64,000 nucleotides of DNA from positions 62,001 to 126,000 of the forward strand of contig NZ_JADKYM010000004.1 in assembly GCF_015475875.1 (NCBI RefSeq), in the 5' to 3' direction. The notes beneath the pieces are model-generated. The model saw only the letters and a list, made by a program, of their open reading frames with translations, did no database searches and had not been told where the DNA came from. Positions 1 through 64,000 of the stretch are shown here, piece after piece. Positions within the stretch are counted from its first letter, which is position 1. Every line of letters starts with the position of its first letter. The DNA is from Sphingopyxis solisilvae (GTDB lineage Bacteria; Pseudomonadota; Alphaproteobacteria; Sphingomonadales; Sphingomonadaceae). Both the position numbers and the translations under genes were made by a program.

Positions 1-1264
1 CAAGACCGGGCGCCGTGACATGGACCGATTGCAGCCACGGCGATTTACCGATCAGCTGGCCGTCGCGCTTGCCCGTGCGTTCGAGCAGCAGGCGTGTCGT
101 GCGACCGACGGTGGCTTCGTTGAACGCCTGTTGCTGCTCGTTGAGCAATGCTTGCAGCCGCTGGAGCCGGTCGTTCATCACCGCTTCGTCGATCTGGCCC
201 TCCATCGTCGCCGCGGGGGTGCCGGGTCGGCGCGAATATTTGAAGCTGTACGCCATCGCATATTCGGTCGCGCGGACGATATCGAGCGTCGCTTGAAAAT
301 CCTCTTCGCTTTCGCCGGGGAAGCCGACAATGAAGTCGCCCGAAATCGCGATGTCGGGGCGCGCCGCGCGGACGCGTTCGATGACGCGCAAATAGCTTTC
401 GCTGCTGTGGCTGCGGTTCATCGCGGCAAGAATGCGGTCGCTGCCCGCCTGCACCGGCAGGTGGAGGAAGGGCATCAGCTTGTCGACCTCGCCATGCGCG
501 GCGATCAACCCGTCGGTCATATCGTTGGGGTGGCTGGTCGTATAGCGGATGCGCTCCAGCCCGTCCTCGCGGGCGAGTTCGCGGATCAGGCCGTCGAGGC
601 CGATCGTGCGACCCTTGTCGTCTTCGCCGTCCCAGGCGTTGACGTTCTGCCCAAGCAGGGTGATCTCGCGCGCTCCGCCCGCGACCAGCGCGCGCGCCTC
701 CGCGATCAGGTCCACGAAGGGGCGGCTGATCTCGGCACCGCGGGTGTAGGGAACGACGCAATAGGTGCAGAATTTGTCGCAGCCCTCCTGCACGGTCAGG
801 AAGGCGGTCGGGCGCTGGCCCGCGCCGCGTTTTGGCAAGGCGCCAAACTTGCTGGCGGCGGGCATGTCGAGGTCGACGGCTTTCTCGCCGCGCGCGGCGC
901 GCGCGAGCAGGTCGGGCAGACGATGATAGGCTTGCGGGCCGACGACGACGTCGACGGTGGGGGCGCGGCGTGCGATCTCGGCGCCCTCGGCCTGCGCGAC
1001 GCAGCCCGCGACGGCGATCGTCGGACGGCTACCGTCGGAACGCTTCAGCCGGCCGATGTCCGAATAGACTTTCTCGGCGGCCTTTTCGCGGATGTGGCAG
1101 GTGTTGAGCACGACGAGGTCGGCATCGGCGCCGTCGGCGGCGGCAACATAGCCTTCGGCGCCCAGCATCTCGGCCATGCGCTCGCCGTCATAGACGTTCA
1201 TCTGGCAACCGAAGGATTTGACGTGGAAAGTCTTGGCAGGATTGGGTTGGGAGTCGGATTTCAT
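1..1264 (-). CDS. miaB: MiaB, tRNA-2-methylthio-N6-dimethylallyladenosine synthase (3' end cut by window edge)
   Basis: Radical-SAM methylthiotransferase that converts i6A37 to ms2i6A37 in tRNAs reading UNN codons. About 421 codons are visible, and no stop is reached before base 1. The N-terminal UPF0004 domain carries three cysteines for the auxiliary cluster (C20 in FGCQMN, C56 in NTCHIRE, about C90 in VAGCVAQ). The radical-SAM motif [16 protein letters not shown] follows near residue 164. The last visible residues ([12 protein letters not shown]) match the start of the TRAM RNA-binding domain. ATG at 1264 follows the plsC stop by 7 bp, so it is probably the last gene of the tsaB-rimI-mucR-fur-plsC block. 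Confidence 0.97.
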
Positions 1265-1271
1265 CGGCGCG

Positions 1272-2060
1272 CTATAGGCGATGCCGCGGCGCGGCGGAAG
1301 CCGCCGCGAGCGCATCGGCGATGGCAGCCCTCGCCGCCTCATTGATGACCTTGCGGTCATGCTCGGCCTGATCGGGTAGCGGTTCGAGATAGTGGATGGT
1401 CAGCGGGATTGGCCGCTTGCGCGCGAGCAGCCGCTTGAAATTGTCGAGCCCCGATTCGGGGTCGAGCCAGGCAATATTACTCGCCTCCGGCCCATAGTCG
1501 AGGAACACCGGCTGAACCTGAAGATTGGGCGGGGTCGGGATGATCGCCTGGAACAGCGAAGCGCGGAAGGGCAACAAGCCGTCGCCGGGTCCGGTCGTCC
1601 CCTCCGGAAACAGCGTCACCGGGCGTCCGCGCGCGAGGGCGTCGCGCAGGCTGTTCGCCTGATTGTGAATGTCGCGCTTCGCGTCGCGCTGGACATAGAT
1701 GGTGCTGTTCTGGTCGGCGAGCCAGCCGACGACGGGCGTCGTTTTCACTTCCGCCTTTGACACGAACGCCGAGCGCGCGGCGCCGCCGAGCGCGAGAATG
1801 TCGAGCCAGCTGACGTGGTTTGACACGAACAGCACGTCGCGGCGCAGCCGGGTGCCAGTGGTGCGGATCCGCAGCCCCGCGATCCATCCGGCGGCGTTCA
1901 GGAACGCCATGACCATCGGTGAAGGCCGACCGACGGCGCGGTAGAGCAGGTGCGGGACGATCAAAAACAGCAGCGCCAGCACCATCAGGGTCAGGCGGGC
2001 GACAGTCCGCCAGGTGATCGCGGCGCGATCAGTCGCGCTTGCGATCGATGGCGACACCAT
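1272..2060 (-). CDS. plsC: 1-acyl-sn-glycerol-3-phosphate acyltransferase (PlsC family)
   Basis: Acylates lysophosphatidic acid to phosphatidic acid at the inner membrane. 262 aa. A hydrophobic segment at about residues 24-42 anchors the protein. The acyltransferase motif HX4D is H82/D87 in NHVSWLD, and the substrate-binding motif FPEGTT is at 151-156. The first 11 codons overlap the 3' end of fur by 32 bp, so translation is probably coupled. The exact start is uncertain: a later methionine (MVLALLF) would leave only the membrane anchor. Confidence 0.92.
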
Positions 2061-2454
2061 AAAGCTCCATGCGATGATCGACGAGGCGGAAGCCCAGCCG
2101 TTCGGCGATCACCTTTTGCAACGCTTCGAGTTCGGGATCGACAAATTCGATCACCTTGCCCGTTTCGACGTCGATCAGATGATCGTGATGCGCCTCGGGC
2201 GCGGCTTCGTAGCGCGAGCGACCGTCGCCGAAATCATGACGATCGAGAATCCCCGCCTCTTCGAACAGGCGCACGGTGCGATAAACGGTGGCGATCGAGA
2301 TGCCGCTGTCGATCTTCGATGCCCGCTCGTAGAGCGTCTCGACATCGGGATGATCCTCGGATTCCGAGATGACCCGCGCGATGATGCGGCGCTGCTCCGT
2401 AATGCGCAGCCCCTTTTCATGACACAGGGCTTCAAGATCGATGGTACCGGACAT
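2029..2454 (-). CDS. fur: Fur-family metal-responsive regulator
   Basis: 141 aa, a normal Fur length. The N-terminal winged helix spans about residues 10-80, with the recognition region ISIATVYRT. The histidine cluster HHDH (89-92) belongs to the regulatory metal site. It lacks the paired CXXC motifs of gamma-proteobacterial Fur; the only cysteine is C11. That is usual for alphaproteobacterial Fur/Mur proteins, whose main metal may be iron or manganese. It lies between mucR and plsC on the same strand. A likely target in this window is the palindrome upstream of fbpA at 34218-34234. Confidence 0.93.
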   Translation of the reverse strand: MSGTIDLEALCHEKGLRITEQRRIIARVISESEDHPDVETLYERASKIDSGISIATVYRTVRLFEEAGILDRHDFGDGRSRYEAAPEAHHDHLIDVETGKVIEFVDPELEALQKVIAERLGFRLVDHRMELYGVAIDRKRD

Positions 2455-2583
2455 GCTCGCCTTTCCTGCAAGATGCAGCCGCGTCTTTGCTCTCCATTCT
2501 GTATAGGGTCGCCCCGGCGATAGGACAAGGGCGGCGCCCGGCAGCGCCGCCCCTCCCTTGCCGCGAAGTCCCGTCGTTCGCCG

Positions 2584-3009
2584 CTATTTGCGCTTGCGCC
2601 CGCCGCCGCGGCCCTTGGTGCCGAGACCGATTGCCTTCGCCAGCGCCCGGCGCTTTTCAGCATAGTTGGGCGCGACCATCGGATAGTCGGCGGGCAGTCC
2701 CCATTTCGTCCGATAGTCGTCGGGCGTCATGCCGTAATGCGTCATGAGATGACGGCGCAGCATTTTCAGCTTTTTTCCGTCTTCCAGACAAATGATGTAG
2801 TCGGGCTTGACCGAACTGCGGACCGAGACAGCCGGGACCGGCTTTTCCTCGACCACCGGAGCGTCGCCCAGACCGGAAAGGGCGGCGTGGACATTGTTGA
2901 TCAGCAAGGAAAGATCGGAAATCGCAACACTATTGTTGCTGACGTGGGCGGCGACGATGTCGGCCGTCAGTGTTACCAGCATTTCGCTGGTGTCGTTTGG
3001 GTCGGACAT
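2584..3009 (-). CDS. MucR/Ros-family transcriptional regulator
   Basis: 141 aa from ATG at 3009, chosen because AAGGAA lies 6-11 bases upstream; an in-frame ATG at 3042 has no such signal. The C-terminal half holds the prokaryotic C2H2-like zinc finger, with YIICLEDG giving C74 and D77, then H87 and H91 in RRHLMTHYGMTPDDYR. The second Cys of Ros is an Asp here, as in MucR proteins. The basic tail is glycine- and lysine-rich. MucR proteins silence AT-rich DNA and control the cell cycle or surface polysaccharide. Neighbours are fur downstream and rimI upstream. Confidence 0.93.
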   Translation of the reverse strand: MSDPNDTSEMLVTLTADIVAAHVSNNSVAISDLSLLINNVHAALSGLGDAPVVEEKPVPAVSVRSSVKPDYIICLEDGKKLKMLRRHLMTHYGMTPDDYRTKWGLPADYPMVAPNYAEKRRALAKAIGLGTKGRGGGRKRK

Positions 3010-3114
3010 GAGACTATTCCTTATCATTATAGCTGGCTTCACATGGCGAACATCGGAACTCTATTTGCGCCAGTTACAATGTTGCCACTTTGGCAGGAAG
3101 TGCGCAACGTCCGA

Positions 3115-3597
3115 TCAATCACCACTTTTCGGCGATGGCCGCTGCCGCATCGTTATCGCATCGCGCATCTGGCCGTCGTTACCGCGGTAATAGGCGGCGC
3201 GGCGCCCGACTTCGACAAATCCAGCACGCGAATAAAGATGTGCCGCATCATTATCGGCGCGCATTTCAAGAAAATAATCGTCGGCCCCGTGCGCACTGGC
3301 CCAGGCCTGCCAGTCATCGAGCAGTAACCGACCGATCCCGCGACCGCGCCACGCCGGGTCGACCGCCAGCAGCAACAATTCGGACTCCGGTCCAGCGATG
3401 CGCGCGGCGGAAAAGCCGCACGGTTCTTCGCCGTGCCAGGCGAGACAGACGCGCGCCGACGGCAAGGCAAACAGCGTCAACAATTGAGCGCCGCTCCACG
3501 CCTCGCCGAAAAGCGGATCGAACGCCGCATCCATCACGCGCATCACCGCCGCCAGATCGCCGACGCGGGCGGTCGCAAGATGCACCGCTTCGGTCAT
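3115..3597 (-). CDS. rimI: Ribosomal-protein-alanine N-acetyltransferase (RimI-like GNAT)
   Basis: 160 aa GNAT acetyltransferase. The acetyl-CoA loop is visible in VDPAWRGRGIGRLLL (R-x-x-G-x-G), followed by the LYSRAGFVEVGRRAAYY region typical of RimI. The start at 3597 overlaps the tsaB stop in an ATGA arrangement (4 bp), which implies coupled translation. RimI acetylates the N-terminal alanine of bS18. The tsaB-rimI pairing is common in bacteria. Confidence 0.92.
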   Translation of the reverse strand: MTEAVHLATARVGDLAAVMRVMDAAFDPLFGEAWSGAQLLTLFALPSARVCLAWHGEEPCGFSAARIAGPESELLLLAVDPAWRGRGIGRLLLDDWQAWASAHGADDYFLEMRADNDAAHLYSRAGFVEVGRRAAYYRGNDGQMRDAITMRQRPSPKSGD

Positions 3598-4211
3598 GCC
3601 GTCGCCATCGGCTTGGCGTCGGGCGCGCGGCCATAGATCGGCGTCGGGCCGTCGCGCAGAGCGGCAGCGGGCAGGCTCGGAAACGCACGCGCATCGGGGA
3701 GCGCCGCAATCGCGGTTCCGGCGCCACGCAGCGCGACAAAGGCATCGGCGCGATTGCCGACGACGAGTGCGGTCGACAGAGTCACCGCCTCCCCCGGCAA
3801 CAACGAACGGACGTCGGCCACCGGCGAGAGATCGCCGGCGAAAGGCTGGACAAACCATTGCCCGTGACCGCCCTCCATGACGACCAGCGCCCCATCGGCG
3901 GCGGCAATGGCATCGGCGGCGGACGCGGCAACGAGCGCCAGCGTCGAAAATCCCCGCACGGGTATGCTCCACCCCAAACTAAGGCCGCGCGCGGCCGCGA
4001 TCGCGATACGCACCCCGGCGAAGCTGCCCGGACCGCAGCCGACCGCCAGCGCATCGGCACGGCCGCCCCCGCTCAGCTCCGCAATTAGCGGGATCAGCCG
4101 CTCGGCATGCCCGCGGCCGATCACTTCGTGCCGGTGATCGATCACCCTCCCTGCCTCGATCAGCGCGACCGAACAGGCTTCGCTCGCCGAATCGATCACC
4201 AGCTGGCGCAT
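3594..4211 (-). CDS. tsaB: tRNA threonylcarbamoyladenosine biosynthesis protein TsaB
   Basis: 205 aa ASKHA-fold protein, partner of TsaD and TsaE in making t6A37 of ANN-decoding tRNAs. It starts MRQLVIDSASEACSVAL and contains the family signature GCGPGSFAGVRIAIAAARGL. The C-terminal half is shorter and more divergent, as usual for TsaB. It overlaps rimI by 4 bp and follows the nitroreductase by 18 bp, so it sits in the middle of the long minus-strand operon. Confidence 0.95.
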   Translation of the reverse strand: MRQLVIDSASEACSVALIEAGRVIDHRHEVIGRGHAERLIPLIAELSGGGRADALAVGCGPGSFAGVRIAIAAARGLSLGWSIPVRGFSTLALVAASAADAIAAADGALVVMEGGHGQWFVQPFAGDLSPVADVRSLLPGEAVTLSTALVVGNRADAFVALRGAGTAIAALPDARAFPSLPAAALRDGPTPIYGRAPDAKPMATA

Positions 4212-4229
4212 GGGATCGGACCGGAACGT

Positions 4230-4823
4230 TCAAGCGACGCGGTTGAAGCGCGCGAAATCCGGACGCGGACTGCGCTCGAAAATGCTCGCTGGATCGCCAT
4301 AACCCAAGGTCGAAATGAAATTGCTCTTCACCTTGGGCTGGTCGGCAAAGAAGGCCGCATCGACTGCATCGTTGCTGAACCCCGACATCGGTCCGGTATC
4401 AAGCCCGAGCGCGCGCGCGGCAAGGATGAAATAGGCGCCCTGCAAGCTCGAGTTGCGAAACGCCGTCGCCTTCGCAAGCTCGTCATTCCCGGCAAACCAG
4501 CTGCGCGCGTCTGCGTGCGGAAACAGTTCGGGCAGATTTTCATAAAATTCAAGGTCCATGCCAATGATCACCGTAGCCGGTGCCGCCAGGATCTTTTTGG
4601 CGTTGTCGGGCAAGGCCAGCGCGGCAAGCCGCTGTTTGGCGTCATCGGACGTACACCAGACGAGGCGCGCCGGCAGGCAATTGGCGCTCGTCGGCCCGAA
4701 TTTCATCAGGTCCCAGATCGCGTGCAACTGCGCCTCCGAGACCGGCTTGTCGAGATAGCCGTTATAGGTGCGCGCGGTGCGAAAAAGCTGGTCGAGGGCG
4801 CTGTCGGATAGCGGCTCGCTCAT
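4230..4823 (-). CDS. Malonic semialdehyde reductase-like nitroreductase (RutE/HadB family)
   Basis: 197 aa from ATG 4823. Flavin-dependent nitroreductase fold. The stretch [15 protein letters not shown] and the later [12 protein letters not shown] are typical of the RutE/HadB subgroup that reduces malonic semialdehyde to 3-hydroxypropionate. No other rut genes are present, so a role in uracil catabolism cannot be assumed. The gene lies 37 bp after the nfuA-like gene and 18 bp before tsaB. Confidence 0.85.
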
Positions 4824-4860
4824 GGCAGGTCTCCTGATGATGTGGTCGTGGGGCGGACGG

Positions 4861-5436
4861 TCAGACGGCGTGAACCGCGGTGACTTCCGGCACATAATGT
4901 TTGAGCAGCGATTCAATCCCGTTCTTCAGCGTCGCCGTCGACGACGGACATCCGGCGCAGGCGCCCTGCATCTTCAGATACACATTGCCCTTGTCGAACC
5001 CGCGATACACGATGTCGCCGCCGTCGTTCGCGACCGCCGGCCGCACGCGCGTTTCGATCAATTCCTTAATTTGTTCGATGATGTCGGCATCGGCCGGATC
5101 GTCGGCAAACCCCGTTTCGGCCTCGGGCGGTACCGAAAAATTGGCGCTGGCGGCGTTGAACAGCGGCGCCTCGGCCAGGAAATGATCCATCAATATCCCG
5201 AGCACGTCGGGTTTGAGATCGCTCCAGCCGACCCCCGGCGCCGCGGTGACCGACACGAAATCGCGGCCGAAGAACACGCCGGTCACATCGCCCAGCGAAA
5301 AGAGCGCCGCGGCGAGCGGCGACGCTTCGGCTTCTTCGGGCGTCGCGAAATCGCGGGTGCCCGACTCCATGACCGCGCGGCCAGGCAGGAATTTGAGCGT
5401 CGCCGGATTGGGCGTCGATTCGGTTTCGATCAGCAT
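4861..5436 (-). CDS. NfuA/NifU-like Fe-S cluster carrier
   Basis: 191 aa from ATG 5436; an alternative ATG at 5445 would add MQP. The N-terminal Nfu_N domain starts with [16 protein letters not shown]. The C-terminal NifU domain has the cluster-binding C-x-x-C in GACAGCPSS. Such proteins carry a 4Fe-4S cluster to client enzymes; MiaB, encoded in the same block, is a known type of client in other bacteria. It is divergent from the 5500 gene, so promoters should lie in the 63-bp gap. Confidence 0.93.
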
Positions 5437-5499
5437 GGGCTGCATGTGGGACCGCGCGGGGCTTTGTGCAAGGCCGCAGGGATGCGCTAAAGCCCGCCG

Positions 5500-6372
5500 A
5501 TGCGCCGCTTTACCCATTTTGCCGCCATCGACTGGTCGGGCGCCCGTGGCGAGCGGCAGCGCGGGATCGCGGTGGCGCACGCTTCGGGATCGGCGCGCCC
5601 TGCCCTGCTGCGCCCTGGCCATATCTGGTCGCGCGCCGAAGTGTTGGCATGGCTCGCCGATATCGCGGCGTCGGAAACCGACATGCTGATCGGCTTCGAT
5701 TTCTCGGCCGCCTTCGCTTTTGCCGACTGCGGCGCCTATTTTCCCGCCTGGGATGCAAGCCCCGCCGCCCTCCCGGCGCTCTGGGCGCTAGTCGAGCGAC
5801 TTTCGGCCAGCGATCCGCATTATGAAATCGGCAGTTTCCTCGCGCACCCGGCGGCGCGGCGCCATTTCCGCCACGCGCGCGGCGACGTCGGCGACCTTTT
5901 TGTGCCGGGCACCGGACGCCTGCGCGTCGTCGAGCGGCACCAGCGCGACACGCGGCAGGCGGCGAGCGTCAGCAATTTCAACCTGGTCGGCGCGGCGCAA
6001 GTCGGCAAGGCCAGCCTCGCCGGGATGCGGTTGCTGCACCGCCTGCGCGGCCGCTTGCCGCTATGGCCGCTCGATCCCGTGCCCGCGACGGGGCCGTTGC
6101 TCGTCGAAATCTACACCGGCGTCGCCGCGCGGGCGGCGGGACTGCCCGCCGGGCGCAGCAAGATCCGCGACGGCGGCACGCTCGACATCGCGCTGGCGCG
6201 CCTCGGCTCGCGCCCGTTCGGCGCGACCGGCGCGATCAGCGACCATGCGAGCGACGCCCTGCTCACCGCCGCTTGGCTGCGCGCGGTCGCCTCCGACGTC
6301 GCGCCCTGGTCGCCAGCGCCGCTAACCCCGGCGCTGGCGCGAACCGAAGGCTGGACCTTTGGCATAATTTGA
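5500..6372 (+). CDS. Conserved hypothetical protein with RNase H-like fold features
   Basis: 290 aa, no gene name recognised. The N-terminus AAIDWSGARG and the later acidic pattern GFDFSAAFAFADCG and SDHASDALLTAAWL resemble the spaced Asp residues of RNase H-like (DUF429-type) proteins. That is a fold-level impression only. There is no signal peptide or membrane segment. It reads away from the nfuA-like gene and ends 17 bp before tRNA-Thr. Confidence 0.75.
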   Translation: MRRFTHFAAIDWSGARGERQRGIAVAHASGSARPALLRPGHIWSRAEVLAWLADIAASETDMLIGFDFSAAFAFADCGAYFPAWDASPAALPALWALVERLSASDPHYEIGSFLAHPAARRHFRHARGDVGDLFVPGTGRLRVVERHQRDTRQAASVSNFNLVGAAQVGKASLAGMRLLHRLRGRLPLWPLDPVPATGPLLVEIYTGVAARAAGLPAGRSKIRDGGTLDIALARLGSRPFGATGAISDHASDALLTAAWLRAVASDVAPWSPAPLTPALARTEGWTFGII

Positions 6373-6389
6373 CGCAAGGGGCGTTCCGC

Positions 6390-6465
6390 GCCGGCTTAGC
6401 TCAGTTGGTAGAGCAACCGCCTTGTAAGCGGTAGGTCGTCAGTTCGAGTCTGACAGCCGGCACCA
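6390..6465 (+). tRNA. tRNA-Thr (anticodon TGT)
   Basis: The cloverleaf folds fully. The acceptor stem GCCGGCT pairs with AGCCGGC, the D-arm has AGTTGGTA, the anticodon loop is CTTGTAA (TGT), and the T-loop is TTCGAGT. CCA is encoded at 6463-6465. 76 nt. Confidence 0.97.
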
Positions 6466-6485
6466 GCACCGCCCGCCCCCTACGC

Positions 6486-6920
6486 TCATTCGGCGGCAAC
6501 CGGCAGAACGTCGGGGTCGTATTGATCGACATAGTCGCCCGACGGCGGGATCGGTTTGATGACGTCGATCAGGACGCCGTTGGGGTCCGCGGTGATGAAA
6601 TGCCGCTGCCCGAAATCCTCGTCGCGCAGCGCGAGGAGGATCGGCAAGCCCGCGTCGACCAGGCGCCGATATTCCTGGTCGACATCGTCCACCTCGAAGT
6701 TCAGCAGCAGCCCCGACACGCTGCCGCGCCCGATGGCGGGAATCGTCGCATGCTGGCCGTCGAGGATCGCCAGATTGACCGACGGATCCGATTCCGCCTG
6801 CAAGTGGACATACCAGTCCGCCTCAAACACCGCGCGAAAGGCAAAATGTCGCGTGTAAAAGGCCGCGGTTTCGGCGACGGCGGCGGTCATGATGACCGGG
6901 TAAAAGCTGGTACATTTCAT
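6486..6920 (-). CDS. VOC-superfamily (glyoxalase/bleomycin-resistance-like) protein
   Basis: 144 aa from ATG 6920, preceded by GGAG. One beta-alpha-beta-beta-beta unit pair is visible, from [12 protein letters not shown] to [18 protein letters not shown]. The C-terminal [12 protein letters not shown] is the usual second metal-side strand. The substrate cannot be told. It is divergent from the LuxR-type regulator at 7176 across a 255-bp gap, which may make it a target of that regulator (inference). Confidence 0.85.
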
Positions 6921-7175
6921 CGGAAGGCTCCTGTGAAATTCGATAATGTCGAATGGCCATAATTTCGCCCGGGGGATGGGGCCGCGCAATTACCCTGAAG
7001 GTTATCCGCGACCGACAGGTCGCTCCGGCGCACGAAGGGTTCGTGCGACGACGGCCAAGCCCCGACAGCGTCTCGCCCCGATTCAACCCGGAGTGCCGCA
7101 CGCAAAAAATCAACAGCCAAGTTAAATTATGGCATTTGTCATAAAGTTGGTCGATAATTCGCTTACTAAGGATGG

Positions 7176-8303
7176 GTGGGGCAAGCGGCGGGGACGATGG
7201 GCCAGCGGATCGACGGCGATTGGGACGATATTTTCATGCAGGCGGCGCTGCAGCCCGACCTGTGGCTGGCGGCGCTCGATACGCTGGCGACACGCACTGG
7301 GTCGACGCACGGACAATTGATCGGGGTCGGCGGCGTGCGCGAAATTCCGTTCAATATCGTCACCAATTTCGACGCGGACATGATCGATTTTTTCGCGGCG
7401 AGCGGCTGGACGTCGGAAAGTCACAATTTTCGGGTTGCGGCGTCGAACCGGCATGTCGAGCGCGGCTTTTACGATCCGGTCCTGCACGAAGCCGATTATG
7501 ACCGGGTGATACCCGACCTGGCGTCGCGCGACTATGTCGACTGGTGCGAGGAAATCGGCATCCCTTTCGGGTGCCAGACCAATTTGGTGATCGACAATTT
7601 CGGCGTCGTGGGGCTCGCCACGCTGCGCAGCCGCCGCGACGGGCGGACGACGCCGGCACAGCGGCGGACCTTTGCCCTCGGTGCCAAGGCGGCGCGGCGC
7701 GCCGTGCGGTTGCAGGAAAAGCTGGAGGGCGAGCAGGCCAAGCTGCTGGCGGGCGCTTTCGACGCGATCCAGGTCAGCGCCTTCATCATCGACATACGCG
7801 GGCGGGTGCTGGCGCACAGCGCGGGCGCGGACGCGATCGTCGATGTCGGCGACATACGCCTGTCGGGACGGGTGCTCGACGGCGCGGGCGCCCCCTTTTC
7901 GATGCGCCAGGCCGTTCAGGCGCTGGTCGCCGAGGACGGGCTCGATCACATCCGCACCAAGCTCGCTACGCCCGCGGGGCGCCCGCCGCTGATGATCGAA
8001 GGGTTCCGCCTGCCCGACCGAAGCTGGTCGCTGGGCAAATTGCCCCATGCCATCCTGATTGCCAACGGGCCGCGCCGCGACCGCGCCGGCGTCGCCGCCT
8101 ATCTGGCCGCCATTTATCGGCTGAGCCCTGCGGAGGCCGACATTGCGGTGCGGCTGTTCGAAGGCAGGAAGCGATCGGATATTGCCGAAGCGCGCGGGGT
8201 GACTGCGGAAACGCTGCGCGGACAGATCAAGCAAATCTATCTGAAATGCGGCATCGACGGCGAAGCGGGGTTGATGCGGCTGCTGGCCCCGATCCTCAGT
8301 TGA
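7176..8303 (+). CDS. LuxR-type helix-turn-helix transcriptional regulator
   Basis: 375 aa from GTG 7176; ATG 7197 is a plausible alternative with a closer G-rich signal. The C-terminal 60 residues form a LuxR/GerE HTH (YRLSPAEADIAVRLFEG to EALGLMRLL-like end, with SDIAEARGVTAETLRGQIKQ as the recognition part). The first 300 residues look like a GAF/PAS-type sensory region, but no ligand motif is clear. There is no receiver domain. It is followed by a perfect hairpin at 8305-8324. Confidence 0.85.
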   Translation: MGQAAGTMGQRIDGDWDDIFMQAALQPDLWLAALDTLATRTGSTHGQLIGVGGVREIPFNIVTNFDADMIDFFAASGWTSESHNFRVAASNRHVERGFYDPVLHEADYDRVIPDLASRDYVDWCEEIGIPFGCQTNLVIDNFGVVGLATLRSRRDGRTTPAQRRTFALGAKAARRAVRLQEKLEGEQAKLLAGAFDAIQVSAFIIDIRGRVLAHSAGADAIVDVGDIRLSGRVLDGAGAPFSMRQAVQALVAEDGLDHIRTKLATPAGRPPLMIEGFRLPDRSWSLGKLPHAILIANGPRRDRAGVAAYLAAIYRLSPAEADIAVRLFEGRKRSDIAEARGVTAETLRGQIKQIYLKCGIDGEAGLMRLLAPILS

Positions 8304-8304
8304 C

Positions 8305-8324
8305 CATCCCCCTACAGGGGGATG
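8305..8324 (+). terminator. Perfect 8-bp stem hairpin just after the LuxR-type gene
   Basis: CATCCCCC and GGGGGATG pair around a 4-base loop (TACA), 2 bases after the stop codon. The T-tract is poor (CTTGCC), so it may be a weak terminator or a protein-binding palindrome instead. Confidence 0.55.
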
Positions 8325-8344
8325 CTTGCCTCGCCGACGCGAAA

Positions 8345-8549
8345 TAAGGGTCCGTTTGCAAGGACTAAGGGGAGCGGCCCCGTCGATGCGCGGAATCGGA
8401 CGCCGACAGGCGCGATCCGCCATCGACGGGATGGGCTCGAGGGAATTCCTGCCGGTCAATGCGACCCAGATCGGCAGGGCGAGGGTCCTCGCCAGTAACA
8501 TGTGTGTGCGACCTGGAAGAGCTCCGTCGACCTTCGGCGGAGCTCTTTT
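8345..8549 (+). ncRNA. Candidate structured non-coding RNA ending in an intrinsic terminator
   Basis: No convincing ORF lies between the LuxR-type gene and the CDF gene. The plus strand shows successive stems. CCGTCGATG pairs with CATCGACGG in a long-range hairpin, and CCTGCCG pairs with CGGCAGG. A terminator follows: AGAGCTCCG (8518-8526) and CGGAGCTCT (8538-8546), then T residues. No known RNA family was recognised. It could instead be the regulator's 3' UTR, or the terminator could serve the CDF gene from the other strand. The 5' end is a guess. Confidence 0.4.
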
Positions 8550-8582
8550 CGCGTCAGCCGAGCCCGGGCGTCAGGGGCAGGA

Positions 8583-9212
8583 TCACGCCGTCGTATGGCC
8601 GACAGTCAGCTCGCGACGCGCCTGGCGGTATACTTCGACGCTGCCCCATATCGCCAGCGTCGCCATGATCGTCGCGACGAGCAGATCGGGCCAACTTTGC
8701 CCGGTTCCGAACACCCCGAGCGCCGCGCCGAGCACCGCGAGATTGCCGATCGCATCGTTGCGCGAGCATATCCAGACAGAGCGCATATTCGCGTCACCGG
8801 TGCGATAGCGATAAAGCATCAGTGCGACCGCCACATTGGCTGCGAGCGCAAGCGCCCCGATCAGCCCCATTGTTTCGGCGTGCGGCGCGGTCCCGGCCAG
8901 AAAACCCCAAAGCGCCGATCCCAGCACCCACAGGCCGAAGGCGAGCATCGTCACCGCCTTGAACATCGCCGCGCGGGCGCGCCAGGCGAGCGCCATCCCC
9001 GCGACGCCAAGGCTGATCGCATAATTGGCGGCATCACCCAGAAAATCGAGCGCATCGGCCTGAAGCGCGCGCGAGTCCGCGGCCACCCCCGCCACAATCT
9101 CGACCGCGAACATCGCGGCGTTGATCAACAAGGCGATCCAGAGAATTCGGCGCCAGCGCGGATCATTCAGCGCGCTGGCGCCGCTACCGCTTGCGCAACA
9201 ATGGTTCGACAC
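8583..9212 (-). CDS. Short cation diffusion facilitator (CDF) metal transporter
   Basis: 209 aa from GTG 9212, with AAGGAG 9 bases upstream. The N-terminus is cysteine-rich (SNHCCASGSG). About six membrane segments follow. The transport-site aspartates are in LQADALDFLGDAANY and the second site is in SRNDAIGNLAVL. It stops soon after the last helix, so the usual cytoplasmic C-terminal dimer domain of CDF proteins is missing. Divergent from the MerR-type sensor, which almost certainly controls it. Likely exports a soft divalent metal from the cytoplasm. Confidence 0.88.
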   Translation of the reverse strand: MSNHCCASGSGASALNDPRWRRILWIALLINAAMFAVEIVAGVAADSRALQADALDFLGDAANYAISLGVAGMALAWRARAAMFKAVTMLAFGLWVLGSALWGFLAGTAPHAETMGLIGALALAANVAVALMLYRYRTGDANMRSVWICSRNDAIGNLAVLGAALGVFGTGQSWPDLLVATIMATLAIWGSVEVYRQARRELTVGHTTA

Positions 9213-9245
9213 AATCAGGGCTCCTTGGTTTCCCGAGTCGATGCC

Positions 9246-9277
9246 CTATATGCACCCTGTAGCAACTACGGGGTCAA
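9246..9277 (-). promoter_or_regulatory. MerR-type operator/promoter between CDF gene and metal sensor
   Basis: The dyad ACCCTGTAG / CTACGGGGT (9254-9274, 3-bp centre) is a classic metal-responsive MerR-family operator. It lies between a -35 TTGACC (9272-9277) and a -10 CATATA (9247-9252) for the minus strand. The spacer is 19 bp, the overlong spacing that MerR activators correct by distorting DNA. The motif is read directly; the assignment to the CDF gene follows from orientation. Confidence 0.85.
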
Positions 9278-9280
9278 GCG

Positions 9281-9691
9281 ATGAAAATTGGCGAACTTTC
9301 GCGTGCAACGGGGGCGAACATCGAAACCATCCGTTATTACGAGCGCATCGGCCTGTTGCCGCAGCCCGCGCGCACGCGGGCCAATTATCGCGACTATGGC
9401 GACCCGCACCGCGCGCGGCTGACCTTTGTGCGCCATTCGCGCGAACTGGGCTTCACCATCGAAGAAATTCGCTCGCTGCTCGACCTGTCCGACGATCCGG
9501 GGCGCGATTGCGGCGAGGCCGACCGCATTGCGAGCCGCCACCTGGCACAGGTCGAGGAAAAGATCGCGCAGCTCACGCTGCTCCGCAACGAGCTGACGCG
9601 CATCGTCGGGCGCTGTCGCGGCGGGGCCGCCGCCGATTGCCGCGTGATCGAGGCGCTGGGCGATCATGGCCGATGTGCGGGGGCGCACTGA
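9281..9691 (+). CDS. MerR-family heavy-metal sensor (CadR/PbrR/ZntR type)
   Basis: 136 aa. The N-terminal MerR HTH is MKIGELSRATGANIETIRYY. A dimerisation helix follows at about residues 80-110. Cysteines at 77, 111 and 119 match the metal-site spacing of Cd/Pb-type sensors, and a fourth is at 131. The gene starts 7 bp after the operator dyad, so it is probably autoregulated as well as controlling the divergent CDF gene. Which metal it senses (Cd, Pb, Zn or Co) cannot be fixed from sequence. Confidence 0.92.
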   Translation: MKIGELSRATGANIETIRYYERIGLLPQPARTRANYRDYGDPHRARLTFVRHSRELGFTIEEIRSLLDLSDDPGRDCGEADRIASRHLAQVEEKIAQLTLLRNELTRIVGRCRGGAAADCRVIEALGDHGRCAGAH

Positions 9692-9740
9692 CGATCTCGC
9701 TCGTCGTCATTGCAAGCGCAGCGATATCGAAAATAGGAAA

Positions 9741-10096
9741 AGGTGGGACGATTCTGTTGCCCGGCTCGTCCCCAGCCGCTGGTATCCGATTCTGTTGCCC
9801 GGTTCGGTCCGAACCGCGTTCTATTTGTCTAACCTTAGGCCGTGAGGCTTATCGGTTAGGCAGCCAGAGCGAGTGCTTCGTTATCGTTAGCACCTATTGG
9901 TTTTGAGCCTTGAACGGGTTACTCAGCCCGGAAGAAAATATCGTCTTTGAACACACGTCGATCCTGGTTCGGCCCCGTCAGAAGCCCGCGCCGCGGTTGC
10001 AAGCACGGGTTTGTGGTGGAGCCGCCGGGTACTGCCCCCGGGTCCGCTGTGTCTATTCCACGACACCATTTATCCTCATAGTCGGCCGAAACCGAC
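9741..10096 (-). ncRNA. ssrA: ssrA, two-piece (circularly permuted) alphaproteobacterial tmRNA
   Basis: On the minus strand the acceptor piece comes first, from about 10096 to 10014. It ends in CGGCTCC-ACCA, with CCA at 10014-10016. An intervening segment (10013-9977) follows, which is removed in this class. The coding piece starts GGGGCCG at 9976; these 7 bases pair with the acceptor 3' side. The tag ORF at 9891-9856 encodes ANDNEALALAA then TAA. A stem GGGACGA/TCGTCCC followed by T residues ends the gene near 9741. A -10-like TATATA lies at 10103-10108. tmRNA rescues stalled ribosomes and tags the nascent chain for proteolysis. Confidence 0.95.
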
Positions 10097-10162
10097 CCCC
10101 CTTATATAGGATGAAGGTCCGCGGAATAAAAGGGTGGCCCGACGCACGCCTCGAAAAAGCGA

Positions 10163-10579
10163 CTATTTCCGGCGGAGTTCGTCGCGAATTTCGGAGAGAA
10201 GTTCGACTTCGGTTGGGCCGGCGGGCGCGTCCGGTTCCTTGCGGACCATCCGGTTCACCGTGCGAACGAGCAGGAAAATGATGAAGGCGAGGATCAGGAA
10301 ATTGATCGTTGCGGTAATGAAGGCACCATAGCCGAACATCGCGACGCCCGCCTCTTTCAGCGCGGCATAATCCGTCGCCGCGACGCCCTCGGGCACCGGG
10401 CCGAGGCGGATAAACATGTTGGAGAAATCGACCCCGCCGAAAATCGCACCGACGACCGGCATGATGACGTCTTCGGTCAGCGACTTGGTGATGGTCGCGA
10501 ATGCGCCGCCGATGATGACGCCGACCGCCAGGTCGATGACGTTGCCGCGCGCGATAAATTCCTTGAACTCTGACAGCAT
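10163..10579 (-). CDS. mscL: Large-conductance mechanosensitive channel MscL
   Basis: 138 aa, typical length. The amphipathic N-terminus [24 protein letters not shown] leads into TM1 with the pore-lining glycines and valines. TM2 is at about residues 83-107, and a charged cytoplasmic helix ends [13 protein letters not shown]. It is an inner-membrane emergency valve for hypo-osmotic shock. It stands alone between ssrA and the divergent lemA operon. Confidence 0.97.
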
Positions 10580-10701
10580 GTTGCCGCTCCCCGGCTGGTT
10601 GATCTTGCCCGGTCACGGTGCCGCGACGATTGCACAAAGGCAAGCAGCTTCCTATTATGTGTATTGTTGCGGCAAAACGCCGCCGGAGGGAGTTTTTGAC
10701 C

Positions 10702-11298
10702 ATGACCACTCGTACTGCCCGCTGGCTGATCCTGCCGGTTGCCGCGATGAGCCTGTCCGCCTGCGGCATCAACAGCGTTCCCACAAAGGAAGAGGCCGCG
10801 AAGGCAAAATGGGCCAATGTCGAGGCCGCGTATCAGCGCCGCGCCGACCTGATCCCCAACCTCGTCGAAACCGCCAAGGGCGCATCGCAGATCGAGCGAT
10901 CGACACTGGAGGGCGTCATTCAGGCGCGCGCGTCGGCGACACAGGTCAAGCTGTCCACCGACGACCTTGACGATCCCGCCAAGGTTCAGGCGTTCCAGCA
11001 GGCGCAGGGCCAGGTGACCGGCGCGCTCAGCCGTCTGCTCGCCACGGTCGAAGCATATCCCACCCTCGCCAGCCAGCAGCGCTTTGCCGACCTGATGACC
11101 CAGCTCGAGGGGACCGAAAACCGGATCAATGTAACGGTTCAGGATTATAATGGCGCGGTGCAGGACTATAACACGACGATCCGCACCTTCCCCGACATCA
11201 TCGGCGCAAAAATCGTCCATGGCGCCAAGCCGATGACGCCGTATCGTGCGGTGACGCCGAACGCCAATCAGGCGCCGAAGGTCGATTTCGGACAATAA
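10702..11298 (+). CDS. LemA-family lipoprotein
   Basis: 198 aa from ATG 10702, preceded by GGAGGG. It has a signal peptide with lipobox LSAC, so it is a membrane-anchored lipoprotein. The LemA core starts at WANVEAAYQRRADLIPNLVETAKG and includes the long helical bundle through YNTTIRTFPDIIG. The exact function of LemA proteins is unknown. It heads a three-gene operon with two TPM-domain proteins; the next start codon follows its stop by one base. Confidence 0.93.
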   Translation: MTTRTARWLILPVAAMSLSACGINSVPTKEEAAKAKWANVEAAYQRRADLIPNLVETAKGASQIERSTLEGVIQARASATQVKLSTDDLDDPAKVQAFQQAQGQVTGALSRLLATVEAYPTLASQQRFADLMTQLEGTENRINVTVQDYNGAVQDYNTTIRTFPDIIGAKIVHGAKPMTPYRAVTPNANQAPKVDFGQ

Positions 11299-11299
11299 G

Positions 11300-12136
11300 G
11301 TGAACGCACCCACCCTGTTGAAAACCCTGGCAACGGCGGTCCTTTCCGGACTGCTGTTGCTGTCGATGCCCGTTACCGCGCAAACTTTTCCCAAGCTGGC
11401 GGGCAACCCCGTCGTCGACCAGGCCGACATCATCCCCGCGGCCGAAGAAGCGGCGCTCAATGCGCAGTTGCTCGAGCTCGAAAAGACCACCGGGCACCAG
11501 CTGGTCGTCGCGACCGTCAGCGATCTCGAGGGTCGCGACGTCGCCGACTATGGCTATCGACTGGGCCGCGAATGGCAGATCGGCGACGCGGAACGGGACG
11601 ACGGCGTCGTCTTTCTGATCGCGCCGAACGAGCGCCGGATGAGCATTTCGGTCGGTTACGGGCTGGAACCGGTGCTGACCGACGCGCTGTCGGGACGGAT
11701 CATCCGCGACACGGTGACCCCGCTGTTCAAGGCGGGCGACATGCCGGGAGGCATCAAGGCAGGGGTCGATGCGATCGCCGAGCAGATCCAGCTGCCGCCC
11801 GAAGAGGCGCAGGCGCGCGCCGCGGCCGCAGCGGCGAAAGACCGCGCACGCGCCAAGGACGGCAATTTCGGCGGCCTGTTCTTTCTCGGCTTTATCATCC
11901 TGATATTTTTCATCATCCCCTGGCTGACCAGCCGCGCCAATCGCGGCAAGAAACGGCGCAAGAAACGCGGCGCCTGGGACGCCCCGATCATCATCTGGGG
12001 CGGCGGCGACTGGGGCGGCGGTGGCGGCGGATCGTCATGGGGCGGTGGATCGTCGTGGGGCGGTGGCGGCGGCTTCGGCGGCTTTTCGGGTGGCGGCGGT
12101 TCGTTCGGGGGCGGCGGCGCCTCTGGCGGCTGGTAG
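11300..12136 (+). CDS. TPM-domain (YgcG-like) membrane protein with glycine-rich tail
   Basis: 278 aa from GTG 11300. A signal peptide (residues 1-27, ending VTAQ) is followed by a TPM domain (VVDQADIIPAAEE to about residue 160). A single membrane segment follows near residues 195-212 (FFLGFIILIFFIIPWL), then a basic stretch KKRRKKR and a Gly/Ser/Trp-rich tail of about 45 residues. The low-complexity tail is typical of YgcG-type proteins. The LemA-TPM pairing is widespread and suggests a joint envelope function. Confidence 0.9.
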   Translation: MNAPTLLKTLATAVLSGLLLLSMPVTAQTFPKLAGNPVVDQADIIPAAEEAALNAQLLELEKTTGHQLVVATVSDLEGRDVADYGYRLGREWQIGDAERDDGVVFLIAPNERRMSISVGYGLEPVLTDALSGRIIRDTVTPLFKAGDMPGGIKAGVDAIAEQIQLPPEEAQARAAAAAAKDRARAKDGNFGGLFFLGFIILIFFIIPWLTSRANRGKKRRKKRGAWDAPIIIWGGGDWGGGGGGSSWGGGSSWGGGGGFGGFSGGGGSFGGGGASGGW

Positions 12137-12148
12137 GGAGCAGCGACG

Positions 12149-12835
12149 ATGCCCGGCAAAATCAACCATGTCAGCGAAGCCGACCATGCGATCGTGACCG
12201 CGGCAGTCGCCGCCGCCGAGGCGCAGACGAGTGGCGAGATCGTCACGGTGATCGCGGCGCAATCGGATGATTATGACGATGTCGCGCTGCTGTGGGCGAG
12301 CGCGGCCGCCTTTGTCGCGATGTCGGCGGTCGCCCTGTTCCCCGATTTCTTTCGCGGCATTTACGACATGCTGACCGGCGGCTGGGGGCATGAACTGACG
12401 GCGAACCAGTGGCTCGGCACGGTGATCGCATTCGGTGCCGCCAAATGGATCGGGGTGTGGCTGATCCTGCTGTGGCGCCCGCTGCGCCTGTGGCTGACCC
12501 CGCGCGCGATTCTGGCCCAGCGCGTGCGCGCCCGCGCGGTCAAGCTGTTCCGCGTCGGCGCGGAGTCGAAAACGATCGGCCGGACCGGGGTGCTGCTGTT
12601 CGTCAGTCTGGCCGAACACCGCGCCGACATCGTCGCCGACGAGACGATCGCGGCCAAGGTTTCACCCGAGGTCTGGGGCGACGCGATGGCGGCGTTGATC
12701 GAGCATGTGCGCCGTGGCCGCCCCGGCGAAGGCATGGCCGCCGCCGTGACGCAGATGGGCGTCGTGCTGGCCGAGCATTTCCCGAAGGGTGATGACAATC
12801 CCAACGAACTGCCCGACCGGCTGATCGAGATTTAG
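12149..12835 (+). CDS. Second TPM-domain protein
   Basis: 228 aa. The N-terminal HAIVTAAVAAAEAQTSGEIV and C-terminal VSLAEHRADIVADETIAAKV are the two halves of a TPM domain, split by two membrane segments (about 52-72 and 92-112). Third gene of the lemA operon, 12 bp after the previous stop. Its TAG stop (12833-12835) falls exactly on the boundary of the adjacent MITE-like element: TA is the putative target duplication and G the first base of the terminal repeat. The insertion may thus have set the present C-terminus. Confidence 0.88.
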   Translation: MPGKINHVSEADHAIVTAAVAAAEAQTSGEIVTVIAAQSDDYDDVALLWASAAAFVAMSAVALFPDFFRGIYDMLTGGWGHELTANQWLGTVIAFGAAKWIGVWLILLWRPLRLWLTPRAILAQRVRARAVKLFRVGAESKTIGRTGVLLFVSLAEHRADIVADETIAAKVSPEVWGDAMAALIEHVRRGRPGEGMAAAVTQMGVVLAEHFPKGDDNPNELPDRLIEI

Positions 12836-13098
12836 GGTCAGGACCCATTAATTCCGCGATCGAGGTTTGCAGCGATTTTGCTCAGGGCGAGGAGAAAGGG
12901 CGCAGGAATATGATTATATTTCCAGACTTTTCGACGCTGTCATGGGCAAAATCGGTCAAATCCCGAAGGGACGTCGAAATGGCTTCGATCTCGAACCTTC
13001 GCGGCCTTGCGGGTAGCGATGCTACCCGCTGCATCCGCCAAGGCCCGATATCTTCGCCATTTCGACGCCTCGAACGTGGAATTAATGAGTCCTGACCC
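12835..13098. mobile_element. 264-bp MITE-like element with 21-bp terminal inverted repeats and TA duplication
   Basis: The left end begins GGGTCAGGAC at 12835 and the right end finishes GTCCTGACCC at 13098. The inverted match extends over about 21 bases with one mismatch. TA flanks both sides (12833-12834 and 13099-13100), as expected for an IS630/Tc1-mariner-type target duplication. The interior has no transposase ORF but holds smaller palindromes, for example GCGGGTAGCGATGCTACCCGC-like pairing near 13010-13032. Non-autonomous element, inferred from structure alone. Confidence 0.75.
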
Positions 13099-13108
13099 TA
13101 AGCGCGCC

Positions 13109-13657
13109 ATGACCCGCCCCGCACCCGACGACCCCGTCGAAACGCGGTGGGAAGGCCGCTTCATCACGGTCAGGCAACAAGGGACGTGGGAATATGTCTC
13201 GCGCTCGCGGGGCATCCATGCCGCGGTGATCCTGGCGATCGACGATGCGGCGGACGGACGCCATGTCCTGTTGGTCGAGCAATATCGGGTGCCGATGGGC
13301 AAGAACTGCCTCGAATTGCCGGCGGGCTTGGTGGGTGACGAAAGCGCGGGCGAAGCGGTGGAAATGGCCGCCGCGCGGGAACTGGCAGAAGAAACCGGCT
13401 ATCGCGCCGCGCGCTGGCGGACGGTCGGGGAATTTTACAGCTCGCCGGGGATGGTCAGCGAGAGCTTTACGTTGCTGGTCGCGACGGGGCTGGCGAAGGT
13501 CGGCGACGGCGGCGGGGTCGCGGGCGAGGATATTGTCGTCCACTGCGTGCCGCTCGCGGAAGTTGCCGAATTCGTTGCCGCGAAGCGCGCCGAAGGGTGC
13601 GGAATCGACGTGCGGGTGGCGATGCTGCTGAGCGGTGGGCTGCTCGCGGCGCTCTAA
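13109..13657 (+). CDS. NUDIX hydrolase, ADP-ribose pyrophosphatase-like
   Basis: 182 aa from ATG 13109, 9 bp after the MITE flank; an in-frame ATG at 13007 lies inside the MITE and is unlikely. The Nudix box is complete (G-x5-E-x7-REL-x-EE-x-G), from GDESAGE to RELAEETGY. The upstream LELPAGLVGDE is the ADP-ribose pyrophosphatase (NudF-like) signature. It would hydrolyse ADP-ribose to AMP and ribose-5-phosphate. It ends 4 bp inside the convergent rhomboid gene. Confidence 0.88.
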   Translation: MTRPAPDDPVETRWEGRFITVRQQGTWEYVSRSRGIHAAVILAIDDAADGRHVLLVEQYRVPMGKNCLELPAGLVGDESAGEAVEMAAARELAEETGYRAARWRTVGEFYSSPGMVSESFTLLVATGLAKVGDGGGVAGEDIVVHCVPLAEVAEFVAAKRAEGCGIDVRVAMLLSGGLLAAL

Positions 13658-14289
13658 CGCGCGCCGAAGCGCCAGCGCAGCAGCGGGCGGGCGAGCAACA
13701 GGCCGGCGAGAAAGCCGCCGACATGCGCCCAGATCGCGATCGCGCCGAAGCCGCCGCCACCCGCGAAGCCGATCAGCAGCTGGAGCCCGATCCATGCCGC
13801 GGCGAGCCACAGCGCGCGCACCCAATGCGCCGGGATCGGCCCGATCGCCGGTGTCTGGCTGCGGCTGAAAATCAGCGCGAACACCGCGATCAAAGCCGAG
13901 ATCGCGCCGCTGGCGCCGATCATCGGCACCGCCGAGGCGGGATCGGACAGAAATTGCGCCAGCGCCCCGGCATAGGCACCGGCAACGAGCAGCACCGCCA
14001 TCGCCCTCGCCCCCAGCGGCGCTTCGAGCTGGCGCCCGACAAACAGCAGGATGATGACGTTGAAGACGAGATGCAGCACGCCGCCGTGGAGGAATGCCGA
14101 CGACAGCGGGGTGAGCGCAAAGGGAACCATCGCCCCCGGCGGCAGGATCAGCTCATGCCCGAGGCGCGCGGGAACAAAGCCCGCGCGCACGATCGCGTCG
14201 ATCTGGAACCCGGTGATCGCCAGCAGGATGTGCAGGACGACGCAGGCCAGCGCATAGCCCGTGACCAGCGGCGCGTCCTGCGGCTTCAT
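13654..14289 (-). CDS. Rhomboid-family intramembrane serine protease
   Basis: 211 aa from ATG 14289; a TTG at 14298 would add three residues. About six membrane helices. LHGGVLHLVFN holds the HxxxN of helix 2. The nucleophile serine is in GASGAISAL and the partner histidine is in WAHVGGFLAG, so the catalytic dyad is intact. It cleaves transmembrane substrates at the inner membrane; the targets are unknown. It follows greA by 13 bp on the same strand. Confidence 0.92.
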   Translation of the reverse strand: MKPQDAPLVTGYALACVVLHILLAITGFQIDAIVRAGFVPARLGHELILPPGAMVPFALTPLSSAFLHGGVLHLVFNVIILLFVGRQLEAPLGARAMAVLLVAGAYAGALAQFLSDPASAVPMIGASGAISALIAVFALIFSRSQTPAIGPIPAHWVRALWLAAAWIGLQLLIGFAGGGGFGAIAIWAHVGGFLAGLLLARPLLRWRFGAR

Positions 14290-14302
14290 CGCCGGCAACC
14301 CA

Positions 14303-14779
14303 TCAGATGAATTCGATCTTGGTCACCAGATAATATTTGTCGCCCGCGGGCACGGTGACCTCGATCTCGTCGTCGATGCGGCGGCCGATCAGCGCGCGGC
14401 CGAGCGGCGAGTTATAGCTGATCTTGCCGTCCTTGGCGTCGGCCTCGGCCTGGCCGACGATCTGGTAGCGCACCGGCTTGTCGTCCTCGTCGGCAAGCGT
14501 CACGGTCGCGCCGAACACGATGCGGTCGCCCGACAATGTCGTCGGGTCGATGACCTGCGCGCGCGAAAGCTTGTCTTCCAGATCGCCGATCGTCGCTTCG
14601 ACCTGGCCCTGGCGTTCCTTGGCGGCGTGATATTCGGCATTTTCCGAAAGGTCGCCGTGCGCGCGCGCTTCCTCGATCGCATCGACGATCAGCGGTCGCT
14701 CGGCCTTGAGCGCCGCGAGTTGCGCGGTCAGCTTCTCATAGCCTTCCTGCAGCATCGGTACCTTTTCAACGCTTGCCAT
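14303..14779 (-). CDS. greA: Transcription elongation factor GreA
   Basis: 158 aa from ATG 14779. The N-terminal coiled coil runs from [15 protein letters not shown] to about residue 75 and has the acidic tip [13 protein letters not shown]. The C-terminal FKBP-like domain ends [10 protein letters not shown]. GreA enters the RNA polymerase secondary channel and stimulates cleavage of backtracked RNA. It lies 96 bp after carB on the same strand. Confidence 0.97.
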
Positions 14780-14875
14780 TATCCTGTTGTCCTTCGTCAA
14801 TAATCCACCGCCAGCGAAACTTCGCCGGGGCGGCTGAGCCGCTTATCCGTAATGTCGGGGAGGTGGAGCGGTCCT

Positions 14876-17800
14876 TCAATAATAGTCTTGAAGCGGCTTT
14901 ACTTCAAGAGAGTGCGCGCGCAGCGCCCCGATCGCATGGGTCGCGGCGTCGCTGCCCGCCGCCGTCGTGTAATAAGCGACGTCGCCGGCGAGCGCCGAGG
15001 CCCGGATCGACTGCGAATCCTGGAGCGATTGCCAGCCCTCGGTGGTGTTGAAGATCAGCTGGACGTCGCCGTCCTTGATCCGGTCGACGATATGCGGACG
15101 GCCTTCGGCAACCTTGTTGACGCGCTCGACCTCGATCCCCGCGCTGGCCAGATAATCGGCGGTGCCGCCGGTCGCGATCACCCGCCAGCCCCAGTCGGTC
15201 AGGCGGCGAACGGGGTCGATGATGCGCGGCTTGTCGCTGTCCTTGACCGACACGAACACGCGGCCGGTTGTCGGCAAACGATCGCCCGCGCCAAGCTGCG
15301 CTTTTGCGAAGGCGAGGTTGAAATTGCTATCGATTCCCATGACTTCGCCGGTGGACTTCATCTCGGGCGACAGCACCGGATCGGTGCCGGGGAAGCGCGC
15401 GAAGGGGAACACCGCTTCCTTGACCGCGACATGCTGGATGTCGCGGTTGATCTTGGGCAGGTCGGCCAGCTTCTCGCCCGCCATCACCCGCGCGGCGATC
15501 TTGGCGATCGGCGAGCCGACGGCCTTGGCCACGAACGGCACGGTGCGGCTCGCGCGCGGATTGACCTCGATCAGATAGACCTCGTCGCCCTTGACCGCGA
15601 ACTGGATGTTCATGAGCCCGCGGACTTCGAGCGCGCGCGCGAGCAATTCGGTCTGGCGCTCGATCTCGGCGATGATTGCGGGCGACAGGCTGTAGGGCGG
15701 GATCGAACAGGCGCTGTCGCCCGAATGGACGCCGGCTTCCTCGATATGCTGGAGCACCCCCGCGACGACCACGTCGGTCCCGTCGCACAAGGCATCGACA
15801 TCGACCTCGATCGCGTCGCGCAAATAGCGGTCGATCAGCACCGGCGAATCGCCCGACACCTGCACCGCGGTCTCGATGTAATTTTCCAGCTGCGCCTGAT
15901 CGTCGACAATCTCCATCGCGCGTCCGCCGAGCACGTAGGAGGGACGCGTCAGCACCGGATAGCCGATGCGCGTCGCGACCGCGATCGCCTCTTCGCGGCT
16001 GCGCGCGATGCCGTTTTCGGGCTGTTTGAGGCCGAGCTTGTTGACCAGCGCCGCAAAGCGTTCGCGGTCCTCGGCCAGGTCGATCGCGTCGGGCGAGGTG
16101 CCGAGGATCGGGATGCCGGCCTCGGCGAGCGCCTGCGCCAGCTTCAACGGGGTCTGGCCACCGAACTGGACGATCACGCCGACCAGCGTGCCCTTCGACT
16201 GTTCGACGGCCAGGATTTCCAGCACATCTTCGGCGGTCAGCGGCTCGAAGTAGAGGCGGTCGGACGTATCATAATCGGTGCTCACCGTTTCCGGGTTGCA
16301 GTTGATCATGATCGTTTCATAGCCAGCCTCTTCGAGCGCGAAGCAGGCGTGGCAACAGCAATAATCGAACTCAATCCCCTGCCCGATCCGGTTCGGACCA
16401 CCGCCGAGAATGACGATCTTTTTGCGCTCGCTCGGGTTCGCCTCGCACTCGGGCTCGCCAAAGGTCGGGGCTTCGTAGGTCGAGTAGAGATAGGGGGTCT
16501 TGGCCTGAAATTCGGCGGCGCAGGTGTCGATCGTCTTGAACACCGGGCGGACGCCGAGCTTGTGGCGAAGCTGGCGGACCTCCATTTCGGTGACGCCGCC
16601 GGTCATTGCTTTCACTGCTTCGTGGATCAGCCCGCTGCCGCGCGCTGTCGCAGTGCGCGCGCCTGCCGGCAGGTTGGCCGATTGCAGCGCCAGATAGGCG
16701 AGCCTTTTGTCCGAAAAGCCCATCGCCTTCAGACGGCGCAGTCCCGCCGCGTCGCGCGGCAGGCCGTCGCGGCAGATTTCCTCCTCTGCGGCGACGATCT
16801 CGGCGATGCGTTCGAGGAACCACATGTCGTACCCGGCGATGCGGTTGATTTCGGCAAGGCCCAGCCCCTCGCGGATCGCCTGCGCGGCGATCAGCAGCCG
16901 GTCGGGCGTGCGCTGCGCCAGTTCGCTGCGCAGCTGATCGTGGGTCGCGCCCTTCAGCCGATCGACGAAGTTGAAGCCCGACAGACCGGTTTCCAGCCCG
17001 CGCAGCGCCTTCTGCATGCTCTCATGGATGTTGCGGCCGATCGCCATCACCTCGCCGACCGATTTCATCGCGGTCGACAGCACCGCCTCGGCGCCTTTGA
17101 ATTTCTCGAAGGCGAAGCGCGGGATTTTGGTGACGACATAATCGATCGTCGGTTCGAACGACGCCGGGGTGACCCCGGTGATGTCGTTCATGATCTCGTC
17201 GAGCGTGTAACCGACTGCCAGCTTCGCCGCGACCTTGGCGATCGGGAAGCCGGTCGCTTTCGACGCGAGCGCCGACGAGCGCGACACGCGCGGGTTCATC
17301 TCGATCACGATCAGGCGACCGTCCTTGGGGTTGACCGCGAACTGGACGTTCGACCCGCCCGTTTCGACCCCGATCTCGCGCAGCACCGCGATGCTGGCGT
17401 TGCGCATGATCTGATATTCCTTGTCGGTCAGCGTCAGCGCGGGGGCGACGGTGATGCTGTCGCCGGTATGCACGCCCATCGGATCGACATTTTCGATCGA
17501 GCAGATGATGATGCAATTGTCCTTGCGGTCGCGCACCACCTCCATCTCATATTCTTTCCAGCCGAGGAGCGATTCCTCGATCAGGACTTCGGTGGTCGGC
17601 GAGGCGATCAGGCCGCCGCGGACGATCTGCTCGAACTCCTCGCGGTTATACGCGATGCCGCCGCCGGTACCGCCCAAGGTGAAGGACGGGCGGATGATCG
17701 AGGGCAGCCCGGTGCGTTCGAGCACCGCAAACGCCTCGTCGAGCGTGTGCGCGACGCCGCTACGCGCGCTTTCCAGCCCGATCTTGTCCATCGCGTCGCG

Positions 17801-18196
17801 GAACTTCTGCCGGTCCTCGGCCTTGTCGATCGCCTCGGCATCGGCGCCGATCATTTCGACGCCATATTTGGTCAGCGTGCCGTCGTTGAACAAGGCGAGC
17901 GCGGTGTTGAGCGCGGTCTGCCCGCCCATCGTCGGCAGCACGGCATCGGGGCGTTCCTTCGCGATGATCTTCGCGACGATCTCGGGGGTGATCGGCTCGA
18001 CATAGGTCGCGTCGGCGAGATCGGGATCGGTCATGATCGTCGCCGGGTTGGAGTTGACGAGGACGATGCGATAGCCCTCCTCCTTCAGCGCCTTGATCGC
18101 CTGCGTCCCCGAATAGTCGAACTCGCACGCCTGACCGATAACGATCGGGCCGGCGCCGATGACGAGGATGGATTGGATGTCGGTTCTTTTGGGCAT
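14876..18196 (-). CDS. carB: Carbamoyl-phosphate synthase large subunit
   Basis: 1106 aa from ATG 18196 ([20 protein letters not shown]). Two homologous ATP-grasp halves are visible, the first for carboxyphosphate and the second beginning [20 protein letters not shown] near residue 575. The C-terminal MGS-like allosteric domain has [35 protein letters not shown]. It makes carbamoyl phosphate for arginine and pyrimidine synthesis with CarA. Its start overlaps the stop of the small lipoprotein gene (TAATG), so carA, the lipoprotein gene and carB are one transcription unit. Confidence 0.98.
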
Positions 18197-18501
18197 TATT
18201 TTTGTTCTTCTGCTGCGTATGCTTCGTTGCCGACGAAGCCGAGTTTGATGTGGTCTGCGAATTCGGGCTTCTTCAGCTCTCGAAACACGCACTCAATCGT
18301 TTCGTATTTTGCATCGGATGCCGGCATCACGGCGACCAAGTTATCACTATTAAGTTTCAAGGTACCCGGCTTTACACCGCACTGCGTCTCCACACGCACC
18401 AGCCCAGCTTTCAGCCTATCCGCTTGGGAATCTGCTGGACTCGTGGCGCATCCCGTCAACAGCAGAACGGACATGATTGTCGGAACGGCGCGGGCAATCA
18501 C
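18196..18501 (-). CDS. Small lipoprotein of unknown function between carA and carB
   Basis: 101 aa. Signal peptide [21 protein letters not shown], with lipobox LLTGC, so the mature protein is an 83-residue lipoprotein. Two further cysteines (TQCGVK and IECVFR) could form a disulfide. No domain is recognised. Its ATG overlaps the carA stop by 4 bp (ATGA) and its TAA overlaps the carB start, so it is translationally locked into the car operon. Local composition is less GC-rich than the flanking car genes, which suggests a later insertion. Confidence 0.8.
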
Positions 18502-19694
18502 TTCAGCCCACCCACAAACCGCTCAAACAGATAGAAGCTATCCTGCGGCCCCGGGCTCGCCTCGGGATGATACTGCACCGAAAACGCATTCTTCCCCGTG
18601 ATCGCGATGCCACAGTTCGATCCGTCGAACAGGCTCTTGTGCGTCTCGACCACGCCGCCGGGCAGGGTCGAGGCATCGACCGCGAAGCCGTGGTTCATGC
18701 TGGTGATCTCGACCACGCCGTCCGCGAAATCACCCCCGACGCGCTGCACCGGGTGGTTCGCGCCGCGGTGACCCTGATGCATCTTCACGGTCTTCGCGCC
18801 CGCGGCGAGCGCGAGGAGCTGGTGGCCGAGGCAGATGCCAAAGATCGGGACATTGCGTTCGAGCAGCCCCTTGATCACCGGCACCGCATATTCGCCCGTC
18901 GCCGCCGGATCGCCGGGGCCGTTCGACAGGAACACCCCCGCGGGGCGCAGCGCGACGATGTCTTCGAGGCTGGTCTTTGCGGGCACCACGGTGACGCGCG
19001 CGCCGGCCTGGACCAGGTTGCGGAAGATATTGTCCTTCGCGCCATAATCGACCGCGACGACGTGGGGCGCGGCGTCGGCGGCGCGCTTGTGCTCCGACAC
19101 GTCATAACCCGAACCCAGATGCCAAACCCCCGCATCCCACGCGCCCTGCCGCTCGCGCGTCACGGTCTTGGCGAGGTCCATGCCCTCCAGCCCCGGCCAG
19201 CCCTGCGCCAGCATCAACAGCTTATCGAGGTCGAACTTGCCCTCGGGGTTGTGCGCGACAACGCCGGTCGGCGCACCGCCGTCGCGGATGCGGCGGGTCA
19301 GCGCGCGCGTGTCGATGCCGGCGAGGCCGATCAGCCCCTGCGCCGCCATCCATTCGGGCAAGGTCTGGACGCTGCGGAAATTGCTGGGCGCGGTCGGCAG
19401 CTCGCGGGTGACGCACCCGATCGCGGCGCGCTTGTCACGCTCCATATCGTCGGGGTTCGCGCCGACATTGCCGATGTGCGGAAAGGTGAAGGTGATGATC
19501 TGGCCCGCATAGCTGGGGTCGGTCAGGATTTCCTGATAGCCGGTCATCGCGGTGTTGAAACAAATCTCGCCCACACCCGCACCGCCCGCGCCATAACCGA
19601 TCCCCCACAGGATCGTGCCGTCGGCAAGGACGAGGACGCCCGTCGCCCCATCGGGCTGGGTTTTGGGCGCGGCAGAGGGGTTGGCAAGTGCCAT
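18498..19694 (-). CDS. carA: Carbamoyl-phosphate synthase small subunit (glutaminase)
   Basis: 398 aa. The N-terminal CarA domain includes CFNTAMTGYQEILTDPSYAG. The C-terminal class I glutamine amidotransferase has the nucleophile Cys in FGICLGHQL and the His/Glu pair in YHPEASPGP. It supplies ammonia to CarB. It is divergent from yqeY across 131 bp, where its promoter must lie. Confidence 0.98.
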   Translation of the reverse strand: MALANPSAAPKTQPDGATGVLVLADGTILWGIGYGAGGAGVGEICFNTAMTGYQEILTDPSYAGQIITFTFPHIGNVGANPDDMERDKRAAIGCVTRELPTAPSNFRSVQTLPEWMAAQGLIGLAGIDTRALTRRIRDGGAPTGVVAHNPEGKFDLDKLLMLAQGWPGLEGMDLAKTVTRERQGAWDAGVWHLGSGYDVSEHKRAADAAPHVVAVDYGAKDNIFRNLVQAGARVTVVPAKTSLEDIVALRPAGVFLSNGPGDPAATGEYAVPVIKGLLERNVPIFGICLGHQLLALAAGAKTVKMHQGHRGANHPVQRVGGDFADGVVEITSMNHGFAVDASTLPGGVVETHKSLFDGSNCGIAITGKNAFSVQYHPEASPGPQDSFYLFERFVGGLK

Positions 19695-19825
19695 TCAACA
19701 TGCTCCGGACGGGGGGCTAAACGGCCGATCAAGTAGGCAGCAAAAAAGTGATTCACAAGCTATCGAATTTGGAATCTTGGCGCTAGAGAGGGCCTTTCCG
19801 AAATTTGCAGCGCATGGGGACACGT

Positions 19826-20278
19826 ATGATTCGTGACGACATCAAGGCTGCGCAGGTCGCCGCGATGAAAGCCGGCGACAAGGCGCGGCTCGGCACCATC
19901 CGGCTGATGCTGGCCAAGATCAAGGACAAGGACATCGAACTGCGCACCGGCACCGCGCCGGCCGACGACGATGTGCTGGTCACCGATGTGCTGCAGAAAA
20001 TGGTCAAGCAGCGCCGCGAATCGATCGCGATGTACGAGCAGGGCGGGCGGCAGGAGCTGGCCGACATCGAGGCGGCCGAAGTTGTGGTGATCGAGGATTT
20101 CCTGCCGGCGCAGCTGAGCGACGACGAGGCGCAGGCGGCGATCCGGGCGATTGCGGCGGAGCTGGGCGCTTCAAGTTTGAAGGACATGGGGCGCGTGATG
20201 GCGGCGGTGAAGGAACGTCACGGGTCCGAACTGGACATGAGCAAGGCGAGCGGGTGGGTGAAGGCGGCTTTGAGCTAG
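19826..20278 (+). CDS. YqeY/GatB-related protein
   Basis: 150 aa from ATG 19826 (MIRDDIKAAQVAAMKAGDKARLGTIRLM). YqeY domain, resembling the C-terminal tRNA-binding part of GatB. EDFLPAQLSDDEAQAAIRAI and DMGRVMAAVKERHG are family hallmarks. It is often found just before dnaG and rpoD, as here. It may act in tRNA-dependent amidation or RNA binding; the true role is not settled. Confidence 0.92.
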   Translation: MIRDDIKAAQVAAMKAGDKARLGTIRLMLAKIKDKDIELRTGTAPADDDVLVTDVLQKMVKQRRESIAMYEQGGRQELADIEAAEVVVIEDFLPAQLSDDEAQAAIRAIAAELGASSLKDMGRVMAAVKERHGSELDMSKASGWVKAALS

Positions 20279-20300
20279 AGCCGCGAACAAACGCTCCGCT

Positions 20301-20383
20301 CTCCGTTTGTCCCGAGCGAAGTCGAGGGACGTATAGTCCAGCACCAACGTGTCTCGACTTCGCTCGATACGAACGGGTAGAGA
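20301..20383. repeat. REP-like palindromic repeat, copy 1
   Basis: Long imperfect inverted repeat. The left arm contains CCCGAGCGAAGTCGAGGGAC and the right arm GTCTCGACTTCGCTCGATAC, separated by about 25 bases. Nearly the same unit occurs at 20713-20791. Such units are common in sphingomonad intergenic DNA. This copy lies between yqeY and the GIY-YIG gene. Confidence 0.85.
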
Positions 20384-20389
20384 GATGGG

Positions 20390-20836
20390 ATGGCGTTCTG
20401 GACCTACATTCTGCTCTGTGCTGACGGCCGCTATTACACGGGACACACCGATCATCTGGAACGCCGCTTCGCCGAACATCAACATGGCGGGTTCTGCGAT
20501 TTCACCTCGCGGCGGCGGCCTGTGACTTTGGTCTGGTCGCAGCATTTTGCGACGCGCGTCGAAGCGCTGGAGGCCGAGCGCCGAATTAAGCCTTGGTCGC
20601 GTGCGAAAAAAGAGGCGCTGATCTGCGGCGACTGGGAAAAGGTGAGCCATTTCGCTAAACCACCCCATGAACGCCCGCCCCTTACAATGTCCTCGAAGGA
20701 GCATACCCCCTCCCCGTTCGTCCCGAGCGAAGTCGAGGGACGTGAGGCCGGGCGCCAACGTGTCTCGACTTCGCTCGACACAAACGGAGGTGGGGGTATG
20801 GCCTCCCCGCGCAAGGACGGTAGGGGGGTTAAGTGA
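20390..20836 (+). CDS. GIY-YIG domain nuclease with repeat-derived C-terminal extension
   Basis: 148 aa. The single GIY-YIG domain fills residues 3-85: Y6-I in the first motif, Y16-T-G18 in the second, arginines R25/R26, and a downstream Glu in VEALEAERRIKPW. Residues after about 105 (SPFVPSEVEG onward) are simply the translation of REP-like copy 2, so the functional protein is probably about 100 residues plus an accidental tail. Its TGA overlaps the dnaG GTG start. Free-standing GIY-YIG proteins of this type have no agreed role; they resemble the UvrC N-terminal nuclease. Confidence 0.85.
   Translation: MAFWTYILLCADGRYYTGHTDHLERRFAEHQHGGFCDFTSRRRPVTLVWSQHFATRVEALEAERRIKPWSRAKKEALICGDWEKVSHFAKPPHERPPLTMSSKEHTPSPFVPSEVEGREAGRQRVSTSLDTNGGGGMASPRKDGRGVK
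20713..20791. repeat. REP-like palindromic repeat, copy 2 (inside the GIY-YIG reading frame)
   Basis: Same unit as 20301-20383, with arms CCCGAGCGAAGTCGAGGGAC and GTCTCGACTTCGCTCGACAC. The palindrome extends further out: ATACCCCC at 20703 pairs with GGGGGTAT at 20792-20799. In RNA this would be a strong hairpin just before the dnaG start codon. Confidence 0.85.
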
Positions 20837-22716
20837 CCCTCACCCCGCAATGGCTGGACGAATTGCGATCGCGGATCACGCTGTCGACCCTCATCGGCCG
20901 GACGGTGAAGGTCACCCGCGCCGGTCGCGAGTATAAGGCCTGTTGCCCCTTCCATAACGAAAAGACCCCCAGCTTCACGATCAACGACGAGAAGGGTTTC
21001 TACCATTGCTTCGGGTGCAGCGCCCACGGCGATGCGATCCGGTGGATGACCGACCAGCGCGGGCTGTCATTCATGGATGCGGTGAAGGAACTCGCCGCCG
21101 AAGCCGGGATGGAAGTGCCCGCTGCCGACCCGCGCGCCGCAAAAAAGGCCGAGGAACAGGCGAGCCTGCGCGATGTTGTGCAAGCCGCCTCCGACTGGTT
21201 CACGCAGCAGCTGGGCAGCAGCAACGGCGCCCCGGCGCGCGACTATCTCGCGAAGCGCGGGATTTCCGAGGCGACGCGCAAGGCGTTCGGCTTTGGACTG
21301 GCGCCCGACAGCCGCTCGGCGCTGAAAGAAGCGCTCAAGAAATTCCCGACCGCGATGCTGGTCGAATCGGGGATGCTGATCGCGGTTGACGACAAGGAGC
21401 CCTACGACCGCTTCCGCGGCCGGTTGATGATCCCGATCCGCGATGCGCGCGGGCGGGTGATCGCGTTCGGCGGGCGCATCTTGGGTGACGGCGAGCCCAA
21501 ATATCTGAACTCGCCCGACACGCCGCTCTTCGACAAGGGCCGCGTCCTTTACAATATCGACAAGGCATCGCCAGCGTCTCGGCAGACGAACCGGATCATC
21601 GTCGTCGAAGGCTATATGGACGTGATCGCGCTGGCCGAGGCGGGGATCGCCGACGCCGTCGCGCCGCTCGGCACCGCGCTGACCGAGGCGCAGCTGGGGC
21701 TGATCTGGCGGATGGTGCCGGTGCCGGTGCTGTGTTTCGACGGCGACGCGGCGGGACAGAAGGCCGCGATGCGCGCCGCAATGCGCGCGCTACCGCTGCT
21801 CCGTCCGGGTTTCAGCCTCGCCTTTGCGACGCTACCCCCTGGCCAAGACCCCGACGACATCGTCCGCGCCCGCGGTGCCGAAGGCTTCACCGCCTTGCTC
21901 GACGAAGCCCAGCCGCTCGTTGAGCGTCTGTGGGCGCATGAGGTCGCCGCCGGATCGCTCGCCACCCCCGAGGAGCGTGCGGCGCTCAAAACGCGATTGC
22001 TCGCGCATGCCGACGCGATCGAGGATGCCGATGTCCGCCACCATTATCGCGAGGCTTTCCGCGAGCGGCTGGACACGCTGTTCTCGCGGCCGCGTCCCGA
22101 TCGTACCACGCGCGCGCCGTGGGCGCCGCAACCACAACGCGGTGGAGGCGGGCGCCGCTTCGCCCCCGACCCGCGGCTCCAGCCGCCCGCGGACGAGGCA
22201 CGGTCGATCGGCCAGATCGGAATTGGCGGTCATTATGCCGCCGCCCTGATCGCCGGATTGCTGCGCTATCCCGCTGCCATGCGGCGCCACGAGGAGGCGC
22301 TGACGCGCATCGCGATTGCCGACCCCGGCGACGCCGAACTGCTGCGCCAGATGCTTGACATCGCAAATGCCCAAGAAGGGCTTGATTGCGAGGGGTTGCT
22401 TGCCATATTGGAGCCAATGAAAGTGTATAATAGGGCGACGACATTGCTCAGAGCCGACGGAATGCACTTCTCGTTCAATCGCAGGCTTGAAGGCGAAGAG
22501 GTTGATACAGCGCGCGAAACGGCGCTGCGTGACCTTGACGAATATATTGGTGTGCTGGTGACGCAGCCCGAAATCCGCGCCCGGCTCGCCGAAGCCACCG
22601 CGGAATTCCAGCGCACGATGAACGACGAAGGATTTGCGCGACAGCAAAAACTGTTCGCGATGGACAAAGAACTGACCCGCCGCCTGGCCGCGCTGTCCGA
22701 CAGCAGCCAGCGCTGA
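20833..22716 (+). CDS. dnaG: DNA primase DnaG
   Basis: 627 aa from GTG 20833. The N-terminal zinc ribbon has C38, H41, C59 and C62 (CPFHNEKTPSF and YHCFGCSAHGD). The TOPRIM catalytic core includes VVEGYMDVIAL and FDGDAAGQKAAMRAAMRAL. The C-terminal DnaB-binding helical domain runs from about residue 455. Start is coupled by a GTGA overlap to the GIY-YIG gene. It makes primers for replication and sits in the classic dnaG-rpoD order. Confidence 0.97.
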   Translation: MTLTPQWLDELRSRITLSTLIGRTVKVTRAGREYKACCPFHNEKTPSFTINDEKGFYHCFGCSAHGDAIRWMTDQRGLSFMDAVKELAAEAGMEVPAADPRAAKKAEEQASLRDVVQAASDWFTQQLGSSNGAPARDYLAKRGISEATRKAFGFGLAPDSRSALKEALKKFPTAMLVESGMLIAVDDKEPYDRFRGRLMIPIRDARGRVIAFGGRILGDGEPKYLNSPDTPLFDKGRVLYNIDKASPASRQTNRIIVVEGYMDVIALAEAGIADAVAPLGTALTEAQLGLIWRMVPVPVLCFDGDAAGQKAAMRAAMRALPLLRPGFSLAFATLPPGQDPDDIVRARGAEGFTALLDEAQPLVERLWAHEVAAGSLATPEERAALKTRLLAHADAIEDADVRHHYREAFRERLDTLFSRPRPDRTTRAPWAPQPQRGGGGRRFAPDPRLQPPADEARSIGQIGIGGHYAAALIAGLLRYPAAMRRHEEALTRIAIADPGDAELLRQMLDIANAQEGLDCEGLLAILEPMKVYNRATTLLRADGMHFSFNRRLEGEEVDTARETALRDLDEYIGVLVTQPEIRARLAEATAEFQRTMNDEGFARQQKLFAMDKELTRRLAALSDSSQR

Positions 22717-22747
22717 CCCACCGATTGCCCCCTAGGCAGGAACATAT

Positions 22748-24775
22748 ATGGCCACCAAGAACACCGCCGCCGAAACCGAAGCCGACACCGACGGCCCGCT
22801 GATCGACCTGAACGAGGCCGACGTCAAAAAGCTGATCGCGCGCGGCAAGAAGCGCGGGTATCTGACCTATGACGAGCTGAATGCGGCGCTGCCGCAGGAC
22901 GAAATGTCGTCCGAGCAGATCGAGGACATCATGTCGGCGATTTCCGATATGGGCATCAACATCGTCGAAAGCGACGAGGATGTGCAGGAAGAGGCCGAGC
23001 AGGAACAGGACGACGAAGTCGATGTTTCGGCCGGCACGGGGTCCGTGTCCAACCCCGCGATCGAGAAGAAAAAGGAAACGGTTGATCGCACCGACGATCC
23101 CGTGCGCATGTACCTGCGCGAAATGGGCGCGGTCGAATTGCTCAGCCGCGAAGGCGAAATCGCGATCGCGAAGCGCATCGAGGCGGGCCGCGACACGATG
23201 ATCCTGGGGCTGTGCGAAAGCCCGCTGACCTTCAACGCGATCATCGACTGGTCGACCGCGCTGAACAATGGCGACATGCAGCTGCGCGAGATCGTCGATC
23301 TGGAAGCCATGCTGTCGAAAGACCCGGCGCCCGAAAATCTTGAGGAAGAAGGCGCCGAGGACGACGGCGAGATCAGCGAAAAGACCGCCGGTGTCTCGTT
23401 CAAGGACGAGGACGAGGTCGAGGAAGAGCCCGCCGCCGACGGTGACGACGAGGACGGCGAAAGCACGTCGGGCAAGCGCGAGAGCTTTGAAGAAGATGAA
23501 GAAGACAACACGCTCAGCCTCGCCGCGATGGAAGAGCTGCTGAAGCCCGACGCGCTCGAAAAATTCGCGAACATCACCAAAAGCTTCAAGGCCTTTTCGA
23601 AGCTGCAGGAAACGCGGCTCGAAGCCTTGTCGTCGGGCGGCGAGTTCCCGGCGGCTTCGGAGAAGAAATATCACAAGCTGCGCGAGGAACTGACCGCGCA
23701 GGTCGAAAGCGTGCAGTTTCACGGCACCAAGATCGAATATCTGGTCGACCAGCTGTACAGCTACAACCGTCGCCTGACCGCGCTCGGCGGCCAGATGCTG
23801 CGCCTGGCCGAGCGTCACAAGGTGCCGCGCAAGTCGTTCCTCGACAATTATGTCGGCCGCGAGCTCGAGGAAAACTGGCTCGACCAGGTGGCGGGTCTCG
23901 ACAAGAAATGGGCGGCGTTCGCCGAGAATGAAGCCGGCGCGGTCGACCGCATCCGCATCGAGATCAGCGAAATCGCGCAGGCGGCGGGCATGAGCCTGAC
24001 CGAATTCCGCCGCGTCGTGAACATGGTGCAAAAGGGCGAGCGCGAAGCGCGCATCGCCAAGAAGGAAATGGTCGAGGCGAACCTGCGCCTCGTGATCTCG
24101 ATTGCGAAGAAATACACGAACCGCGGGCTGCAATTCCTCGACCTGATCCAGGAAGGCAATATCGGCCTGATGAAGGCGGTCGACAAGTTCGAGTATCGCC
24201 GCGGTTACAAGTTCAGCACCTATGCGACCTGGTGGATCCGGCAGGCGATCACCCGCTCGATCGCCGACCAGGCGCGCACGATCCGCATCCCGGTCCATAT
24301 GATCGAGACGATCAACAAGCTCGTGCGGTGCAGCCGCCAGTTCCTCCACGAAAGCGGCCGCGAGCCGACGCCCGAGGAAATGGCCGAGCGGCTGTCGATG
24401 CCGCTCGAAAAGGTCCGCAAGGTGATGAAAATCGCCAAGGAGCCGATCAGCCTTGAAACGCCGATCGGCGACGAGGAAGATTCGCATCTGGGCGATTTCA
24501 TCGAGGACAAGAATGCGGTGATCCCGGTTGACGCCGCCGTGCAGTCGAACCTGAAGGAAACGGTCACCCGCGTCCTAGCCTCACTCACCCCGCGCGAGGA
24601 GCGCGTGCTGCGCATGCGCTTCGGCATCGGCATGAACACCGACCATACGCTGGAGGAAGTCGGCCAGCAGTTCAGCGTGACGCGCGAACGCATCCGCCAG
24701 ATCGAGGCAAAGGCGCTCCGCAAGCTGAAGCACCCGTCGCGGTCGCGCAAAATGCGCAGTTTCCTCGACCAGTAA
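22748..24775 (+). CDS. rpoD: Primary sigma factor RpoD (sigma-70)
   Basis: 675 aa. Region 1.1 at the N-terminus is followed by region 1.2 ([19 protein letters not shown]). A long acidic non-conserved insert lies at about 195-260, rich in Glu and Asp. Region 2 holds [17 protein letters not shown] and the -10-binding [17 protein letters not shown]. Region 4.2 near the C-terminus has [20 protein letters not shown] for -35 recognition. It follows dnaG by 31 bp and ends in a clear terminator. Confidence 0.99.
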
Positions 24776-24806
24776 CGTAAAACGACCTCCCACTTCGTCG
24801 AAATGA

Positions 24807-24845
24807 ACGGGCGCTTGGTCTAACCAGGCGCCCGTAATGTTTTGA
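24807..24845 (+). terminator. Intrinsic terminator after rpoD
   Basis: ACGGGCGC (24807-24814) pairs with GCGCCCGT (24828-24835), with an inner TGGT/ACCA extension. AATGTTTTG follows. Confidence 0.85.
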
Positions 24846-25030
24846 AAGCTTGTAAAAGTCTTGCGGCCACCCAAATGGGCGGCGCTCTCCCCTCCCCGAG
24901 TTTCGCGCCATGAATATAATGACAATCGGTTGGCGTAATTTCCCGATCAATGGGATCGAATCCCGTGACGAGCAGGCCGTAACGGTCGGCGCGGCTGGCA
25001 AAAGCCTTGGAAATGCGCGCACCGGAAAAA

Positions 25031-25047
25031 TTGGCACAGCCTTTGCT
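25031..25047 (+). promoter_or_regulatory. Sigma-54 (RpoN) promoter for the pspC-type gene
   Basis: TTGGCAC and TTGCT are separated by 5 bases, which puts GG and GC exactly 12 bp apart. This matches the RpoN -24/-12 consensus at all key bases. The expected transcript start is near 25058, about 44 bases before the PspC-domain start codon. The rest of 24846-25030 shows no gene. Confidence 0.75.
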
Positions 25048-25101
25048 TTACAAGGGTCAGAAACACGGGGACCAACCCGCAGCCAAGAGGACAAGAAAAA
25101 A

Positions 25102-25395
25102 ATGGATACGGACACCACCAATCTCTTCCGCCGTCGCGATACATTTTTCGGTATCTGCGAGGCCGTGGGCCAGGATTTCGGCTTTAACCCGCTGTGGCTG
25201 CGGCTGGCGATCGTTGCGCCGCTGTTCTTCTTCCCGGTGCAGACCTTCATTGGCTATTTTGCGCTCGGCGCGGTGGTGCTGGCCTCGCGCCTGATCTTCC
25301 CCGCCAAGTCGAATGCCGTCGCTCCGGCCCTGACGGTGGCGACCGACAGCGCACCGCGCGAAGAAAAGGCCGAGGAGTTTGCCCTCGCGGCTTGA
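25102..25395 (+). CDS. PspC-domain protein
   Basis: 97 aa from ATG 25102, preceded by AAGAGGA; an in-frame ATG at 24910 lies upstream of the sigma-54 promoter and is rejected. NLFRRRDTFFGICEAVGQDFGFNPLWLRLAIV is the PspC core: a short basic head, then one or two membrane segments at about residues 32-66. PspC proteins link to phage-shock/envelope stress. No pspA, pspB or pspF is adjacent, so this appears to be a stand-alone RpoN-controlled member. Confidence 0.88.
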   Translation: MDTDTTNLFRRRDTFFGICEAVGQDFGFNPLWLRLAIVAPLFFFPVQTFIGYFALGAVVLASRLIFPAKSNAVAPALTVATDSAPREEKAEEFALAA

Positions 25396-25513
25396 GCGAA
25401 CGGCCCTTCTCCCATCAAGGGGGAGGGGCGAGCCGCTCCAGACAAATCCCTATTGCACCCGCCCCGCATTTCGCTATGGGCGGCGCGTGCAGGGCTTGCC
25501 CTGCGTATGATCG

Positions 25514-25706
25514 CGCCGGTGCCCGAAAGGGCTTAATAGGGAACGCGGTAGGCGCGCCGACACGGCGCGCCGAAACCGAGGCTGTCCCTGCAACTGTAAG
25601 CGGCGAGCGAGATGCACCGTTCGGGTTCCGACCCGGACAGCCACTGGGGCAACCTGGGAAGGCGTGCATCGAGCTGTGACCCGCGAGCCAGGAGACCTGC
25701 CGGCGT
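25514..25706 (+). promoter_or_regulatory. Cobalamin (B12) riboswitch
   Basis: The order of conserved segments is read directly: GGTGCCCGAAAGGG, TTAATAGGGAA, then CTGTCCCTGCAACTGTAA, GCCACTGGGGCAACC, GGGAAGGCG and GAGCCAGGAGACCTGCC. These are the core elements of the cobalamin aptamer. It precedes btuB by about 190 bases, so high B12 should repress the uptake operon. The rest of 25396-25895 holds no gene. Confidence 0.95.
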
Positions 25707-25895
25707 GGGTCGCTCAATGCCTGGGTCCAGGGAAAGGCCACGGCACGGAGAATTCCGTCGAGCGACGACCAAGCGGCTGGAGCCGCTTCGGTGCCGGGGC
25801 CGCAGGCATTGACGCCACTTGCGACACCGACAGCGGTCGATCGCGCGCGCGTTTCGGCAGGCTCCGCCTTCGTTGCCGGCGTGCGGGAGTCTCCC

Positions 25896-27749
25896 ATGTT
25901 GAAATATTCGAGCATTTCTCTTCTCGCCCTTGTCGCCGGAACGCCGGTCGCGGCGCAGGAAATTTCCAGTCCAGACGACATCGTCGTCACGGCGTCGGGC
26001 ATCGCACAATCGCGCGACGAGGTCGGGCAGGCAATCACCGTCATCGATGCCGACACGATCGAGAAGCGCCAGACGACCGACGTCGTCGACCTGCTCGCGA
26101 CAACTCCCGGCATCCGCTTCAACCGCACCGGCAGCACCGGCTCGGTCGCGGGCATCTCGATCCGCGGCGCCGAAACGACGCAGACATTGGTGCTGATCGA
26201 CGGGGTCAAGGTCAACGATCCCAGTGGCATCGGCGACGGATTTGACTTCGGCCATCTGCTGACCGGCAACATCCACCGCATCGAGGTGCTGCGCGGATCG
26301 AACTCGGTCGTGCACGGCAGCCAGGCGATCGGCGGCGTGGTCAGCCTGATGACCGTAACGCCCGACGCTGTCTTTGCGGGTCGCGCTTCGGCCGAATATG
26401 GCTATAGCGATACCGTGACCGCCAAGGCCGACCTGTCGGGCACCGCCGGGGCGGTATCGGGCGGCATCGGCGGCGCCTATTTTCGCACCGACGGCATTTC
26501 GTCGGCAGCGGTCGGCACCGAGCGCGACGGCTACAAGAATTTCGCGGGCAACGCGCGGCTGAAAATTGCGTTCAGCGACGCGCTCAGCCTCGACCTGCGC
26601 GGCTATTACATCAACGCCGACCTTGATTATGACAGCTTTTTCGGTGCCCCCGCCGACAGCGGCGATGTGGCTAAGCTCGATCAATATGTCGGCTACGCGG
26701 GGCTCAACCTCGGCCTGTTCGACGGCCGTTTTACCAGCCGCGCGGCGGTCACGTGGATGCGCAACGAGCGCGATTATTTTTTCGTCCGCGGCACCGCACC
26801 CGACTATGGTTATAAGGGCACCAACCTGCGCTTCGAATATCAGGGCGTCGTAGCGCCCGTCGATAGCGCCAAGCTGGTGTTCGGTTACGAGCATGAGCGC
26901 CCCGATTACGACTTCTTCGGCTTTGGTTCGACCGACAGCCAGAAGGCCAATATCGACAGCGTTTATGCGCTGGGCATCGTCCAGCCGATCACCGGCCTGT
27001 CGCTGACCGGCGGCGTTCGTCACGACGATCACAGCCAGTTCGGCGGCGCGACGACCTTTGGCGCCAATGCCAATTATTCGCCCAACGGCGGCGCAACCAA
27101 CGTCCGGCTGAGCTATGGCGAGGGTTTCAAGGCGCCGTCGCTCTACCAGCTTTACGACAGCTTCAGCGGCAATGCGGCGCTGCGCCCCGAAGAGTCGAAA
27201 AGTTACGACATCGGCATCGACCAGCGCCTCGCCGACGGCCGGGCGTTGATCTCGGTGACGGCGTTCCTCCGCAACACCGTCAACCAGATCAATTATGACA
27301 ATGCGACCTTCACTTACGGCAATATCGACCGCGCCCGCGCCAAGGGCGTGGAGGCGACGCTCGCGCTGCGTCCCGTCGATGCGCTGAACGTCACCGCATC
27401 CTACAGCTATATCGACGCGCGCGACCGGTCGGGGCGCCCCGCATTCGACGGCAAGCGCCTGCCGCGCCGCGCCGATCACGCAGTCAGCCTGTCGGCCGAC
27501 TATGACTGGTCGTTCGGGCTGTCGACCGGCGCGACGATCACGATGGTCGGCGACAGTTTCGACAATGCGGCGAACACGGTGCGGCTCGACGGCTTTGCAC
27601 TCGCCGGGGTGCGCGCGTCGTTCGCCCTCACCGAGCGGGTCGAAGTGTACGGACGTGTCGATAATCTGTTCGACGCCGATTATGCGACGGCATTCAACTA
27701 TGGCACCTATGGCCGCGCCGCCTATGGCGGGGTTCGGGCGCGATTCTGA
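25896..27749 (+). CDS. btuB: TonB-dependent vitamin B12 receptor BtuB
   Basis: 617 aa from ATG 25896, with GGGAG upstream. Signal peptide ends near AAQ (residue 21). The TonB box region is DDIVVTA. The plug domain spans about 40-150 (ATTPGIRFNRTG, RIEVLRGSNSVVHGSQAIGGVV). A 22-strand barrel follows, ending GGVRARF with the terminal Phe. The B12 assignment rests on the riboswitch and the btuFCD genes behind it. Confidence 0.93.
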   Translation: MLKYSSISLLALVAGTPVAAQEISSPDDIVVTASGIAQSRDEVGQAITVIDADTIEKRQTTDVVDLLATTPGIRFNRTGSTGSVAGISIRGAETTQTLVLIDGVKVNDPSGIGDGFDFGHLLTGNIHRIEVLRGSNSVVHGSQAIGGVVSLMTVTPDAVFAGRASAEYGYSDTVTAKADLSGTAGAVSGGIGGAYFRTDGISSAAVGTERDGYKNFAGNARLKIAFSDALSLDLRGYYINADLDYDSFFGAPADSGDVAKLDQYVGYAGLNLGLFDGRFTSRAAVTWMRNERDYFFVRGTAPDYGYKGTNLRFEYQGVVAPVDSAKLVFGYEHERPDYDFFGFGSTDSQKANIDSVYALGIVQPITGLSLTGGVRHDDHSQFGGATTFGANANYSPNGGATNVRLSYGEGFKAPSLYQLYDSFSGNAALRPEESKSYDIGIDQRLADGRALISVTAFLRNTVNQINYDNATFTYGNIDRARAKGVEATLALRPVDALNVTASYSYIDARDRSGRPAFDGKRLPRRADHAVSLSADYDWSFGLSTGATITMVGDSFDNAANTVRLDGFALAGVRASFALTERVEVYGRVDNLFDADYATAFNYGTYGRAAYGGVRARF

Positions 27750-27804
27750 TGACAGGGCGCTGTCGGTGCAGATCGACAGCGCCGTCCCGGATGGGAGGCA
27801 AGGC

Positions 27805-27849
27805 ATGAGCAATAATCGTTGCACGACGCCGCGAGCCGCGGCGCGTTGA
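27805..27849 (+). CDS. Possible 14-codon leader peptide coupled to btuF
   Basis: ATG 27805 has an excellent GGGAGG signal at 27793-27798. It encodes MSNNRCTTPRAAAR, with TGA at 27847-27849 overlapping the TTG at 27846 that opens btuF. Either a coupling leader, or the original btuF start displaced by a frameshift. Only the arrangement is seen; no function is known. Confidence 0.4.
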   Translation: MSNNRCTTPRAAAR

Positions 27850-28709
27850 TCGCGTCGCTCCGCCTTTTCGCGTATGCCGCGGCAGTATCGGTGGCAGTCG
27901 TCGGTGCGCTGTCCGCTGCGTCGACCAGCCACAAGCAGTCGCCGCCCACGACGCCCCAGCGCATTGTGTCGATCAACCTTTGCACCGACCAGCTCGTGCT
28001 CGCGCTCGCCGACCGTCAGCAGATCGCGGGACTGACGCGCAACGCCGTCGATCCCGGGATGTCGGATCAGGCGAGTGCGGCCCGCGGCCTGCCGCTGCTC
28101 GGCAATTCCGCCGAACAGATACTCGCGATTGATCCCGATCTGGTGATCGGGATGCCGGCCAGCGGCAGCGCGGCGCTCGCAGCGCTGGCTCCGCATCGTT
28201 ACCCTTTGGTCGATGTGGACCTCGCCAATCGCCTCGACGAGATCTATCAAACGATCGAACAGACGGCTGCGGCCGTCGGCCATCCTGCTCGCGGTGCGGC
28301 GATGATCGCAGACATGGAGCGCGACCTCACCCACCTGTCATCGCCCGGTCGCAACCGCATCGCCGCTTATTATCAGCGGCGCGGCTATATGACCGGCACC
28401 GGAACGCTGGTCGATGACATGATGAAACGCGTCGGCCTGGTCAATCTAGCGGAAAAGCTGGGCAAGCCACCGCTGGCACAGCTGAGTGTCGAAGAAATGG
28501 TCGCGGCTAACCCCGACTTCCTGATTGTCGAGCGCGCGACCATGACCGTCGACGATCGCGGCGCCGAGATGCTTCACCATCCGGCGCTGTCCGGCATCCC
28601 GCGTATCGTCGTGCCCGAGGCTTGGACCGTTTGCGGCGGCCCTGCCTATGTCAAGGCGGCGCGCAGCGTTGCCACACAGATCGCGCAACATGACGAGCGT
28701 GCGCGATGA
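27846..28709 (+). CDS. btuF: B12 ABC transporter periplasmic binding protein BtuF
   Basis: About 287 aa if TTG 27846 is used; TTG 27819 is an alternative 9 codons upstream. An N-terminal hydrophobic segment (LRLFAYAAAVSVAVVGAL) exports the protein. The periplasmic binding fold starts QRIVSINLCTDQLVLALAD, with the second lobe from RNRIAAYYQRRGYMTGTGTL. It delivers corrinoid to BtuC. It overlaps btuC by 4 bp (ATGA). Confidence 0.88.
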   Translation: MIASLRLFAYAAAVSVAVVGALSAASTSHKQSPPTTPQRIVSINLCTDQLVLALADRQQIAGLTRNAVDPGMSDQASAARGLPLLGNSAEQILAIDPDLVIGMPASGSAALAALAPHRYPLVDVDLANRLDEIYQTIEQTAAAVGHPARGAAMIADMERDLTHLSSPGRNRIAAYYQRRGYMTGTGTLVDDMMKRVGLVNLAEKLGKPPLAQLSVEEMVAANPDFLIVERATMTVDDRGAEMLHHPALSGIPRIVVPEAWTVCGGPAYVKAARSVATQIAQHDERAR

Positions 28710-29704
28710 CCTTTGCGATCCCCCGCCCCGTCCTGATCGCGGCACTGGCGGGGCTGGCCGCCGTTGCGGCGATGACCTCGCTGCTGTTCGGCGCGGTCGA
28801 TCTGTCGCTGGCGCGGTTGATCGCCGCGGCAACCGGCGACGGCGACCGCGTCGCGTCGATCATCCTGTTCGACCTGCGTCTGCCGCGTGCCTTGCTGGCG
28901 CTCGCGGTCGGCGCGATGCTCGGCCTCGCCGGCGCCGCTCTGCAAGGCTATCTGCGCAACCCGCTTGCGGAACCGTCGGTACTCGGTACGTCGAATGCGG
29001 CAGCATTGGGCGCGGTGGCCGCGCTCTATTTCGGGCTGGCGCAAATTCACCCTGCGGTGCTGCCGCTGCTGGCCATTGGTTGCGCGCTGGTGTCACTCGG
29101 CATCTTGTTCCTGCTCGCCGGGAACGCGGAAAGCCCGCTCACGCTGATTCTGGCCGGCCTTGCGCTTGCCACGCTGGCGGGCGCAGGAATCAGCCTGGCG
29201 CTCAACCTGTCGCCCAACCCGTTCGCGGCGATGGAAATCATGACATGGCTGCTCGGCAGCCTCGAAAACCGTTCATTCGCCCATCTGTGGATCGCGCTGC
29301 CCTGCATCGCGGTCGGCATGGCGATGCTGCTGTGGAATAGTCGTGCTCTCGATGCGCTGACGCTCGGCGAAGATGCGGCGCAGGCGCTGGGTACGGACCT
29401 GCGGCGGACCCGGTTCCGATTGCTGATCGGCACCGCCATCGGGGTCGGTGGCGCGGTCGCGGTGTCGGGGGCGATCGGCTTCGTGGGCCTGATCGTTCCG
29501 CACCTGATCCGCCCGCTCACCGATCGCAGCCCCTCGGCGATCCTCCTACCCTCCGCGCTCGGGGGTGCCGCACTGCTGACTTTTGCCGATCTCGGCGTGC
29601 GGTTGATCCCGACCACCAGCGAGCTCAACCTGGGTGTGGTGACGGCCTTTCTGGGGGTGCCGGTGTTTCTCCTTTATTTGATGCGGGAACGGCGGCTATG
29701 GTAA
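28706..29704 (+). CDS. btuC: B12 ABC transporter permease BtuC (FecCD family)
   Basis: 332 aa, about ten membrane helices. Family signatures are LRLPRALLALAVGAMLGLAGAALQGYLRNPLAEPSVLG-type sequence in the first third and AVSGAIGFVGLIVPHLIRPL near residue 260. It overlaps btuF by 4 bp and btuD by 7 bp, showing tight coupling in the importer operon. Confidence 0.94.
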   Translation: MTFAIPRPVLIAALAGLAAVAAMTSLLFGAVDLSLARLIAAATGDGDRVASIILFDLRLPRALLALAVGAMLGLAGAALQGYLRNPLAEPSVLGTSNAAALGAVAALYFGLAQIHPAVLPLLAIGCALVSLGILFLLAGNAESPLTLILAGLALATLAGAGISLALNLSPNPFAAMEIMTWLLGSLENRSFAHLWIALPCIAVGMAMLLWNSRALDALTLGEDAAQALGTDLRRTRFRLLIGTAIGVGGAVAVSGAIGFVGLIVPHLIRPLTDRSPSAILLPSALGGAALLTFADLGVRLIPTTSELNLGVVTAFLGVPVFLLYLMRERRLW

Positions 29705-30474
29705 AAATCACCATCGAACAGCTGGACGTGACGCTGGGTCACCGCCGCGTTCTCGATAAAATCGATACCGCTTTCGCGTCGGGCACCCTCACCGGCATCA
29801 TCGGTCCCAACGGTGCCGGCAAATCGACCCTGGCGCGCGCCATGCTGGCGCTTGTCCCGGCCAGCGGGACGGTGCGGATCGATGGCGAGGATGTTGCGGC
29901 GATGCCGCGCGGCCAGTTGGCGCGTCGTATCGCCTATGTCCCGCAAGGCCAGACCCTGCACTGGCCGCTGAGCGTCGAACGGCTGGTCGGGCTCGGACGG
30001 TTGCCCCATCTTGCGCCGATGTCCCGGATCGGCGACGCCGACACTGCGGCGATCGAGCGCGCGATGGCGCGCGCCGATGTACTGCACCTGCGCCATCGGG
30101 TCGCGACCGAATTGTCGGGCGGCGAGCGGGCGCGGGCGCTGTTCGCGCGGGCGCTGGCGGTCGAGGCGCCTACGCTGCTCGTCGACGAACCGCTTGCCAG
30201 CCTCGATCCCGGCCACCAGATCGACGCGATGGTATTGCTTCGCGCCGAGGCAGCCGATGGCGCGCTGGTGATCGCGGTGCTCCACGATCTGACGCTCGCG
30301 GCGCGCTATTGCGACCGGTTGCTGCTCATCGACCAAGGACGGGTGATCGCTGACGGCACGGCAGCGGCGGTGTTGACCGCCGAGCGGCTTCGCGCCGTCT
30401 ATGGCATCGATGCGCACGTCGAAACCGGCGGCGACTGGCCGACGATCACGACCCTCGGCCGCGCAAGCGGATAA
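29698..30474 (+). CDS. btuD: B12 ABC transporter ATP-binding protein BtuD
   Basis: 258 aa. Walker A is GPNGAGKST (about residues 36-44), the signature motif is LSGGERARALFARAL, and Walker B is PTLLVDEPLASLDPG. The H-loop is in AVLHDLTLAARYCDRLLL. It powers BtuC. It is last in the riboswitch-led btuBFCD operon; the next gene is convergent, 44 bp away. Confidence 0.94.
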   Translation: MVKITIEQLDVTLGHRRVLDKIDTAFASGTLTGIIGPNGAGKSTLARAMLALVPASGTVRIDGEDVAAMPRGQLARRIAYVPQGQTLHWPLSVERLVGLGRLPHLAPMSRIGDADTAAIERAMARADVLHLRHRVATELSGGERARALFARALAVEAPTLLVDEPLASLDPGHQIDAMVLLRAEAADGALVIAVLHDLTLAARYCDRLLLIDQGRVIADGTAAAVLTAERLRAVYGIDAHVETGGDWPTITTLGRASG

Positions 30475-30518
30475 CACGACGTCGCCGACGACATATAGGC
30501 CGCGCGGACGGCTGGCCG

Positions 30519-31556
30519 TTATTCGTCCGCCGGAACGATCATCGCGGGGGCATCGGCGCGCAGGGTCAAGGTCACCGGCGCACCGGCCGCGGGCGGGTCG
30601 CCCGCACAGCGATAGCTGACATGCCGGCCGCCTGCCCCGGTCGCATCGACAAGATAGAAGCCGCCGGCAAAGCGCGAGCGGGTGACGGTCGCGGGCAATC
30701 CCGATGCGCCCGGTATCAGCGCGTCAGGGCGTACGACCAGCCGCGCGGTGCCGTCCGGAGCATTCGGTGTCGGGACTGCGCCGAACGGCGTCGTGGCGAC
30801 TCCGCCGGTCACGACGGCCTCCGTCACCACCAGATCGCCGAGCAGGCGTGCGGCGGCGATCGACACCGGTCGATGATAGCAATCCTGCGGTTTTCCGGTC
30901 TGGAGAATGCGTCCCTCCGCCATCAGGACCAGCTTGTCGGCGATCATCATCGCCTCCTCGGGATCGTGCGTCACGATCAACACACTGGTCCCCGCGGAGC
31001 GCAGGTCCGCGAGCAGCGCGTCGCGCACCGCCTCGCGCAGATGGCCGTCGAGCCCCGAGAACGGCTCGTCGAGCAGCAACAGCGATGGTTCGCGCGCCAG
31101 CGCCCGCGCGATCGCGACGCGCTGCTGCTCGCCCCCCGACAGCATATGCGGCCAGGCGGCGGCAAGATGCGCGATATGAAAACGATCGAGCAGCGCAGCC
31201 ACGCGCGCGCGGCGATCCTCCGCGGCCAACCCCGCCAACCCGAAGCCGACATTGGCGGCGACGTCGAGATGCGGGAACAGCGCATTGTCCTGAAACACCA
31301 GCCCGACGCCGCGCCGTTCGGGGGCAACGGTCAGCCCCGCGGCGGCAACGGTCTCTCCCCGTAGCCGGATCGTTCCGGCATCGACGGGTTCGAGCCCGGC
31401 GATCAGCCGCAACAGACTGCTCTTGCCGCAGCCCGAAGGACCAAGCAGGCAGGAGATGCCGCCGCGCGGCAGCGTAAAGGACGCGCCGTCGACCGCCCGG
31501 CGGCCGGGGTAGGCGCGCACGACGTCGCAGATTTCCAGAACAGGTTCGTCGCTCAC
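30519..31556 (-). CDS. fbpC: Ferric iron ABC transporter ATP-binding protein (FbpC-like)
   Basis: 345 aa from GTG 31556. Walker A GPSGCGKSS, Q-loop VFQDNALFPHL, signature LSGGEQQRVAIARALA, Walker B SLLLLDEPFSGLD, and H-loop VTHDPEEAM are all present. A C-terminal TOBE-like domain occupies the last 110 residues. The gene lies 9 bp after the permease gene. Substrate is inferred from the FbpA- and FbpB-type neighbours. Confidence 0.9.
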   Translation of the reverse strand: MSDEPVLEICDVVRAYPGRRAVDGASFTLPRGGISCLLGPSGCGKSSLLRLIAGLEPVDAGTIRLRGETVAAAGLTVAPERRGVGLVFQDNALFPHLDVAANVGFGLAGLAAEDRRARVAALLDRFHIAHLAAAWPHMLSGGEQQRVAIARALAREPSLLLLDEPFSGLDGHLREAVRDALLADLRSAGTSVLIVTHDPEEAMMIADKLVLMAEGRILQTGKPQDCYHRPVSIAAARLLGDLVVTEAVVTGGVATTPFGAVPTPNAPDGTARLVVRPDALIPGASGLPATVTRSRFAGGFYLVDATGAGGRHVSYRCAGDPPAAGAPVTLTLRADAPAMIVPADE

Positions 31557-31565
31557 GCCGTTGCC

Positions 31566-33071
31566 CTAAACACCGGGCCGGGCGGTCGCAATGCGCCGCG
31601 TCAGCCAGATCACCGCGGGCAGCGAGATGGCGACGATCAGCAGCGACGGCAGCCCCGCCTGCCCCAGTCGTTCGTCGAGCGCATAATTGTTGGCGATCAC
31701 CGCCAGCGTGTCGAAATTGAACGGGCGCAAGATCAAGGTTGCGGGCAATTCTTTCAGCACGTCGATAAAGATGATCAACAGGGCGGTCAGCAACGCACCG
31801 CGTGCGACCGGCAAATCGACGGCAAAGGCGGCGCCGGTCTCGCCGCGGCCGAGTGTCCGTGCGGCATGGCGCATCGACGGCGTGACCCGCGCCATCCCGG
31901 CGTCGATCGGTTCGAGCGCCGCCGCCATCAACCGCGCCGCATAGGCGAACAGCAGCAGCAGGATGGCGATCGCCATCCCCGATCCCGGCGCCAGATTCCA
32001 GATCAGCCCCGCGGGCGCCAGCAGCCCGATCGCCATCACCGCGCCCGGCGTCGCATAACCCAGACTGGCGATCCGTGCCGCGACCGGCCATTGCCGTGTG
32101 CCCAACGCGAGCATGGTCGCGAGCGCGACAGTAAGGATTGCACCCCCGAACCCAAGCAACAGGCTGTTGCGCGTTGCCGCCGCCAGCCGCACCCAGTCAG
32201 GGCTGGTTTGCGCGAGATTCCAGATCAACCAGCCGACAGGGAGCAGCAAGCCAGCGGTCAGCAGCGACAGGCAAAATCCGAACGCGAGCCAGCGCCGCAC
32301 CCCTGCCAGCGGCTGGACGTCGAGCGTCCGCCAGCGCGCCTTGCCCGTTTCATGCGTTGCGCCGCGGCGGCTGGCCCGCTCGATCCACAGCAGCAGCGCC
32401 GCTGCCGCAAGCAACGGCAGCGCGAACCGCGCCGCGCTGACCGTCGAGCCGTAAACCGACCAGGCGCGCACCACGCCGGTGGTCAGCGTCTGGACGCTGA
32501 GAAACTGGACCGCGCCGTAATCGGCAAGCGTTTCCATGACCGCGAGCGCAACCCCGGCAGCCAGCGCCGGACGCGCCATCGGCAACGCGACGCGCCACAG
32601 CGCCCGCCCGCCGGTACAGCCGAGCATCCGCGCTGCCTCCAGCACATTCACCGACTGGTTCAGAAAGGCCGCGCGCATTGCAAGATAGACATAGGGATAG
32701 AAGGCTGCCGACAGAATGAAGGCCGCGCCGCCGGTGCTGCGCAATTCAAATGGCAGGTCGTGCCCCGTCGCGGCGCGCAGCCAGCTACGCAGCGGGCCGG
32801 CGACGTCGAACAGGTCGGCATATCCATAAGCCAGCGCAAAGGCCGGGGTCGCGAGCGGCAGCGCCAGCGCCCACGCGAAAAAGCCGCGGGCGGGGAAACG
32901 GTACATGACCACCAGCCAGGCCGCCAGCGTGCCCGTTACTGCTGTCAGAAAACCGACCAGCAATGCCAGCCATGCCGATGTCAGGGCATAGCGGGCAATG
33001 TCGCGTGCCGCGATATCGGCGGTACCGCTGCCGAGCGCCGCAAGGACGACCCCGATCAGCGGCAACGCCAC
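31566..33071 (-). CDS. fbpB: Ferric iron ABC transporter permease (FbpB-like)
   Basis: 501 aa from GTG 33071; the reading frame is open for about 20 more codons upstream (to near the fbpA stop), so the true start may be earlier and uses no ATG. Two fused permease halves of about six helices each. The EAA-type loops are EAARMLGCTGGRALWRVALP in the first half and HAARTLGRGETGAAFAVDLP in the second. Typical fused permease of the FbpABC class. Confidence 0.9.
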   Translation of the reverse strand: MALPLIGVVLAALGSGTADIAARDIARYALTSAWLALLVGFLTAVTGTLAAWLVVMYRFPARGFFAWALALPLATPAFALAYGYADLFDVAGPLRSWLRAATGHDLPFELRSTGGAAFILSAAFYPYVYLAMRAAFLNQSVNVLEAARMLGCTGGRALWRVALPMARPALAAGVALAVMETLADYGAVQFLSVQTLTTGVVRAWSVYGSTVSAARFALPLLAAAALLLWIERASRRGATHETGKARWRTLDVQPLAGVRRWLAFGFCLSLLTAGLLLPVGWLIWNLAQTSPDWVRLAAATRNSLLLGFGGAILTVALATMLALGTRQWPVAARIASLGYATPGAVMAIGLLAPAGLIWNLAPGSGMAIAILLLLFAYAARLMAAALEPIDAGMARVTPSMRHAARTLGRGETGAAFAVDLPVARGALLTALLIIFIDVLKELPATLILRPFNFDTLAVIANNYALDERLGQAGLPSLLIVAISLPAVIWLTRRIATARPGV

Positions 33072-33142
33072 CGCCAGCCCCGCCAGCGCGGCGAGGCCGG
33101 CGAGCGGGGGTGGCGCGAGGCGGCGGAGGGTTATGGCACGGG

Positions 33143-34180
33143 TCAGCGCCAGCCCGCCGCACTCATCAGCGATTGCGCCGCCGGCTGCCGGGCGGCGAAC
33201 GCCGCGACGCTCATCGGATGGGCGGTAAAGTTGGCGAAGGCATCGACCGGCGGCGGCGCGGGAACGTCGGGCGAGGCCGGAAACTCGTTGTTGTTCGCCG
33301 AGATATGTTTCTGCGTATCGGCCGAAGCAAAAAACTCGAGCAGTTTGACCGCATTGGCCCGGTTGGGCGCATTTTTCGCTACCCCGCCACCCGAGATATT
33401 CACATGCGCGCCCTGGCCGTCGAGGCTCGGGAAGCCGAGCTTGACCTTGGTGGTCACCGCACGATCGGCCGCGTCGTCACCCGTCGCCATGCGGATATAA
33501 TAATAGCTGTTGGTGATCGCGACCTCGCACACGCCCGCAGCCACGGCGCGGATCTGGTCGCGGTCGCCGCCTTCGGGGGGACGCGCCATGTTGGCGACGA
33601 TACCCTTGACCCATTCGCCCGCGCGGTCGGTGCCCCATGCCTCGATCAGCGCGCCGACCAGCGAAAGATTATAGACGCTGTCGGACGAACGGACGCAAAT
33701 CTTGCCCTTGAAACGCGGCCCGGCCAGCTTGGCATAATCGTCGATCTCTTCGGGCTTCACCTTCGCCGCGTCATAGGCGACGACCCGCGCGCGGCGCATG
33801 AAACCATACCAGTTGCCGCCCGGTTCGCGCAGATTGGCGGGGATCCGCGCATTGAGCGTTTCGGATTCGGTCGGCTGGAACAGACCCGCCTGCTGCGCAC
33901 GCCACAGCGCGCCCGCGTCGGCGGTGATAAACAGGTCGGCGGGGCTGTTCGCCCCCTCGCTCTTCATGCGCGCGACGAGCTCGTCGGCTTTGCCCTCGAT
34001 GCGGTTGATCTTGATCCCGGTCTCCTTGGTGAACCGGTCGTAAAGCGCCTGGTCGCTGTCATAATGGCGGGCGGTGTACAGATTGACCTCTTGCGAGTCG
34101 GCTGCCTTTTCGCCGCCCGAACAGCCAGCCAACATCGTTACGCTCACCAGCGCCGCTACCAGTTTCTTTTGCACCATCAT
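33143..34180 (-). CDS. fbpA: Ferric iron-binding lipoprotein (FbpA-like)
   Basis: 345 aa from ATG 34180. Signal peptide with lipobox MLAGC, then Gly/Ser linker. The binding fold begins EVNLYTARHYDSDQALYDRF. NSYYYIRMATG has the adjacent tyrosines used for Fe(III) in FbpA proteins. AAGGAG directly abuts ATG 34180, so the better spaced GTG at 34174 or the ATG at 34177 may be the real start. First gene of fbpABC, behind a Fur-box-like palindrome. Confidence 0.9.
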   Translation of the reverse strand: MMVQKKLVAALVSVTMLAGCSGGEKAADSQEVNLYTARHYDSDQALYDRFTKETGIKINRIEGKADELVARMKSEGANSPADLFITADAGALWRAQQAGLFQPTESETLNARIPANLREPGGNWYGFMRRARVVAYDAAKVKPEEIDDYAKLAGPRFKGKICVRSSDSVYNLSLVGALIEAWGTDRAGEWVKGIVANMARPPEGGDRDQIRAVAAGVCEVAITNSYYYIRMATGDDAADRAVTTKVKLGFPSLDGQGAHVNISGGGVAKNAPNRANAVKLLEFFASADTQKHISANNNEFPASPDVPAPPPVDAFANFTAHPMSVAAFAARQPAAQSLMSAAGWR

Positions 34181-34217
34181 CTCCTTGCTCGTCGCGTTCG
34201 GTTCGCCGCTAGCACTA

Positions 34218-34234
34218 TTGCGAGAGATTCGCAA
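34218..34234 (-). promoter_or_regulatory. Fur-box-like palindrome upstream of fbpA
   Basis: TTGCGAGAGATTCGCAA is a 17-bp near-perfect palindrome 38 bases before the fbpA start. Its TTGCGA/TTCGCAA arms resemble alphaproteobacterial Fur/Mur operators. A second half-like site (TTGCGCGAATGAT) follows at 34240-34252. Iron control of fbpABC is inferred. Confidence 0.6.
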
Positions 34235-34364
34235 AACATTGCGCGAATGATACAGCGCCTGCAAGTCATCGCCGGTAAAGCATGACGAAGGGCGACGAAC
34301 AGCCAACTGACACCTGACCGATGACGATGGTCGCACGATGAGCAATCGAGGGTGCATGGGAAAA

Positions 34365-34388
34365 GGCCTGGCAGGGGCAGCAGGACTC
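34365..34388. repeat. attL candidate: 24-bp copy of the tRNA-Trp 3' end
   Basis: Identical over 24 bp to 52215-52238, which covers the 3' end of tRNA-Trp and 4 bases beyond it. It begins GGCCTGGCAGGGG. The remainder of the tRNA is absent here, as expected for the distal end of an element integrated into a tRNA 3' end. Confidence 0.85.
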
Positions 34389-34825
34389 AAATTCCAGACC
34401 TAAGTATTTGAAAAATAATGTATCGGAGTTGCAAAAATCGCAATATACCAACACTTTTGCGGCGATATACGTGGGATGTCGTGGAACTGGTTGGGACGAT
34501 TCAGCTATTTTCGATGACCGGAAGTTCATTTGCGGCAAGCTGTTCAAAACCTCCTCTGAATAGCGCGCAACTTGCTCGTGCGACGACCTGCACGGGCACA
34601 CTGAATAAGATTTTCGGAGGGTGAAAGCGAGCGCCGAGATGTACGCTCACGCTCCTGACGGTGGCGCTTCCCAATACCGTCACCTTAACGGCAGTGAGAG
34701 AATTGCTGAAAGACCGTCATGGAGTGGCCGGTAGGAGACAGGCAGCTTTTAGGTGTCAAACAAAGAGAGCGGACGTTCCGCCACGAGCTAGAGCGTTCGC
34801 TCTCTAGGATATCGATATTTCCTGG
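34389..34825. other. Island left-end spacer without a gene
   Basis: AT-richer than the flanks near 34400-34460. A stem CTAGAG/CTCTAG lies at about 34786-34805, just past the recombinase stop. No convincing ORF on either strand. It may hold integrase-binding arm sites. Confidence 0.5.
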
Positions 34826-35455
34826 TTAGACTTCGATGCCTTCCGCCAGGGTCAACGCATCTTCAACATCGACGCCGAGGTATCTCACCGTGTTTTCAAT
34901 CTTGGTGTGCCCGAGCAATATCTGCACTGCACGCAAGTTTCCGGTCGCCTTGTAAATGATCGACGCCTTTGTTCTGCGTAAAGAATGCGTCCCGTAGTCT
35001 TCACTCCGGAGACCAACCGCTGTGACCCATTCATCGACGAGACGCGCCTATTGCCGCGTGCTCATATGCGCCGAGTGATCGATGCGGCTCGGGAACGCAT
35101 AGTCCTCGATGGATCCGCCACGACGTTCGAGCCAAGCGAGGAGACTCCCGCAAGCATCCGACATGATTTCGAACTGAACTGGTCGACTAGTCTTCTGCTG
35201 AATCACCATCGCCCGCGTTCTCAACTCACCGCCGGTGACAAGGTCGCCGATCTTAATTTTCACCAGATCGCAGCCTCTCAGTTTGCTGTCGATCGCAAGA
35301 TCAAAAAGCGCCCTGTCTCGAAGCCGTTGCTCTCGGTCCAGGTGAAAGCGAATTGCCCATATCTGCCGTGGCTTCAACGGTCGCTTGGCGCCAACCTTTC
35401 GACCGGCATTCCACGCCGGTCGTGGAGGTAAATAGTCGAATTCTGACCTACCCAT
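34826..35455 (-). pseudogene. Tyrosine recombinase/integrase interrupted by one in-frame amber codon
   Basis: Reading from ATG 35455, the frame stays open to TAA at 34826-34828, except for a single TAG at 35048-35050 (codon 136). All catalytic residues are present: R60 (DSKLRGCDLVKI), H157 and R160 (GTHSLRRTKAS), H183 (ILLGHTKIENT) and Y192 (VRYLGVD). The stop falls between the first Arg and the rest, so the truncated product is inactive unless read through. At about 208 aa it is a short, catalytic-domain-only recombinase. It lies 438 bp from attL. Confidence 0.88.
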
Positions 35456-35587
35456 ATTTGTTCTCCTGCGGCCACAATGGCCAAAAGGGAAAACGCATAG
35501 GTCAAGCTGATTGCCGGTTGCGCAGGGTCGACTTGTGGGCCGACAAATCCGGAAAGCGGAAATTTTCCGAGAATGATGTCTATGCAG

Positions 35588-36832
35588 TCAAAATTTGCGA
35601 TGAAAGCTGACAAGATCGGCGTCGGGGTCACCATAGCCGCAGATAAGGCCGCGTAGCATCTGCGCGGCCATCATCGAGAAGGTGATGCCATTGCCGCCAT
35701 ATCCCATCGCGGCATAGCAATTCGGCATGCCGGGAATGCGGCCGATGGTTGGCGTGCCGACCGGACTGTCGCCGAAACTGCCAGTCCAGCTAAACGCGGG
35801 CGTCGCATCGACGCCCGGCAACAGGGCGGCAAGCTTGCGCGACAGCGTCGCGGTCTTGTCGGGAAGTTTCGCGTCGCGGAGCGCCGCATCGGCGATTTCC
35901 TCATCCTCGCCGCCGCAGATGATCTCGCCGCGCGGGGTGGTCCGGATGTAAAGGTAGGGATCGGCGGCTTCCCAGATCATCGCAGCGGTCGGCCAGATAG
36001 CGCGGGGCTGCGGGCGGGTCGCGATCGACCAGCTCGAGATGATCTTGTTTCCCTTGCGCGGGATGCCCTTCATCATTTCGTAGCCCGTTGCGACGACCAG
36101 ATGTTTCGCGCGGACGGCAGGTCCGTCTTTGGAACGGAGCGTCACGCACGCCGCGGAGGGGGTGATGTCGCAAATGTCCACTGGGGCATAGAGCCGAGCC
36201 CCGCGCGAGATGGCTACATTCAGATAGCCTGCGGCGAGGCGGCGCGGATCGGCCGAATAATTGCCGTAGCCGATAATCGCATGGCGGCCCTTGATGCCGT
36301 AGCGGTCCTCGACCTGCGCGGGTTGGAGCAATTCGATTTCAAATCCCGCCCGCCTCCGCGCCTTGGCTTCGCGAGCGAGCCCCGCCGCATCGAGCACATT
36401 TCCGTCGAGATAGATCGAGCCGCGCGTCGCGCCATCGACGGCCAGGCCCAGCCGTTCGGTCCGTTCGCGCAGCGCATCGACCGAGAGGCGTGAACGGCGC
36501 CAGATGCGTTCGGCCTTCTCACGCCCGATCCGCTCCGCCATCAATGTTAGCGGCGTATCGAGCTCATATTGCAGCATCGCGGTCGACGCGGCGGTCGATC
36601 CCTCGGCGGGGCCGCGGCGATCGACGATAACGGTCCTGAGCCCAGCGTCCGACAGCCCCTCCGCGATCAGCGCGCCTGACACGCCCGCCCCGACGACGAC
36701 GACGTCGCACGCGATGTCTCGCGTCAGCGGCTGCACGGCGATGGCAGGACGCCGCCGTGCCGACCAGATCGACTGGCCGGTCCGGAGATCGCGATGATGG
36801 GTAGCCGAAGCCGGGCTCACCAGGACAGGCAA
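35588..36832 (-). CDS. FAD-dependent oxidoreductase (DAO family)
   Basis: 414 aa if the TTG at 36832 is used; a GTG at 36820 is also possible, and neither has a good ribosome site. The dinucleotide-binding motif is DVVVVGAGVSGALIAEGL near residue 43, followed by a DAO fold. Near the C-terminus GIPGMPNCYAAMGYGGNGITF is the flavin-contacting segment. It starts right after the katE stop, so it is probably translated from the katE mRNA. Substrate unknown; an amine or amino acid is the usual class. H2O2 from it would fit the linked catalase. Confidence 0.85.
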   Translation of the reverse strand: MPVLVSPASATHHRDLRTGQSIWSARRRPAIAVQPLTRDIACDVVVVGAGVSGALIAEGLSDAGLRTVIVDRRGPAEGSTAASTAMLQYELDTPLTLMAERIGREKAERIWRRSRLSVDALRERTERLGLAVDGATRGSIYLDGNVLDAAGLAREAKARRRAGFEIELLQPAQVEDRYGIKGRHAIIGYGNYSADPRRLAAGYLNVAISRGARLYAPVDICDITPSAACVTLRSKDGPAVRAKHLVVATGYEMMKGIPRKGNKIISSWSIATRPQPRAIWPTAAMIWEAADPYLYIRTTPRGEIICGGEDEEIADAALRDAKLPDKTATLSRKLAALLPGVDATPAFSWTGSFGDSPVGTPTIGRIPGMPNCYAAMGYGGNGITFSMMAAQMLRGLICGYGDPDADLVSFHRKF

Positions 36833-38974
36833 TCAGGCAAGATCGCGCACCTTCGCTTCGCGTGCCCAGTGGCGCCGCGTTCCAACATCGGCGAATTTGT
36901 CGATCGCGACGACGCCGCCGTCCTTTTCGACGCCCGCCTTGTCGAGCAGGATTTGCGTCGCCTCGTCATGCGCAATGGTCTTGCAATGGCCAAAGGCGTC
37001 CATGAACCACTGGACCGCCGCGCTCTGCACCGACAGCGCCTTGGCCTGTTCTTCGGTCAGGATCGAGGCGACGGCGTCGAACAGGACCGAGGGCGAGCCC
37101 GCGAGCTGGCCGTCGGCCTTGAGCGCGCCACCCTTGACCTTGATCCCGCCGACTTTGGGCGCGACGAGGAAGGCCGTACCGCCGGCGCCCTTGATATCGC
37201 CCTTCAGCTTGTCGATTGCCACTTTGTCCGAGCCTTCCGCAAAGAGGATCGCGACCTTGCGGCCCTCCATGGTATCGTCGGCATTCTTCTGGATCGACAG
37301 GGCGTCGGAGGGTTTGAGATCGACCGGCGCGCGCGCAGCCTTTTCTTTTGCCGGCAGGTCGATCGCAAGACCCGCGGCTACGCGCTTCGCCAGATCCTCG
37401 TCGATGTTGCGGAGCTGACCGACAACGCGCGCGCGGACATGTTCGAGCATGACCTTCGACAGTTCGAACACCAGCGCCGAGGCAATATGCGCCTGCTCAT
37501 TCTCAGTCTGCGACAGGTAGAACATCCTCGCCTGGCTGAAATGGTCAGCGAAGAGTTCGGCGCGAATACGCAGCTTTTGCGCGGGATCGTTCCGTTCGTC
37601 GTTCGCGGCGAAGGTCGTGAAGCCCGTTTCGGCGCTCGCGCGCGGGCCACCATTCTCACCCGCTTCGGCCAAGCTGTTGGGTTCGTAATTGGCGCGTCCG
37701 GTCGGAACGAGCGTCTGCATCATCCCGTCGCGCTGGAAATTGTGGAACGGACATTTGGGCGCGTTGATCGGGATCTGGTGGAAGTTCGTCGTCCCCAGCC
37801 GCGACTTCTGCGTGTCGAGATAGGAGAAGAGCCGACCCTGAAGTAGCGGATCGTTGCTGAAATCGATACCGGGAATGATGTTCGACGGCAGGAAGGCGAC
37901 CTGTTCGGTCTCGGCAAAGAAATTGTCGACGTTGCGGTTGAGCGTCATGCGCCCGACGATCTCGACCGGAATATCCTCCTCGGGGATCAGCTTTGTCGCG
38001 TCGAGCACGTCATAAGGCTGCTTCGCCGCAAAGGTTTCGTCGAAAACCTGCACGCCCAGGTCCCACGCCGGAAAGTCGCCCGCGTCGATCGCCTCGAACA
38101 GGTCGCGGCGATGGAAATCGGGGTCGGCCCCGGCGATCTTGACCGCCTCGTCCCAAGTCGTCGATTGAATGCCGAGCACGGGCTTCCAATGGAATTTGAC
38201 GAATTTGCCGTCGCCCTTTTCATTGACGAAGCGGAAGGTGTGGACGCCGAATCCTTCGATCATGCGCAGGCTGCGCGGAATCGTGCGGTCGGACATCGCC
38301 CACATGATCATGTGCATCGCCTCTGGCATCAGGCCGATGAAATCCCAGAAGGTGTCGTGGGCGCTGGCGGCCTGCGGATAGCCGCGGTCGGCCTCCATCT
38401 TGACGCTGTGAACAAGGTCGGGGAATTTCATCGCGTCCTGGATGAAGAAGACGGGAATATTGTTGCCGACCAGATCCCAATTGCCGCTGTCGGTGTAGAG
38501 CTTGACGGCAAAGCCGCGCACGTCGCGCGGGGTATCGACCGAGCCCGCTCCGCCGGCGACCGTCGAGAAGCGAACGAATACCGGACAGGACGCGCCCTCC
38601 TTTTGCAAGATCGACGCCTTGGTGAGGCCGGGGATCGCCTTTGTGCATTCGAACACGCCATGCGCACCCGAACCGCGCGCGTGGACGATCCGTTCGGGGA
38701 TACGTTCATGATCGAAATGGAAGATTTTTTCGCGAAGGACGAAATCCTCGAGCAGCGTGGGTCCGCGCTCGCCCGCCCGCAGCGAGTTCTGGTTGTCGGA
38801 GATGCGATGCCCGAAATTATCGGTGAGATGCGCAGCGGCGTCGGCACCGGCTGCCACCATCTGGTGCAGCTCGTCGGCATTGCCGCGCTCTGCGGTCATT
38901 TTGACCTGACCGGCGCCGGGCTGGTGATCGCTGAGCGCGGTATCAGTGGCGGGCGAAGCGGGGATTTTGGGCAT
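36833..38974 (-). CDS. katE: Large-subunit (clade II) catalase KatE/HPII
   Basis: 713 aa, with AAGGAACG upstream of ATG 38974. The active-site His lies in [13 protein letters not shown] and the partner Asn in [11 protein letters not shown]. The proximal heme Tyr is in [14 protein letters not shown]. Residues after about 560 form the extra flavodoxin/DJ-1-like C-terminal domain ([16 protein letters not shown]) that marks large catalases. Decomposes H2O2 in the cytoplasm, typically in stationary phase or general stress. First gene of a pair with the FAD oxidoreductase. Confidence 0.97.
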
Positions 38975-39341
38975 CGGTCGTTCCTTGCGCCGCGGAAGGG
39001 CGACAATCCTACAATCCCCCGCTTGCCGGTATGTTGCATGACGCCCGATCGAATTTGCGGCGGACCATCATGGATCGGTATCAGCAACGAGATCCTGTGA
39101 TGATACAATAGATCGCAGAGAATCGCGCGAAACTCGCCTATTTTACATTATCGGATGAAATATTCATCGACATTAACTTAGGTTATATTTTGCATATTTG
39201 ATTCAAAATATATGCATATTGCCTTGTTTTGAGGTTTATATTTCTTACATACCATCGGGGAATCGCCAGTAAATGCGGGAATCGGGCACCCAATTCGGCG
39301 CGGACAGACCTCCGCGCCGTCATCTGAAAGTTGGAAAAAAG
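38975..39341. promoter_or_regulatory. AT-rich divergent control region between katE and the glycosyltransferase
   Basis: 39100-39260 is strikingly AT-rich for this genome. An inverted repeat ATATTTTG (39185-39192) / CAAAATAT (39204-39211) is followed by an overlapping TATGCATA palindrome. A site for a nucleoid-type silencer such as MucR, or for a stress regulator, is plausible. No ORF. Confidence 0.5.
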
Positions 39342-41609
39342 ATGCACGAAGTCATCGACCGCGCACTGTTTGACGAAGCGTGCCTGCCGGCCGACGCGCC
39401 CGACACCGCCGCGGCATCGGGAACGCGTCTGGCACTTGTCGGAGGTTTTCTCCCGCGGCGATGCGGGATCGCGACCTTTACGACCGACATTCATGCCGCG
39501 TTGAAGCTCGCGGTTCCGGGCCTTGCCGTCGACGTTTACGCGATGACGCCCGCGCCCGAAGCGATCGCTTTCGATCCCGAAATCTGTTCGACAATCACCG
39601 AAGGCGACGCCGACAGCTTTGCCGATGCGGCCCGCCGTATCGAGGCGAGCGGCGCCGACGTGATTTGGCTGCAGCATGAATTCGGCCTGTTCGGAGGATT
39701 TGCCGGCGACATGATTTTCGAACTCGTCGACCGGATCAGCGCACCGCTTGTCGTGACCTTGCATACCGTGCTGGCCGAACCCGACGCGGATCAGATGCGG
39801 GTAATGCAAAGGCTGATTGGCAGCGCCAGCAAGCTCATCGTCATGTCCGAATGCTCGCGCATTCTGCTCAAATCAATCTATTGCGCTGATGACGAGCAGA
39901 TCGTCGTGATTCCGCACGGCGTGCCCGACCGCCCCTTTGGGCGTACCGAAAAGCAGAAGGGCGTCGCCGACCTGACGGGCCGCGATGTCGTCATGACGTT
40001 CGGCCTGCTGTCGCCGGGCAAAGGGATCGAGGCAGCGATCGCCGCCTTGCCCGCGATGATCGCCGATTGCCCCGACATCCTGTACTGCATCGTCGGCGCG
40101 ACCCACCCCAACCTGCTCGCGCGCGAGGGCGAGGCCTATCGCGAACGGTTGCAGGCGCTGGCGAAGGCATTAGGCGTCGAAAGCCATATCAAGTGGATCG
40201 ACGCCTTTCTGGAAACCGATGCGTTGCTCGACCTGATCGAGGCAGCCGACATCTATGTCACCCCCTATACCGGGGCGGGCCAGTCGACGTCGGGAACGCT
40301 CGCCTATGCGATGGCCCTCGGTAAGGCAGTCGTCTCGACGCCCTATGCCCATGCCACCGAGTTGCTCGACGACGGACACGGCATTCTCGTCCCCTTTGGC
40401 GACGGCCAAGCGATCGCGGACGAGATCGTTGGGCTGCTGAGCGATCGCGACCAGCTTAGCGCGATGCAAAAACGTGCCTACCAGCGCGGGCGGCTGATGA
40501 TCTGGCCCGCTTTCGCGGCGCAGGTGCTGGCGGTGATAAATGCAGCAAAAGTGACCCCGCGGGCTTTGCCGCACCCTGCGCATGTCGGGATCGACGGCCT
40601 GCTGCGCATTTGTGACGACACCGGCATCCTCCAGCACAGCGTCCACGACATCCCGAACCGGGCGCACGGCTATTGCGTCGATGACAATGCGCGCGCGCTG
40701 ATGTTGACGAACCGGCTGGGCAAGGAGACGGAGCCGCATCGCGGCCGGTTGGCCAGCATTTTCGCGGCCTTTGTCGAGGCGTCGTGGAACGAGGAGCGCG
40801 GACAGTTTCGAAATTTCATGGACTATCGCCGAACCTGGCTGGAAGACAGCGGATCGCAGGATAGTTGCGGACGAACGCTTTGGGCGCTTGGCGCGACCGC
40901 ATTGGAAGGCCGCACCGCAAGCACGCGCTTGTGGGCCAGTCGGTTGTTCGCCCGCGCGGCGCCGTCGATGGCCCACTTTCGGTCGCCGCGCGCGATCGCC
41001 TTTGCCATGCTGGGTGCCGACTATCTTCTCGCCGCCGAAGACAGTGCGTCCGCGCGCGCCATTTTGGCGAACGGCAGCGATCGGCTGCTGGCGCTATACG
41101 AACAGGTGGCCGGGACCGATTGGGACTGGTTCGAACCCGTGCTGGCCTATGACAATGCGCGCATCCCCGAAGCCCTTATCCGCGCCGGAATGCGGTTGCA
41201 GCGCGCCGACGCGGCGCAATGCGGCCTTGCCACGCTGCGCTGGCTCAACACCGCCCAGATCGCGCCCGCCGGCCATTTCCGTCCGGTAGGGTCCGACAGC
41301 TTTGGTCGGCATCGGGAAAAACCGCGTCCGTTCGACCAGCAACCGGTCGAAGTTTGGGCCGCGATCGACGCTGCCGCGGCGGCATATGACCTTACCGGCG
41401 ATGCCATCTGGCTTGCCCATGCCCAGCGCGCCTTTCGCTGGTTTTACGGCGCAAACGATCGCGGGATTGCGATTGCCGATCCGCGCACCGGCAGTTGCCG
41501 CGACGGGATCAACCGGCGCGGCGTGAACCTGAACGAAGGCGCGGAATCGGTACTGGCCTATCAGCACGCTTGCGTCGCGTTGCGCCTTTTGACGGCGAAA
41601 ATCCATTAG
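39342..41609 (+). CDS. Glycosyltransferase fused to a C-terminal alpha-barrel-like domain
   Basis: 755 aa from ATG 39342 (MHEVIDRALFDE); an in-frame ATG at 39273 would add 23 residues. Residues 25-420 are a GT-B glycosyltransferase of the GT4 type, with LVGGFLPRRCGIATFTTD, the hinge region VMTFGLLSPGKGIEAAIAAL, and the donor-binding YTGAGQSTSGTLAYAMALGK. Residues 430-755 are all-helical with repeated aromatic and His/Asp motifs (AHGYCVDDNARALML, DWFEPVLAYDNARIPEALI), suggesting an (alpha/alpha)6 barrel. The next gene, a GH130 phosphorylase, follows at once. Probably builds a mannose- or glucose-containing glycan or compatible solute. Confidence 0.82.
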   Translation: MHEVIDRALFDEACLPADAPDTAAASGTRLALVGGFLPRRCGIATFTTDIHAALKLAVPGLAVDVYAMTPAPEAIAFDPEICSTITEGDADSFADAARRIEASGADVIWLQHEFGLFGGFAGDMIFELVDRISAPLVVTLHTVLAEPDADQMRVMQRLIGSASKLIVMSECSRILLKSIYCADDEQIVVIPHGVPDRPFGRTEKQKGVADLTGRDVVMTFGLLSPGKGIEAAIAALPAMIADCPDILYCIVGATHPNLLAREGEAYRERLQALAKALGVESHIKWIDAFLETDALLDLIEAADIYVTPYTGAGQSTSGTLAYAMALGKAVVSTPYAHATELLDDGHGILVPFGDGQAIADEIVGLLSDRDQLSAMQKRAYQRGRLMIWPAFAAQVLAVINAAKVTPRALPHPAHVGIDGLLRICDDTGILQHSVHDIPNRAHGYCVDDNARALMLTNRLGKETEPHRGRLASIFAAFVEASWNEERGQFRNFMDYRRTWLEDSGSQDSCGRTLWALGATALEGRTASTRLWASRLFARAAPSMAHFRSPRAIAFAMLGADYLLAAEDSASARAILANGSDRLLALYEQVAGTDWDWFEPVLAYDNARIPEALIRAGMRLQRADAAQCGLATLRWLNTAQIAPAGHFRPVGSDSFGRHREKPRPFDQQPVEVWAAIDAAAAAYDLTGDAIWLAHAQRAFRWFYGANDRGIAIADPRTGSCRDGINRRGVNLNEGAESVLAYQHACVALRLLTAKIH

Positions 41610-41643
41610 GCGCCCCCACTCCCTCGACCTCGTTCAGCACGAC

Positions 41644-42924
41644 TTGCGGCTCCACGCCGACCCGGCGCGGGTCGTCGTGCGGCCGTTCCATCTCGCCTGG
41701 CAAGCGTCGGGCCCCGACCTCGATCGGGTACAGCGTCTGGCGCACGACGTCGTCGGGCTCGATATGCGCACCGTGCGGAGCGAACTGGCAACAGTGCTAC
41801 GCGATTTTGCCGACCGGCACTGGCAGATCGAAAAAGTCTTCGAAGAACGATATGTCGAGATTGAGTCCAAGCTCGGGCTCGACGGGCTGGTGCTGAGACG
41901 CGAAATGCGGCTGCTGATCGGCGCCTATTTCTGTCATGAATACAGCTATGCCGCCGCCGCGCTGATGAACCCCAGCGTCGTGCGGCACCCCGACCAGACG
42001 GGATTGCAGGAAGGAAGTGTGCGCATCATCCTTTCGCTGCGCGCCGTCGGCGAAGGCCATATTTCGACGATCGCCTTTCGCGAAGGAATCGTGTCGCCGG
42101 GCCGCGAACTGACGCTGATGCCCCAGCCGACCTTTGCGACCACGGCTATGCTGGGCATCCATCAGGCGGGCAATCAGGTGGACCGCATTTCGGTTCACTG
42201 CGACCCCGACAGCAGCATTTCGGGGACCGTCATCTTCCCGATCACCGAAGCGCAGCGCAACGGGCTGGAGGATCTGCGCCTCGTCGAATTCGAGCGCGAC
42301 AGCGGCAAGAGCGAGTGGATCGGCACCTACACCGCCTACAGCGGCAGCGCCATTCGTTCGGAATTGCTGCGGACGCGGGACTTTCGGGATTTCACCCTGA
42401 CGCCGATCAAGGGGGACGCCGCGCGCAACAAGGGGATGGCGTTGTTCCCGCGCAAGATCGACGGAAAATTCTGCATGATCGGGCGGCAGGACGGCAAGAA
42501 TCTCTACCTGCTGCGATCGGATTCGATCGACCATTGGGAAGGCGGCGAACTGCTACTCGAACCGCGTTTCCCGTGGGAGTTCGTCCAGATCGGCAATTGC
42601 GGCGCCCCGATCGAGCTCGACGAAGGCTGGCTGGTGCTGACGCATGGTGTCGGGGCGATGCGAAAATATGCGATCGGCGCGGTCCTGCTCGACAAGCAGG
42701 ACCCATCAAAGCTGCTGGGGCGCACCCCGAACCCGCTCCTGTCCGCGGCGGACGAGGACCGCGAAGGCTATGTCCCCAACGTCGTTTATACCTGCGGCGC
42801 GATCCGCGTCGGCGATGATCTTTTTCTGCCTTATGGCGTCGCCGACAGCTCGGTGTGCTTTGCCTTCATGCCCATCGCGGGCATATTGGCGGCGATGGGT
42901 ATTCATGCCGATCCGTCGGCATGA
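41644..42924 (+). CDS. GH130-family glycoside phosphorylase/hydrolase
   Basis: 426 aa from TTG 41644. The frame stays open upstream to 41593 with no ATG or GTG, so translation may begin at an ATT (41605) that overlaps the preceding stop. A five-bladed beta-propeller is suggested by repeated strand motifs. FVQIGNCGAPIELDEGWLVLTHG and GSVRIILSLRAVGEGHIST are typical of GH130. Family members act on beta-mannosides, phosphorolysing them to mannose-1-phosphate. Tight linkage to the glycosyltransferase suggests synthesis and recycling of one glycan. Confidence 0.82.
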   Translation: MRLHADPARVVVRPFHLAWQASGPDLDRVQRLAHDVVGLDMRTVRSELATVLRDFADRHWQIEKVFEERYVEIESKLGLDGLVLRREMRLLIGAYFCHEYSYAAAALMNPSVVRHPDQTGLQEGSVRIILSLRAVGEGHISTIAFREGIVSPGRELTLMPQPTFATTAMLGIHQAGNQVDRISVHCDPDSSISGTVIFPITEAQRNGLEDLRLVEFERDSGKSEWIGTYTAYSGSAIRSELLRTRDFRDFTLTPIKGDAARNKGMALFPRKIDGKFCMIGRQDGKNLYLLRSDSIDHWEGGELLLEPRFPWEFVQIGNCGAPIELDEGWLVLTHGVGAMRKYAIGAVLLDKQDPSKLLGRTPNPLLSAADEDREGYVPNVVYTCGAIRVGDDLFLPYGVADSSVCFAFMPIAGILAAMGIHADPSA

Positions 42925-42931
42925 CGGCGCA

Positions 42932-43084
42932 TCACCCGCGCCGCTGGCTCATTCGCCAGGGCAGACCCGGCGGTTTAACCATCTCGCCCTTGCATATCGC
43001 GCAGTGACTGACGAACCGCCCGCCTTCCCAATGGCTCGCCTTGAAATCGACCTGATGTCGGCCGAAGAGACTGTGGATAATCAT
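42932..43084 (-). CDS. Small protein with a CXXC pair
   Basis: 50 aa: MIIHSLFGRHQVDF start, then HCAICKGEMVKPPGLPW. The C28/C31 pair with nearby His could bind zinc. Its ATG overlaps the HAD gene stop by 4 bp (ATGA), which supports it as a real coupled gene. Function unknown. Confidence 0.6.
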   Translation of the reverse strand: MIIHSLFGRHQVDFKASHWEGGRFVSHCAICKGEMVKPPGLPWRMSQRRG

Positions 43085-43905
43085 GCCTCCGCCCCCAAAA
43101 CGGATTGCGCACGAACGTTCGCAGCCGACGCATGGCGAATTGCGCCCACGGTGGGTGCCGGTTTCAGGCAGGCGATCAGGGTTGCGATAACCGCACGCGT
43201 TTCCCGCGGATCGCGGACCGATACCGTGTCTAGCCCCAGCGTCTTGGCGGGATAGTCGTTGCCGCCGGGAAAGATCGCATCGCCGACGAACAGCATCGCA
43301 TCGAGCGATATGCCGCTGGCGCTCTGCAATTTCATCAGCCCATAGGCCTTGTCGACCCCTTCGCGCGTGACGTCGATCGAAGTTGCGCCGCCCATGTTGA
43401 CCGACATGCCCGGAAGCCGCTGGCGAAGGTCGCGCTGAATGACCTTGCGCTTCGCAAAGTCGGGATCCCATTTTTCCTTGGCGTCGATCGGCGCTGCCTG
43501 GCCAAGCGCCGAAAAAGTGATCTGGCTCCCGCGATCCTCGATACGCTCGCCCCACACCGCTTCGGGTACAAAGCCCGTGGCTTCAAGGGCGGCATCGAAC
43601 GCCTGGAGGATGCGATGCCTTTCATCATCCGCGAACAGCTCGGCATAGACCGGCTGCCAGGCGCCGGAACCATGGGTATAAAGTTTGGTACCCGAAGTGG
43701 GCATCAACCACATGCGCGCGATATTCGCGCGAACGGGAAGCCCCGATACAAGCTGCTTTTCGAACTGGGGCCAGTCGCCGCCCGAGATCACCGCGACATC
43801 GACAACATCGAGAAGATCCACGAGCGCTTCGCCCATTGCGGGTTCGAGCGGCTGCTTACTCGCGGCAAGCGTCCCGTCGAGATCGAAGGCGATGAGATGT
43901 TTCAT
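43081..43905 (-). CDS. HAD-superfamily phosphatase (HAD-IIB type)
   Basis: 274 aa from ATG 43905 (MKHLIAFDLDGTLAASKQ). DLDGTL is HAD motif I with the nucleophile Asp; the second Asp is the general acid. SGGDW is motif II, and LFVGDAIFPGGNDYP holds the motif IV acids. The cap placement resembles eukaryotic-type phosphomannomutase and sucrose/trehalose-phosphate phosphatases. It converges on the GH130 gene and may act on a sugar phosphate of the same pathway (inference). Confidence 0.83.
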   Translation of the reverse strand: MKHLIAFDLDGTLAASKQPLEPAMGEALVDLLDVVDVAVISGGDWPQFEKQLVSGLPVRANIARMWLMPTSGTKLYTHGSGAWQPVYAELFADDERHRILQAFDAALEATGFVPEAVWGERIEDRGSQITFSALGQAAPIDAKEKWDPDFAKRKVIQRDLRQRLPGMSVNMGGATSIDVTREGVDKAYGLMKLQSASGISLDAMLFVGDAIFPGGNDYPAKTLGLDTVSVRDPRETRAVIATLIACLKPAPTVGAIRHASAANVRAQSVLGAEA

Positions 43906-44172
43906 GGCGTGGAAATGAGATCCATATCGTCGCTCCGTTCGGCGGGAGCGCAAGGGTCTCTCAGTCGCCGGCACGCGCGTGAAGCCGTCGATACAGCTTA
44001 TGTGGTGTCGCGGCGGCCGAATTACAATCTGCTGCCGATTAAACCCGATCCCCGATTGCCCGGTTTAGGACTCGACTCCCTTCGCAATAGGTCTAGCGAG
44101 GATAGGCAAAGGCTTCCCTGCGACCCGGGAAGTCGTTGGGGCTTCCTTTGGTCACGCGTTCAGAGGATGAAG

Positions 44173-44201
44173 GGGCTTCACCGGAGCGGTGAAGCCCTTT
44201 T
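44173..44201 (+). terminator. Strong intrinsic terminator with no obvious upstream gene
   Basis: GGGCTTCACC (44173-44182) and GGTGAAGCCC (44188-44197) form a perfect 10-bp stem with a 5-base loop, then TTTT. The 43906-44172 stretch before it has no ORF but has another stem (CTTCCC/GGGAAG at about 44111-44130). It may end a small RNA; the promoter is not clear. Confidence 0.7.
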
Positions 44202-44334
44202 GCGTTGGTGGCGCTTCGCAGATGGCGGAGTCCCCCATGGAACAAGGAAAGCATGGCAAGCGCCTGGTCGCGGAGGCAGCTTTTGAGCGCGCCGCACGTA
44301 ATGTCCCGCACACCCCTCGCGCGAAAGTCCATCC

Positions 44335-44732
44335 ATGACCGAGATTATCGCGCCGCGAAGCAGCACGGCATTCCCCCTGCTCCGCGGCGAGACGCTGCGC
44401 GTGATCGATCCCGAGGGTGGACAGGTCACCGACATGCTGGCCTTCGCGCGCGCCGATGTCCGCAAAGCTGTCTCGAGCGGGCGAACGTTCGATTATGAGG
44501 AAACAATCCGGATCACCACGGGTAACCGATTGTGATCGAACCGATCCAATCCGATGCTGAGATTGTCGAGGATCGCGCGGACACGCATAATTTCCTTCTG
44601 ACCCCGTGCAGCGAGGCGACCTTTCGCCATTTCTACAAGGACAAGCCCGTGCATCGGGGCCGTTTCGGCAATCTGGTCGAGGCGCTGGCGCCCTATGGCA
44701 TTGCGGCGGACTTTCAAACCGATCCACTATGA
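44335..44732 (+). pseudogene. Decayed DUF1989 (urea-carboxylase-associated family) gene
   Basis: Frame 1 (MTEIIAPRSSTAFPLLRGE) ends at TGA 44533-44535, where the family expects Trp. The homology continues in that frame (SNRSNPML), then a 1-base loss near 44556 shifts it to the frame reading EIVEDRADTHNFLLTPCSEA and beyond. It then breaks off at AADFQTDPL, leaving out the C-terminal half. So there is one nonsense change, one frameshift and a 3' truncation. Confidence 0.8.
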
Positions 44733-44832
44733 AATCGAACGCTAGCCGCAGATCGCGCGTCCGACCGCCCTAGCTCTCGCATCCTTTGGCCTGCGCAAAC
44801 GTTGGACAGGCTTCAACCGAGAGGACCGGCAC

Positions 44833-45897
44833 TTGAAAATTCCAACCTGTCTGGCCGGGGCGCTCCTGCTCACCGGCTGCAACGCCTCACCCGATAAAGA
44901 TGCAGACAAGACGCGCGTCGAAACGCAGGCGGCCGATGACAGCCTGATATTTGCCGATGCCGAGCCGGAGCAGCGGGCTTTCACCGAAACGCCCATCCTG
45001 CGCGCGCAGGTGCTGCTCGATCATCTCGGTTTTTCGCCGGGCGTCATCGACGGCAAGGAAGGCGCCTCCTATGCCGCAGCGCTGCGCGGTTTTCAGCAGG
45101 CCTATGACCTTGCCGACACGGGCAAGCTCGATGCCCCGACCGAACGGGCATTGCAGCGATGGCGGCAGGTGCCTGCAACGCGGGTCGTCATCATTCCGGC
45201 CGGGTTCGCAAAAGGTCCGTTCGTCCCCGCCTTTCCCAAGGGCGCGGCTGAGCAGGCCGAATTGCCCGCGCTCGGCTATCGCAACCTGACCGAGGCGCTG
45301 GCCGAGCGGTTCCATACGACGCCCGAAATGCTCGTCGCACTGAACGGTGCGGCGACGCTGGTGGGCGCTGGTCGACCGTTCCGCGTCCCCAACATCCCCA
45401 ACATCGACCGATCGACGCTTGGTGAGGATGCGCGCGGCTGGAACGCGACGCTCGAACAGCTGGGTGTTGCGCCCGATCAACCTGGCGCCGCCAGGGTCGT
45501 GGTCGACAAATCCGAAGGCGTGCTGAAAGTGTTCGGCGGCGACGACAAGCTGATCGCGCAATTCCCCGCGACGATGGGCAGCAGCCGCGATCCGTTGCCG
45601 ATTGGGACGTGGAAGATCCAGGGCGTCAGCCGCAACCCCGAATTTCACTATAATCCCAAACTCTTCTGGGATGTGAGCGACAGCAAGGAGGCGGTGCTCC
45701 TGCAGCCCGGGCCGAACAGCCCCGTCGGCGTCGCGTGGATCGACATCAACAAGCCGCATTACGGCATTCACGGCACCAGCGAACCGCACACGATCGGGCG
45801 CGCCGAAAGCCATGGCTGCGTCCGATTGACCAACTGGGATGCGGCGCGATTGGCGCAGATGGTGAAACCCGGCACGCCTGCCATTTTCCAGAATTGA
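44833..45897 (+). CDS. L,D-transpeptidase lipoprotein (YkuD/ErfK family)
   Basis: 354 aa from TTG 44833, with GAGAGGA upstream. Lipobox LLTGC at residues 12-16. A peptidoglycan-binding domain spans about 50-105 (RAQVLLDHLGFSPGVIDGKEG). A LysM-like segment follows at about 130-185 and the YkuD catalytic domain at about 215-354. HGTSEPHTIGRAESHGCVRL has the catalytic His and Cys. It makes 3-3 crosslinks or anchors proteins to peptidoglycan in the periplasm. Confidence 0.92.
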   Translation: MKIPTCLAGALLLTGCNASPDKDADKTRVETQAADDSLIFADAEPEQRAFTETPILRAQVLLDHLGFSPGVIDGKEGASYAAALRGFQQAYDLADTGKLDAPTERALQRWRQVPATRVVIIPAGFAKGPFVPAFPKGAAEQAELPALGYRNLTEALAERFHTTPEMLVALNGAATLVGAGRPFRVPNIPNIDRSTLGEDARGWNATLEQLGVAPDQPGAARVVVDKSEGVLKVFGGDDKLIAQFPATMGSSRDPLPIGTWKIQGVSRNPEFHYNPKLFWDVSDSKEAVLLQPGPNSPVGVAWIDINKPHYGIHGTSEPHTIGRAESHGCVRLTNWDAARLAQMVKPGTPAIFQN

Positions 45898-45989
45898 CGG
45901 CGCGCGTCCGGCGGGGCGAACCCGGCGCCACGCTCCGATCTTCACGCACTGCCCGGAGGGGACGCCGCCGCGACCGCACAGGCGCTGAT

Positions 45990-46015
45990 GGAACGGTCGG
46001 CGCCGGCGCGCCGTT
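45990..46015 (+). promoter_or_regulatory. EcfG-type (general stress sigma factor) promoter before the antiporter
   Basis: GGAAC (45990-45994), 17 bases, then CGTT (46012-46015). This matches the alphaproteobacterial EcfG consensus GGAAC-N16/17-CGTT. The antiporter start codon follows at 46061. Confidence 0.6.
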
Positions 46016-46060
46016 GGGACTCTAAGGCGCCAGCGCCCCTCGCCTTTCCAGCAGGACCGA

Positions 46061-47320
46061 ATGCAAGAGCAGCCCTTCTTTGCGCTCAGCACCTATCATG
46101 TCGGCATGGCGCTGATCGGCGCCGGGATAATCGCGGCCTTCTGGTTGCCGCGCTTCCTGTCGAGGCGCGAGCCCGCCGCGTCGGCGCTGCTGATCCTTTT
46201 CGGTATCGCGATTCACTGGCTATTGCCCGACGTCGCCGAAGCGCTCGATCCGCGCACAGCACCCCGATTCTGGGAACTCGCGAGCGAAATGGCGGTGATC
46301 GTCGCCCTGTTCGGCACCGGCATCCGGATCGACGACCTATCGAACTATCGCCGCTGGCGGCCGACGGTCCGGTTGCTGGTGATCGCCATGCCGCTGACCA
46401 TCGCTGCGGTGGCGTTGATGGGGCTGACCTTTGGCGGGATGACGCTCGCGGGCGCCATCCTGCTCGGCGCGGTATTGGCGCCGACCGATCCCGTGCTCGC
46501 CGGCGAAGTCCAGGTCGGTCCGCCCACGCGGGGCGAAGAACAGCCGGTCCGGTTCGCGCTGACCACCGAAGCGGGGCTGAACGACGGGCTGGCCTTTCCA
46601 TTCGTCTATCTGGGCCTGCTCGTCGGGACGACCGGCTTTTCCGCGGCGATGCTGGGCGAATGGCTGCTCCTCGACGTACTCTATCGCATCCTTATTGGCT
46701 GCATCGGCGGCGCGGCGGTCGGGTGGCTGCTCGCGCGCATCCTGTTCGTCATCCCGCGCGGCAATGTGCTGGCCAACACCGCCTCGGGCGTGCTGGCGAT
46801 CGCGGGGATATTGCTCTGCTATGGCGCGACCGAATTGGCCGAGGGATACGGGTTTATCGCCTGCTTCGTGGCAGGGATCGTGCTTCGCCGGTTCGAGGCG
46901 AGCCATGAATTCCACGGCAAGCTCCACAGCTTCAACGAGGCTATCGAACTCGCGCTCACCGCGCTGCTGCTCATCCTCATTGGTGGCACCTTTCCGCTGC
47001 TGTTCGGCGAACTCGACTGGGCGCACGCCGCCATTGCCGCCGGTCTGTTGTTCGTCGTGCGGCCGCTGGCCGGATGGTTCAGCCTGTTTGGCACCGACCT
47101 GCCGCCACAGGACCGGCTCGTCGTTGCCTTTTATGGGGTGCGCGGGATCGGATCGATTTATTACCTCGCTTATGCAACCAGCCACCTCGAGCTGGTGAAC
47201 GAAGGACAATTATGGGCGACGATCGCGCTGACGATCCTGTTGTCCACCGTCGTGCACGGGTTCACCGCGGGGCCGGTCGTCGATCATATCGTTCGGCGCC
47301 AGCAGAGAGAACGCACCTGA
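46061..47320 (+). CDS. Cation/proton antiporter (NhaP-type, CPA1 family)
   Basis: 419 aa, about 12 membrane helices. AVLAPTDPVLAGEV and TTEAGLNDGLAFPFVYL (ND motif) are the core ion-binding segments of CPA1 antiporters. No C-terminal RCK domain. It exchanges Na+ or K+ for H+ across the inner membrane. An EcfG-type promoter match lies 46-71 bases upstream, which puts it in the general stress response by inference. Confidence 0.92.
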   Translation: MQEQPFFALSTYHVGMALIGAGIIAAFWLPRFLSRREPAASALLILFGIAIHWLLPDVAEALDPRTAPRFWELASEMAVIVALFGTGIRIDDLSNYRRWRPTVRLLVIAMPLTIAAVALMGLTFGGMTLAGAILLGAVLAPTDPVLAGEVQVGPPTRGEEQPVRFALTTEAGLNDGLAFPFVYLGLLVGTTGFSAAMLGEWLLLDVLYRILIGCIGGAAVGWLLARILFVIPRGNVLANTASGVLAIAGILLCYGATELAEGYGFIACFVAGIVLRRFEASHEFHGKLHSFNEAIELALTALLLILIGGTFPLLFGELDWAHAAIAAGLLFVVRPLAGWFSLFGTDLPPQDRLVVAFYGVRGIGSIYYLAYATSHLELVNEGQLWATIALTILLSTVVHGFTAGPVVDHIVRRQQRERT

Positions 47321-47606
47321 CGTATCGACGGGCACCGCGACCGGTCCGATTTCGGCCCGCGGGCGATACTTCGATTATCCTTCCGGTAAATAGGCCGCTC
47401 GCCGCCATGGGAATTGGGGTTATGGCCTTCCTCTCACCCGTTGCAGGGAAATTGCGGCTATTTCGATTTCGTGCACGATCTGCGCTGCCCGCATGCTAAG
47501 CACGGGTTTCGGGGCAATGGTCGTCGACGTCGATCCACCTTGCCCCACATATTGGTCCCCCACAAGGCCGCGTCCTGCGGTCCGGGCCGACCGGGAAGGG
47601 CGCCGC

Positions 47607-48677
47607 ATGGCTGCCGACAATCCATCGATCAATCTGGGCCGCACGCTGGGGCTCGCGGTGGTGCTCGCCTCCGACGCGCCGCTGCTGCTGCTCGACGAAA
47701 ATCTGGCGATCGTCGCGGCGAGCGACAGTTTCTGCGAAGCGTTCGGCATCAACCCCGAAACCGTCACCGGTCAGACGATCTATGACCTCGACCATCATCA
47801 CTGGGACTTGCCGCGGCTCCACTCGCTGATCGAAGCGACGCTGTCGGGCGCCGCCGAGGTCGAAGCCTATGAGATGGAGATTGAGACCAGCGCCGGGACC
47901 TCGCGCTGCGTCGTGATCAAGGCGCAGCGCCTCGACTATGGCGACATCCACCACACGCGGATGATGGTCACCGTGATCGACGTGACCGAGGAGCGGCAGA
48001 ACGAAAAGCGCCACAAGGAGCTGGTCCACGCCAACGCCACGCTACTCCACGAAATGCAGCACCGCGTCGCCAACAGCCTGCAAATCATCGCCAGCATCTT
48101 GATGCAGAGCGCACGCAAGGTGCAGTCGAGCGAGGCGCGCGGCCATTTGAACGACGCGCATCAACGCGTGATGTCGATCGCGACGCTGCAACGCCACCTT
48201 GCCGAATCGAAGGGCGGCGCGGTCGAGCTCGAACCCTATCTGGCGCAGTTGTGCGCCAGCATCGGTGTGTCGATGATCTATGACCGCGAACAATTGACGC
48301 TGACAACCTCGGTCGATCCGGTGTCGATCGACGGCGATGTATCGGTCAGCATGGGGCTGGTCGTCACCGAACTGGTGATCAACGCGCTCAAGCACGCCTT
48401 TCCGGGCGGGCGCCCCGGCCATGTCGTCGTCGGCTATGCCGCGACGGGCGACGACTGGACGCTGTCGGTATCCGACGATGGCATCGGCATGGCCGAAAAT
48501 GCCGAGCGGTCGGCGGCGGGGCTGGGCACGCGCATCGTTCAGGCGCTCGCCAAGCAATTGAGGGCGGAGATACTGGTCGAGGATGCCGCGCCGGGAACGC
48601 GCGTATCGCTGACCCACACCGCGCAGATCGCGCGGCAGGTCGCGGCGAACGACGAAGCGGAAAGCGCGGCGGTGTAA
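47607..48677 (+). CDS. HWE/HisKA_2-family histidine kinase with N-terminal PAS domain
   Basis: 356 aa from ATG 47607 (MAADNPSINL), with GAAGGG upstream. PAS domain at about 22-130. The phospho-acceptor box is LLHEMQHRVANSLQIIASIL with H152. The ATPase domain has GLVVTELVINALKHAFPGG (N box) and SDDGIGM (G box). There is no membrane segment, so it is cytoplasmic. Kinases of this family feed the PhyR-EcfG general stress pathway in sphingomonads (family knowledge). A shortened paralogue is at 50961-51620. Confidence 0.9.
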   Translation: MAADNPSINLGRTLGLAVVLASDAPLLLLDENLAIVAASDSFCEAFGINPETVTGQTIYDLDHHHWDLPRLHSLIEATLSGAAEVEAYEMEIETSAGTSRCVVIKAQRLDYGDIHHTRMMVTVIDVTEERQNEKRHKELVHANATLLHEMQHRVANSLQIIASILMQSARKVQSSEARGHLNDAHQRVMSIATLQRHLAESKGGAVELEPYLAQLCASIGVSMIYDREQLTLTTSVDPVSIDGDVSVSMGLVVTELVINALKHAFPGGRPGHVVVGYAATGDDWTLSVSDDGIGMAENAERSAAGLGTRIVQALAKQLRAEILVEDAAPGTRVSLTHTAQIARQVAANDEAESAAV

Positions 48678-49439
48678 TCTGCCCGCCCTCGATCAGGAAA
48701 GGGAATTCCGTGCGTTGGATCATCGGCTTCGCACCCGCCAGCGACGTTTCGTCGGCATAGTCTGGGCGGTCATAAATTTTTCGGTCGCTTGGAGCGCAGC
48801 AATCGGCGGCACGCGCCGGCCACGTCTCCTGAACGGCCGTGAGACGAATGGCGCTCAGGAGACGGGGTTGCAATCACTACGCCGGGCAGCCTCCATCGTT
48901 GCCAATCTGAAAATATCAAGAGTTGCGCTCTTCCGACGGAAATTATGACGACTTCAGGGGGTCATCATGGGATGAGCAGACCTCACCCCTCCATCTGCCG
49001 TGCGCCTCAATTCCCGAGCCGGCCGTTACCGACTCCGAAATGCAGAGAGCGGAGATAGAAGGCCTGACCCGAAAACTCGCCGACGACTTCGCCAATGGGC
49101 GCGTCAGCGAACGGTACGGCACCTATCAACATCGCACACGGGTCATTCGCCAACTGACGGCGATATGGGCCGCGGCGCGCCACTGATCGCCCCCGGCAGG
49201 CTGCTTGGTGTCCAAGGCCAGCGGCGCATTCACTCCAGCCCGTCATTTCTGTCCGAGCTTTGCGTGGCGACCCAGGCAGCGAGGGCGCATTTCGCGCGCG
49301 TCTCCTCAAAGTTTCCAGTCGCCTCAAGTCTGTTGATAAAATCCCGATTAAAATAATACATATTGTCGATACTATTTATCACGATAGCAAGAAATGTATC
49401 GAATCTTGAAAATATAATTTCATAAAGCGGAAATATAGA
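48678..49439. other. Long spacer with a perfect inverted repeat
   Basis: A 10-bp perfect inverted repeat, CGTCTCCTGA (48823-48832) and TCAGGAGACG (48855-48864), with a 22-base loop, lies 150 bp after the kinase. 49330-49439 is AT-rich. No convincing gene apart from a doubtful 48-codon ORF at 49040. Confidence 0.5.
49040..49186 (+). CDS. Doubtful small hypothetical protein
   Basis: 48 codons (MQRAEIEGLTRKLADDF start), mostly charged and helical in character. No ribosome site is evident and the same region is open in other frames. Listed only because nothing else occupies the spacer. Confidence 0.22.
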   Translation: MQRAEIEGLTRKLADDFANGRVSERYGTYQHRTRVIRQLTAIWAAARH

Positions 49440-49464
49440 GGAACAATACCAACTGCAGAGTGTT
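49440..49464 (+). promoter_or_regulatory. EcfG-type promoter before the aromatic-repeat protein
   Basis: GGAAC (49440-49444), then GTT (49462-49464), which is a 16-base spacer to TGTT. It fits the EcfG general stress consensus with one mismatch (T for C). The gene start follows at 49508. Confidence 0.55.
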
Positions 49465-49507
49465 CATCAACAGCGAGCGGCATTTTGTCAGCTCCAGGAG
49501 CTCCCCA

Positions 49508-50845
49508 ATGTACAGGTTTATTTTCGCGGCGAATATCGCCGCTATCGCCCTTGTTCCGTCCATCGCCGGCGCACGAACGCAGTCGCAGGCGACCTGCGAA
49601 GAACAGCGCTCAACGCGCGTCGTCGCCACCATCGGAGGCGCCGCAGCCGGCGGCGTGCTCGGCAATGTCGTCGCCGGTCGTGGCGACAAGACGGTCGGAA
49701 CCGTGATCGGCGCCGCCGCAGGAGCCGCTCTCGCCAACCAGATCGCTAAACCGACGCGCGATTGCCGCGACGCATTTGGTTATTACGACAATGAAAATCG
49801 CTGGCACGCCACCGGCGTAAAATCCTCCGATGCCCGCGGCTACTATAATCGTGACGGGATATGGGTCGATGGTCCGCCCAACGGTCGATATGGCAGCGAT
49901 GGCCGCTGGGTGACTTACGCGGCGTCCAGTCGCGGAGAAGGCGACTATCGGCCGGGCGGCGAATGGGTGCCCGCATCGGCCAACGGTTATTACGACCGCG
50001 ACGACATCTGGGTGCCGGGTTCGGCAAGCGGTCGGTATGACGATCGCGGGCGCTGGATCGGAACCACCGCTTCAAACCCGCCAACTCGCCGCGACGACGC
50101 CTATGGCTATTACGACCCCGCCGGCGCGTGGCACGCGACATCGACCGCGCGCGGCCGGGCTACCGGTTATTATGACCGCGATAACAAGTGGGTCACCGGA
50201 ACGCCGAACGGCTATTATGACGAACGGCGTAACTGGATTCCCCAGCGCGAGGACGGAACGGCAAGCGGCAGCTATGACGGCCAGAACCGCTGGATACCAG
50301 CCTCTTCGGCCGGCTATTATGATGACAATGATCGCTGGATAACCGGTGCCGCAAGCGGCCACTATGATCAGCGCGGCCGGTGGGTCGCTGGCGTAACCAT
50401 CGGTCATTATGACGCGAACGGCCGCTGGATTGCCGGCGCGGCAGGCGGACGCCGCGACGCGAACGGACATTGGGTCGCCGATCCGCATCCGGGCTATTAT
50501 GATCGGAATGGCCGATGGAACGCCGGAGCGACGACGGGCTATTACGACGCCCGCGGTCGCTGGATCCCCACCGGACGCGAGGGCATGGGCAGCGACGATG
50601 GAACGAACCGCCCCGCTATCCTCTCGCAGCTCGCCAACCTCGAACAATATGTCCGCACCGCCCGATCGGAGCGCACGATCGACAACCGGACGGCCATGAG
50701 TGCCAGCCGCGAGCTGCGATCCATTCGCACCAGCGAGCGAGCCATGCATCATGACCGGATGGACCGGCTGTCAGCGCGCAACGAAGCCGCGCTTCAGTCG
50801 CGGATCGATCGCCTGAATCTTCGCCTGCGGCTCAGCCCGCAGTAA
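49508..50845 (+). CDS. Secreted glycine-zipper protein with 16 aromatic GYYDxxGRW-type repeats
   Basis: 445 aa from ATG 49508, with AGGAG upstream. Signal peptide residues 1-21. A glycine-zipper segment follows at about 38-80 (VVATIGGAAAGGVLGNVVAG). Residues 91-356 hold 16 repeats of about 16 residues on the pattern G-Y-Y-D-x-x-G-R-W-V/I, each with small-residue spacers (for example ATGYYDRDNKWVTGT). The last 85 residues are charged and helical. No enzyme motif. Probably an outer-membrane or periplasmic structural protein; the function of such repeats is unknown. Confidence 0.8.
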   Translation: MYRFIFAANIAAIALVPSIAGARTQSQATCEEQRSTRVVATIGGAAAGGVLGNVVAGRGDKTVGTVIGAAAGAALANQIAKPTRDCRDAFGYYDNENRWHATGVKSSDARGYYNRDGIWVDGPPNGRYGSDGRWVTYAASSRGEGDYRPGGEWVPASANGYYDRDDIWVPGSASGRYDDRGRWIGTTASNPPTRRDDAYGYYDPAGAWHATSTARGRATGYYDRDNKWVTGTPNGYYDERRNWIPQREDGTASGSYDGQNRWIPASSAGYYDDNDRWITGAASGHYDQRGRWVAGVTIGHYDANGRWIAGAAGGRRDANGHWVADPHPGYYDRNGRWNAGATTGYYDARGRWIPTGREGMGSDDGTNRPAILSQLANLEQYVRTARSERTIDNRTAMSASRELRSIRTSERAMHHDRMDRLSARNEAALQSRIDRLNLRLRLSPQ

Positions 50846-50960
50846 AACGAACGTCCATCAAAAGGGGATCTGCCGCTTCCGCTCAATGCGGGGGCGGCAG
50901 CTTCTTGTCCCGATCATGGCGGAGTTGGCAGGGAGATCTTGTCAACCGGCCCGGACCGCT

Positions 50961-51620
50961 TCAGCCGGCACCGACCGGCGCGTCGTGCACGATCGAAACC
51001 CTGGTTCCGGGATTGGCGCCCACCGTTTCGACGGTCGCGTGAAGCTGTCTCGCCAGGGCTTCGACAATACTGGTCCCGAGGCCGGGCTTAGCCGCAGCCA
51101 GCTTGCGCGGTGTGCCTGCGCCGTCGTCACGGACCGTCAGCGTCCATGACACGCCCAGCGCATGACAATCCATCAGGATCGTTCCACCGCGTTCGCCCGG
51201 GCACGCATGCTTGAGCGCATTGATGAAGAGTTCGGTCACGATCAGCCCGAGGCTGACCGAGATGTCGGCATTCACCATACTGTCGTCCTCGCTCACCTTG
51301 AGCGAGACAATATCCGGGTCGCAGATCATCGAGGCGCCGAGGCTCTGGCAAAACTGCGTGAAATAGGCGCGCAATTCGACCTCGCCCAACCGCGACGCCG
51401 CAAGTTGTTGCTGGACGGTGGCAATCGACATCACGCGATTATGCGCATCGCGAAGATGGCTTCTCGTCTTTTCCGACTGCACCCTCCTCGCGCACTGCAT
51501 GAGCACGCTGGCGATGATCGTGAAATCCTGGTCGAGCAGAAGGGCGGGTGCATCGGAGACGGCAATGACGGTAAGCGCGAGATCGAGCGCAACGTAGACA
51601 TGGATGGTGCGGGTCATCAT
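50961..51620 (-). CDS. HWE/HisKA_2-type kinase paralogue lacking the PAS domain and the phospho-acceptor His
   Basis: 219 aa from ATG 51620 (51617 also possible), with AGGGG upstream. The first 35 residues match the start of the 47607 kinase PAS domain (VSDAPALLLDQDFTI). It then jumps straight to IASVLMQCARRVQSEKTRSH, which in the paralogue lies just after the H box. About 125 residues are missing in frame, including the PAS core and the histidine. The ATPase domain is intact (GLIVTELFINALKHACPGE, RDDGAGTP). It cannot autophosphorylate in the usual way but could bind ATP or partner proteins. Confidence 0.82.
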   Translation of the reverse strand: MMTRTIHVYVALDLALTVIAVSDAPALLLDQDFTIIASVLMQCARRVQSEKTRSHLRDAHNRVMSIATVQQQLAASRLGEVELRAYFTQFCQSLGASMICDPDIVSLKVSEDDSMVNADISVSLGLIVTELFINALKHACPGERGGTILMDCHALGVSWTLTVRDDGAGTPRKLAAAKPGLGTSIVEALARQLHATVETVGANPGTRVSIVHDAPVGAG

Positions 51621-52214
51621 GGCCCCTTTCGGGGAGACCAGAGAGCTGACGAGCTTGAAAGCCGGGTCCGGGGAGAAACGGCGCGCTCGCGAATACGAAA
51701 AGCCTGCCGCTAACAGGGACGGAATATCATGAATGCAGGCGCGCCGCGCCAAGATCCCGCTCCATCGGCGGTTACGCGCGATCGATTGAGCAAGGGGTTC
51801 GGTATTGCCTCGTGTCGCCATCGCTCACTAAAGCCAAGCGACCGCTTTCAGGTGGCGAATGACTCGGGCTGAAAGGCTGAAATCGGGCGCAAAGCCGCCT
51901 TTCGCGCCTTCAAATTACCGCTTAGGACTCGAACCTGCGCCGCGGATTTGGATGGTGCCCGACAACCGCCCACGCTAGGCCATTCTAAATTTAACGATTC
52001 GAATTCAGGACATTTCGGGAATTGTTGGTAAGCGTCGACAGACTTCGGCCGGATACCAACAATCGTACCAACAAATTGCTCGAACTGGGCTCAATCTGAA
52101 AATTCCGCGTGAGACGCCCCGGGACGATTTGGGATCGTTCAATCCAACGCTTTTCAGCCAATTTTTCGCTGCTGAAGGTGGGACGCTGTGGGACGTCATG
52201 GGACGCTCTGGGTC
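51621..52214. other. Island right-end spacer with short direct repeats (putative integrase arm sites)
   Basis: No convincing gene. Two TTGTTGGTA units, 3 bases apart on the minus strand (about 52055-52075), and one on the plus strand (52021-52029). GGGACG recurs with a 10-bp helical period at 52181 and 52191, and GGACG at 52201, right beside attR. Such phased repeats are typical of integrase or excisionase arms. Confidence 0.5.
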
Positions 52215-52218
52215 GGCC

Positions 52219-52294
52219 TGGCAGGGGCAGCAGGACTCGAACCCGCGACCCTCGGTTTTGGAGACCGATGCTCTACCAACTGAGCTATACCCCT
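52219..52294 (-). tRNA. tRNA-Trp (anticodon CCA), attachment site of the island
   Basis: On the minus strand, AGGGGTA pairs with TGCCCCT. The D-loop is AGTTGGTA, the anticodon loop is TCTCCAAAA (CCA), and the T-loop is TTCGAGT. CCA is encoded at 52219-52221. 76 nt. Its last 20 bases lie in the 24-bp repeat shared with 34365-34388, so the island insertion regenerated an intact gene. Confidence 0.97.
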
Positions 52295-52386
52295 AGGCCG
52301 GAGTGCGCCCCTAGCCCGATTGGCGTGGGGGGGCAAGGGGGATCGCGGCTTGCGAACGCGGTCGCGCCTGATATGCGCGATCGGGC

Positions 52387-53322
52387 ATGCCCCCTGCCCC
52401 CGCCTCGACCGCCGCGCCGCAGAATTATCTTGGCGGCATCGGATTGCGGTTGCTGGCGATGATCAGCCTGTCGCTGATGTTTGTCGTGGTCAAATATGTC
52501 GACCGGGCGGGTGTGCATATTGTCGAAAGCCTGTTCTGGCGCCAGGCGCTGGTGTTGCCGTTCCTGCTGCTGTGGGTGCGTGCGACGGGCGGCTTCGCCT
52601 CGCTGAAGACGCAGCGCCTCGGCGCACATATGCGGCGGATGCTGATGGGCCTCACCGGTATGGCGTGCAATTTCGGGGCGATGATCCTGTTGCCGATGGC
52701 CGAGGCGACGACGATCAGCCTGTCGGTGCCGATCTTCGCCGTGATCTTTGCCGCGCTGCTGCTGGGCGAAGCGACGGGCTGGCAGCGGTGGAGCGCGGTG
52801 ATCGTCGGATTCGCGGGCGTACTCGTTGTGCTGGCACCCTGGACGGGTTTTGCGGGCGGATTCGGCGGCGATCACGGCGTCGGCACATTGGTTGCGCTGG
52901 CGGGAGCGGTGATGACGGCGCTGATCACCATTGCCGTCCGCGACCTTGGCCGCACCGAAAATGCCGCGACGATCGTGTTCTGGTTCAGCCTGTTGTCGAT
53001 GGTGCCGCTGGGCCTCGCGCTGCCCTTTGTCGTCACCCCGCACGATTCGACGGTGTGGTTGCTCCTCGTCGCCCTCGGTCTGCTGGGGGCGATCGTCCAG
53101 ATGTCATTGACCGGAGCGCTGCGCCTGGCGCCGGTGTCGGTCGTGATCCCGATGGACTATACCGCCTTGCTGTGGGCGATCCTCGCCGGCTGGTGGTTTT
53201 TCGGCACCCTGCCCGCCGATACCACATGGGTCGGCGCGCCGCTGATCGTGGCGTCGGGCCTGTTCATCGCCTGGCGCGAACATCGTCGCCACATCAATCG
53301 TCCCAAGGAGGTCGCCGCATGA
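52387..53322 (+). CDS. EamA/DMT-family transporter
   Basis: 311 aa, ten predicted helices as two EamA repeats. FWRQALVLPFLLLW and AEATTISLSVPIFAVIFAALLLGE are characteristic of repeat 1; PMDYTALLWAILAGWWFFG of repeat 2. Drug/metabolite exporter superfamily; substrate unknown. Its stop overlaps the glutathione S-transferase start by 4 bp (ATGA). Confidence 0.9.
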   Translation: MPPAPASTAAPQNYLGGIGLRLLAMISLSLMFVVVKYVDRAGVHIVESLFWRQALVLPFLLLWVRATGGFASLKTQRLGAHMRRMLMGLTGMACNFGAMILLPMAEATTISLSVPIFAVIFAALLLGEATGWQRWSAVIVGFAGVLVVLAPWTGFAGGFGGDHGVGTLVALAGAVMTALITIAVRDLGRTENAATIVFWFSLLSMVPLGLALPFVVTPHDSTVWLLLVALGLLGAIVQMSLTGALRLAPVSVVIPMDYTALLWAILAGWWFFGTLPADTTWVGAPLIVASGLFIAWREHRRHINRPKEVAA

Positions 53323-53951
53323 CATGCCCGATCCTGTATCACTGCCCCGATGCCCGCTCGCTGCGCTGCCTGTGGGCGGTCGAGGAGACGGGTATCGATG
53401 TCGACCTGCGCGTACTGAAATTCCCGCCGCGCGCGTTCGAGCCCGATTATCGCGCGATCAATCCGCTGATGACGGTCCCGGCCTGGGTCGAGCGCGGGCG
53501 GCTGATGACCGAATCGGCGGCGATCTGTGAGCGCATCGCCGAAGCAACCCCGCTGGAGGTCCGCCGCGACGAGGCAGATTATTGGGATTACCGCAACTGG
53601 CTGCACCGCAGCGACGCGACGCTGACCTTTCCGCTCGCGATCATGATCCGCTACACGCGGGTCGAGCCCGAGGAACGGCGGCTCGCACAGGCCGTCGCCG
53701 ACTATAAGGCATTTTTTGGGGGTCGCGCCAAAAGCATCGAAGCGGCGCTGGCCGACGGGCGCGAATGGCTGGTCGCCGGCCGCTTCACAATCGCCGACAT
53801 CGTGATCGGCTATGCCGCCTTTCTGGCGACGACGCTCGGCGCCGACGATGTGCTGGGCGAAGCGACGGCGGCGTGGCTGGCGCGCTGCACCGCGCGCGAC
53901 GGCTTCAAACGCGCCCGGCAACGCCAGGCTGCCGGCAGCCGCGTTCAGTAG
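53319..53951 (+). CDS. Glutathione S-transferase family protein
   Basis: 210 aa from ATG 53319, with AAGGAG upstream. The thioredoxin-like N-terminal domain has YHCPDARSLRCLWAVEETG, the cis-Pro region MTVPAWVE, and LMTESAAICERIAE (glutathione gamma-glutamyl contact). The helical C-terminal domain ends with RFTIADIVIGYAAF (N-capping box). Coupled to the EamA gene. Converges on folE with a 7-bp overlap. Confidence 0.9.
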   Translation: MTCPILYHCPDARSLRCLWAVEETGIDVDLRVLKFPPRAFEPDYRAINPLMTVPAWVERGRLMTESAAICERIAEATPLEVRRDEADYWDYRNWLHRSDATLTFPLAIMIRYTRVEPEERRLAQAVADYKAFFGGRAKSIEAALADGREWLVAGRFTIADIVIGYAAFLATTLGADDVLGEATAAWLARCTARDGFKRARQRQAAGSRVQ

Positions 53952-54547
53952 CCCATCAGGCTCAGCACTTCCTTGCGGCTGCGCTGGTCGTCGAGGAAAC
54001 AGCCGAGCAGGCGGCTGGTCACCATGCCGACGCCGGGCGTGCGGACGCCGCGGCCCGTCATGCACCCGTGCTGCGCGTCAATCACCACCGCGACGCCGTG
54101 CGGATGCAGATTGTCCCAGATACAGCGCGCCACCTCGGCGGTCAGCCGTTCCTGCACCTGCAACCGCCGCGCATAACCGTTCAGCACGCGGGCCAGCTTC
54201 GAAATGCCGACGACCCGGTCGCGCGGCATATAGGCGATCGACGCCTTGCCGGTGATCGGCGCCATATGATGTTCGCAGTGCGACTGGAACGGGATGTCTT
54301 TCAGCAGCACCAGCTCGTCATAGCCGCCCACCTCCTCAAAGGTGCGCGCCAGATGGATCGCCGGATCCTCGGCATAACCGCTGCAATATTCCTTCCACGC
54401 GCGCGCAACGCGCTTCGGGGTATCGAGCAGCCCCTCGCGCGCCGGATCGTCGCCGGCCCATTCGATCAGGGTGCGGACGGCATCCGCCACATGGTCGGGG
54501 ACGGCGACCTTGCCGTCGGCGCCCAATTCGTCACTACAATTGCTCAT
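53945..54547 (-). CDS. folE: GTP cyclohydrolase I (FolE)
   Basis: 200 aa from ATG 54547 (MSNCSDELGA). PFQSHCEHHMAPITGKASIAYMP holds the catalytic zinc Cys/His and the GTP-binding segment; HGCMTGRGV has the second zinc Cys. It converts GTP to dihydroneopterin triphosphate, the first step of folate synthesis. Confidence 0.96.
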   Translation of the reverse strand: MSNCSDELGADGKVAVPDHVADAVRTLIEWAGDDPAREGLLDTPKRVARAWKEYCSGYAEDPAIHLARTFEEVGGYDELVLLKDIPFQSHCEHHMAPITGKASIAYMPRDRVVGISKLARVLNGYARRLQVQERLTAEVARCIWDNLHPHGVAVVIDAQHGCMTGRGVRTPGVGMVTSRLLGCFLDDQRSRKEVLSLMGY

Positions 54548-54832
54548 TGCCGCGCTTTCACTGTTGCATTCTTGCCGCACATTTCGGTGCCCATGCGTCT
54601 TTAAACAAGCATGGCGTAAAAACAAATTTGCAATGTGCGCAAGTTTACGTTGCGGAAACTTGGCTTTTTGCACTTTTCCGATCGCGCGCATTTCCATTGC
54701 TTTCCGGAACGAACAAGTGGCTTGACGCTCGCGTCAACTAAGCGCACCTTTGGGTTGCATTACAGAACCCGCCGAAGCGGGTCGTGATCCGGAGAGGCCG
54801 GCGTTTTTCCCCGACGCCGGTGGGAGAGGAAG
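54548..54832. promoter_or_regulatory. Control region between folE and a TonB-dependent receptor
   Basis: The palindrome TTGACGCTCGCGTCAA (54722-54737, 6-bp arms) doubles as a -35-like element for the plus strand. Two hairpins follow in the leader: ACCCGC/GCGGGT (54767-54782) and GCCGGCG/CGCCGG (54797-54820). They precede a leader ORF. 54600-54680 is AT-richer and probably carries the folE promoter. Confidence 0.5.
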
Positions 54833-54937
54833 ATGACCAGCACAGCTGGCAAGTGGGATACACCCGGGCGTCGGGCCGTTGCGGCCCGGCAGCCTTTGCC
54901 ATGTCTGGTCCTGTCCCCTCCCCTTACCACAAATTGA
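54833..54937 (+). CDS. Possible 34-aa leader ORF upstream of the TonB-dependent receptor
   Basis: ATG 54833 follows a strong GGGAGAGGAAG signal. The peptide begins MTSTAGKWDTPGRRAV and ends PPLTTN. It stops 46 bp before the receptor start. No family is recognised; the sequence is basic and proline-rich. The strong ribosome site is the main evidence. Confidence 0.4.
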   Translation: MTSTAGKWDTPGRRAVAARQPLPCLVLSPPLTTN

Positions 54938-54983
54938 GTTTGGGCGACCCCGCATCCGCGGGATCGAAAAAGGGAGGTTTTAC

Positions 54984-57926
54984 ATGAAGTTCAAGGCACT
55001 GATCGGAACATCGATCCTTGCGATGGCGGTCGCGACACCGGCAGCGGCGCAGAGTTCTGCGGAAACGGAACGCGACGCTTTCGGCGGCGAAATCGTCGTG
55101 ACGGCGCAGCGCCAGTCGGAACGTCTGCAGGACGTGCCGATTGCGGTCAGCGCCTTTTCGTCCGAAGCACTCGAAGCGCAGCAGATCAAGACCCCGTCCG
55201 ACCTGCAACTGACCTTGCCCAATGTCACCTTTACCAAAACCAACTTCACCGGCGCGAGCTTCACGATCCGCGGTATCGGCGACCTTTGCGTCGGCACGAC
55301 CTGCGACAGCGCGACCGCGATTCACCTCAACGGCGACCCGCTGTTTTCGACCCGCTTGTTCGAAACCGAATTTTACGACCTGGAACGCGTCGAAGTGCTG
55401 CGCGGCCCGCAGGGCACCTTGTTCGGCCGCAACGCCACCTCGGGCGTGGTAAACGTCATCACCGCAAAGCCCCGGCTCGGAACCTTCCAGGCCGCGGCCG
55501 AAGGCGAATATGGCAATTACAACTCGATCAAGGGCAAGGGGATGGTCAACATTCCCATCGGCGACAATATGGCATTTCGCCTCGCCGGCATCTATCTGAA
55601 CCGCGACGGCTATACGCGCAACGCCTTCCTCAACACGCGGATCGACGATCGCGACCTTTATTCGGTGCGCGGTTCGCTGCGCTGGGAGCCGAGCGACGAC
55701 ACCACCATCGACCTGATGGCATCCTATTTCCGTGAAAAGGACCAGCGCACCCGTATCCAGAAACAGCTTTGCCAGCGCGACCCGACCGGCATCCTCGGCT
55801 GCCTGAACACGCGCCGCGACAATGCTCCCTTCAACGGCAACGCGACCTTCACGGCCGCGCTGACCTCGCGCGAATTCCTGGCGATCCGGGGGATCCCCAC
55901 CGCCTTTGCGCTCGGCAGCCTTTACGGTCCCGATGTCTATGCCAACACGACGATCCCGTCCGATCCGCGGGTGGTAAACACGGCCTATACGCCCAGCTAT
56001 TTCACCAGCGAACTGACGTTGCAGGGCCAGATCGACCATAATTTCGGGCCGGTGTCGTTGCAGGTGTCGGGCCAGTATCAAAAGGTCAAACTCGACGCGT
56101 CGCAGGATTACAACAGCAATGTCGGCAACCGTGCGCTGTATGCGGGCGGCCTTGCCACCTTGCAGGCCGCTGCCGGCGGCGCGCTCGGTGCGGCGCTTAT
56201 TCCTTATTTCGCGCCCGTTGCGGCGGCGATCATTCCGAACGGCCCGACCGGCCAGCTGTGTACGTCGCTGGCCGAGGAAAGCGGCTTCGGCGCCTATGGC
56301 GGCAAGAAAATCTGTAGCGACCAGTCGCTGCAATTCGACCGGTCGAACCAGTATAACAGCAGCTGGTCAGCCGAGGCGATCCTGTCGAGCGATCTCGACG
56401 GACCGTTCAACTTCCTCGTCGGCGGTATCTACGCCGACTATCATCTGACCGAGAACAGCTATTATGTGAACGCCTTCCCGATCGATTATCTGACCGGGGT
56501 GCTGGGCGCCTTTACGGCAGTAGGCGGTGCGCTGCCGCCGTCGTTCCTCGCGACGCCGTTCTTCCGCAACAACACCGACGATTTGAAGATCAAATCTTAC
56601 GGCCTGTTCGGCGAAGCCTATGTCGAATTCAGCGACCGGCTGAAACTGACCGCCGGTTTGCGCTACAACAACGACAAAAAGGCCGTCCGGGCGCGTTCGA
56701 CGCTTGCCAGCTTCCTGGCACCGCACGGCGGCACCGGCAGTGTCTTTGACTCGCCGTTCGTCGGCTCATTCGACGCCGACCCGGGCACGCCCGGCAACCA
56801 GATCATCCAGGAGCGGCAGGTCAAGTTCAACAAGCTGACCGGTCGCCTGGTGCTCGACTTCAAGGTGACCGACGACAATCTGCTCTACGCTTCCTATTCG
56901 CGCGGTTATAAATCGGGCGGTATCAACCCGCCGCTGCAACCGATTTTCGCAGTGCCCGAATCCTTCCGGCCCGAGCAGGTCGACGCGTTCGAAATCGGAT
57001 CGAAGAACAGCTTTGGCAACGGTGCGCTCCAGCTGAACCTGACGGCCTTCTATTATAAATATAAGGATCTTCAGCTCAGCAAGATTGTCGCCCGTACCGC
57101 GGTCAACGACAATGTCAGTGCCAATATCTATGGCTTCGAGGCCGAAGCATTGGTCCGCCCCGACCCGGCGGTGGTTATCAACCTGGGCTTCAGCTACCTG
57201 CACAGCAAGGTGTCGGAAGACAAGTTCACCAGCAACCCGCGCGACTTCGGTGGCGGGCGTGCCGATGCGGTGATCATCAAGGACATCACCAACGCGGCAA
57301 ACTGCGCGGTGGCATCGCGTACCGGTAGCGCGGCGGCGGTCAATGCCTATGTCAATCAGGTTCAGTCGCTGATCAACGGCGGCCTGATCCCGGGGGTCGC
57401 CGCCGGCGCGAACCTGCAACCGACGACGGCGTTCCCGTCGGACGGCGGCATCGCGTCAACGGGTGCCTTCAGCATCTGTTCGGTGATGGAAGCAACGGCC
57501 AGCACGGTGGGAGCAGCCTTTGGCGGAATCGACTATTTCTCCGCCGGGGTTCCGGTCAATATCAAGGGCAACGAACTGCCGCAGGCGCCGAATTACAAGT
57601 TCAGCGCGGGCGTCCAATATACCGCTCCGCTCGGCGGCGGCGGCATGACCCTCGTTCCCCGGCTCGACCTCGCCTACACCGGTGAAAGCTATGGCAGCAT
57701 CTTCAACGGCAATGTGAACCGGATCAAGGGCTATGCCCAGGTCAACGCCCAGATGCAGCTGAACGGGCCCGACGACAAATGGTATGTCAAAGGATATATC
57801 CAGAACATCTTCAACTCGGCCAGCGTGACCGGCCTGTATATCACCGACCAGTCGTCGGGGAATTACACCAACATCTTCACGCTCGAACCGCGTCGCTACG
57901 GCATCGCGGCGGGCGTGAAATTCTAA
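54984..57926 (+). CDS. TonB-dependent receptor
   Basis: 980 aa from ATG 54984, with GGGAGG upstream. Signal peptide ends AAAQ (about residue 24). The TonB box region is GGEIVVTAQRQ. Plug at about 45-165, with LERVEVLRGPQGTLFGRNATSGVVNV. Barrel ending in EPRRYGIAAGVKF. Two Cys-containing extracellular loops (CVGTTCDS; QKQLCQRDPTGILGC) are unusual in a barrel. Substrate unknown; such receptors in sphingomonads often take up oligosaccharides, aromatics or siderophores. Confidence 0.92.
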   Translation: MKFKALIGTSILAMAVATPAAAQSSAETERDAFGGEIVVTAQRQSERLQDVPIAVSAFSSEALEAQQIKTPSDLQLTLPNVTFTKTNFTGASFTIRGIGDLCVGTTCDSATAIHLNGDPLFSTRLFETEFYDLERVEVLRGPQGTLFGRNATSGVVNVITAKPRLGTFQAAAEGEYGNYNSIKGKGMVNIPIGDNMAFRLAGIYLNRDGYTRNAFLNTRIDDRDLYSVRGSLRWEPSDDTTIDLMASYFREKDQRTRIQKQLCQRDPTGILGCLNTRRDNAPFNGNATFTAALTSREFLAIRGIPTAFALGSLYGPDVYANTTIPSDPRVVNTAYTPSYFTSELTLQGQIDHNFGPVSLQVSGQYQKVKLDASQDYNSNVGNRALYAGGLATLQAAAGGALGAALIPYFAPVAAAIIPNGPTGQLCTSLAEESGFGAYGGKKICSDQSLQFDRSNQYNSSWSAEAILSSDLDGPFNFLVGGIYADYHLTENSYYVNAFPIDYLTGVLGAFTAVGGALPPSFLATPFFRNNTDDLKIKSYGLFGEAYVEFSDRLKLTAGLRYNNDKKAVRARSTLASFLAPHGGTGSVFDSPFVGSFDADPGTPGNQIIQERQVKFNKLTGRLVLDFKVTDDNLLYASYSRGYKSGGINPPLQPIFAVPESFRPEQVDAFEIGSKNSFGNGALQLNLTAFYYKYKDLQLSKIVARTAVNDNVSANIYGFEAEALVRPDPAVVINLGFSYLHSKVSEDKFTSNPRDFGGGRADAVIIKDITNAANCAVASRTGSAAAVNAYVNQVQSLINGGLIPGVAAGANLQPTTAFPSDGGIASTGAFSICSVMEATASTVGAAFGGIDYFSAGVPVNIKGNELPQAPNYKFSAGVQYTAPLGGGGMTLVPRLDLAYTGESYGSIFNGNVNRIKGYAQVNAQMQLNGPDDKWYVKGYIQNIFNSASVTGLYITDQSSGNYTNIFTLEPRRYGIAAGVKF

Positions 57927-57950
57927 ACGCTCCACGGTAACGCCAAAAAG

Positions 57951-57987
57951 AAACCCCGGCCTCTCCATCGAGAGGCCGGGGTTTTTT
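57951..57987. terminator. Bidirectional terminator between two convergent receptor genes
   Basis: CCCCGGCCTCTC and GAGAGGCCGGGG form a perfect 12-bp stem with a 4-base loop (CATC). It is flanked by AAA on the left and TTTTTT on the right, so it works for both strands. Confidence 0.93.
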
Positions 57988-58035
57988 ATATTCGCTGGCC
58001 GGGGGCCGAAGCGTTTTTCGCCCCGGCCCCAACGG

Positions 58036-60636
58036 TCAGAATTTGAAGCGAACGGTGCCGCCATAGGTACGCGGCTGGCTGGGATAGCCCGACACACTGC
58101 CTGCCTGCGCAACGGCCGGGAAAATCGTCGTCAGATACTGCGCGTTGGTCAGGTTGCGACCCCACACCCCGACGTCGAGCCCGTTGGTCAGGCGGATCGT
58201 GAACGACGCGTTGAGGCTGTTGACCTCGCGCTGCAAGCCTTCCGCGACGCCGGCGGGGAAACCGGCCAGACCTTCGACGATCTGGACCGGGCTTTCATAG
58301 CTGTAGTCGACATGCGCGATCGCCTTGGTCCCGCCCGCAAATTCGTGCGTATAGGTGGCGCCCATCGTCATCGACAGTTCGGGGATGCCCGCCGGGGTGG
58401 TGCCCGAAATGTCGCCAAACGCCGAATTGACGAAGCTGTCATATTTGGCGTCGAGATAGGTCGCCGCCAGCGTCAGGTTAAGCCCGCGCACCGGCCGTAC
58501 CGATCCGTCGAACTCGATACCAAAGGTCGATTGCTTGCCGGCATTGGCGAGCGCGAAACCGGTTCCGGTAAAGACGTTGGACTGGAACCCCTTGATCGAC
58601 TGTTTGAACACCGCGACGTTCACCGCCGCAACATCCCACTGGCCCTTCAGGCCGAATTCGTAAACCGTCGATTCCTCGGGCGCCGCAAAGCGCGAACCCG
58701 CCGCAAGGTTGGTGGTCCGCAAACCGGCCGCGGTGATCGCGGGAAGGTCCGACGCCAGCGGTCGGCTGTCGCGCGACAGGTTGACCGAGCTGGCCTTGAA
58801 GCCGGTGGCATAGGTCGCATAGATATTGACCGTGTCGGTCAACTCATAGGCGGCGCGCACGCTGTACGCGAAATCGCCGTCGTTCGTCCTCGCCTTTTCC
58901 ACCGAATTGGGGACGTTCAGGAACGGCGGCAGGAACTGGAACGCCTTCAGCCCGTTGAGCGGGTTCGCCGCGGGATTGTTCTGGTTCGCGTTGGCAAAAG
59001 CGACGAACTGCTGAAAGATCGGCGCGGTGGCGGGGTTGGTCGCAAATGCGCCGACCGCTGCCGGATCGTTCGGATTGACGCCTGCCTGTTGCAACGCACC
59101 GCCGAGCAGCAGCTGGTTACGGAACGGCGCATATTGCGGCGCGTCGAGGTTGATGCCCGAAAACACATCGGTGCTGACCACATCGGTCGCAAACCGCTTG
59201 CGGTCCTTCGTATAGTTACCACCAAGCGACAGCGTCAGCCGGTCGGTCACTTCGAAATCGACCGTGCCAAAAATCGAGAAGGCGTCGTTCTTGAGCGTAT
59301 AGGCTTCGTCCAGACCGTCGCCCGCGCGGAAGAACGTGCCGATATAGCGCGTCGGAGCACCTTCGAGCGCGCCAAAGGTCTGTTCCAGCAGCGCGACATT
59401 CAGCGCGTTGCCGCTCGCCGCACGAATCAGCTGGTCGCCATAGGGACGGAACTGCGTTCCGAACCGTATGTCATTCTTCTGGTTGATCTTTTCATTGAAA
59501 TAATAGCCGCCGACCAGAAAATTCAGCGGGCCGTCGAAATCCGAGGTCAGGCGCAGTTCCTGGGTAAAGGTATCGATCCCCAGATTCTGGCTGTTCTCGC
59601 CGATCAGGTCGGCACCGGTGAAGTCCGAATCCTGATTGGTCAGCGCACGCACTTCACGGTAGGCAGTGATCGAGGTCAGCGCCAGCGCCCCCAGATCATA
59701 ATCGATCTGCGCCGACCCCCCGTAATTTTCGATCTCGTTCGACGACAGGAAATTGTTGTAAACGCGGTACGAGAAGGGATTGTTGGCATCGACGCTGGGA
59801 CCACCTGCCAGCGCGTTGGTGATCGCGACCGTCGGTCCGGCGATGACATTGCCGGCGATGCAGCAATTTTCGTCGATCTTGTCGTAATCGCCGATCAGGC
59901 GGATCGACAGCGCGTCGGTCGGTTCGAACAGCAACTGGCCGCGCACGCCCCAGCGGTTGCGGTCGTTGACGTCGGTGTCGAGTTTCAGATCCTTCGCGTA
60001 ACCGTCGCGGCGGTTATAGGCACCGCCGATCGAGAAGGCGACCGTGTCGCTGATCGGGCCGGTGACGTCGCCCTTGACGGTGAGCGCGTTGAAATTGCCA
60101 TAGGTGACTTCGGCCGAGCCACCGAAGTCATACTGCGGTTTCTGCGTGACGATGCTGATGACGCCCGCCGACGCATTTTTCCCGAACAGCGTCGATTGCG
60201 GCCCGCGCAGCACTTCGATGCGTTCGACGTTCGGAAGGTCGCCGATCTGCGCCGCCGAGCGCGAGCGATAGACGCCGTCGATGAACACGCCGACCGACGG
60301 TTCGATGCCGGCGTTGTTGGCGCCGTTGCCGAACCCGCGGATGATGAAGTTGGTGTTGGCGCTCGATTGCAGCTGCGACACGCGCAGGCTGGGTACCGCG
60401 GTCTGCAGGTCGATGAGGTCGCGGATCTGCGATTCCTCAAGCTGCGCCGCCGACGTCACCGATACGGCAACCGGCGTGTCCTGCAACGTCTGCGAGCGCT
60501 TGCTCGCCGTGACGATAATCTCGTTGCCATAATCGGTGTCGTTGGCCGCCGGCGCGGCGTCCTGAGCGAAAGCATAGGCAGGGGTGGCACCGGCGCACAG
60601 CATGGTGGCGCCCAGCAAAAGGTTGCGCAAAGTCAT
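58036..60636 (-). CDS. TonB-dependent receptor
   Basis: 866 aa from ATG 60636, with GGAGAG upstream. Signal peptide ends near AYAFAQ (residue 24). TonB box region NEIIVTASKRSQTLQDTPVA. The plug motif is VERIEVLRGPQSTLFGKNASAGVISI. The barrel ends TYGGTVRFKF with the terminal Phe. Extracellular loop with adjacent cysteines ENCCIAG. Substrate unknown. It converges with the 54984 receptor, but the two differ in sequence and are not a recent duplication. Confidence 0.92.
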   Translation of the reverse strand: MTLRNLLLGATMLCAGATPAYAFAQDAAPAANDTDYGNEIIVTASKRSQTLQDTPVAVSVTSAAQLEESQIRDLIDLQTAVPSLRVSQLQSSANTNFIIRGFGNGANNAGIEPSVGVFIDGVYRSRSAAQIGDLPNVERIEVLRGPQSTLFGKNASAGVISIVTQKPQYDFGGSAEVTYGNFNALTVKGDVTGPISDTVAFSIGGAYNRRDGYAKDLKLDTDVNDRNRWGVRGQLLFEPTDALSIRLIGDYDKIDENCCIAGNVIAGPTVAITNALAGGPSVDANNPFSYRVYNNFLSSNEIENYGGSAQIDYDLGALALTSITAYREVRALTNQDSDFTGADLIGENSQNLGIDTFTQELRLTSDFDGPLNFLVGGYYFNEKINQKNDIRFGTQFRPYGDQLIRAASGNALNVALLEQTFGALEGAPTRYIGTFFRAGDGLDEAYTLKNDAFSIFGTVDFEVTDRLTLSLGGNYTKDRKRFATDVVSTDVFSGINLDAPQYAPFRNQLLLGGALQQAGVNPNDPAAVGAFATNPATAPIFQQFVAFANANQNNPAANPLNGLKAFQFLPPFLNVPNSVEKARTNDGDFAYSVRAAYELTDTVNIYATYATGFKASSVNLSRDSRPLASDLPAITAAGLRTTNLAAGSRFAAPEESTVYEFGLKGQWDVAAVNVAVFKQSIKGFQSNVFTGTGFALANAGKQSTFGIEFDGSVRPVRGLNLTLAATYLDAKYDSFVNSAFGDISGTTPAGIPELSMTMGATYTHEFAGGTKAIAHVDYSYESPVQIVEGLAGFPAGVAEGLQREVNSLNASFTIRLTNGLDVGVWGRNLTNAQYLTTIFPAVAQAGSVSGYPSQPRTYGGTVRFKF

Positions 60637-60855
60637 GATGTCTTCTCTCTCCAAATCGGTGCAGGCGCGGCCTTTGGCCAAGGTGGGAGATGCCTCACCG
60701 GATCGGTCCGCTGTAATATCGCGGCGCGCTCCGTCAACGCAGCGCGATGACACGATGCCGATTTTCTGAAAAATAGTGACCGAAAAGCAACAGTTTGCAC
60801 TGCAACATAAAACGGACGCCGGCGGCGTCGGATGCTTACCTGTTCTTCCGATGAA

Positions 60856-60931
60856 TGGTGCCCGGGGACGGGATCGAACCGCCGACACTGCGATTTTCAG
60901 TCGCATGCTCTACCAACTGAGCTACCCGGGC
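60856..60931 (-). tRNA. tRNA-Phe (anticodon GAA)
   Basis: The acceptor GCCCGGG/CCCGGGC is perfect. Anticodon loop CTGAAAA (GAA) and T-loop TTCGATC. CCA is encoded at 60856-60858. 76 nt. It lies 94 bp after yacG on the same strand. Confidence 0.97.
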
Positions 60932-61025
60932 AGGGCCGCTGCGGCCCTTGGCCGCGCTGGCGAGCGGCGGCTATAGGCACGGCTTTCTGTCCTGTCCAGA
61001 GCCTTTGTAATGCTGTTTTGCCGGA

Positions 61026-61208
61026 TCAGCCTTCGTCGAAACGATCGTCGTCGGCGGTACCGTCGGGCGGCTGGTCGGCCGGGACGCGATAGCCCTCGCC
61101 GAACCACGCAAGCAGATCACGGTCCCGGCATCCACGACTGCAAAACGGCTTGAACTGCGGCTGCCGCGGTTCACCGCATAACGGGCATGTCGCTGGTTTA
61201 TTGGGCAT
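61026..61208 (-). CDS. yacG: DNA gyrase inhibitor YacG (zinc-ribbon protein)
   Basis: 60 aa. Four zinc cysteines in CPLC (residues 8-11) and CSRGC (about 23-27). The helix RDLLAWFGEGYRVPA is the YacG gyrase-contact signature. Last gene of the infA-maf-RNase-yacG operon. Overlaps the RNase gene by 11 bp. Confidence 0.95.
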   Translation of the reverse strand: MPNKPATCPLCGEPRQPQFKPFCSRGCRDRDLLAWFGEGYRVPADQPPDGTADDDRFDEG

Positions 61209-62181
61209 GGCCAGCGCCTTTTACCGCCGCATCGGCGACGAGCGCAACCGGTCGGCCGGTGCGGCTTTGCAACGCGGCAATCCATTCCGGGCGCGCCGCA
61301 ATATACGCGGTCAATCCTGGCCTTGCCGTTAGCGTCAGCCGCCCCGTCCCTACCGCACGCTCGGCTTGGCGGAACAGCAAGGTGGCATCGGTCGCCATCG
61401 GGTCGAGGCATATCTGTTCGATCAGCGATGGGCGGTCGCGGCGTCGGACGATCTGCATGAAGCCAAAGCCGTTGACCGCGGTGCGCTCGAAAGGCGGCGG
61501 CAGCATGGCGTCGACGGCGGCATCGACCGCGTGGCGTGCGGCGCGATCGGGCAGTGACGGGAAATCGATCCCGATCGACCCGCCGATGTCGCAGCGGCGG
61601 ATCAGGGCCGCCGCGGCGACCGCCCCGGCTTTTGCGAGTTCCAGCGCATCTCCATCGCCATCGATATCGATCAGCAGCATCGCCGGCGTCGCATCGACCC
61701 ACAAGGCGCCACCCGCGAACGGCCAGTGACCCCTGCGAACCTGGTCGATCAGTTCGGACCAGCCCGCCTGCTCCAGCCGGTCGGGACCGGTCGGGCGCAG
61801 CTCGATCACCGGCAGTCCGCTGGCGACGATGCGCGCGCGCAGGTCGGGGCCGTCGCCAATCGCTGCCCCCGTCTCGGCGACCCGCGCGCGGGCGGGTTTG
61901 TCACGTCCGCGCTCACGCAGCGCCATGCGGGTGATTTCGACCGTCAGCGCCGCACCCGTCGATATCGCGGGCGGCAATCCCGTCAGCGAGGCGGTGGGCG
62001 CTCCGGGCCAGTCGAGCGCTACTTTTGGCGATTTGCCTGCCTCGACCAACCGCGCCGCAACAATCGCGCCGACGCGCGGCCCCTCCCCTTCGCGTTCGAT
62101 CCGCGCTTCCAATATGGTGTCGCCATCGACCAGCGCGGCGCGTGCCTCGCCGATCCCGGCTTCGTACAGCCATTCAGCCAA
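61198..62181 (-). CDS. RNase E/G-like protein, compact form
   Basis: 327 aa from TTG 62181. It has a shortened S1-like head and the catalytic core of RNase E/G. The two metal-binding aspartates are kept: MLLIDIDGDGDA (first) and GGSIGIDFPSL (second). The zinc-link CPxC and the long C-terminal scaffold of RNase E are absent. It overlaps maf by 8 bp and yacG by 11 bp. Probably a ribonuclease in rRNA or mRNA processing, but activity is not proven by sequence. Confidence 0.8.
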   Translation of the reverse strand: MAEWLYEAGIGEARAALVDGDTILEARIEREGEGPRVGAIVAARLVEAGKSPKVALDWPGAPTASLTGLPPAISTGAALTVEITRMALRERGRDKPARARVAETGAAIGDGPDLRARIVASGLPVIELRPTGPDRLEQAGWSELIDQVRRGHWPFAGGALWVDATPAMLLIDIDGDGDALELAKAGAVAAAALIRRCDIGGSIGIDFPSLPDRAARHAVDAAVDAMLPPPFERTAVNGFGFMQIVRRRDRPSLIEQICLDPMATDATLLFRQAERAVGTGRLTLTARPGLTAYIAARPEWIAALQSRTGRPVALVADAAVKGAGHAQ

Positions 62182-62743
62182 GGGGGATTCCGGCGCTGGT
62201 CAGCAGCGTTCGCGTTTCAAACAGCGGCAAGCCGACGACGTTCGAATGGCTGCCCGACAGAAAACGGACAAAAGACTCGGCCCGGCCCTGAATGGCATAG
62301 CCGCCCGCCTTGCCCATGCCCTCGCCACATTCGACATACCAGTCGATCTCGGCTGCGCTGAGCACCTTGAACGCGACGATGGTGTCGGCCACGCGGAGGC
62401 GCGGCTTGTTGTCGACACCGACGACGCACACGCCCGACCACACATGGTGGCGCCGTCCTGACAGCAGCGCCAGCATCCGGCGCAGGTCGGCCTCGTCGAC
62501 CGGCTTTTCCAGGATGCGCCGTCCGACGGCGACGGTGGTGTCGCCGGCCAGCACCGCCTCGTCCGCGCCGCGTTCGACCGCCAGTGCCTTGCCCCTGGCA
62601 AGCCGGGCCACATAGTCGCGCGGCAATTCGCGCGGCAGGGGCGTTTCGTCGATGTCAGGCGAAGCTATACGCGCCGGAGTCACGCCGATGCGCGCCAGCA
62701 ACTCCCGGCGGCGCGGCGATGTCGAGGCAAGAACCAGTTTCAT
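62174..62743 (-). CDS. maf: Maf-like nucleotide pyrophosphatase
   Basis: 189 aa from ATG 62743. STSPRRRELLARIGV is the Maf N-terminal signature and EVLAGDTTV-like sequence (ADEAVLAGDTTVAVGRRILEKP) carries the catalytic Asp. YAIQGRAESFVRFLSGSHSNVVGLPL closes the family pattern. It hydrolyses non-canonical nucleoside triphosphates such as m7GTP or m5UTP. 31 bp after infA. Confidence 0.94.
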   Translation of the reverse strand: MKLVLASTSPRRRELLARIGVTPARIASPDIDETPLPRELPRDYVARLARGKALAVERGADEAVLAGDTTVAVGRRILEKPVDEADLRRMLALLSGRRHHVWSGVCVVGVDNKPRLRVADTIVAFKVLSAAEIDWYVECGEGMGKAGGYAIQGRAESFVRFLSGSHSNVVGLPLFETRTLLTSAGIPLG

Positions 62744-62774
62744 GCGCGCGGCCCATTCGCCGCGCCGGACGGCA

Positions 62775-63020
62775 TTATTGCGGTCCGGGGCCGCCACGAC
62801 CCGGCATGAAGCGATAGGTGATCCGACCCTTGGTCAGGTCATAGGGGGTAAGTTCGACGAGCACCTCGTCACCGACCAGCACGCGGATGCGGTTCTTGCG
62901 CATCTTTCCGGCCGTGTGGCCCAGAATTTCGTGGTCATTTTCCAGTTTGACGCGAAACATCGCGTTGGGCAGCAGTTCGACCACCTGGCCGCGCATTTCC
63001 AGAAGTTCTTCTTTCGCCAT
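62775..63020 (-). CDS. infA: Translation initiation factor IF-1
   Basis: 81 aa, an OB-fold starting [42 protein letters not shown] is the conserved ribosome-contact part. The C-terminus is about nine residues longer than in E. coli ([10 protein letters not shown]). First gene of the infA-maf-RNase-yacG unit. Confidence 0.97.
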
Positions 63021-63093
63021 CAGTCCTCAATGGGTTTCGCTTTGAAATGATGCGCGCCCATAGCGGCAATTGGCCGCGATGGAAAGCGATCTG

Positions 63094-63960
63094 TCATTCA
63101 ACCAGGCCAAGCTTGCGCGCCGCGCGCCATGCCAGTGTCTTGCCGCGCGCATAGCTGGGCCAGCGCGGCGGCGTTGCGGGGTTCAGACCGAAGCGACGGA
63201 GCATAGCGTTGGCGACATGCGCTTCGGACTCGCGATAGCTCCATTCGCTGCGCCAGGTGATTGACAGCGAGATCGACGGCGCGTCGCCGTTGGCGACATA
63301 ATGCGGCGCCATCACGGGCATCAGCACGGCATCGCCCGGCGCCAGCGCGACCTTTTGCTGCGCGCCTTCGAACCGATCATCCCACGGCAAATTGCGGTGG
63401 CCGCCGGTGTGGTAGCGCTCGTGCTCATACTGTGCCGCAAAACGCTCGTCGCCCGACGGCCAGACGTTCATCACCTTGGTCCCGCGCAATTGCAGCAGGA
63501 TATTGTGCTCGGGGTCGAAATGATACGGCGTGATCGAACCCGGCGACGAAATGAAGATGAACCCCTGTGGCGTCACCATCGCCCCGGTGCGCGGCACCAC
63601 CACCGGTTCGAGTTCGCCGAGCAGGTCCATCAGCAACGCGCGATAGGCGGGGACATTCTCGATATTCTTGAGCACCGCCCAGCTGCCGTTGCTGTCGATC
63701 GTGCGGATCGTCTCGCCTATCGACAGGCCGTTCGAGGGAATATCTTCGGGGCGGATCCCGATCGGAACATTGCCCGGATTATATTCGACCTCGCTCGCGG
63801 GGAGAGCCTCGCCAAGCTGCGCCAGCGCATCGATCGTCAGCAGCGGATGATCGGGCAGGTCGTGGTGCAACAACCCCGCGTGCAGCGGGTACAGTTCCGC
63901 CATGCGCGCCAAGGTGGCGGGCGGAAAAACGCTGCGGGCGATGGGACGATGCGCGGTCAT
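63094..63960 (-). CDS. JmjC/cupin-like Fe(II)-dependent oxygenase family protein
   Basis: 288 aa. The cupin core has ITPYHFDPEHNILLQLRG, where HFD gives the H-x-D iron ligands, and a distal His in PVMAPHYVANGD. It resembles bacterial cupin_8/JmjC hydroxylases. Substrate unknown. It stops 74 bp before the infA start on the same strand. Confidence 0.8.
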   Translation of the reverse strand: MTAHRPIARSVFPPATLARMAELYPLHAGLLHHDLPDHPLLTIDALAQLGEALPASEVEYNPGNVPIGIRPEDIPSNGLSIGETIRTIDSNGSWAVLKNIENVPAYRALLMDLLGELEPVVVPRTGAMVTPQGFIFISSPGSITPYHFDPEHNILLQLRGTKVMNVWPSGDERFAAQYEHERYHTGGHRNLPWDDRFEGAQQKVALAPGDAVLMPVMAPHYVANGDAPSISLSITWRSEWSYRESEAHVANAMLRRFGLNPATPPRWPSYARGKTLAWRAARKLGLVE

Positions 63961-64000
63961 GGCAGTTCTTCTATTCCAGTTTTGGAGGCGGCGTCACCCT

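Follow-up and report, generated by a model that had tools for sequence, protein, structure and literature searches.

How did a set of stress-related genes come to lie between a tRNA-Trp gene and a distant copy of its 3' end in Sphingopyxis solisilvae, and can the segment still move? The window that we analysed (the whole stretch of DNA, 64,000 nucleotides) contains a 24-bp exact repeat whose two copies lie 17,850 bp apart, start to start, as an earlier note made from the sequence alone had described (Table 1). We conclude, with a probability of about 0.8, that the segment is an immobile relict of an integrative element at tRNA-Trp, with a general-stress cargo of mosaic origin, and that it is now decaying.

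Table 1. Features of the tRNA-Trp segment and its left neighbour, in window positions.
Feature	Position	Strand	Remarks
fbpCBA-like iron ABC operon, left neighbour	30519..34180	-	Solute-binding protein by Pfam, other names presumed
Far att copy	34365..34388	+	The last 20 bp of tRNA-Trp and the 4 bp beyond it, repeated exactly
Inner att arm	34389..34547		Similar to G020 and G034 arms
Separate mobile unit, ~0.8 kb, with broken 209-aa tyrosine recombinase	34725..35513	-	Recombinase 34826-35455, one in-frame TAG
FAD-dependent oxidoreductase (DAO family)	35588..36832	-	Pfam
Large-subunit catalase with Catalase_C	36833..38974	-	Pfam
GT4-type glycosyltransferase, long form	39273..41609	+	
GH130 mannoside phosphorylase family protein	41644..42924	+	
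HAD-IIB / phosphomannomutase-like hydrolase	43081..43974	-	
DUF1989 pseudogene	44335..44739	+	Family by homology to G020 protein
L,D-transpeptidase (YkuD + PG_binding_1)	44833..45897	+	Pfam
Na+(K+)/H+ antiporter	46061..47320	+	
PAS-HisKA_2 sensor kinase with HRVAN	47493..48677	+	
EcfG-type site GGAAC-N16-TGTT, upstream of repeat protein	49440..49464	+	Published motif
Repeat protein, glycine zipper and many GYYDxxGRW-like repeats	49460..50845	+	
HisKA_2 kinase deletion derivative	50961..51821	-	124 residues missing: PAS and phospho-acceptor region
tRNA-proximal att arm	51973..52214		75% identical to the G021 arm beside this tRNA
tRNA-proximal att copy, inside the tRNA-Trp 3' end	52215..52238	-	
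tRNA-Trp (CCA), complete, integration target	52219..52294	-	ARAGORN

The tRNA-Trp found by ARAGORN is complete, its 3' end supplies 20 of the 24 bp of the repeat (the other 4 bp lie beyond the tRNA), and this end points into the island, so that the inward orientation reported earlier is confirmed. Extended to 36 bp, the two copies are 86% identical. When the tRNA region is compared with positions 30475-52214, exact matches reach 24 bp, as against a maximum of 14 and a mean of 10.7 in 20 first-order Markov resamples, and at the Rfam gathering threshold tRNA-Trp is the sole match between positions 27000 and 55000. The 3'-end pattern (up to two mismatches) is present in 72 of 80 genus genomes, and only three of the 80, namely the window genome, G020 and G086, have a second copy. 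A distant direct repeat of the 3' end combined with a complete tRNA at the near end is the arrangement of a tRNA-integrated genomic island. The sequences beside the repeat copies also have relatives: positions 34365-34547 are 69% identical over about 183 bp to the stretch adjoining the far att copy of G020, positions 34376-34523 are 77% identical over 148 bp to the att arm at tRNA-Trp in G034, and the similarity of the tRNA-proximal arm to its G021 counterpart extends over 247 bp. No match of this right arm to G020 was reported.

An EamA gene adjoins tRNA-Trp at 32 of the 34 same-genus loci examined; G015 and G017 have an EamA relative and no tRNA-Trp in the examined stretch, and G018 has no EamA match. 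The site occurs without the island genes at 13 of 32 relatives' loci, where a native leader/SMR-type gene lies within 130 bp of tRNA-Trp, and in G011 about 0.4 kb separates tRNA-Trp from a homologue of the window gene at 29698-30474. The full island gene set is found at none of the 32 loci in the examined stretch, of which 27 cover at least 17 kb on the island side, while those of G009, G010, G004, G026 and G027 reach contig ends after 0.2-13 kb. Single or partial matches to island genes occur at tRNA-Trp only in G020, G024 and G021; genes in the relatives were called with a custom codon-usage caller that missed or mis-started some of them. Together with the att duplication and the related arms in G021, G034 and G020, the island-free native site supports the proposed integration at tRNA-Trp.

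The left side of the island is less legible. In the closest relatives tRNA-Trp and the fbpCBA-like operon lie on separate contigs, and in the window genome the SMR-type gene is on contig C19, with the operon at the left flank (SMR, btu and fbpCB are presumed gene names). The left flank has thus been rearranged, and therefore the original left junction is illegible. Searching relatives for a site where fbpA directly follows tRNA-Trp, as had been recommended, would fail for the wrong reason because the fbpCBA-like operon is not native here either.

The genes between the att copies have counterparts elsewhere in the genus. Island DNA has matches in 54 of 60 genus genomes, the window genome included, and in relatives the cargo modules are found at other loci, where 168 of 204 neighbour genes are singletons. 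At 93%, the identity of the repeat-protein/kinase module to G008 exceeds the 85-87% of the tested core stretch; for the other modules, identities are not above those of core genes. Matches end at about 39.3, 44.2, 48.9 and 51.9 kb. The catalase lies away from tRNA-Trp in the closest relatives (G010, G021 and G034), and the FAD-oxidase homologues listed in G021 and G034 are only 78% identical and do not adjoin the catalase. Five other tRNA-proximal stress loci (G024, G069, G016, G008 and G060) have no att duplicates within 20 or 40 kb, except that G069 has a partial repeat of tRNA-Gly, 25 bp long, some 0.1 kb downstream and G016 has two tRNA-Glu genes in tandem. Island DNA has matches in 42 plasmid records; each of the 30 listed aligns in a single piece and with only one gene, a catalase, antiporter or HAD gene where annotated. 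What had been called a package is a mosaic, and each of its modules is distributed differently in the genus.

An alternative explanation is that there never was a single island: the cargo may have arrived stepwise beside tRNA-Trp, by homologous recombination or separate insertions, and the att pair would record one early event. The module-specific distributions and identity levels, the match edges and the rearranged left flank all agree with such a history. However, well-preserved att copies bracket all modules, and G020, where a pair of att copies encloses a parallel stress cargo, suggests that sets of this kind can travel jointly. We regard stepwise arrival as possible, if doubtful. It is very improbable that we are dealing with an ordinary vertical stress locus, with ancestral genes and a repeat that is an incidental tRNA fragment. 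The wide occurrence of the cargo families in the genus would fit, as would the composition: G+C is 62-65% in the island modules and 63-65% in the window flanks, with lower values of 49-53% in the att arms, 54.5% in the recombinase unit and 59% at positions 48678-48997, and GC3 is likewise native-like, so that the suggested composition check gives no sign of a foreign cargo. However, the absence of the set from the examined stretches of the relatives' tRNA-Trp loci, the placement of catalase and FAD oxidase in the closest relatives, and the match of the repeat's inner flank to att arms of other elements all speak against this explanation.

The relict reading also requires a view on the enzyme responsible. 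A tyrosine recombinase gene lies some 0.4 kb inward of the far att copy, and the earlier note implied that it was the island's integrase; it is a pseudogene that belongs to another mobile unit found at unrelated loci. Recombinase matches occur in 24 of 40 genus genomes (the window genome included), and among the places listed none except the window's own is near tRNA-Trp. Homology between these loci stops abruptly at 34725, which indicates that the recombinase belongs to its own unit of about 0.8 kb; no significant match to a second copy of the unit's end was found in the window. That the segment is an intact self-mobile island, which this recombinase integrated and could still mobilize, is suggested by the proximity of the gene but is extremely unlikely given its in-frame stop, the locations of its relatives, and the junction that the unit shares with an FAD-oxidase gene away from tRNA-Trp in G069.

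A better candidate is found in G020, where an intact Arm-DNA-bind_3/Phage_int_M/Phage_integrase protein adjoins tRNA-Trp and the second att copy is 112.6 kb away. This element encodes ParB and the transfer proteins TrbI, VirB4-like, VirB11-like, a coupling protein and a DUF3363 protein, which we take to be the relaxase. Its cargo comprises catalase, DUF1989, Crp, GT, HAD, DAO-Rieske, LigD, hemerythrin and cyanophycin synthetase genes. The window cargo proteins are not close orthologues of these (catalase 55%, GT 52%, HAD 76% identity), so the two elements have the site and the theme in common, not the descent of their cargo. A tblastn search of the examined loci with the G020 integrase placed it beside tRNA-Trp in G020 (complete) and G009 (83%, in two pieces), with further matches at the tRNA-Trp locus of G086 (183 of 454 residues, 66%) and, as fragments, in G016; a pattern search for integrases beside tRNA-Trp had missed the P4-type enzyme of G020 that tblastn then found. 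In the window the same query gave nothing significant (best E 0.037, outside the island), and the only recombinase inside the island belongs to a different type and is defective. The scanned island ORFs include no relaxase, coupling-protein or T4SS gene, and Pfam matched no phage or conjugation families there save the recombinase, in agreement with the first description of the cargo. The island's likely element family is the kind seen in G020. With no tRNA-Trp-type integrase found and its cargo partly broken, the transferability that the earlier note had proposed is not supported for the present segment.

The gene content is largely as described in the earlier note, apart from the recombinase pseudogene, one truncated kinase, and a broken DUF1989 gene between the HAD and L,D-transpeptidase genes that had been overlooked; compared with G034, the latter has an in-frame stop, a frameshift and an internal deletion. 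Both kinases are of the HisKA_2 type by Pfam, with the HWE_HK model scoring lower on one and unreported on the other. That both kinases work is not supported: HRxxN, which we take to be the name of the HisKA_2/HWE phospho-acceptor motif, is present as HRVAN in the kinase at 47493-48677, and the kinase at 50961-51821 lacks this region. The best NCBIfam match of the complete kinase is PhyK, at 109 bits where the cut-off is 750. An AlphaFold model of the repeat protein, made from five sequences, has a run of short strands (mean pLDDT 46).

Reports on Sphingopyxis granuli TFA (PMC7083833) and Sphingomonas melonis Fr1 (PMC6599016) give the EcfG/PhyR promoter motif as GGAAC-N16-CGTT with a flexible -10 box and describe HWE/HisKA2 kinases that feed PhyR; the S. 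melonis EcfG list includes catalases, a glycosyltransferase and a glycosidase (PMC6599016). With spacers of 16-17, EcfG-type sites lie near the starts of 2 of 10 island genes, 5 of 67 genes of the G020 element, 14 of 261 genes at other stress loci (loci picked for stress genes, with non-independent orthologues in the count) and 0 of 417 background genes; the reversed-motif control gives 0, 0, 2 and 2. Restricted to spacer 16, the numbers are 1, 3, 13 and 0, versus 0, 0, 1 and 2 in the control. Among the island genes only the repeat protein has a promoter of the GGAAC-N16-[CT]GTT type, and its site, the sole conserved one in the island, recurs in 6 of 8 other loci examined. The antiporter site has a spacer of 17 and is absent at its two orthologues, the catalase has no site at any of 14 loci (window included), and a glycosyltransferase site present upstream in 9 of 13 relatives' loci is absent in the window. 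Motif counts are not above control in the whole window (7 sites, 6.7 expected) or the whole genome (45 sites versus 70 reversed-motif sites); the informative evidence is the gene-start test and conservation only. A general-stress cargo is supported by the EcfG-type site, by a kinase whose best match, under the cut-off, is PhyK, and by the element with stress and transfer genes at the same tRNA in G020.

We propose that an integrative element inserted by site-specific recombination into the tRNA-Trp 3' end, which would explain the complete tRNA-Trp at one end and the 24-bp duplicate at the other. Most likely a P4-type integrase of the kind still found beside tRNA-Trp in G020 was responsible; this gene and the transfer genes, absent here, would since have been lost. 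The cargo was probably put together from modules of stress genes that are present at many places in the genus: catalase with FAD oxidase; glycosyltransferase, GH130 and HAD proteins, which together may build a mannose-based glycan; the L,D-transpeptidase; the antiporter; the PhyK-like kinase; and the repeat protein with its EcfG-type promoter. These would supply the EcfG/PhyR general stress response with additional copies of genes that act against peroxide, osmotic, pH and envelope stress. At present the island is probably immobile, and its broken genes reflect decay.

Tolerance of general stress is commonly regarded as part of core physiology. Tentatively, a tRNA-Trp-targeting family of conjugative elements in Sphingopyxis might ship EcfG-controlled stress sets between species, as the equivalent of the tLST in alphaproteobacteria; clusters of stress genes would then alternate between such elements and dispersed sites on the chromosome, and the window would hold the fossil of one delivery. 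If EcfG-driven stress genes do travel on tRNA-targeting elements, then peroxide, osmotic and envelope tolerance could come in one step, and the mobile genes could plug straight into the host's sigma-factor circuit because the promoter motif suffices. The G020 element makes the mobility of stress cargo directly testable in laboratory strains.

The heat-shock core of the tLST consists of ClpK, small HSPs and others. The tLST resembles the island in being a general-stress gene set moved horizontally on a genomic island. However, no Clp or HSP20 Pfam match was obtained in the scanned island ORFs, and the window island instead carries catalase, glycan genes, an L,D-transpeptidase, an antiporter and a GSR-type kinase, with EcfG control suggested. 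The EcfG/PhyR regulons, in the parts of their reports cited here (PMC7083833, PMC6599016), are described as regulons and not as mobile cargo; what the island has in common with them is the promoter motif, a kinase type and some gene families. The S. granuli genome paper reports genomic islands, and its main text contains neither 'tRNA-Trp' nor 'catalase' (PMC4741004); judged by titles and the openings of abstracts, no description of this island or of a Sphingopyxis stress ICE was found in the literature searched, which mostly lay outside subscription journals. The closest parallel is with the islands and ICEs that P4-type (Arm-DNA-bind_3/DUF4102) integrases insert at tRNA genes. These are alike in the duplicated tRNA 3' end, the retained complete tRNA, and a content that varies at one tRNA among relatives, and the relative G020 carries such an integrase together with T4SS genes. 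Unlike them, the window island is without such an integrase or transfer genes, and its cargo is one of stress physiology.

The earlier note placed an island at a tRNA-Trp gene, and the island is real: the 24-bp repeat is exact, one copy lies in the 3' end of a complete tRNA gene, the two copies are 17,850 bp apart, and the longest exact match in 20 first-order resamples was 14 bp or less. Of 80 genus genomes, 3 contain the tRNA-Trp 3' end a second time (with at most two mismatches). A 16-nt T-arm-like fragment, 94% identical to tRNA-Trp and 0.3 kb inside the island, may be the remnant of another att site or may reflect chance. The window belongs to contig C34 of a 3.38-Mb genome and also encodes a permuted tmRNA (tag ANDNEALALAA; ARAGORN).

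Features of the window and of related loci
Feature	Location	Strand	Description
tmRNA, permuted	9765-10109		ARAGORN
Gene of presumed btu-like operon	29698-30474		
fbpCBA-like operon	30519-34180		
Far att copy	34365-34388		24 bp
Recombinase unit	34725-35513		~0.8 kb; 209-aa catalytic-domain-only tyrosine recombinase; see also L089-L097
T-arm-like fragment	51924-51939		16 nt
tRNA-side att copy	52215-52238		24 bp
tRNA-Trp, complete	52219-52294	minus	ARAGORN and Rfam
G020 element	G020 C1:1392707-1505346 (L192-L196 and L078)		112.6 kb between two att copies
G024 stress-gene stretch	G024 C1:1783001-1823000 (L128-L129)		40 kb
P4-type integrase, own genome	L200:14317-15851 (contig C48)		adjoins tRNA-Gln

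The native site is preserved in relatives. From 34 same-genus genomes we fetched up to 18.5 kb on the 3' side of tRNA-Trp together with the EamA gene, which adjoins the tRNA in 32 of them. In 13 of these 32 loci tRNA-Trp has a conserved leader no more than 130 bp from it, followed by a putative SMR-type gene. In genome G011 ~0.4 kb separates tRNA-Trp from the homologue of a window gene (29698-30474) which, with its neighbours, presumably resembles a B12 uptake (btu-like) operon; the homologous genes in loci L069, L072 and L073 have a cobalamin riboswitch ahead of them. The leader and SMR-type gene, together with the G011 arrangement, suggest that the locus was probably once ordered as btu-like operon, SMR-type gene, tRNA-Trp, EamA. 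In the window, ~45 bp separate the ATPase gene from the fbpCBA-like operon, beyond which lies the far att copy. In G021, G010 and G034, the closest relatives, tRNA-Trp and the fbpA relative are on separate contigs, fbpA having other neighbours there, and the SMR-type gene of the window's own genome is on contig C19 behind a similar leader; the left flank of the island is thus rearranged. The operon's neighbours also vary among the fbp-carrying relatives examined (G021 and G015 differ from G010 and G034). Searching with window proteins at E 1e-10 and 40% coverage did not recover the island gene set at the other 32 tRNA-Trp loci as fetched, 27 of which reach at least 17 kb on the island side; the matches were a glycosyltransferase (52%) and HAD protein (75%) in G020, an antiporter adjoining the tRNA in G024 (81%), and a kinase in G021 (29%; the G021 protein has a HisKA_2 domain).

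The recombinase beside the far att copy, which the earlier note implied to be the driver, is not: it is broken by a single in-frame TAG and is probably part of a separate unit with a sharp end. Ten loci align solely from a sharp edge at 34725 to ~35483-35521. This edge reads TGGCCG..., and a similar end sequence is found on the opposite side in G060, G024 and G020. Intact copies, 97-98% identical, occur in 6 of 40 genomes searched (G001, G008, G020, G024, G060 and G061), and the unit is probably a small mobile element on its own. The junction between this unit and the FAD-oxidase/catalase pair recurs in G069, where the recombinase frame is open; the unit and this pair thus probably moved as one block. 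Plasmid records with relatives of the recombinase number 1331, and identity is below 60% in 1183.

Related elements are present at the same site. G021, ordered SMR-type gene, kinase, att arm and tRNA-Trp, shares 75% identity with the window across the 246 bp adjoining the tRNA. For the inner flank of the far att copy, identity is 77% to a G034 stretch 2.2 kb from tRNA-Trp and 69% to G020 at C1:1392707, the site of that genome's second att copy. The likeness of these arms suggests that related elements have used tRNA-Trp more than once. The G020 element carries a 454-aa integrase adjoining tRNA-Trp (Arm-DNA-bind_3, Phage_int_M and Phage_integrase domains), and TrbI, VirB4-like and VirB11-like ATPases, a T4SS coupling protein, ParB and a DUF3363 protein, a putative relaxase; by gene content it would be a conjugative element. 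Its cargo includes hybrid kinases, hemerythrin, LigD, an Exo_endo_phos protein, DUF1989, an FAD/NAD reductase, a Crp regulator, cyanophycin synthetase, peptidase S51, DAO-Rieske, a ManC-like nucleotidyltransferase and an SDR; its large catalase (55%), glycosyltransferase (52%) and HAD protein (76%) match window proteins. With T4SS genes, LigD, catalase, cyanophycin synthetase, peptidase S51, kinases and EcfG-type (general-stress promoter) sites, it is itself a candidate stress ICE.

Queried with the G020 integrase, the island yielded no integrase of that type; relatives adjoin tRNA-Trp in G009 (83%), G086 (partial) and G016 (fragments). A P4-type integrase 68% identical to that of G020 adjoins tRNA-Gln on contig C48, where it possibly marks a second island in the same genome. 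The island is decayed: compared with G034 its DUF1989 gene is interrupted by a stop and a frameshift and has lost an internal segment, and compared with G008 and G060 its second kinase is shorter by 124 residues, among them the PAS and phospho-acceptor region. We infer that the island integrated through a P4-type integrase that was later lost.

The cargo is a mosaic of modules, and it is possible, though we lean against it, that these did not arrive together. Island DNA is matched in at least 54 of 60 genus genomes, its own included: oxidase-catalase at 85-88% in the fuller matches, glycosyltransferase-GH130-HAD at 85% (contiguous in G016), and DUF1989-transpeptidase and antiporter at 83-86% in G034, 5.3 kb apart there. 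A kinase forms a separate block. The repeat protein-kinase module reaches 93% in G008, 91% in G060 and 93% in S. terrae; the nearest repeat proteins in named genomes are those of Sphingopyxis terrae NBRC 15098 (96%) and Sphingopyxis sp. H073 (98%, best segment). Core stretches are 85-87% identical in G008 and 88-90% in G060; this module lies above that level in G008, which points to recent transfer, and near it in G060, and the remaining modules do not exceed core-gene level. Of 17 loci picked for having island matches, 8 have catalase, oxidase, glycosyltransferase, GH130 and HAD together; at 45% identity 168 of the 204 other genes around them were singletons, and the modules thus mostly have different surroundings. 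Repeat protein, DUF1989 and catalase genes lie near one another in Croceibacterium selenioxidans (L160), so this association recurs in another genus. The G024 stretch combines repeat protein, HAD, glycosyltransferase, GH130, catalase, oxidase and kinase; it starts with tRNA-Tyr and a gene resembling integrases (29% identical to that of G020), and no att duplicate was found within 40 kb.

The cargo would supplement the EcfG/PhyR response: the catalase would remove peroxide, the glycosyltransferase, GH130 (below cut-off, closest to mannobiose phosphorylases) and PMM-like HAD may build a mannose-based glycan, the L,D-transpeptidase would cross-link the wall, the antiporter would balance ions and pH, and the glycine-zipper repeat protein may act in the envelope. 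This stress theme is better founded than it was from sequence alone because of the G020 element. The repeat protein is preceded by GGAAC-N16-TGTT; under a relaxed pattern (spacer 15-18; C, T or A before GTT) the site is present at six of eight other loci (G024, G060, G008, L159, L163 and L162) and absent in G013 and L160. Sites precede the glycosyltransferase at 9 of 13 relatives' loci (8 exact in a narrower scan), with none found in the window. The site at the antiporter (spacer 17) is not conserved, and the catalase has no EcfG-type site at 14 loci. For spacers 16-17, gene-start sites numbered 2/10 in the island, 0/39 among other window genes, 5/67 in the G020 element, 14/261 at other stress loci and 0/417 at remaining tRNA-Trp loci (reversed motif 0, 1, 0, 2 and 2); for spacer 16 only, the values were 1/10, 0/39, 3/67, 13/261 and 0/417 (reversed 0, 0, 0, 1 and 2). 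Counts across the whole window and whole genome were not above control. The intact kinase retains HRVAN and is closest to the NCBIfam model PhyK, at 109 bits against a cut-off of 750.

The general-stress promoter of Sphingopyxis granuli reads GGAAC-N16-CGTT; its -10 box is flexible, and natural variants include TGTT (PMC7083833). The EcfG-dependent set of S. melonis includes catalases, a glycosyltransferase and an adjacent-numbered glycosidase (PMC6599016).
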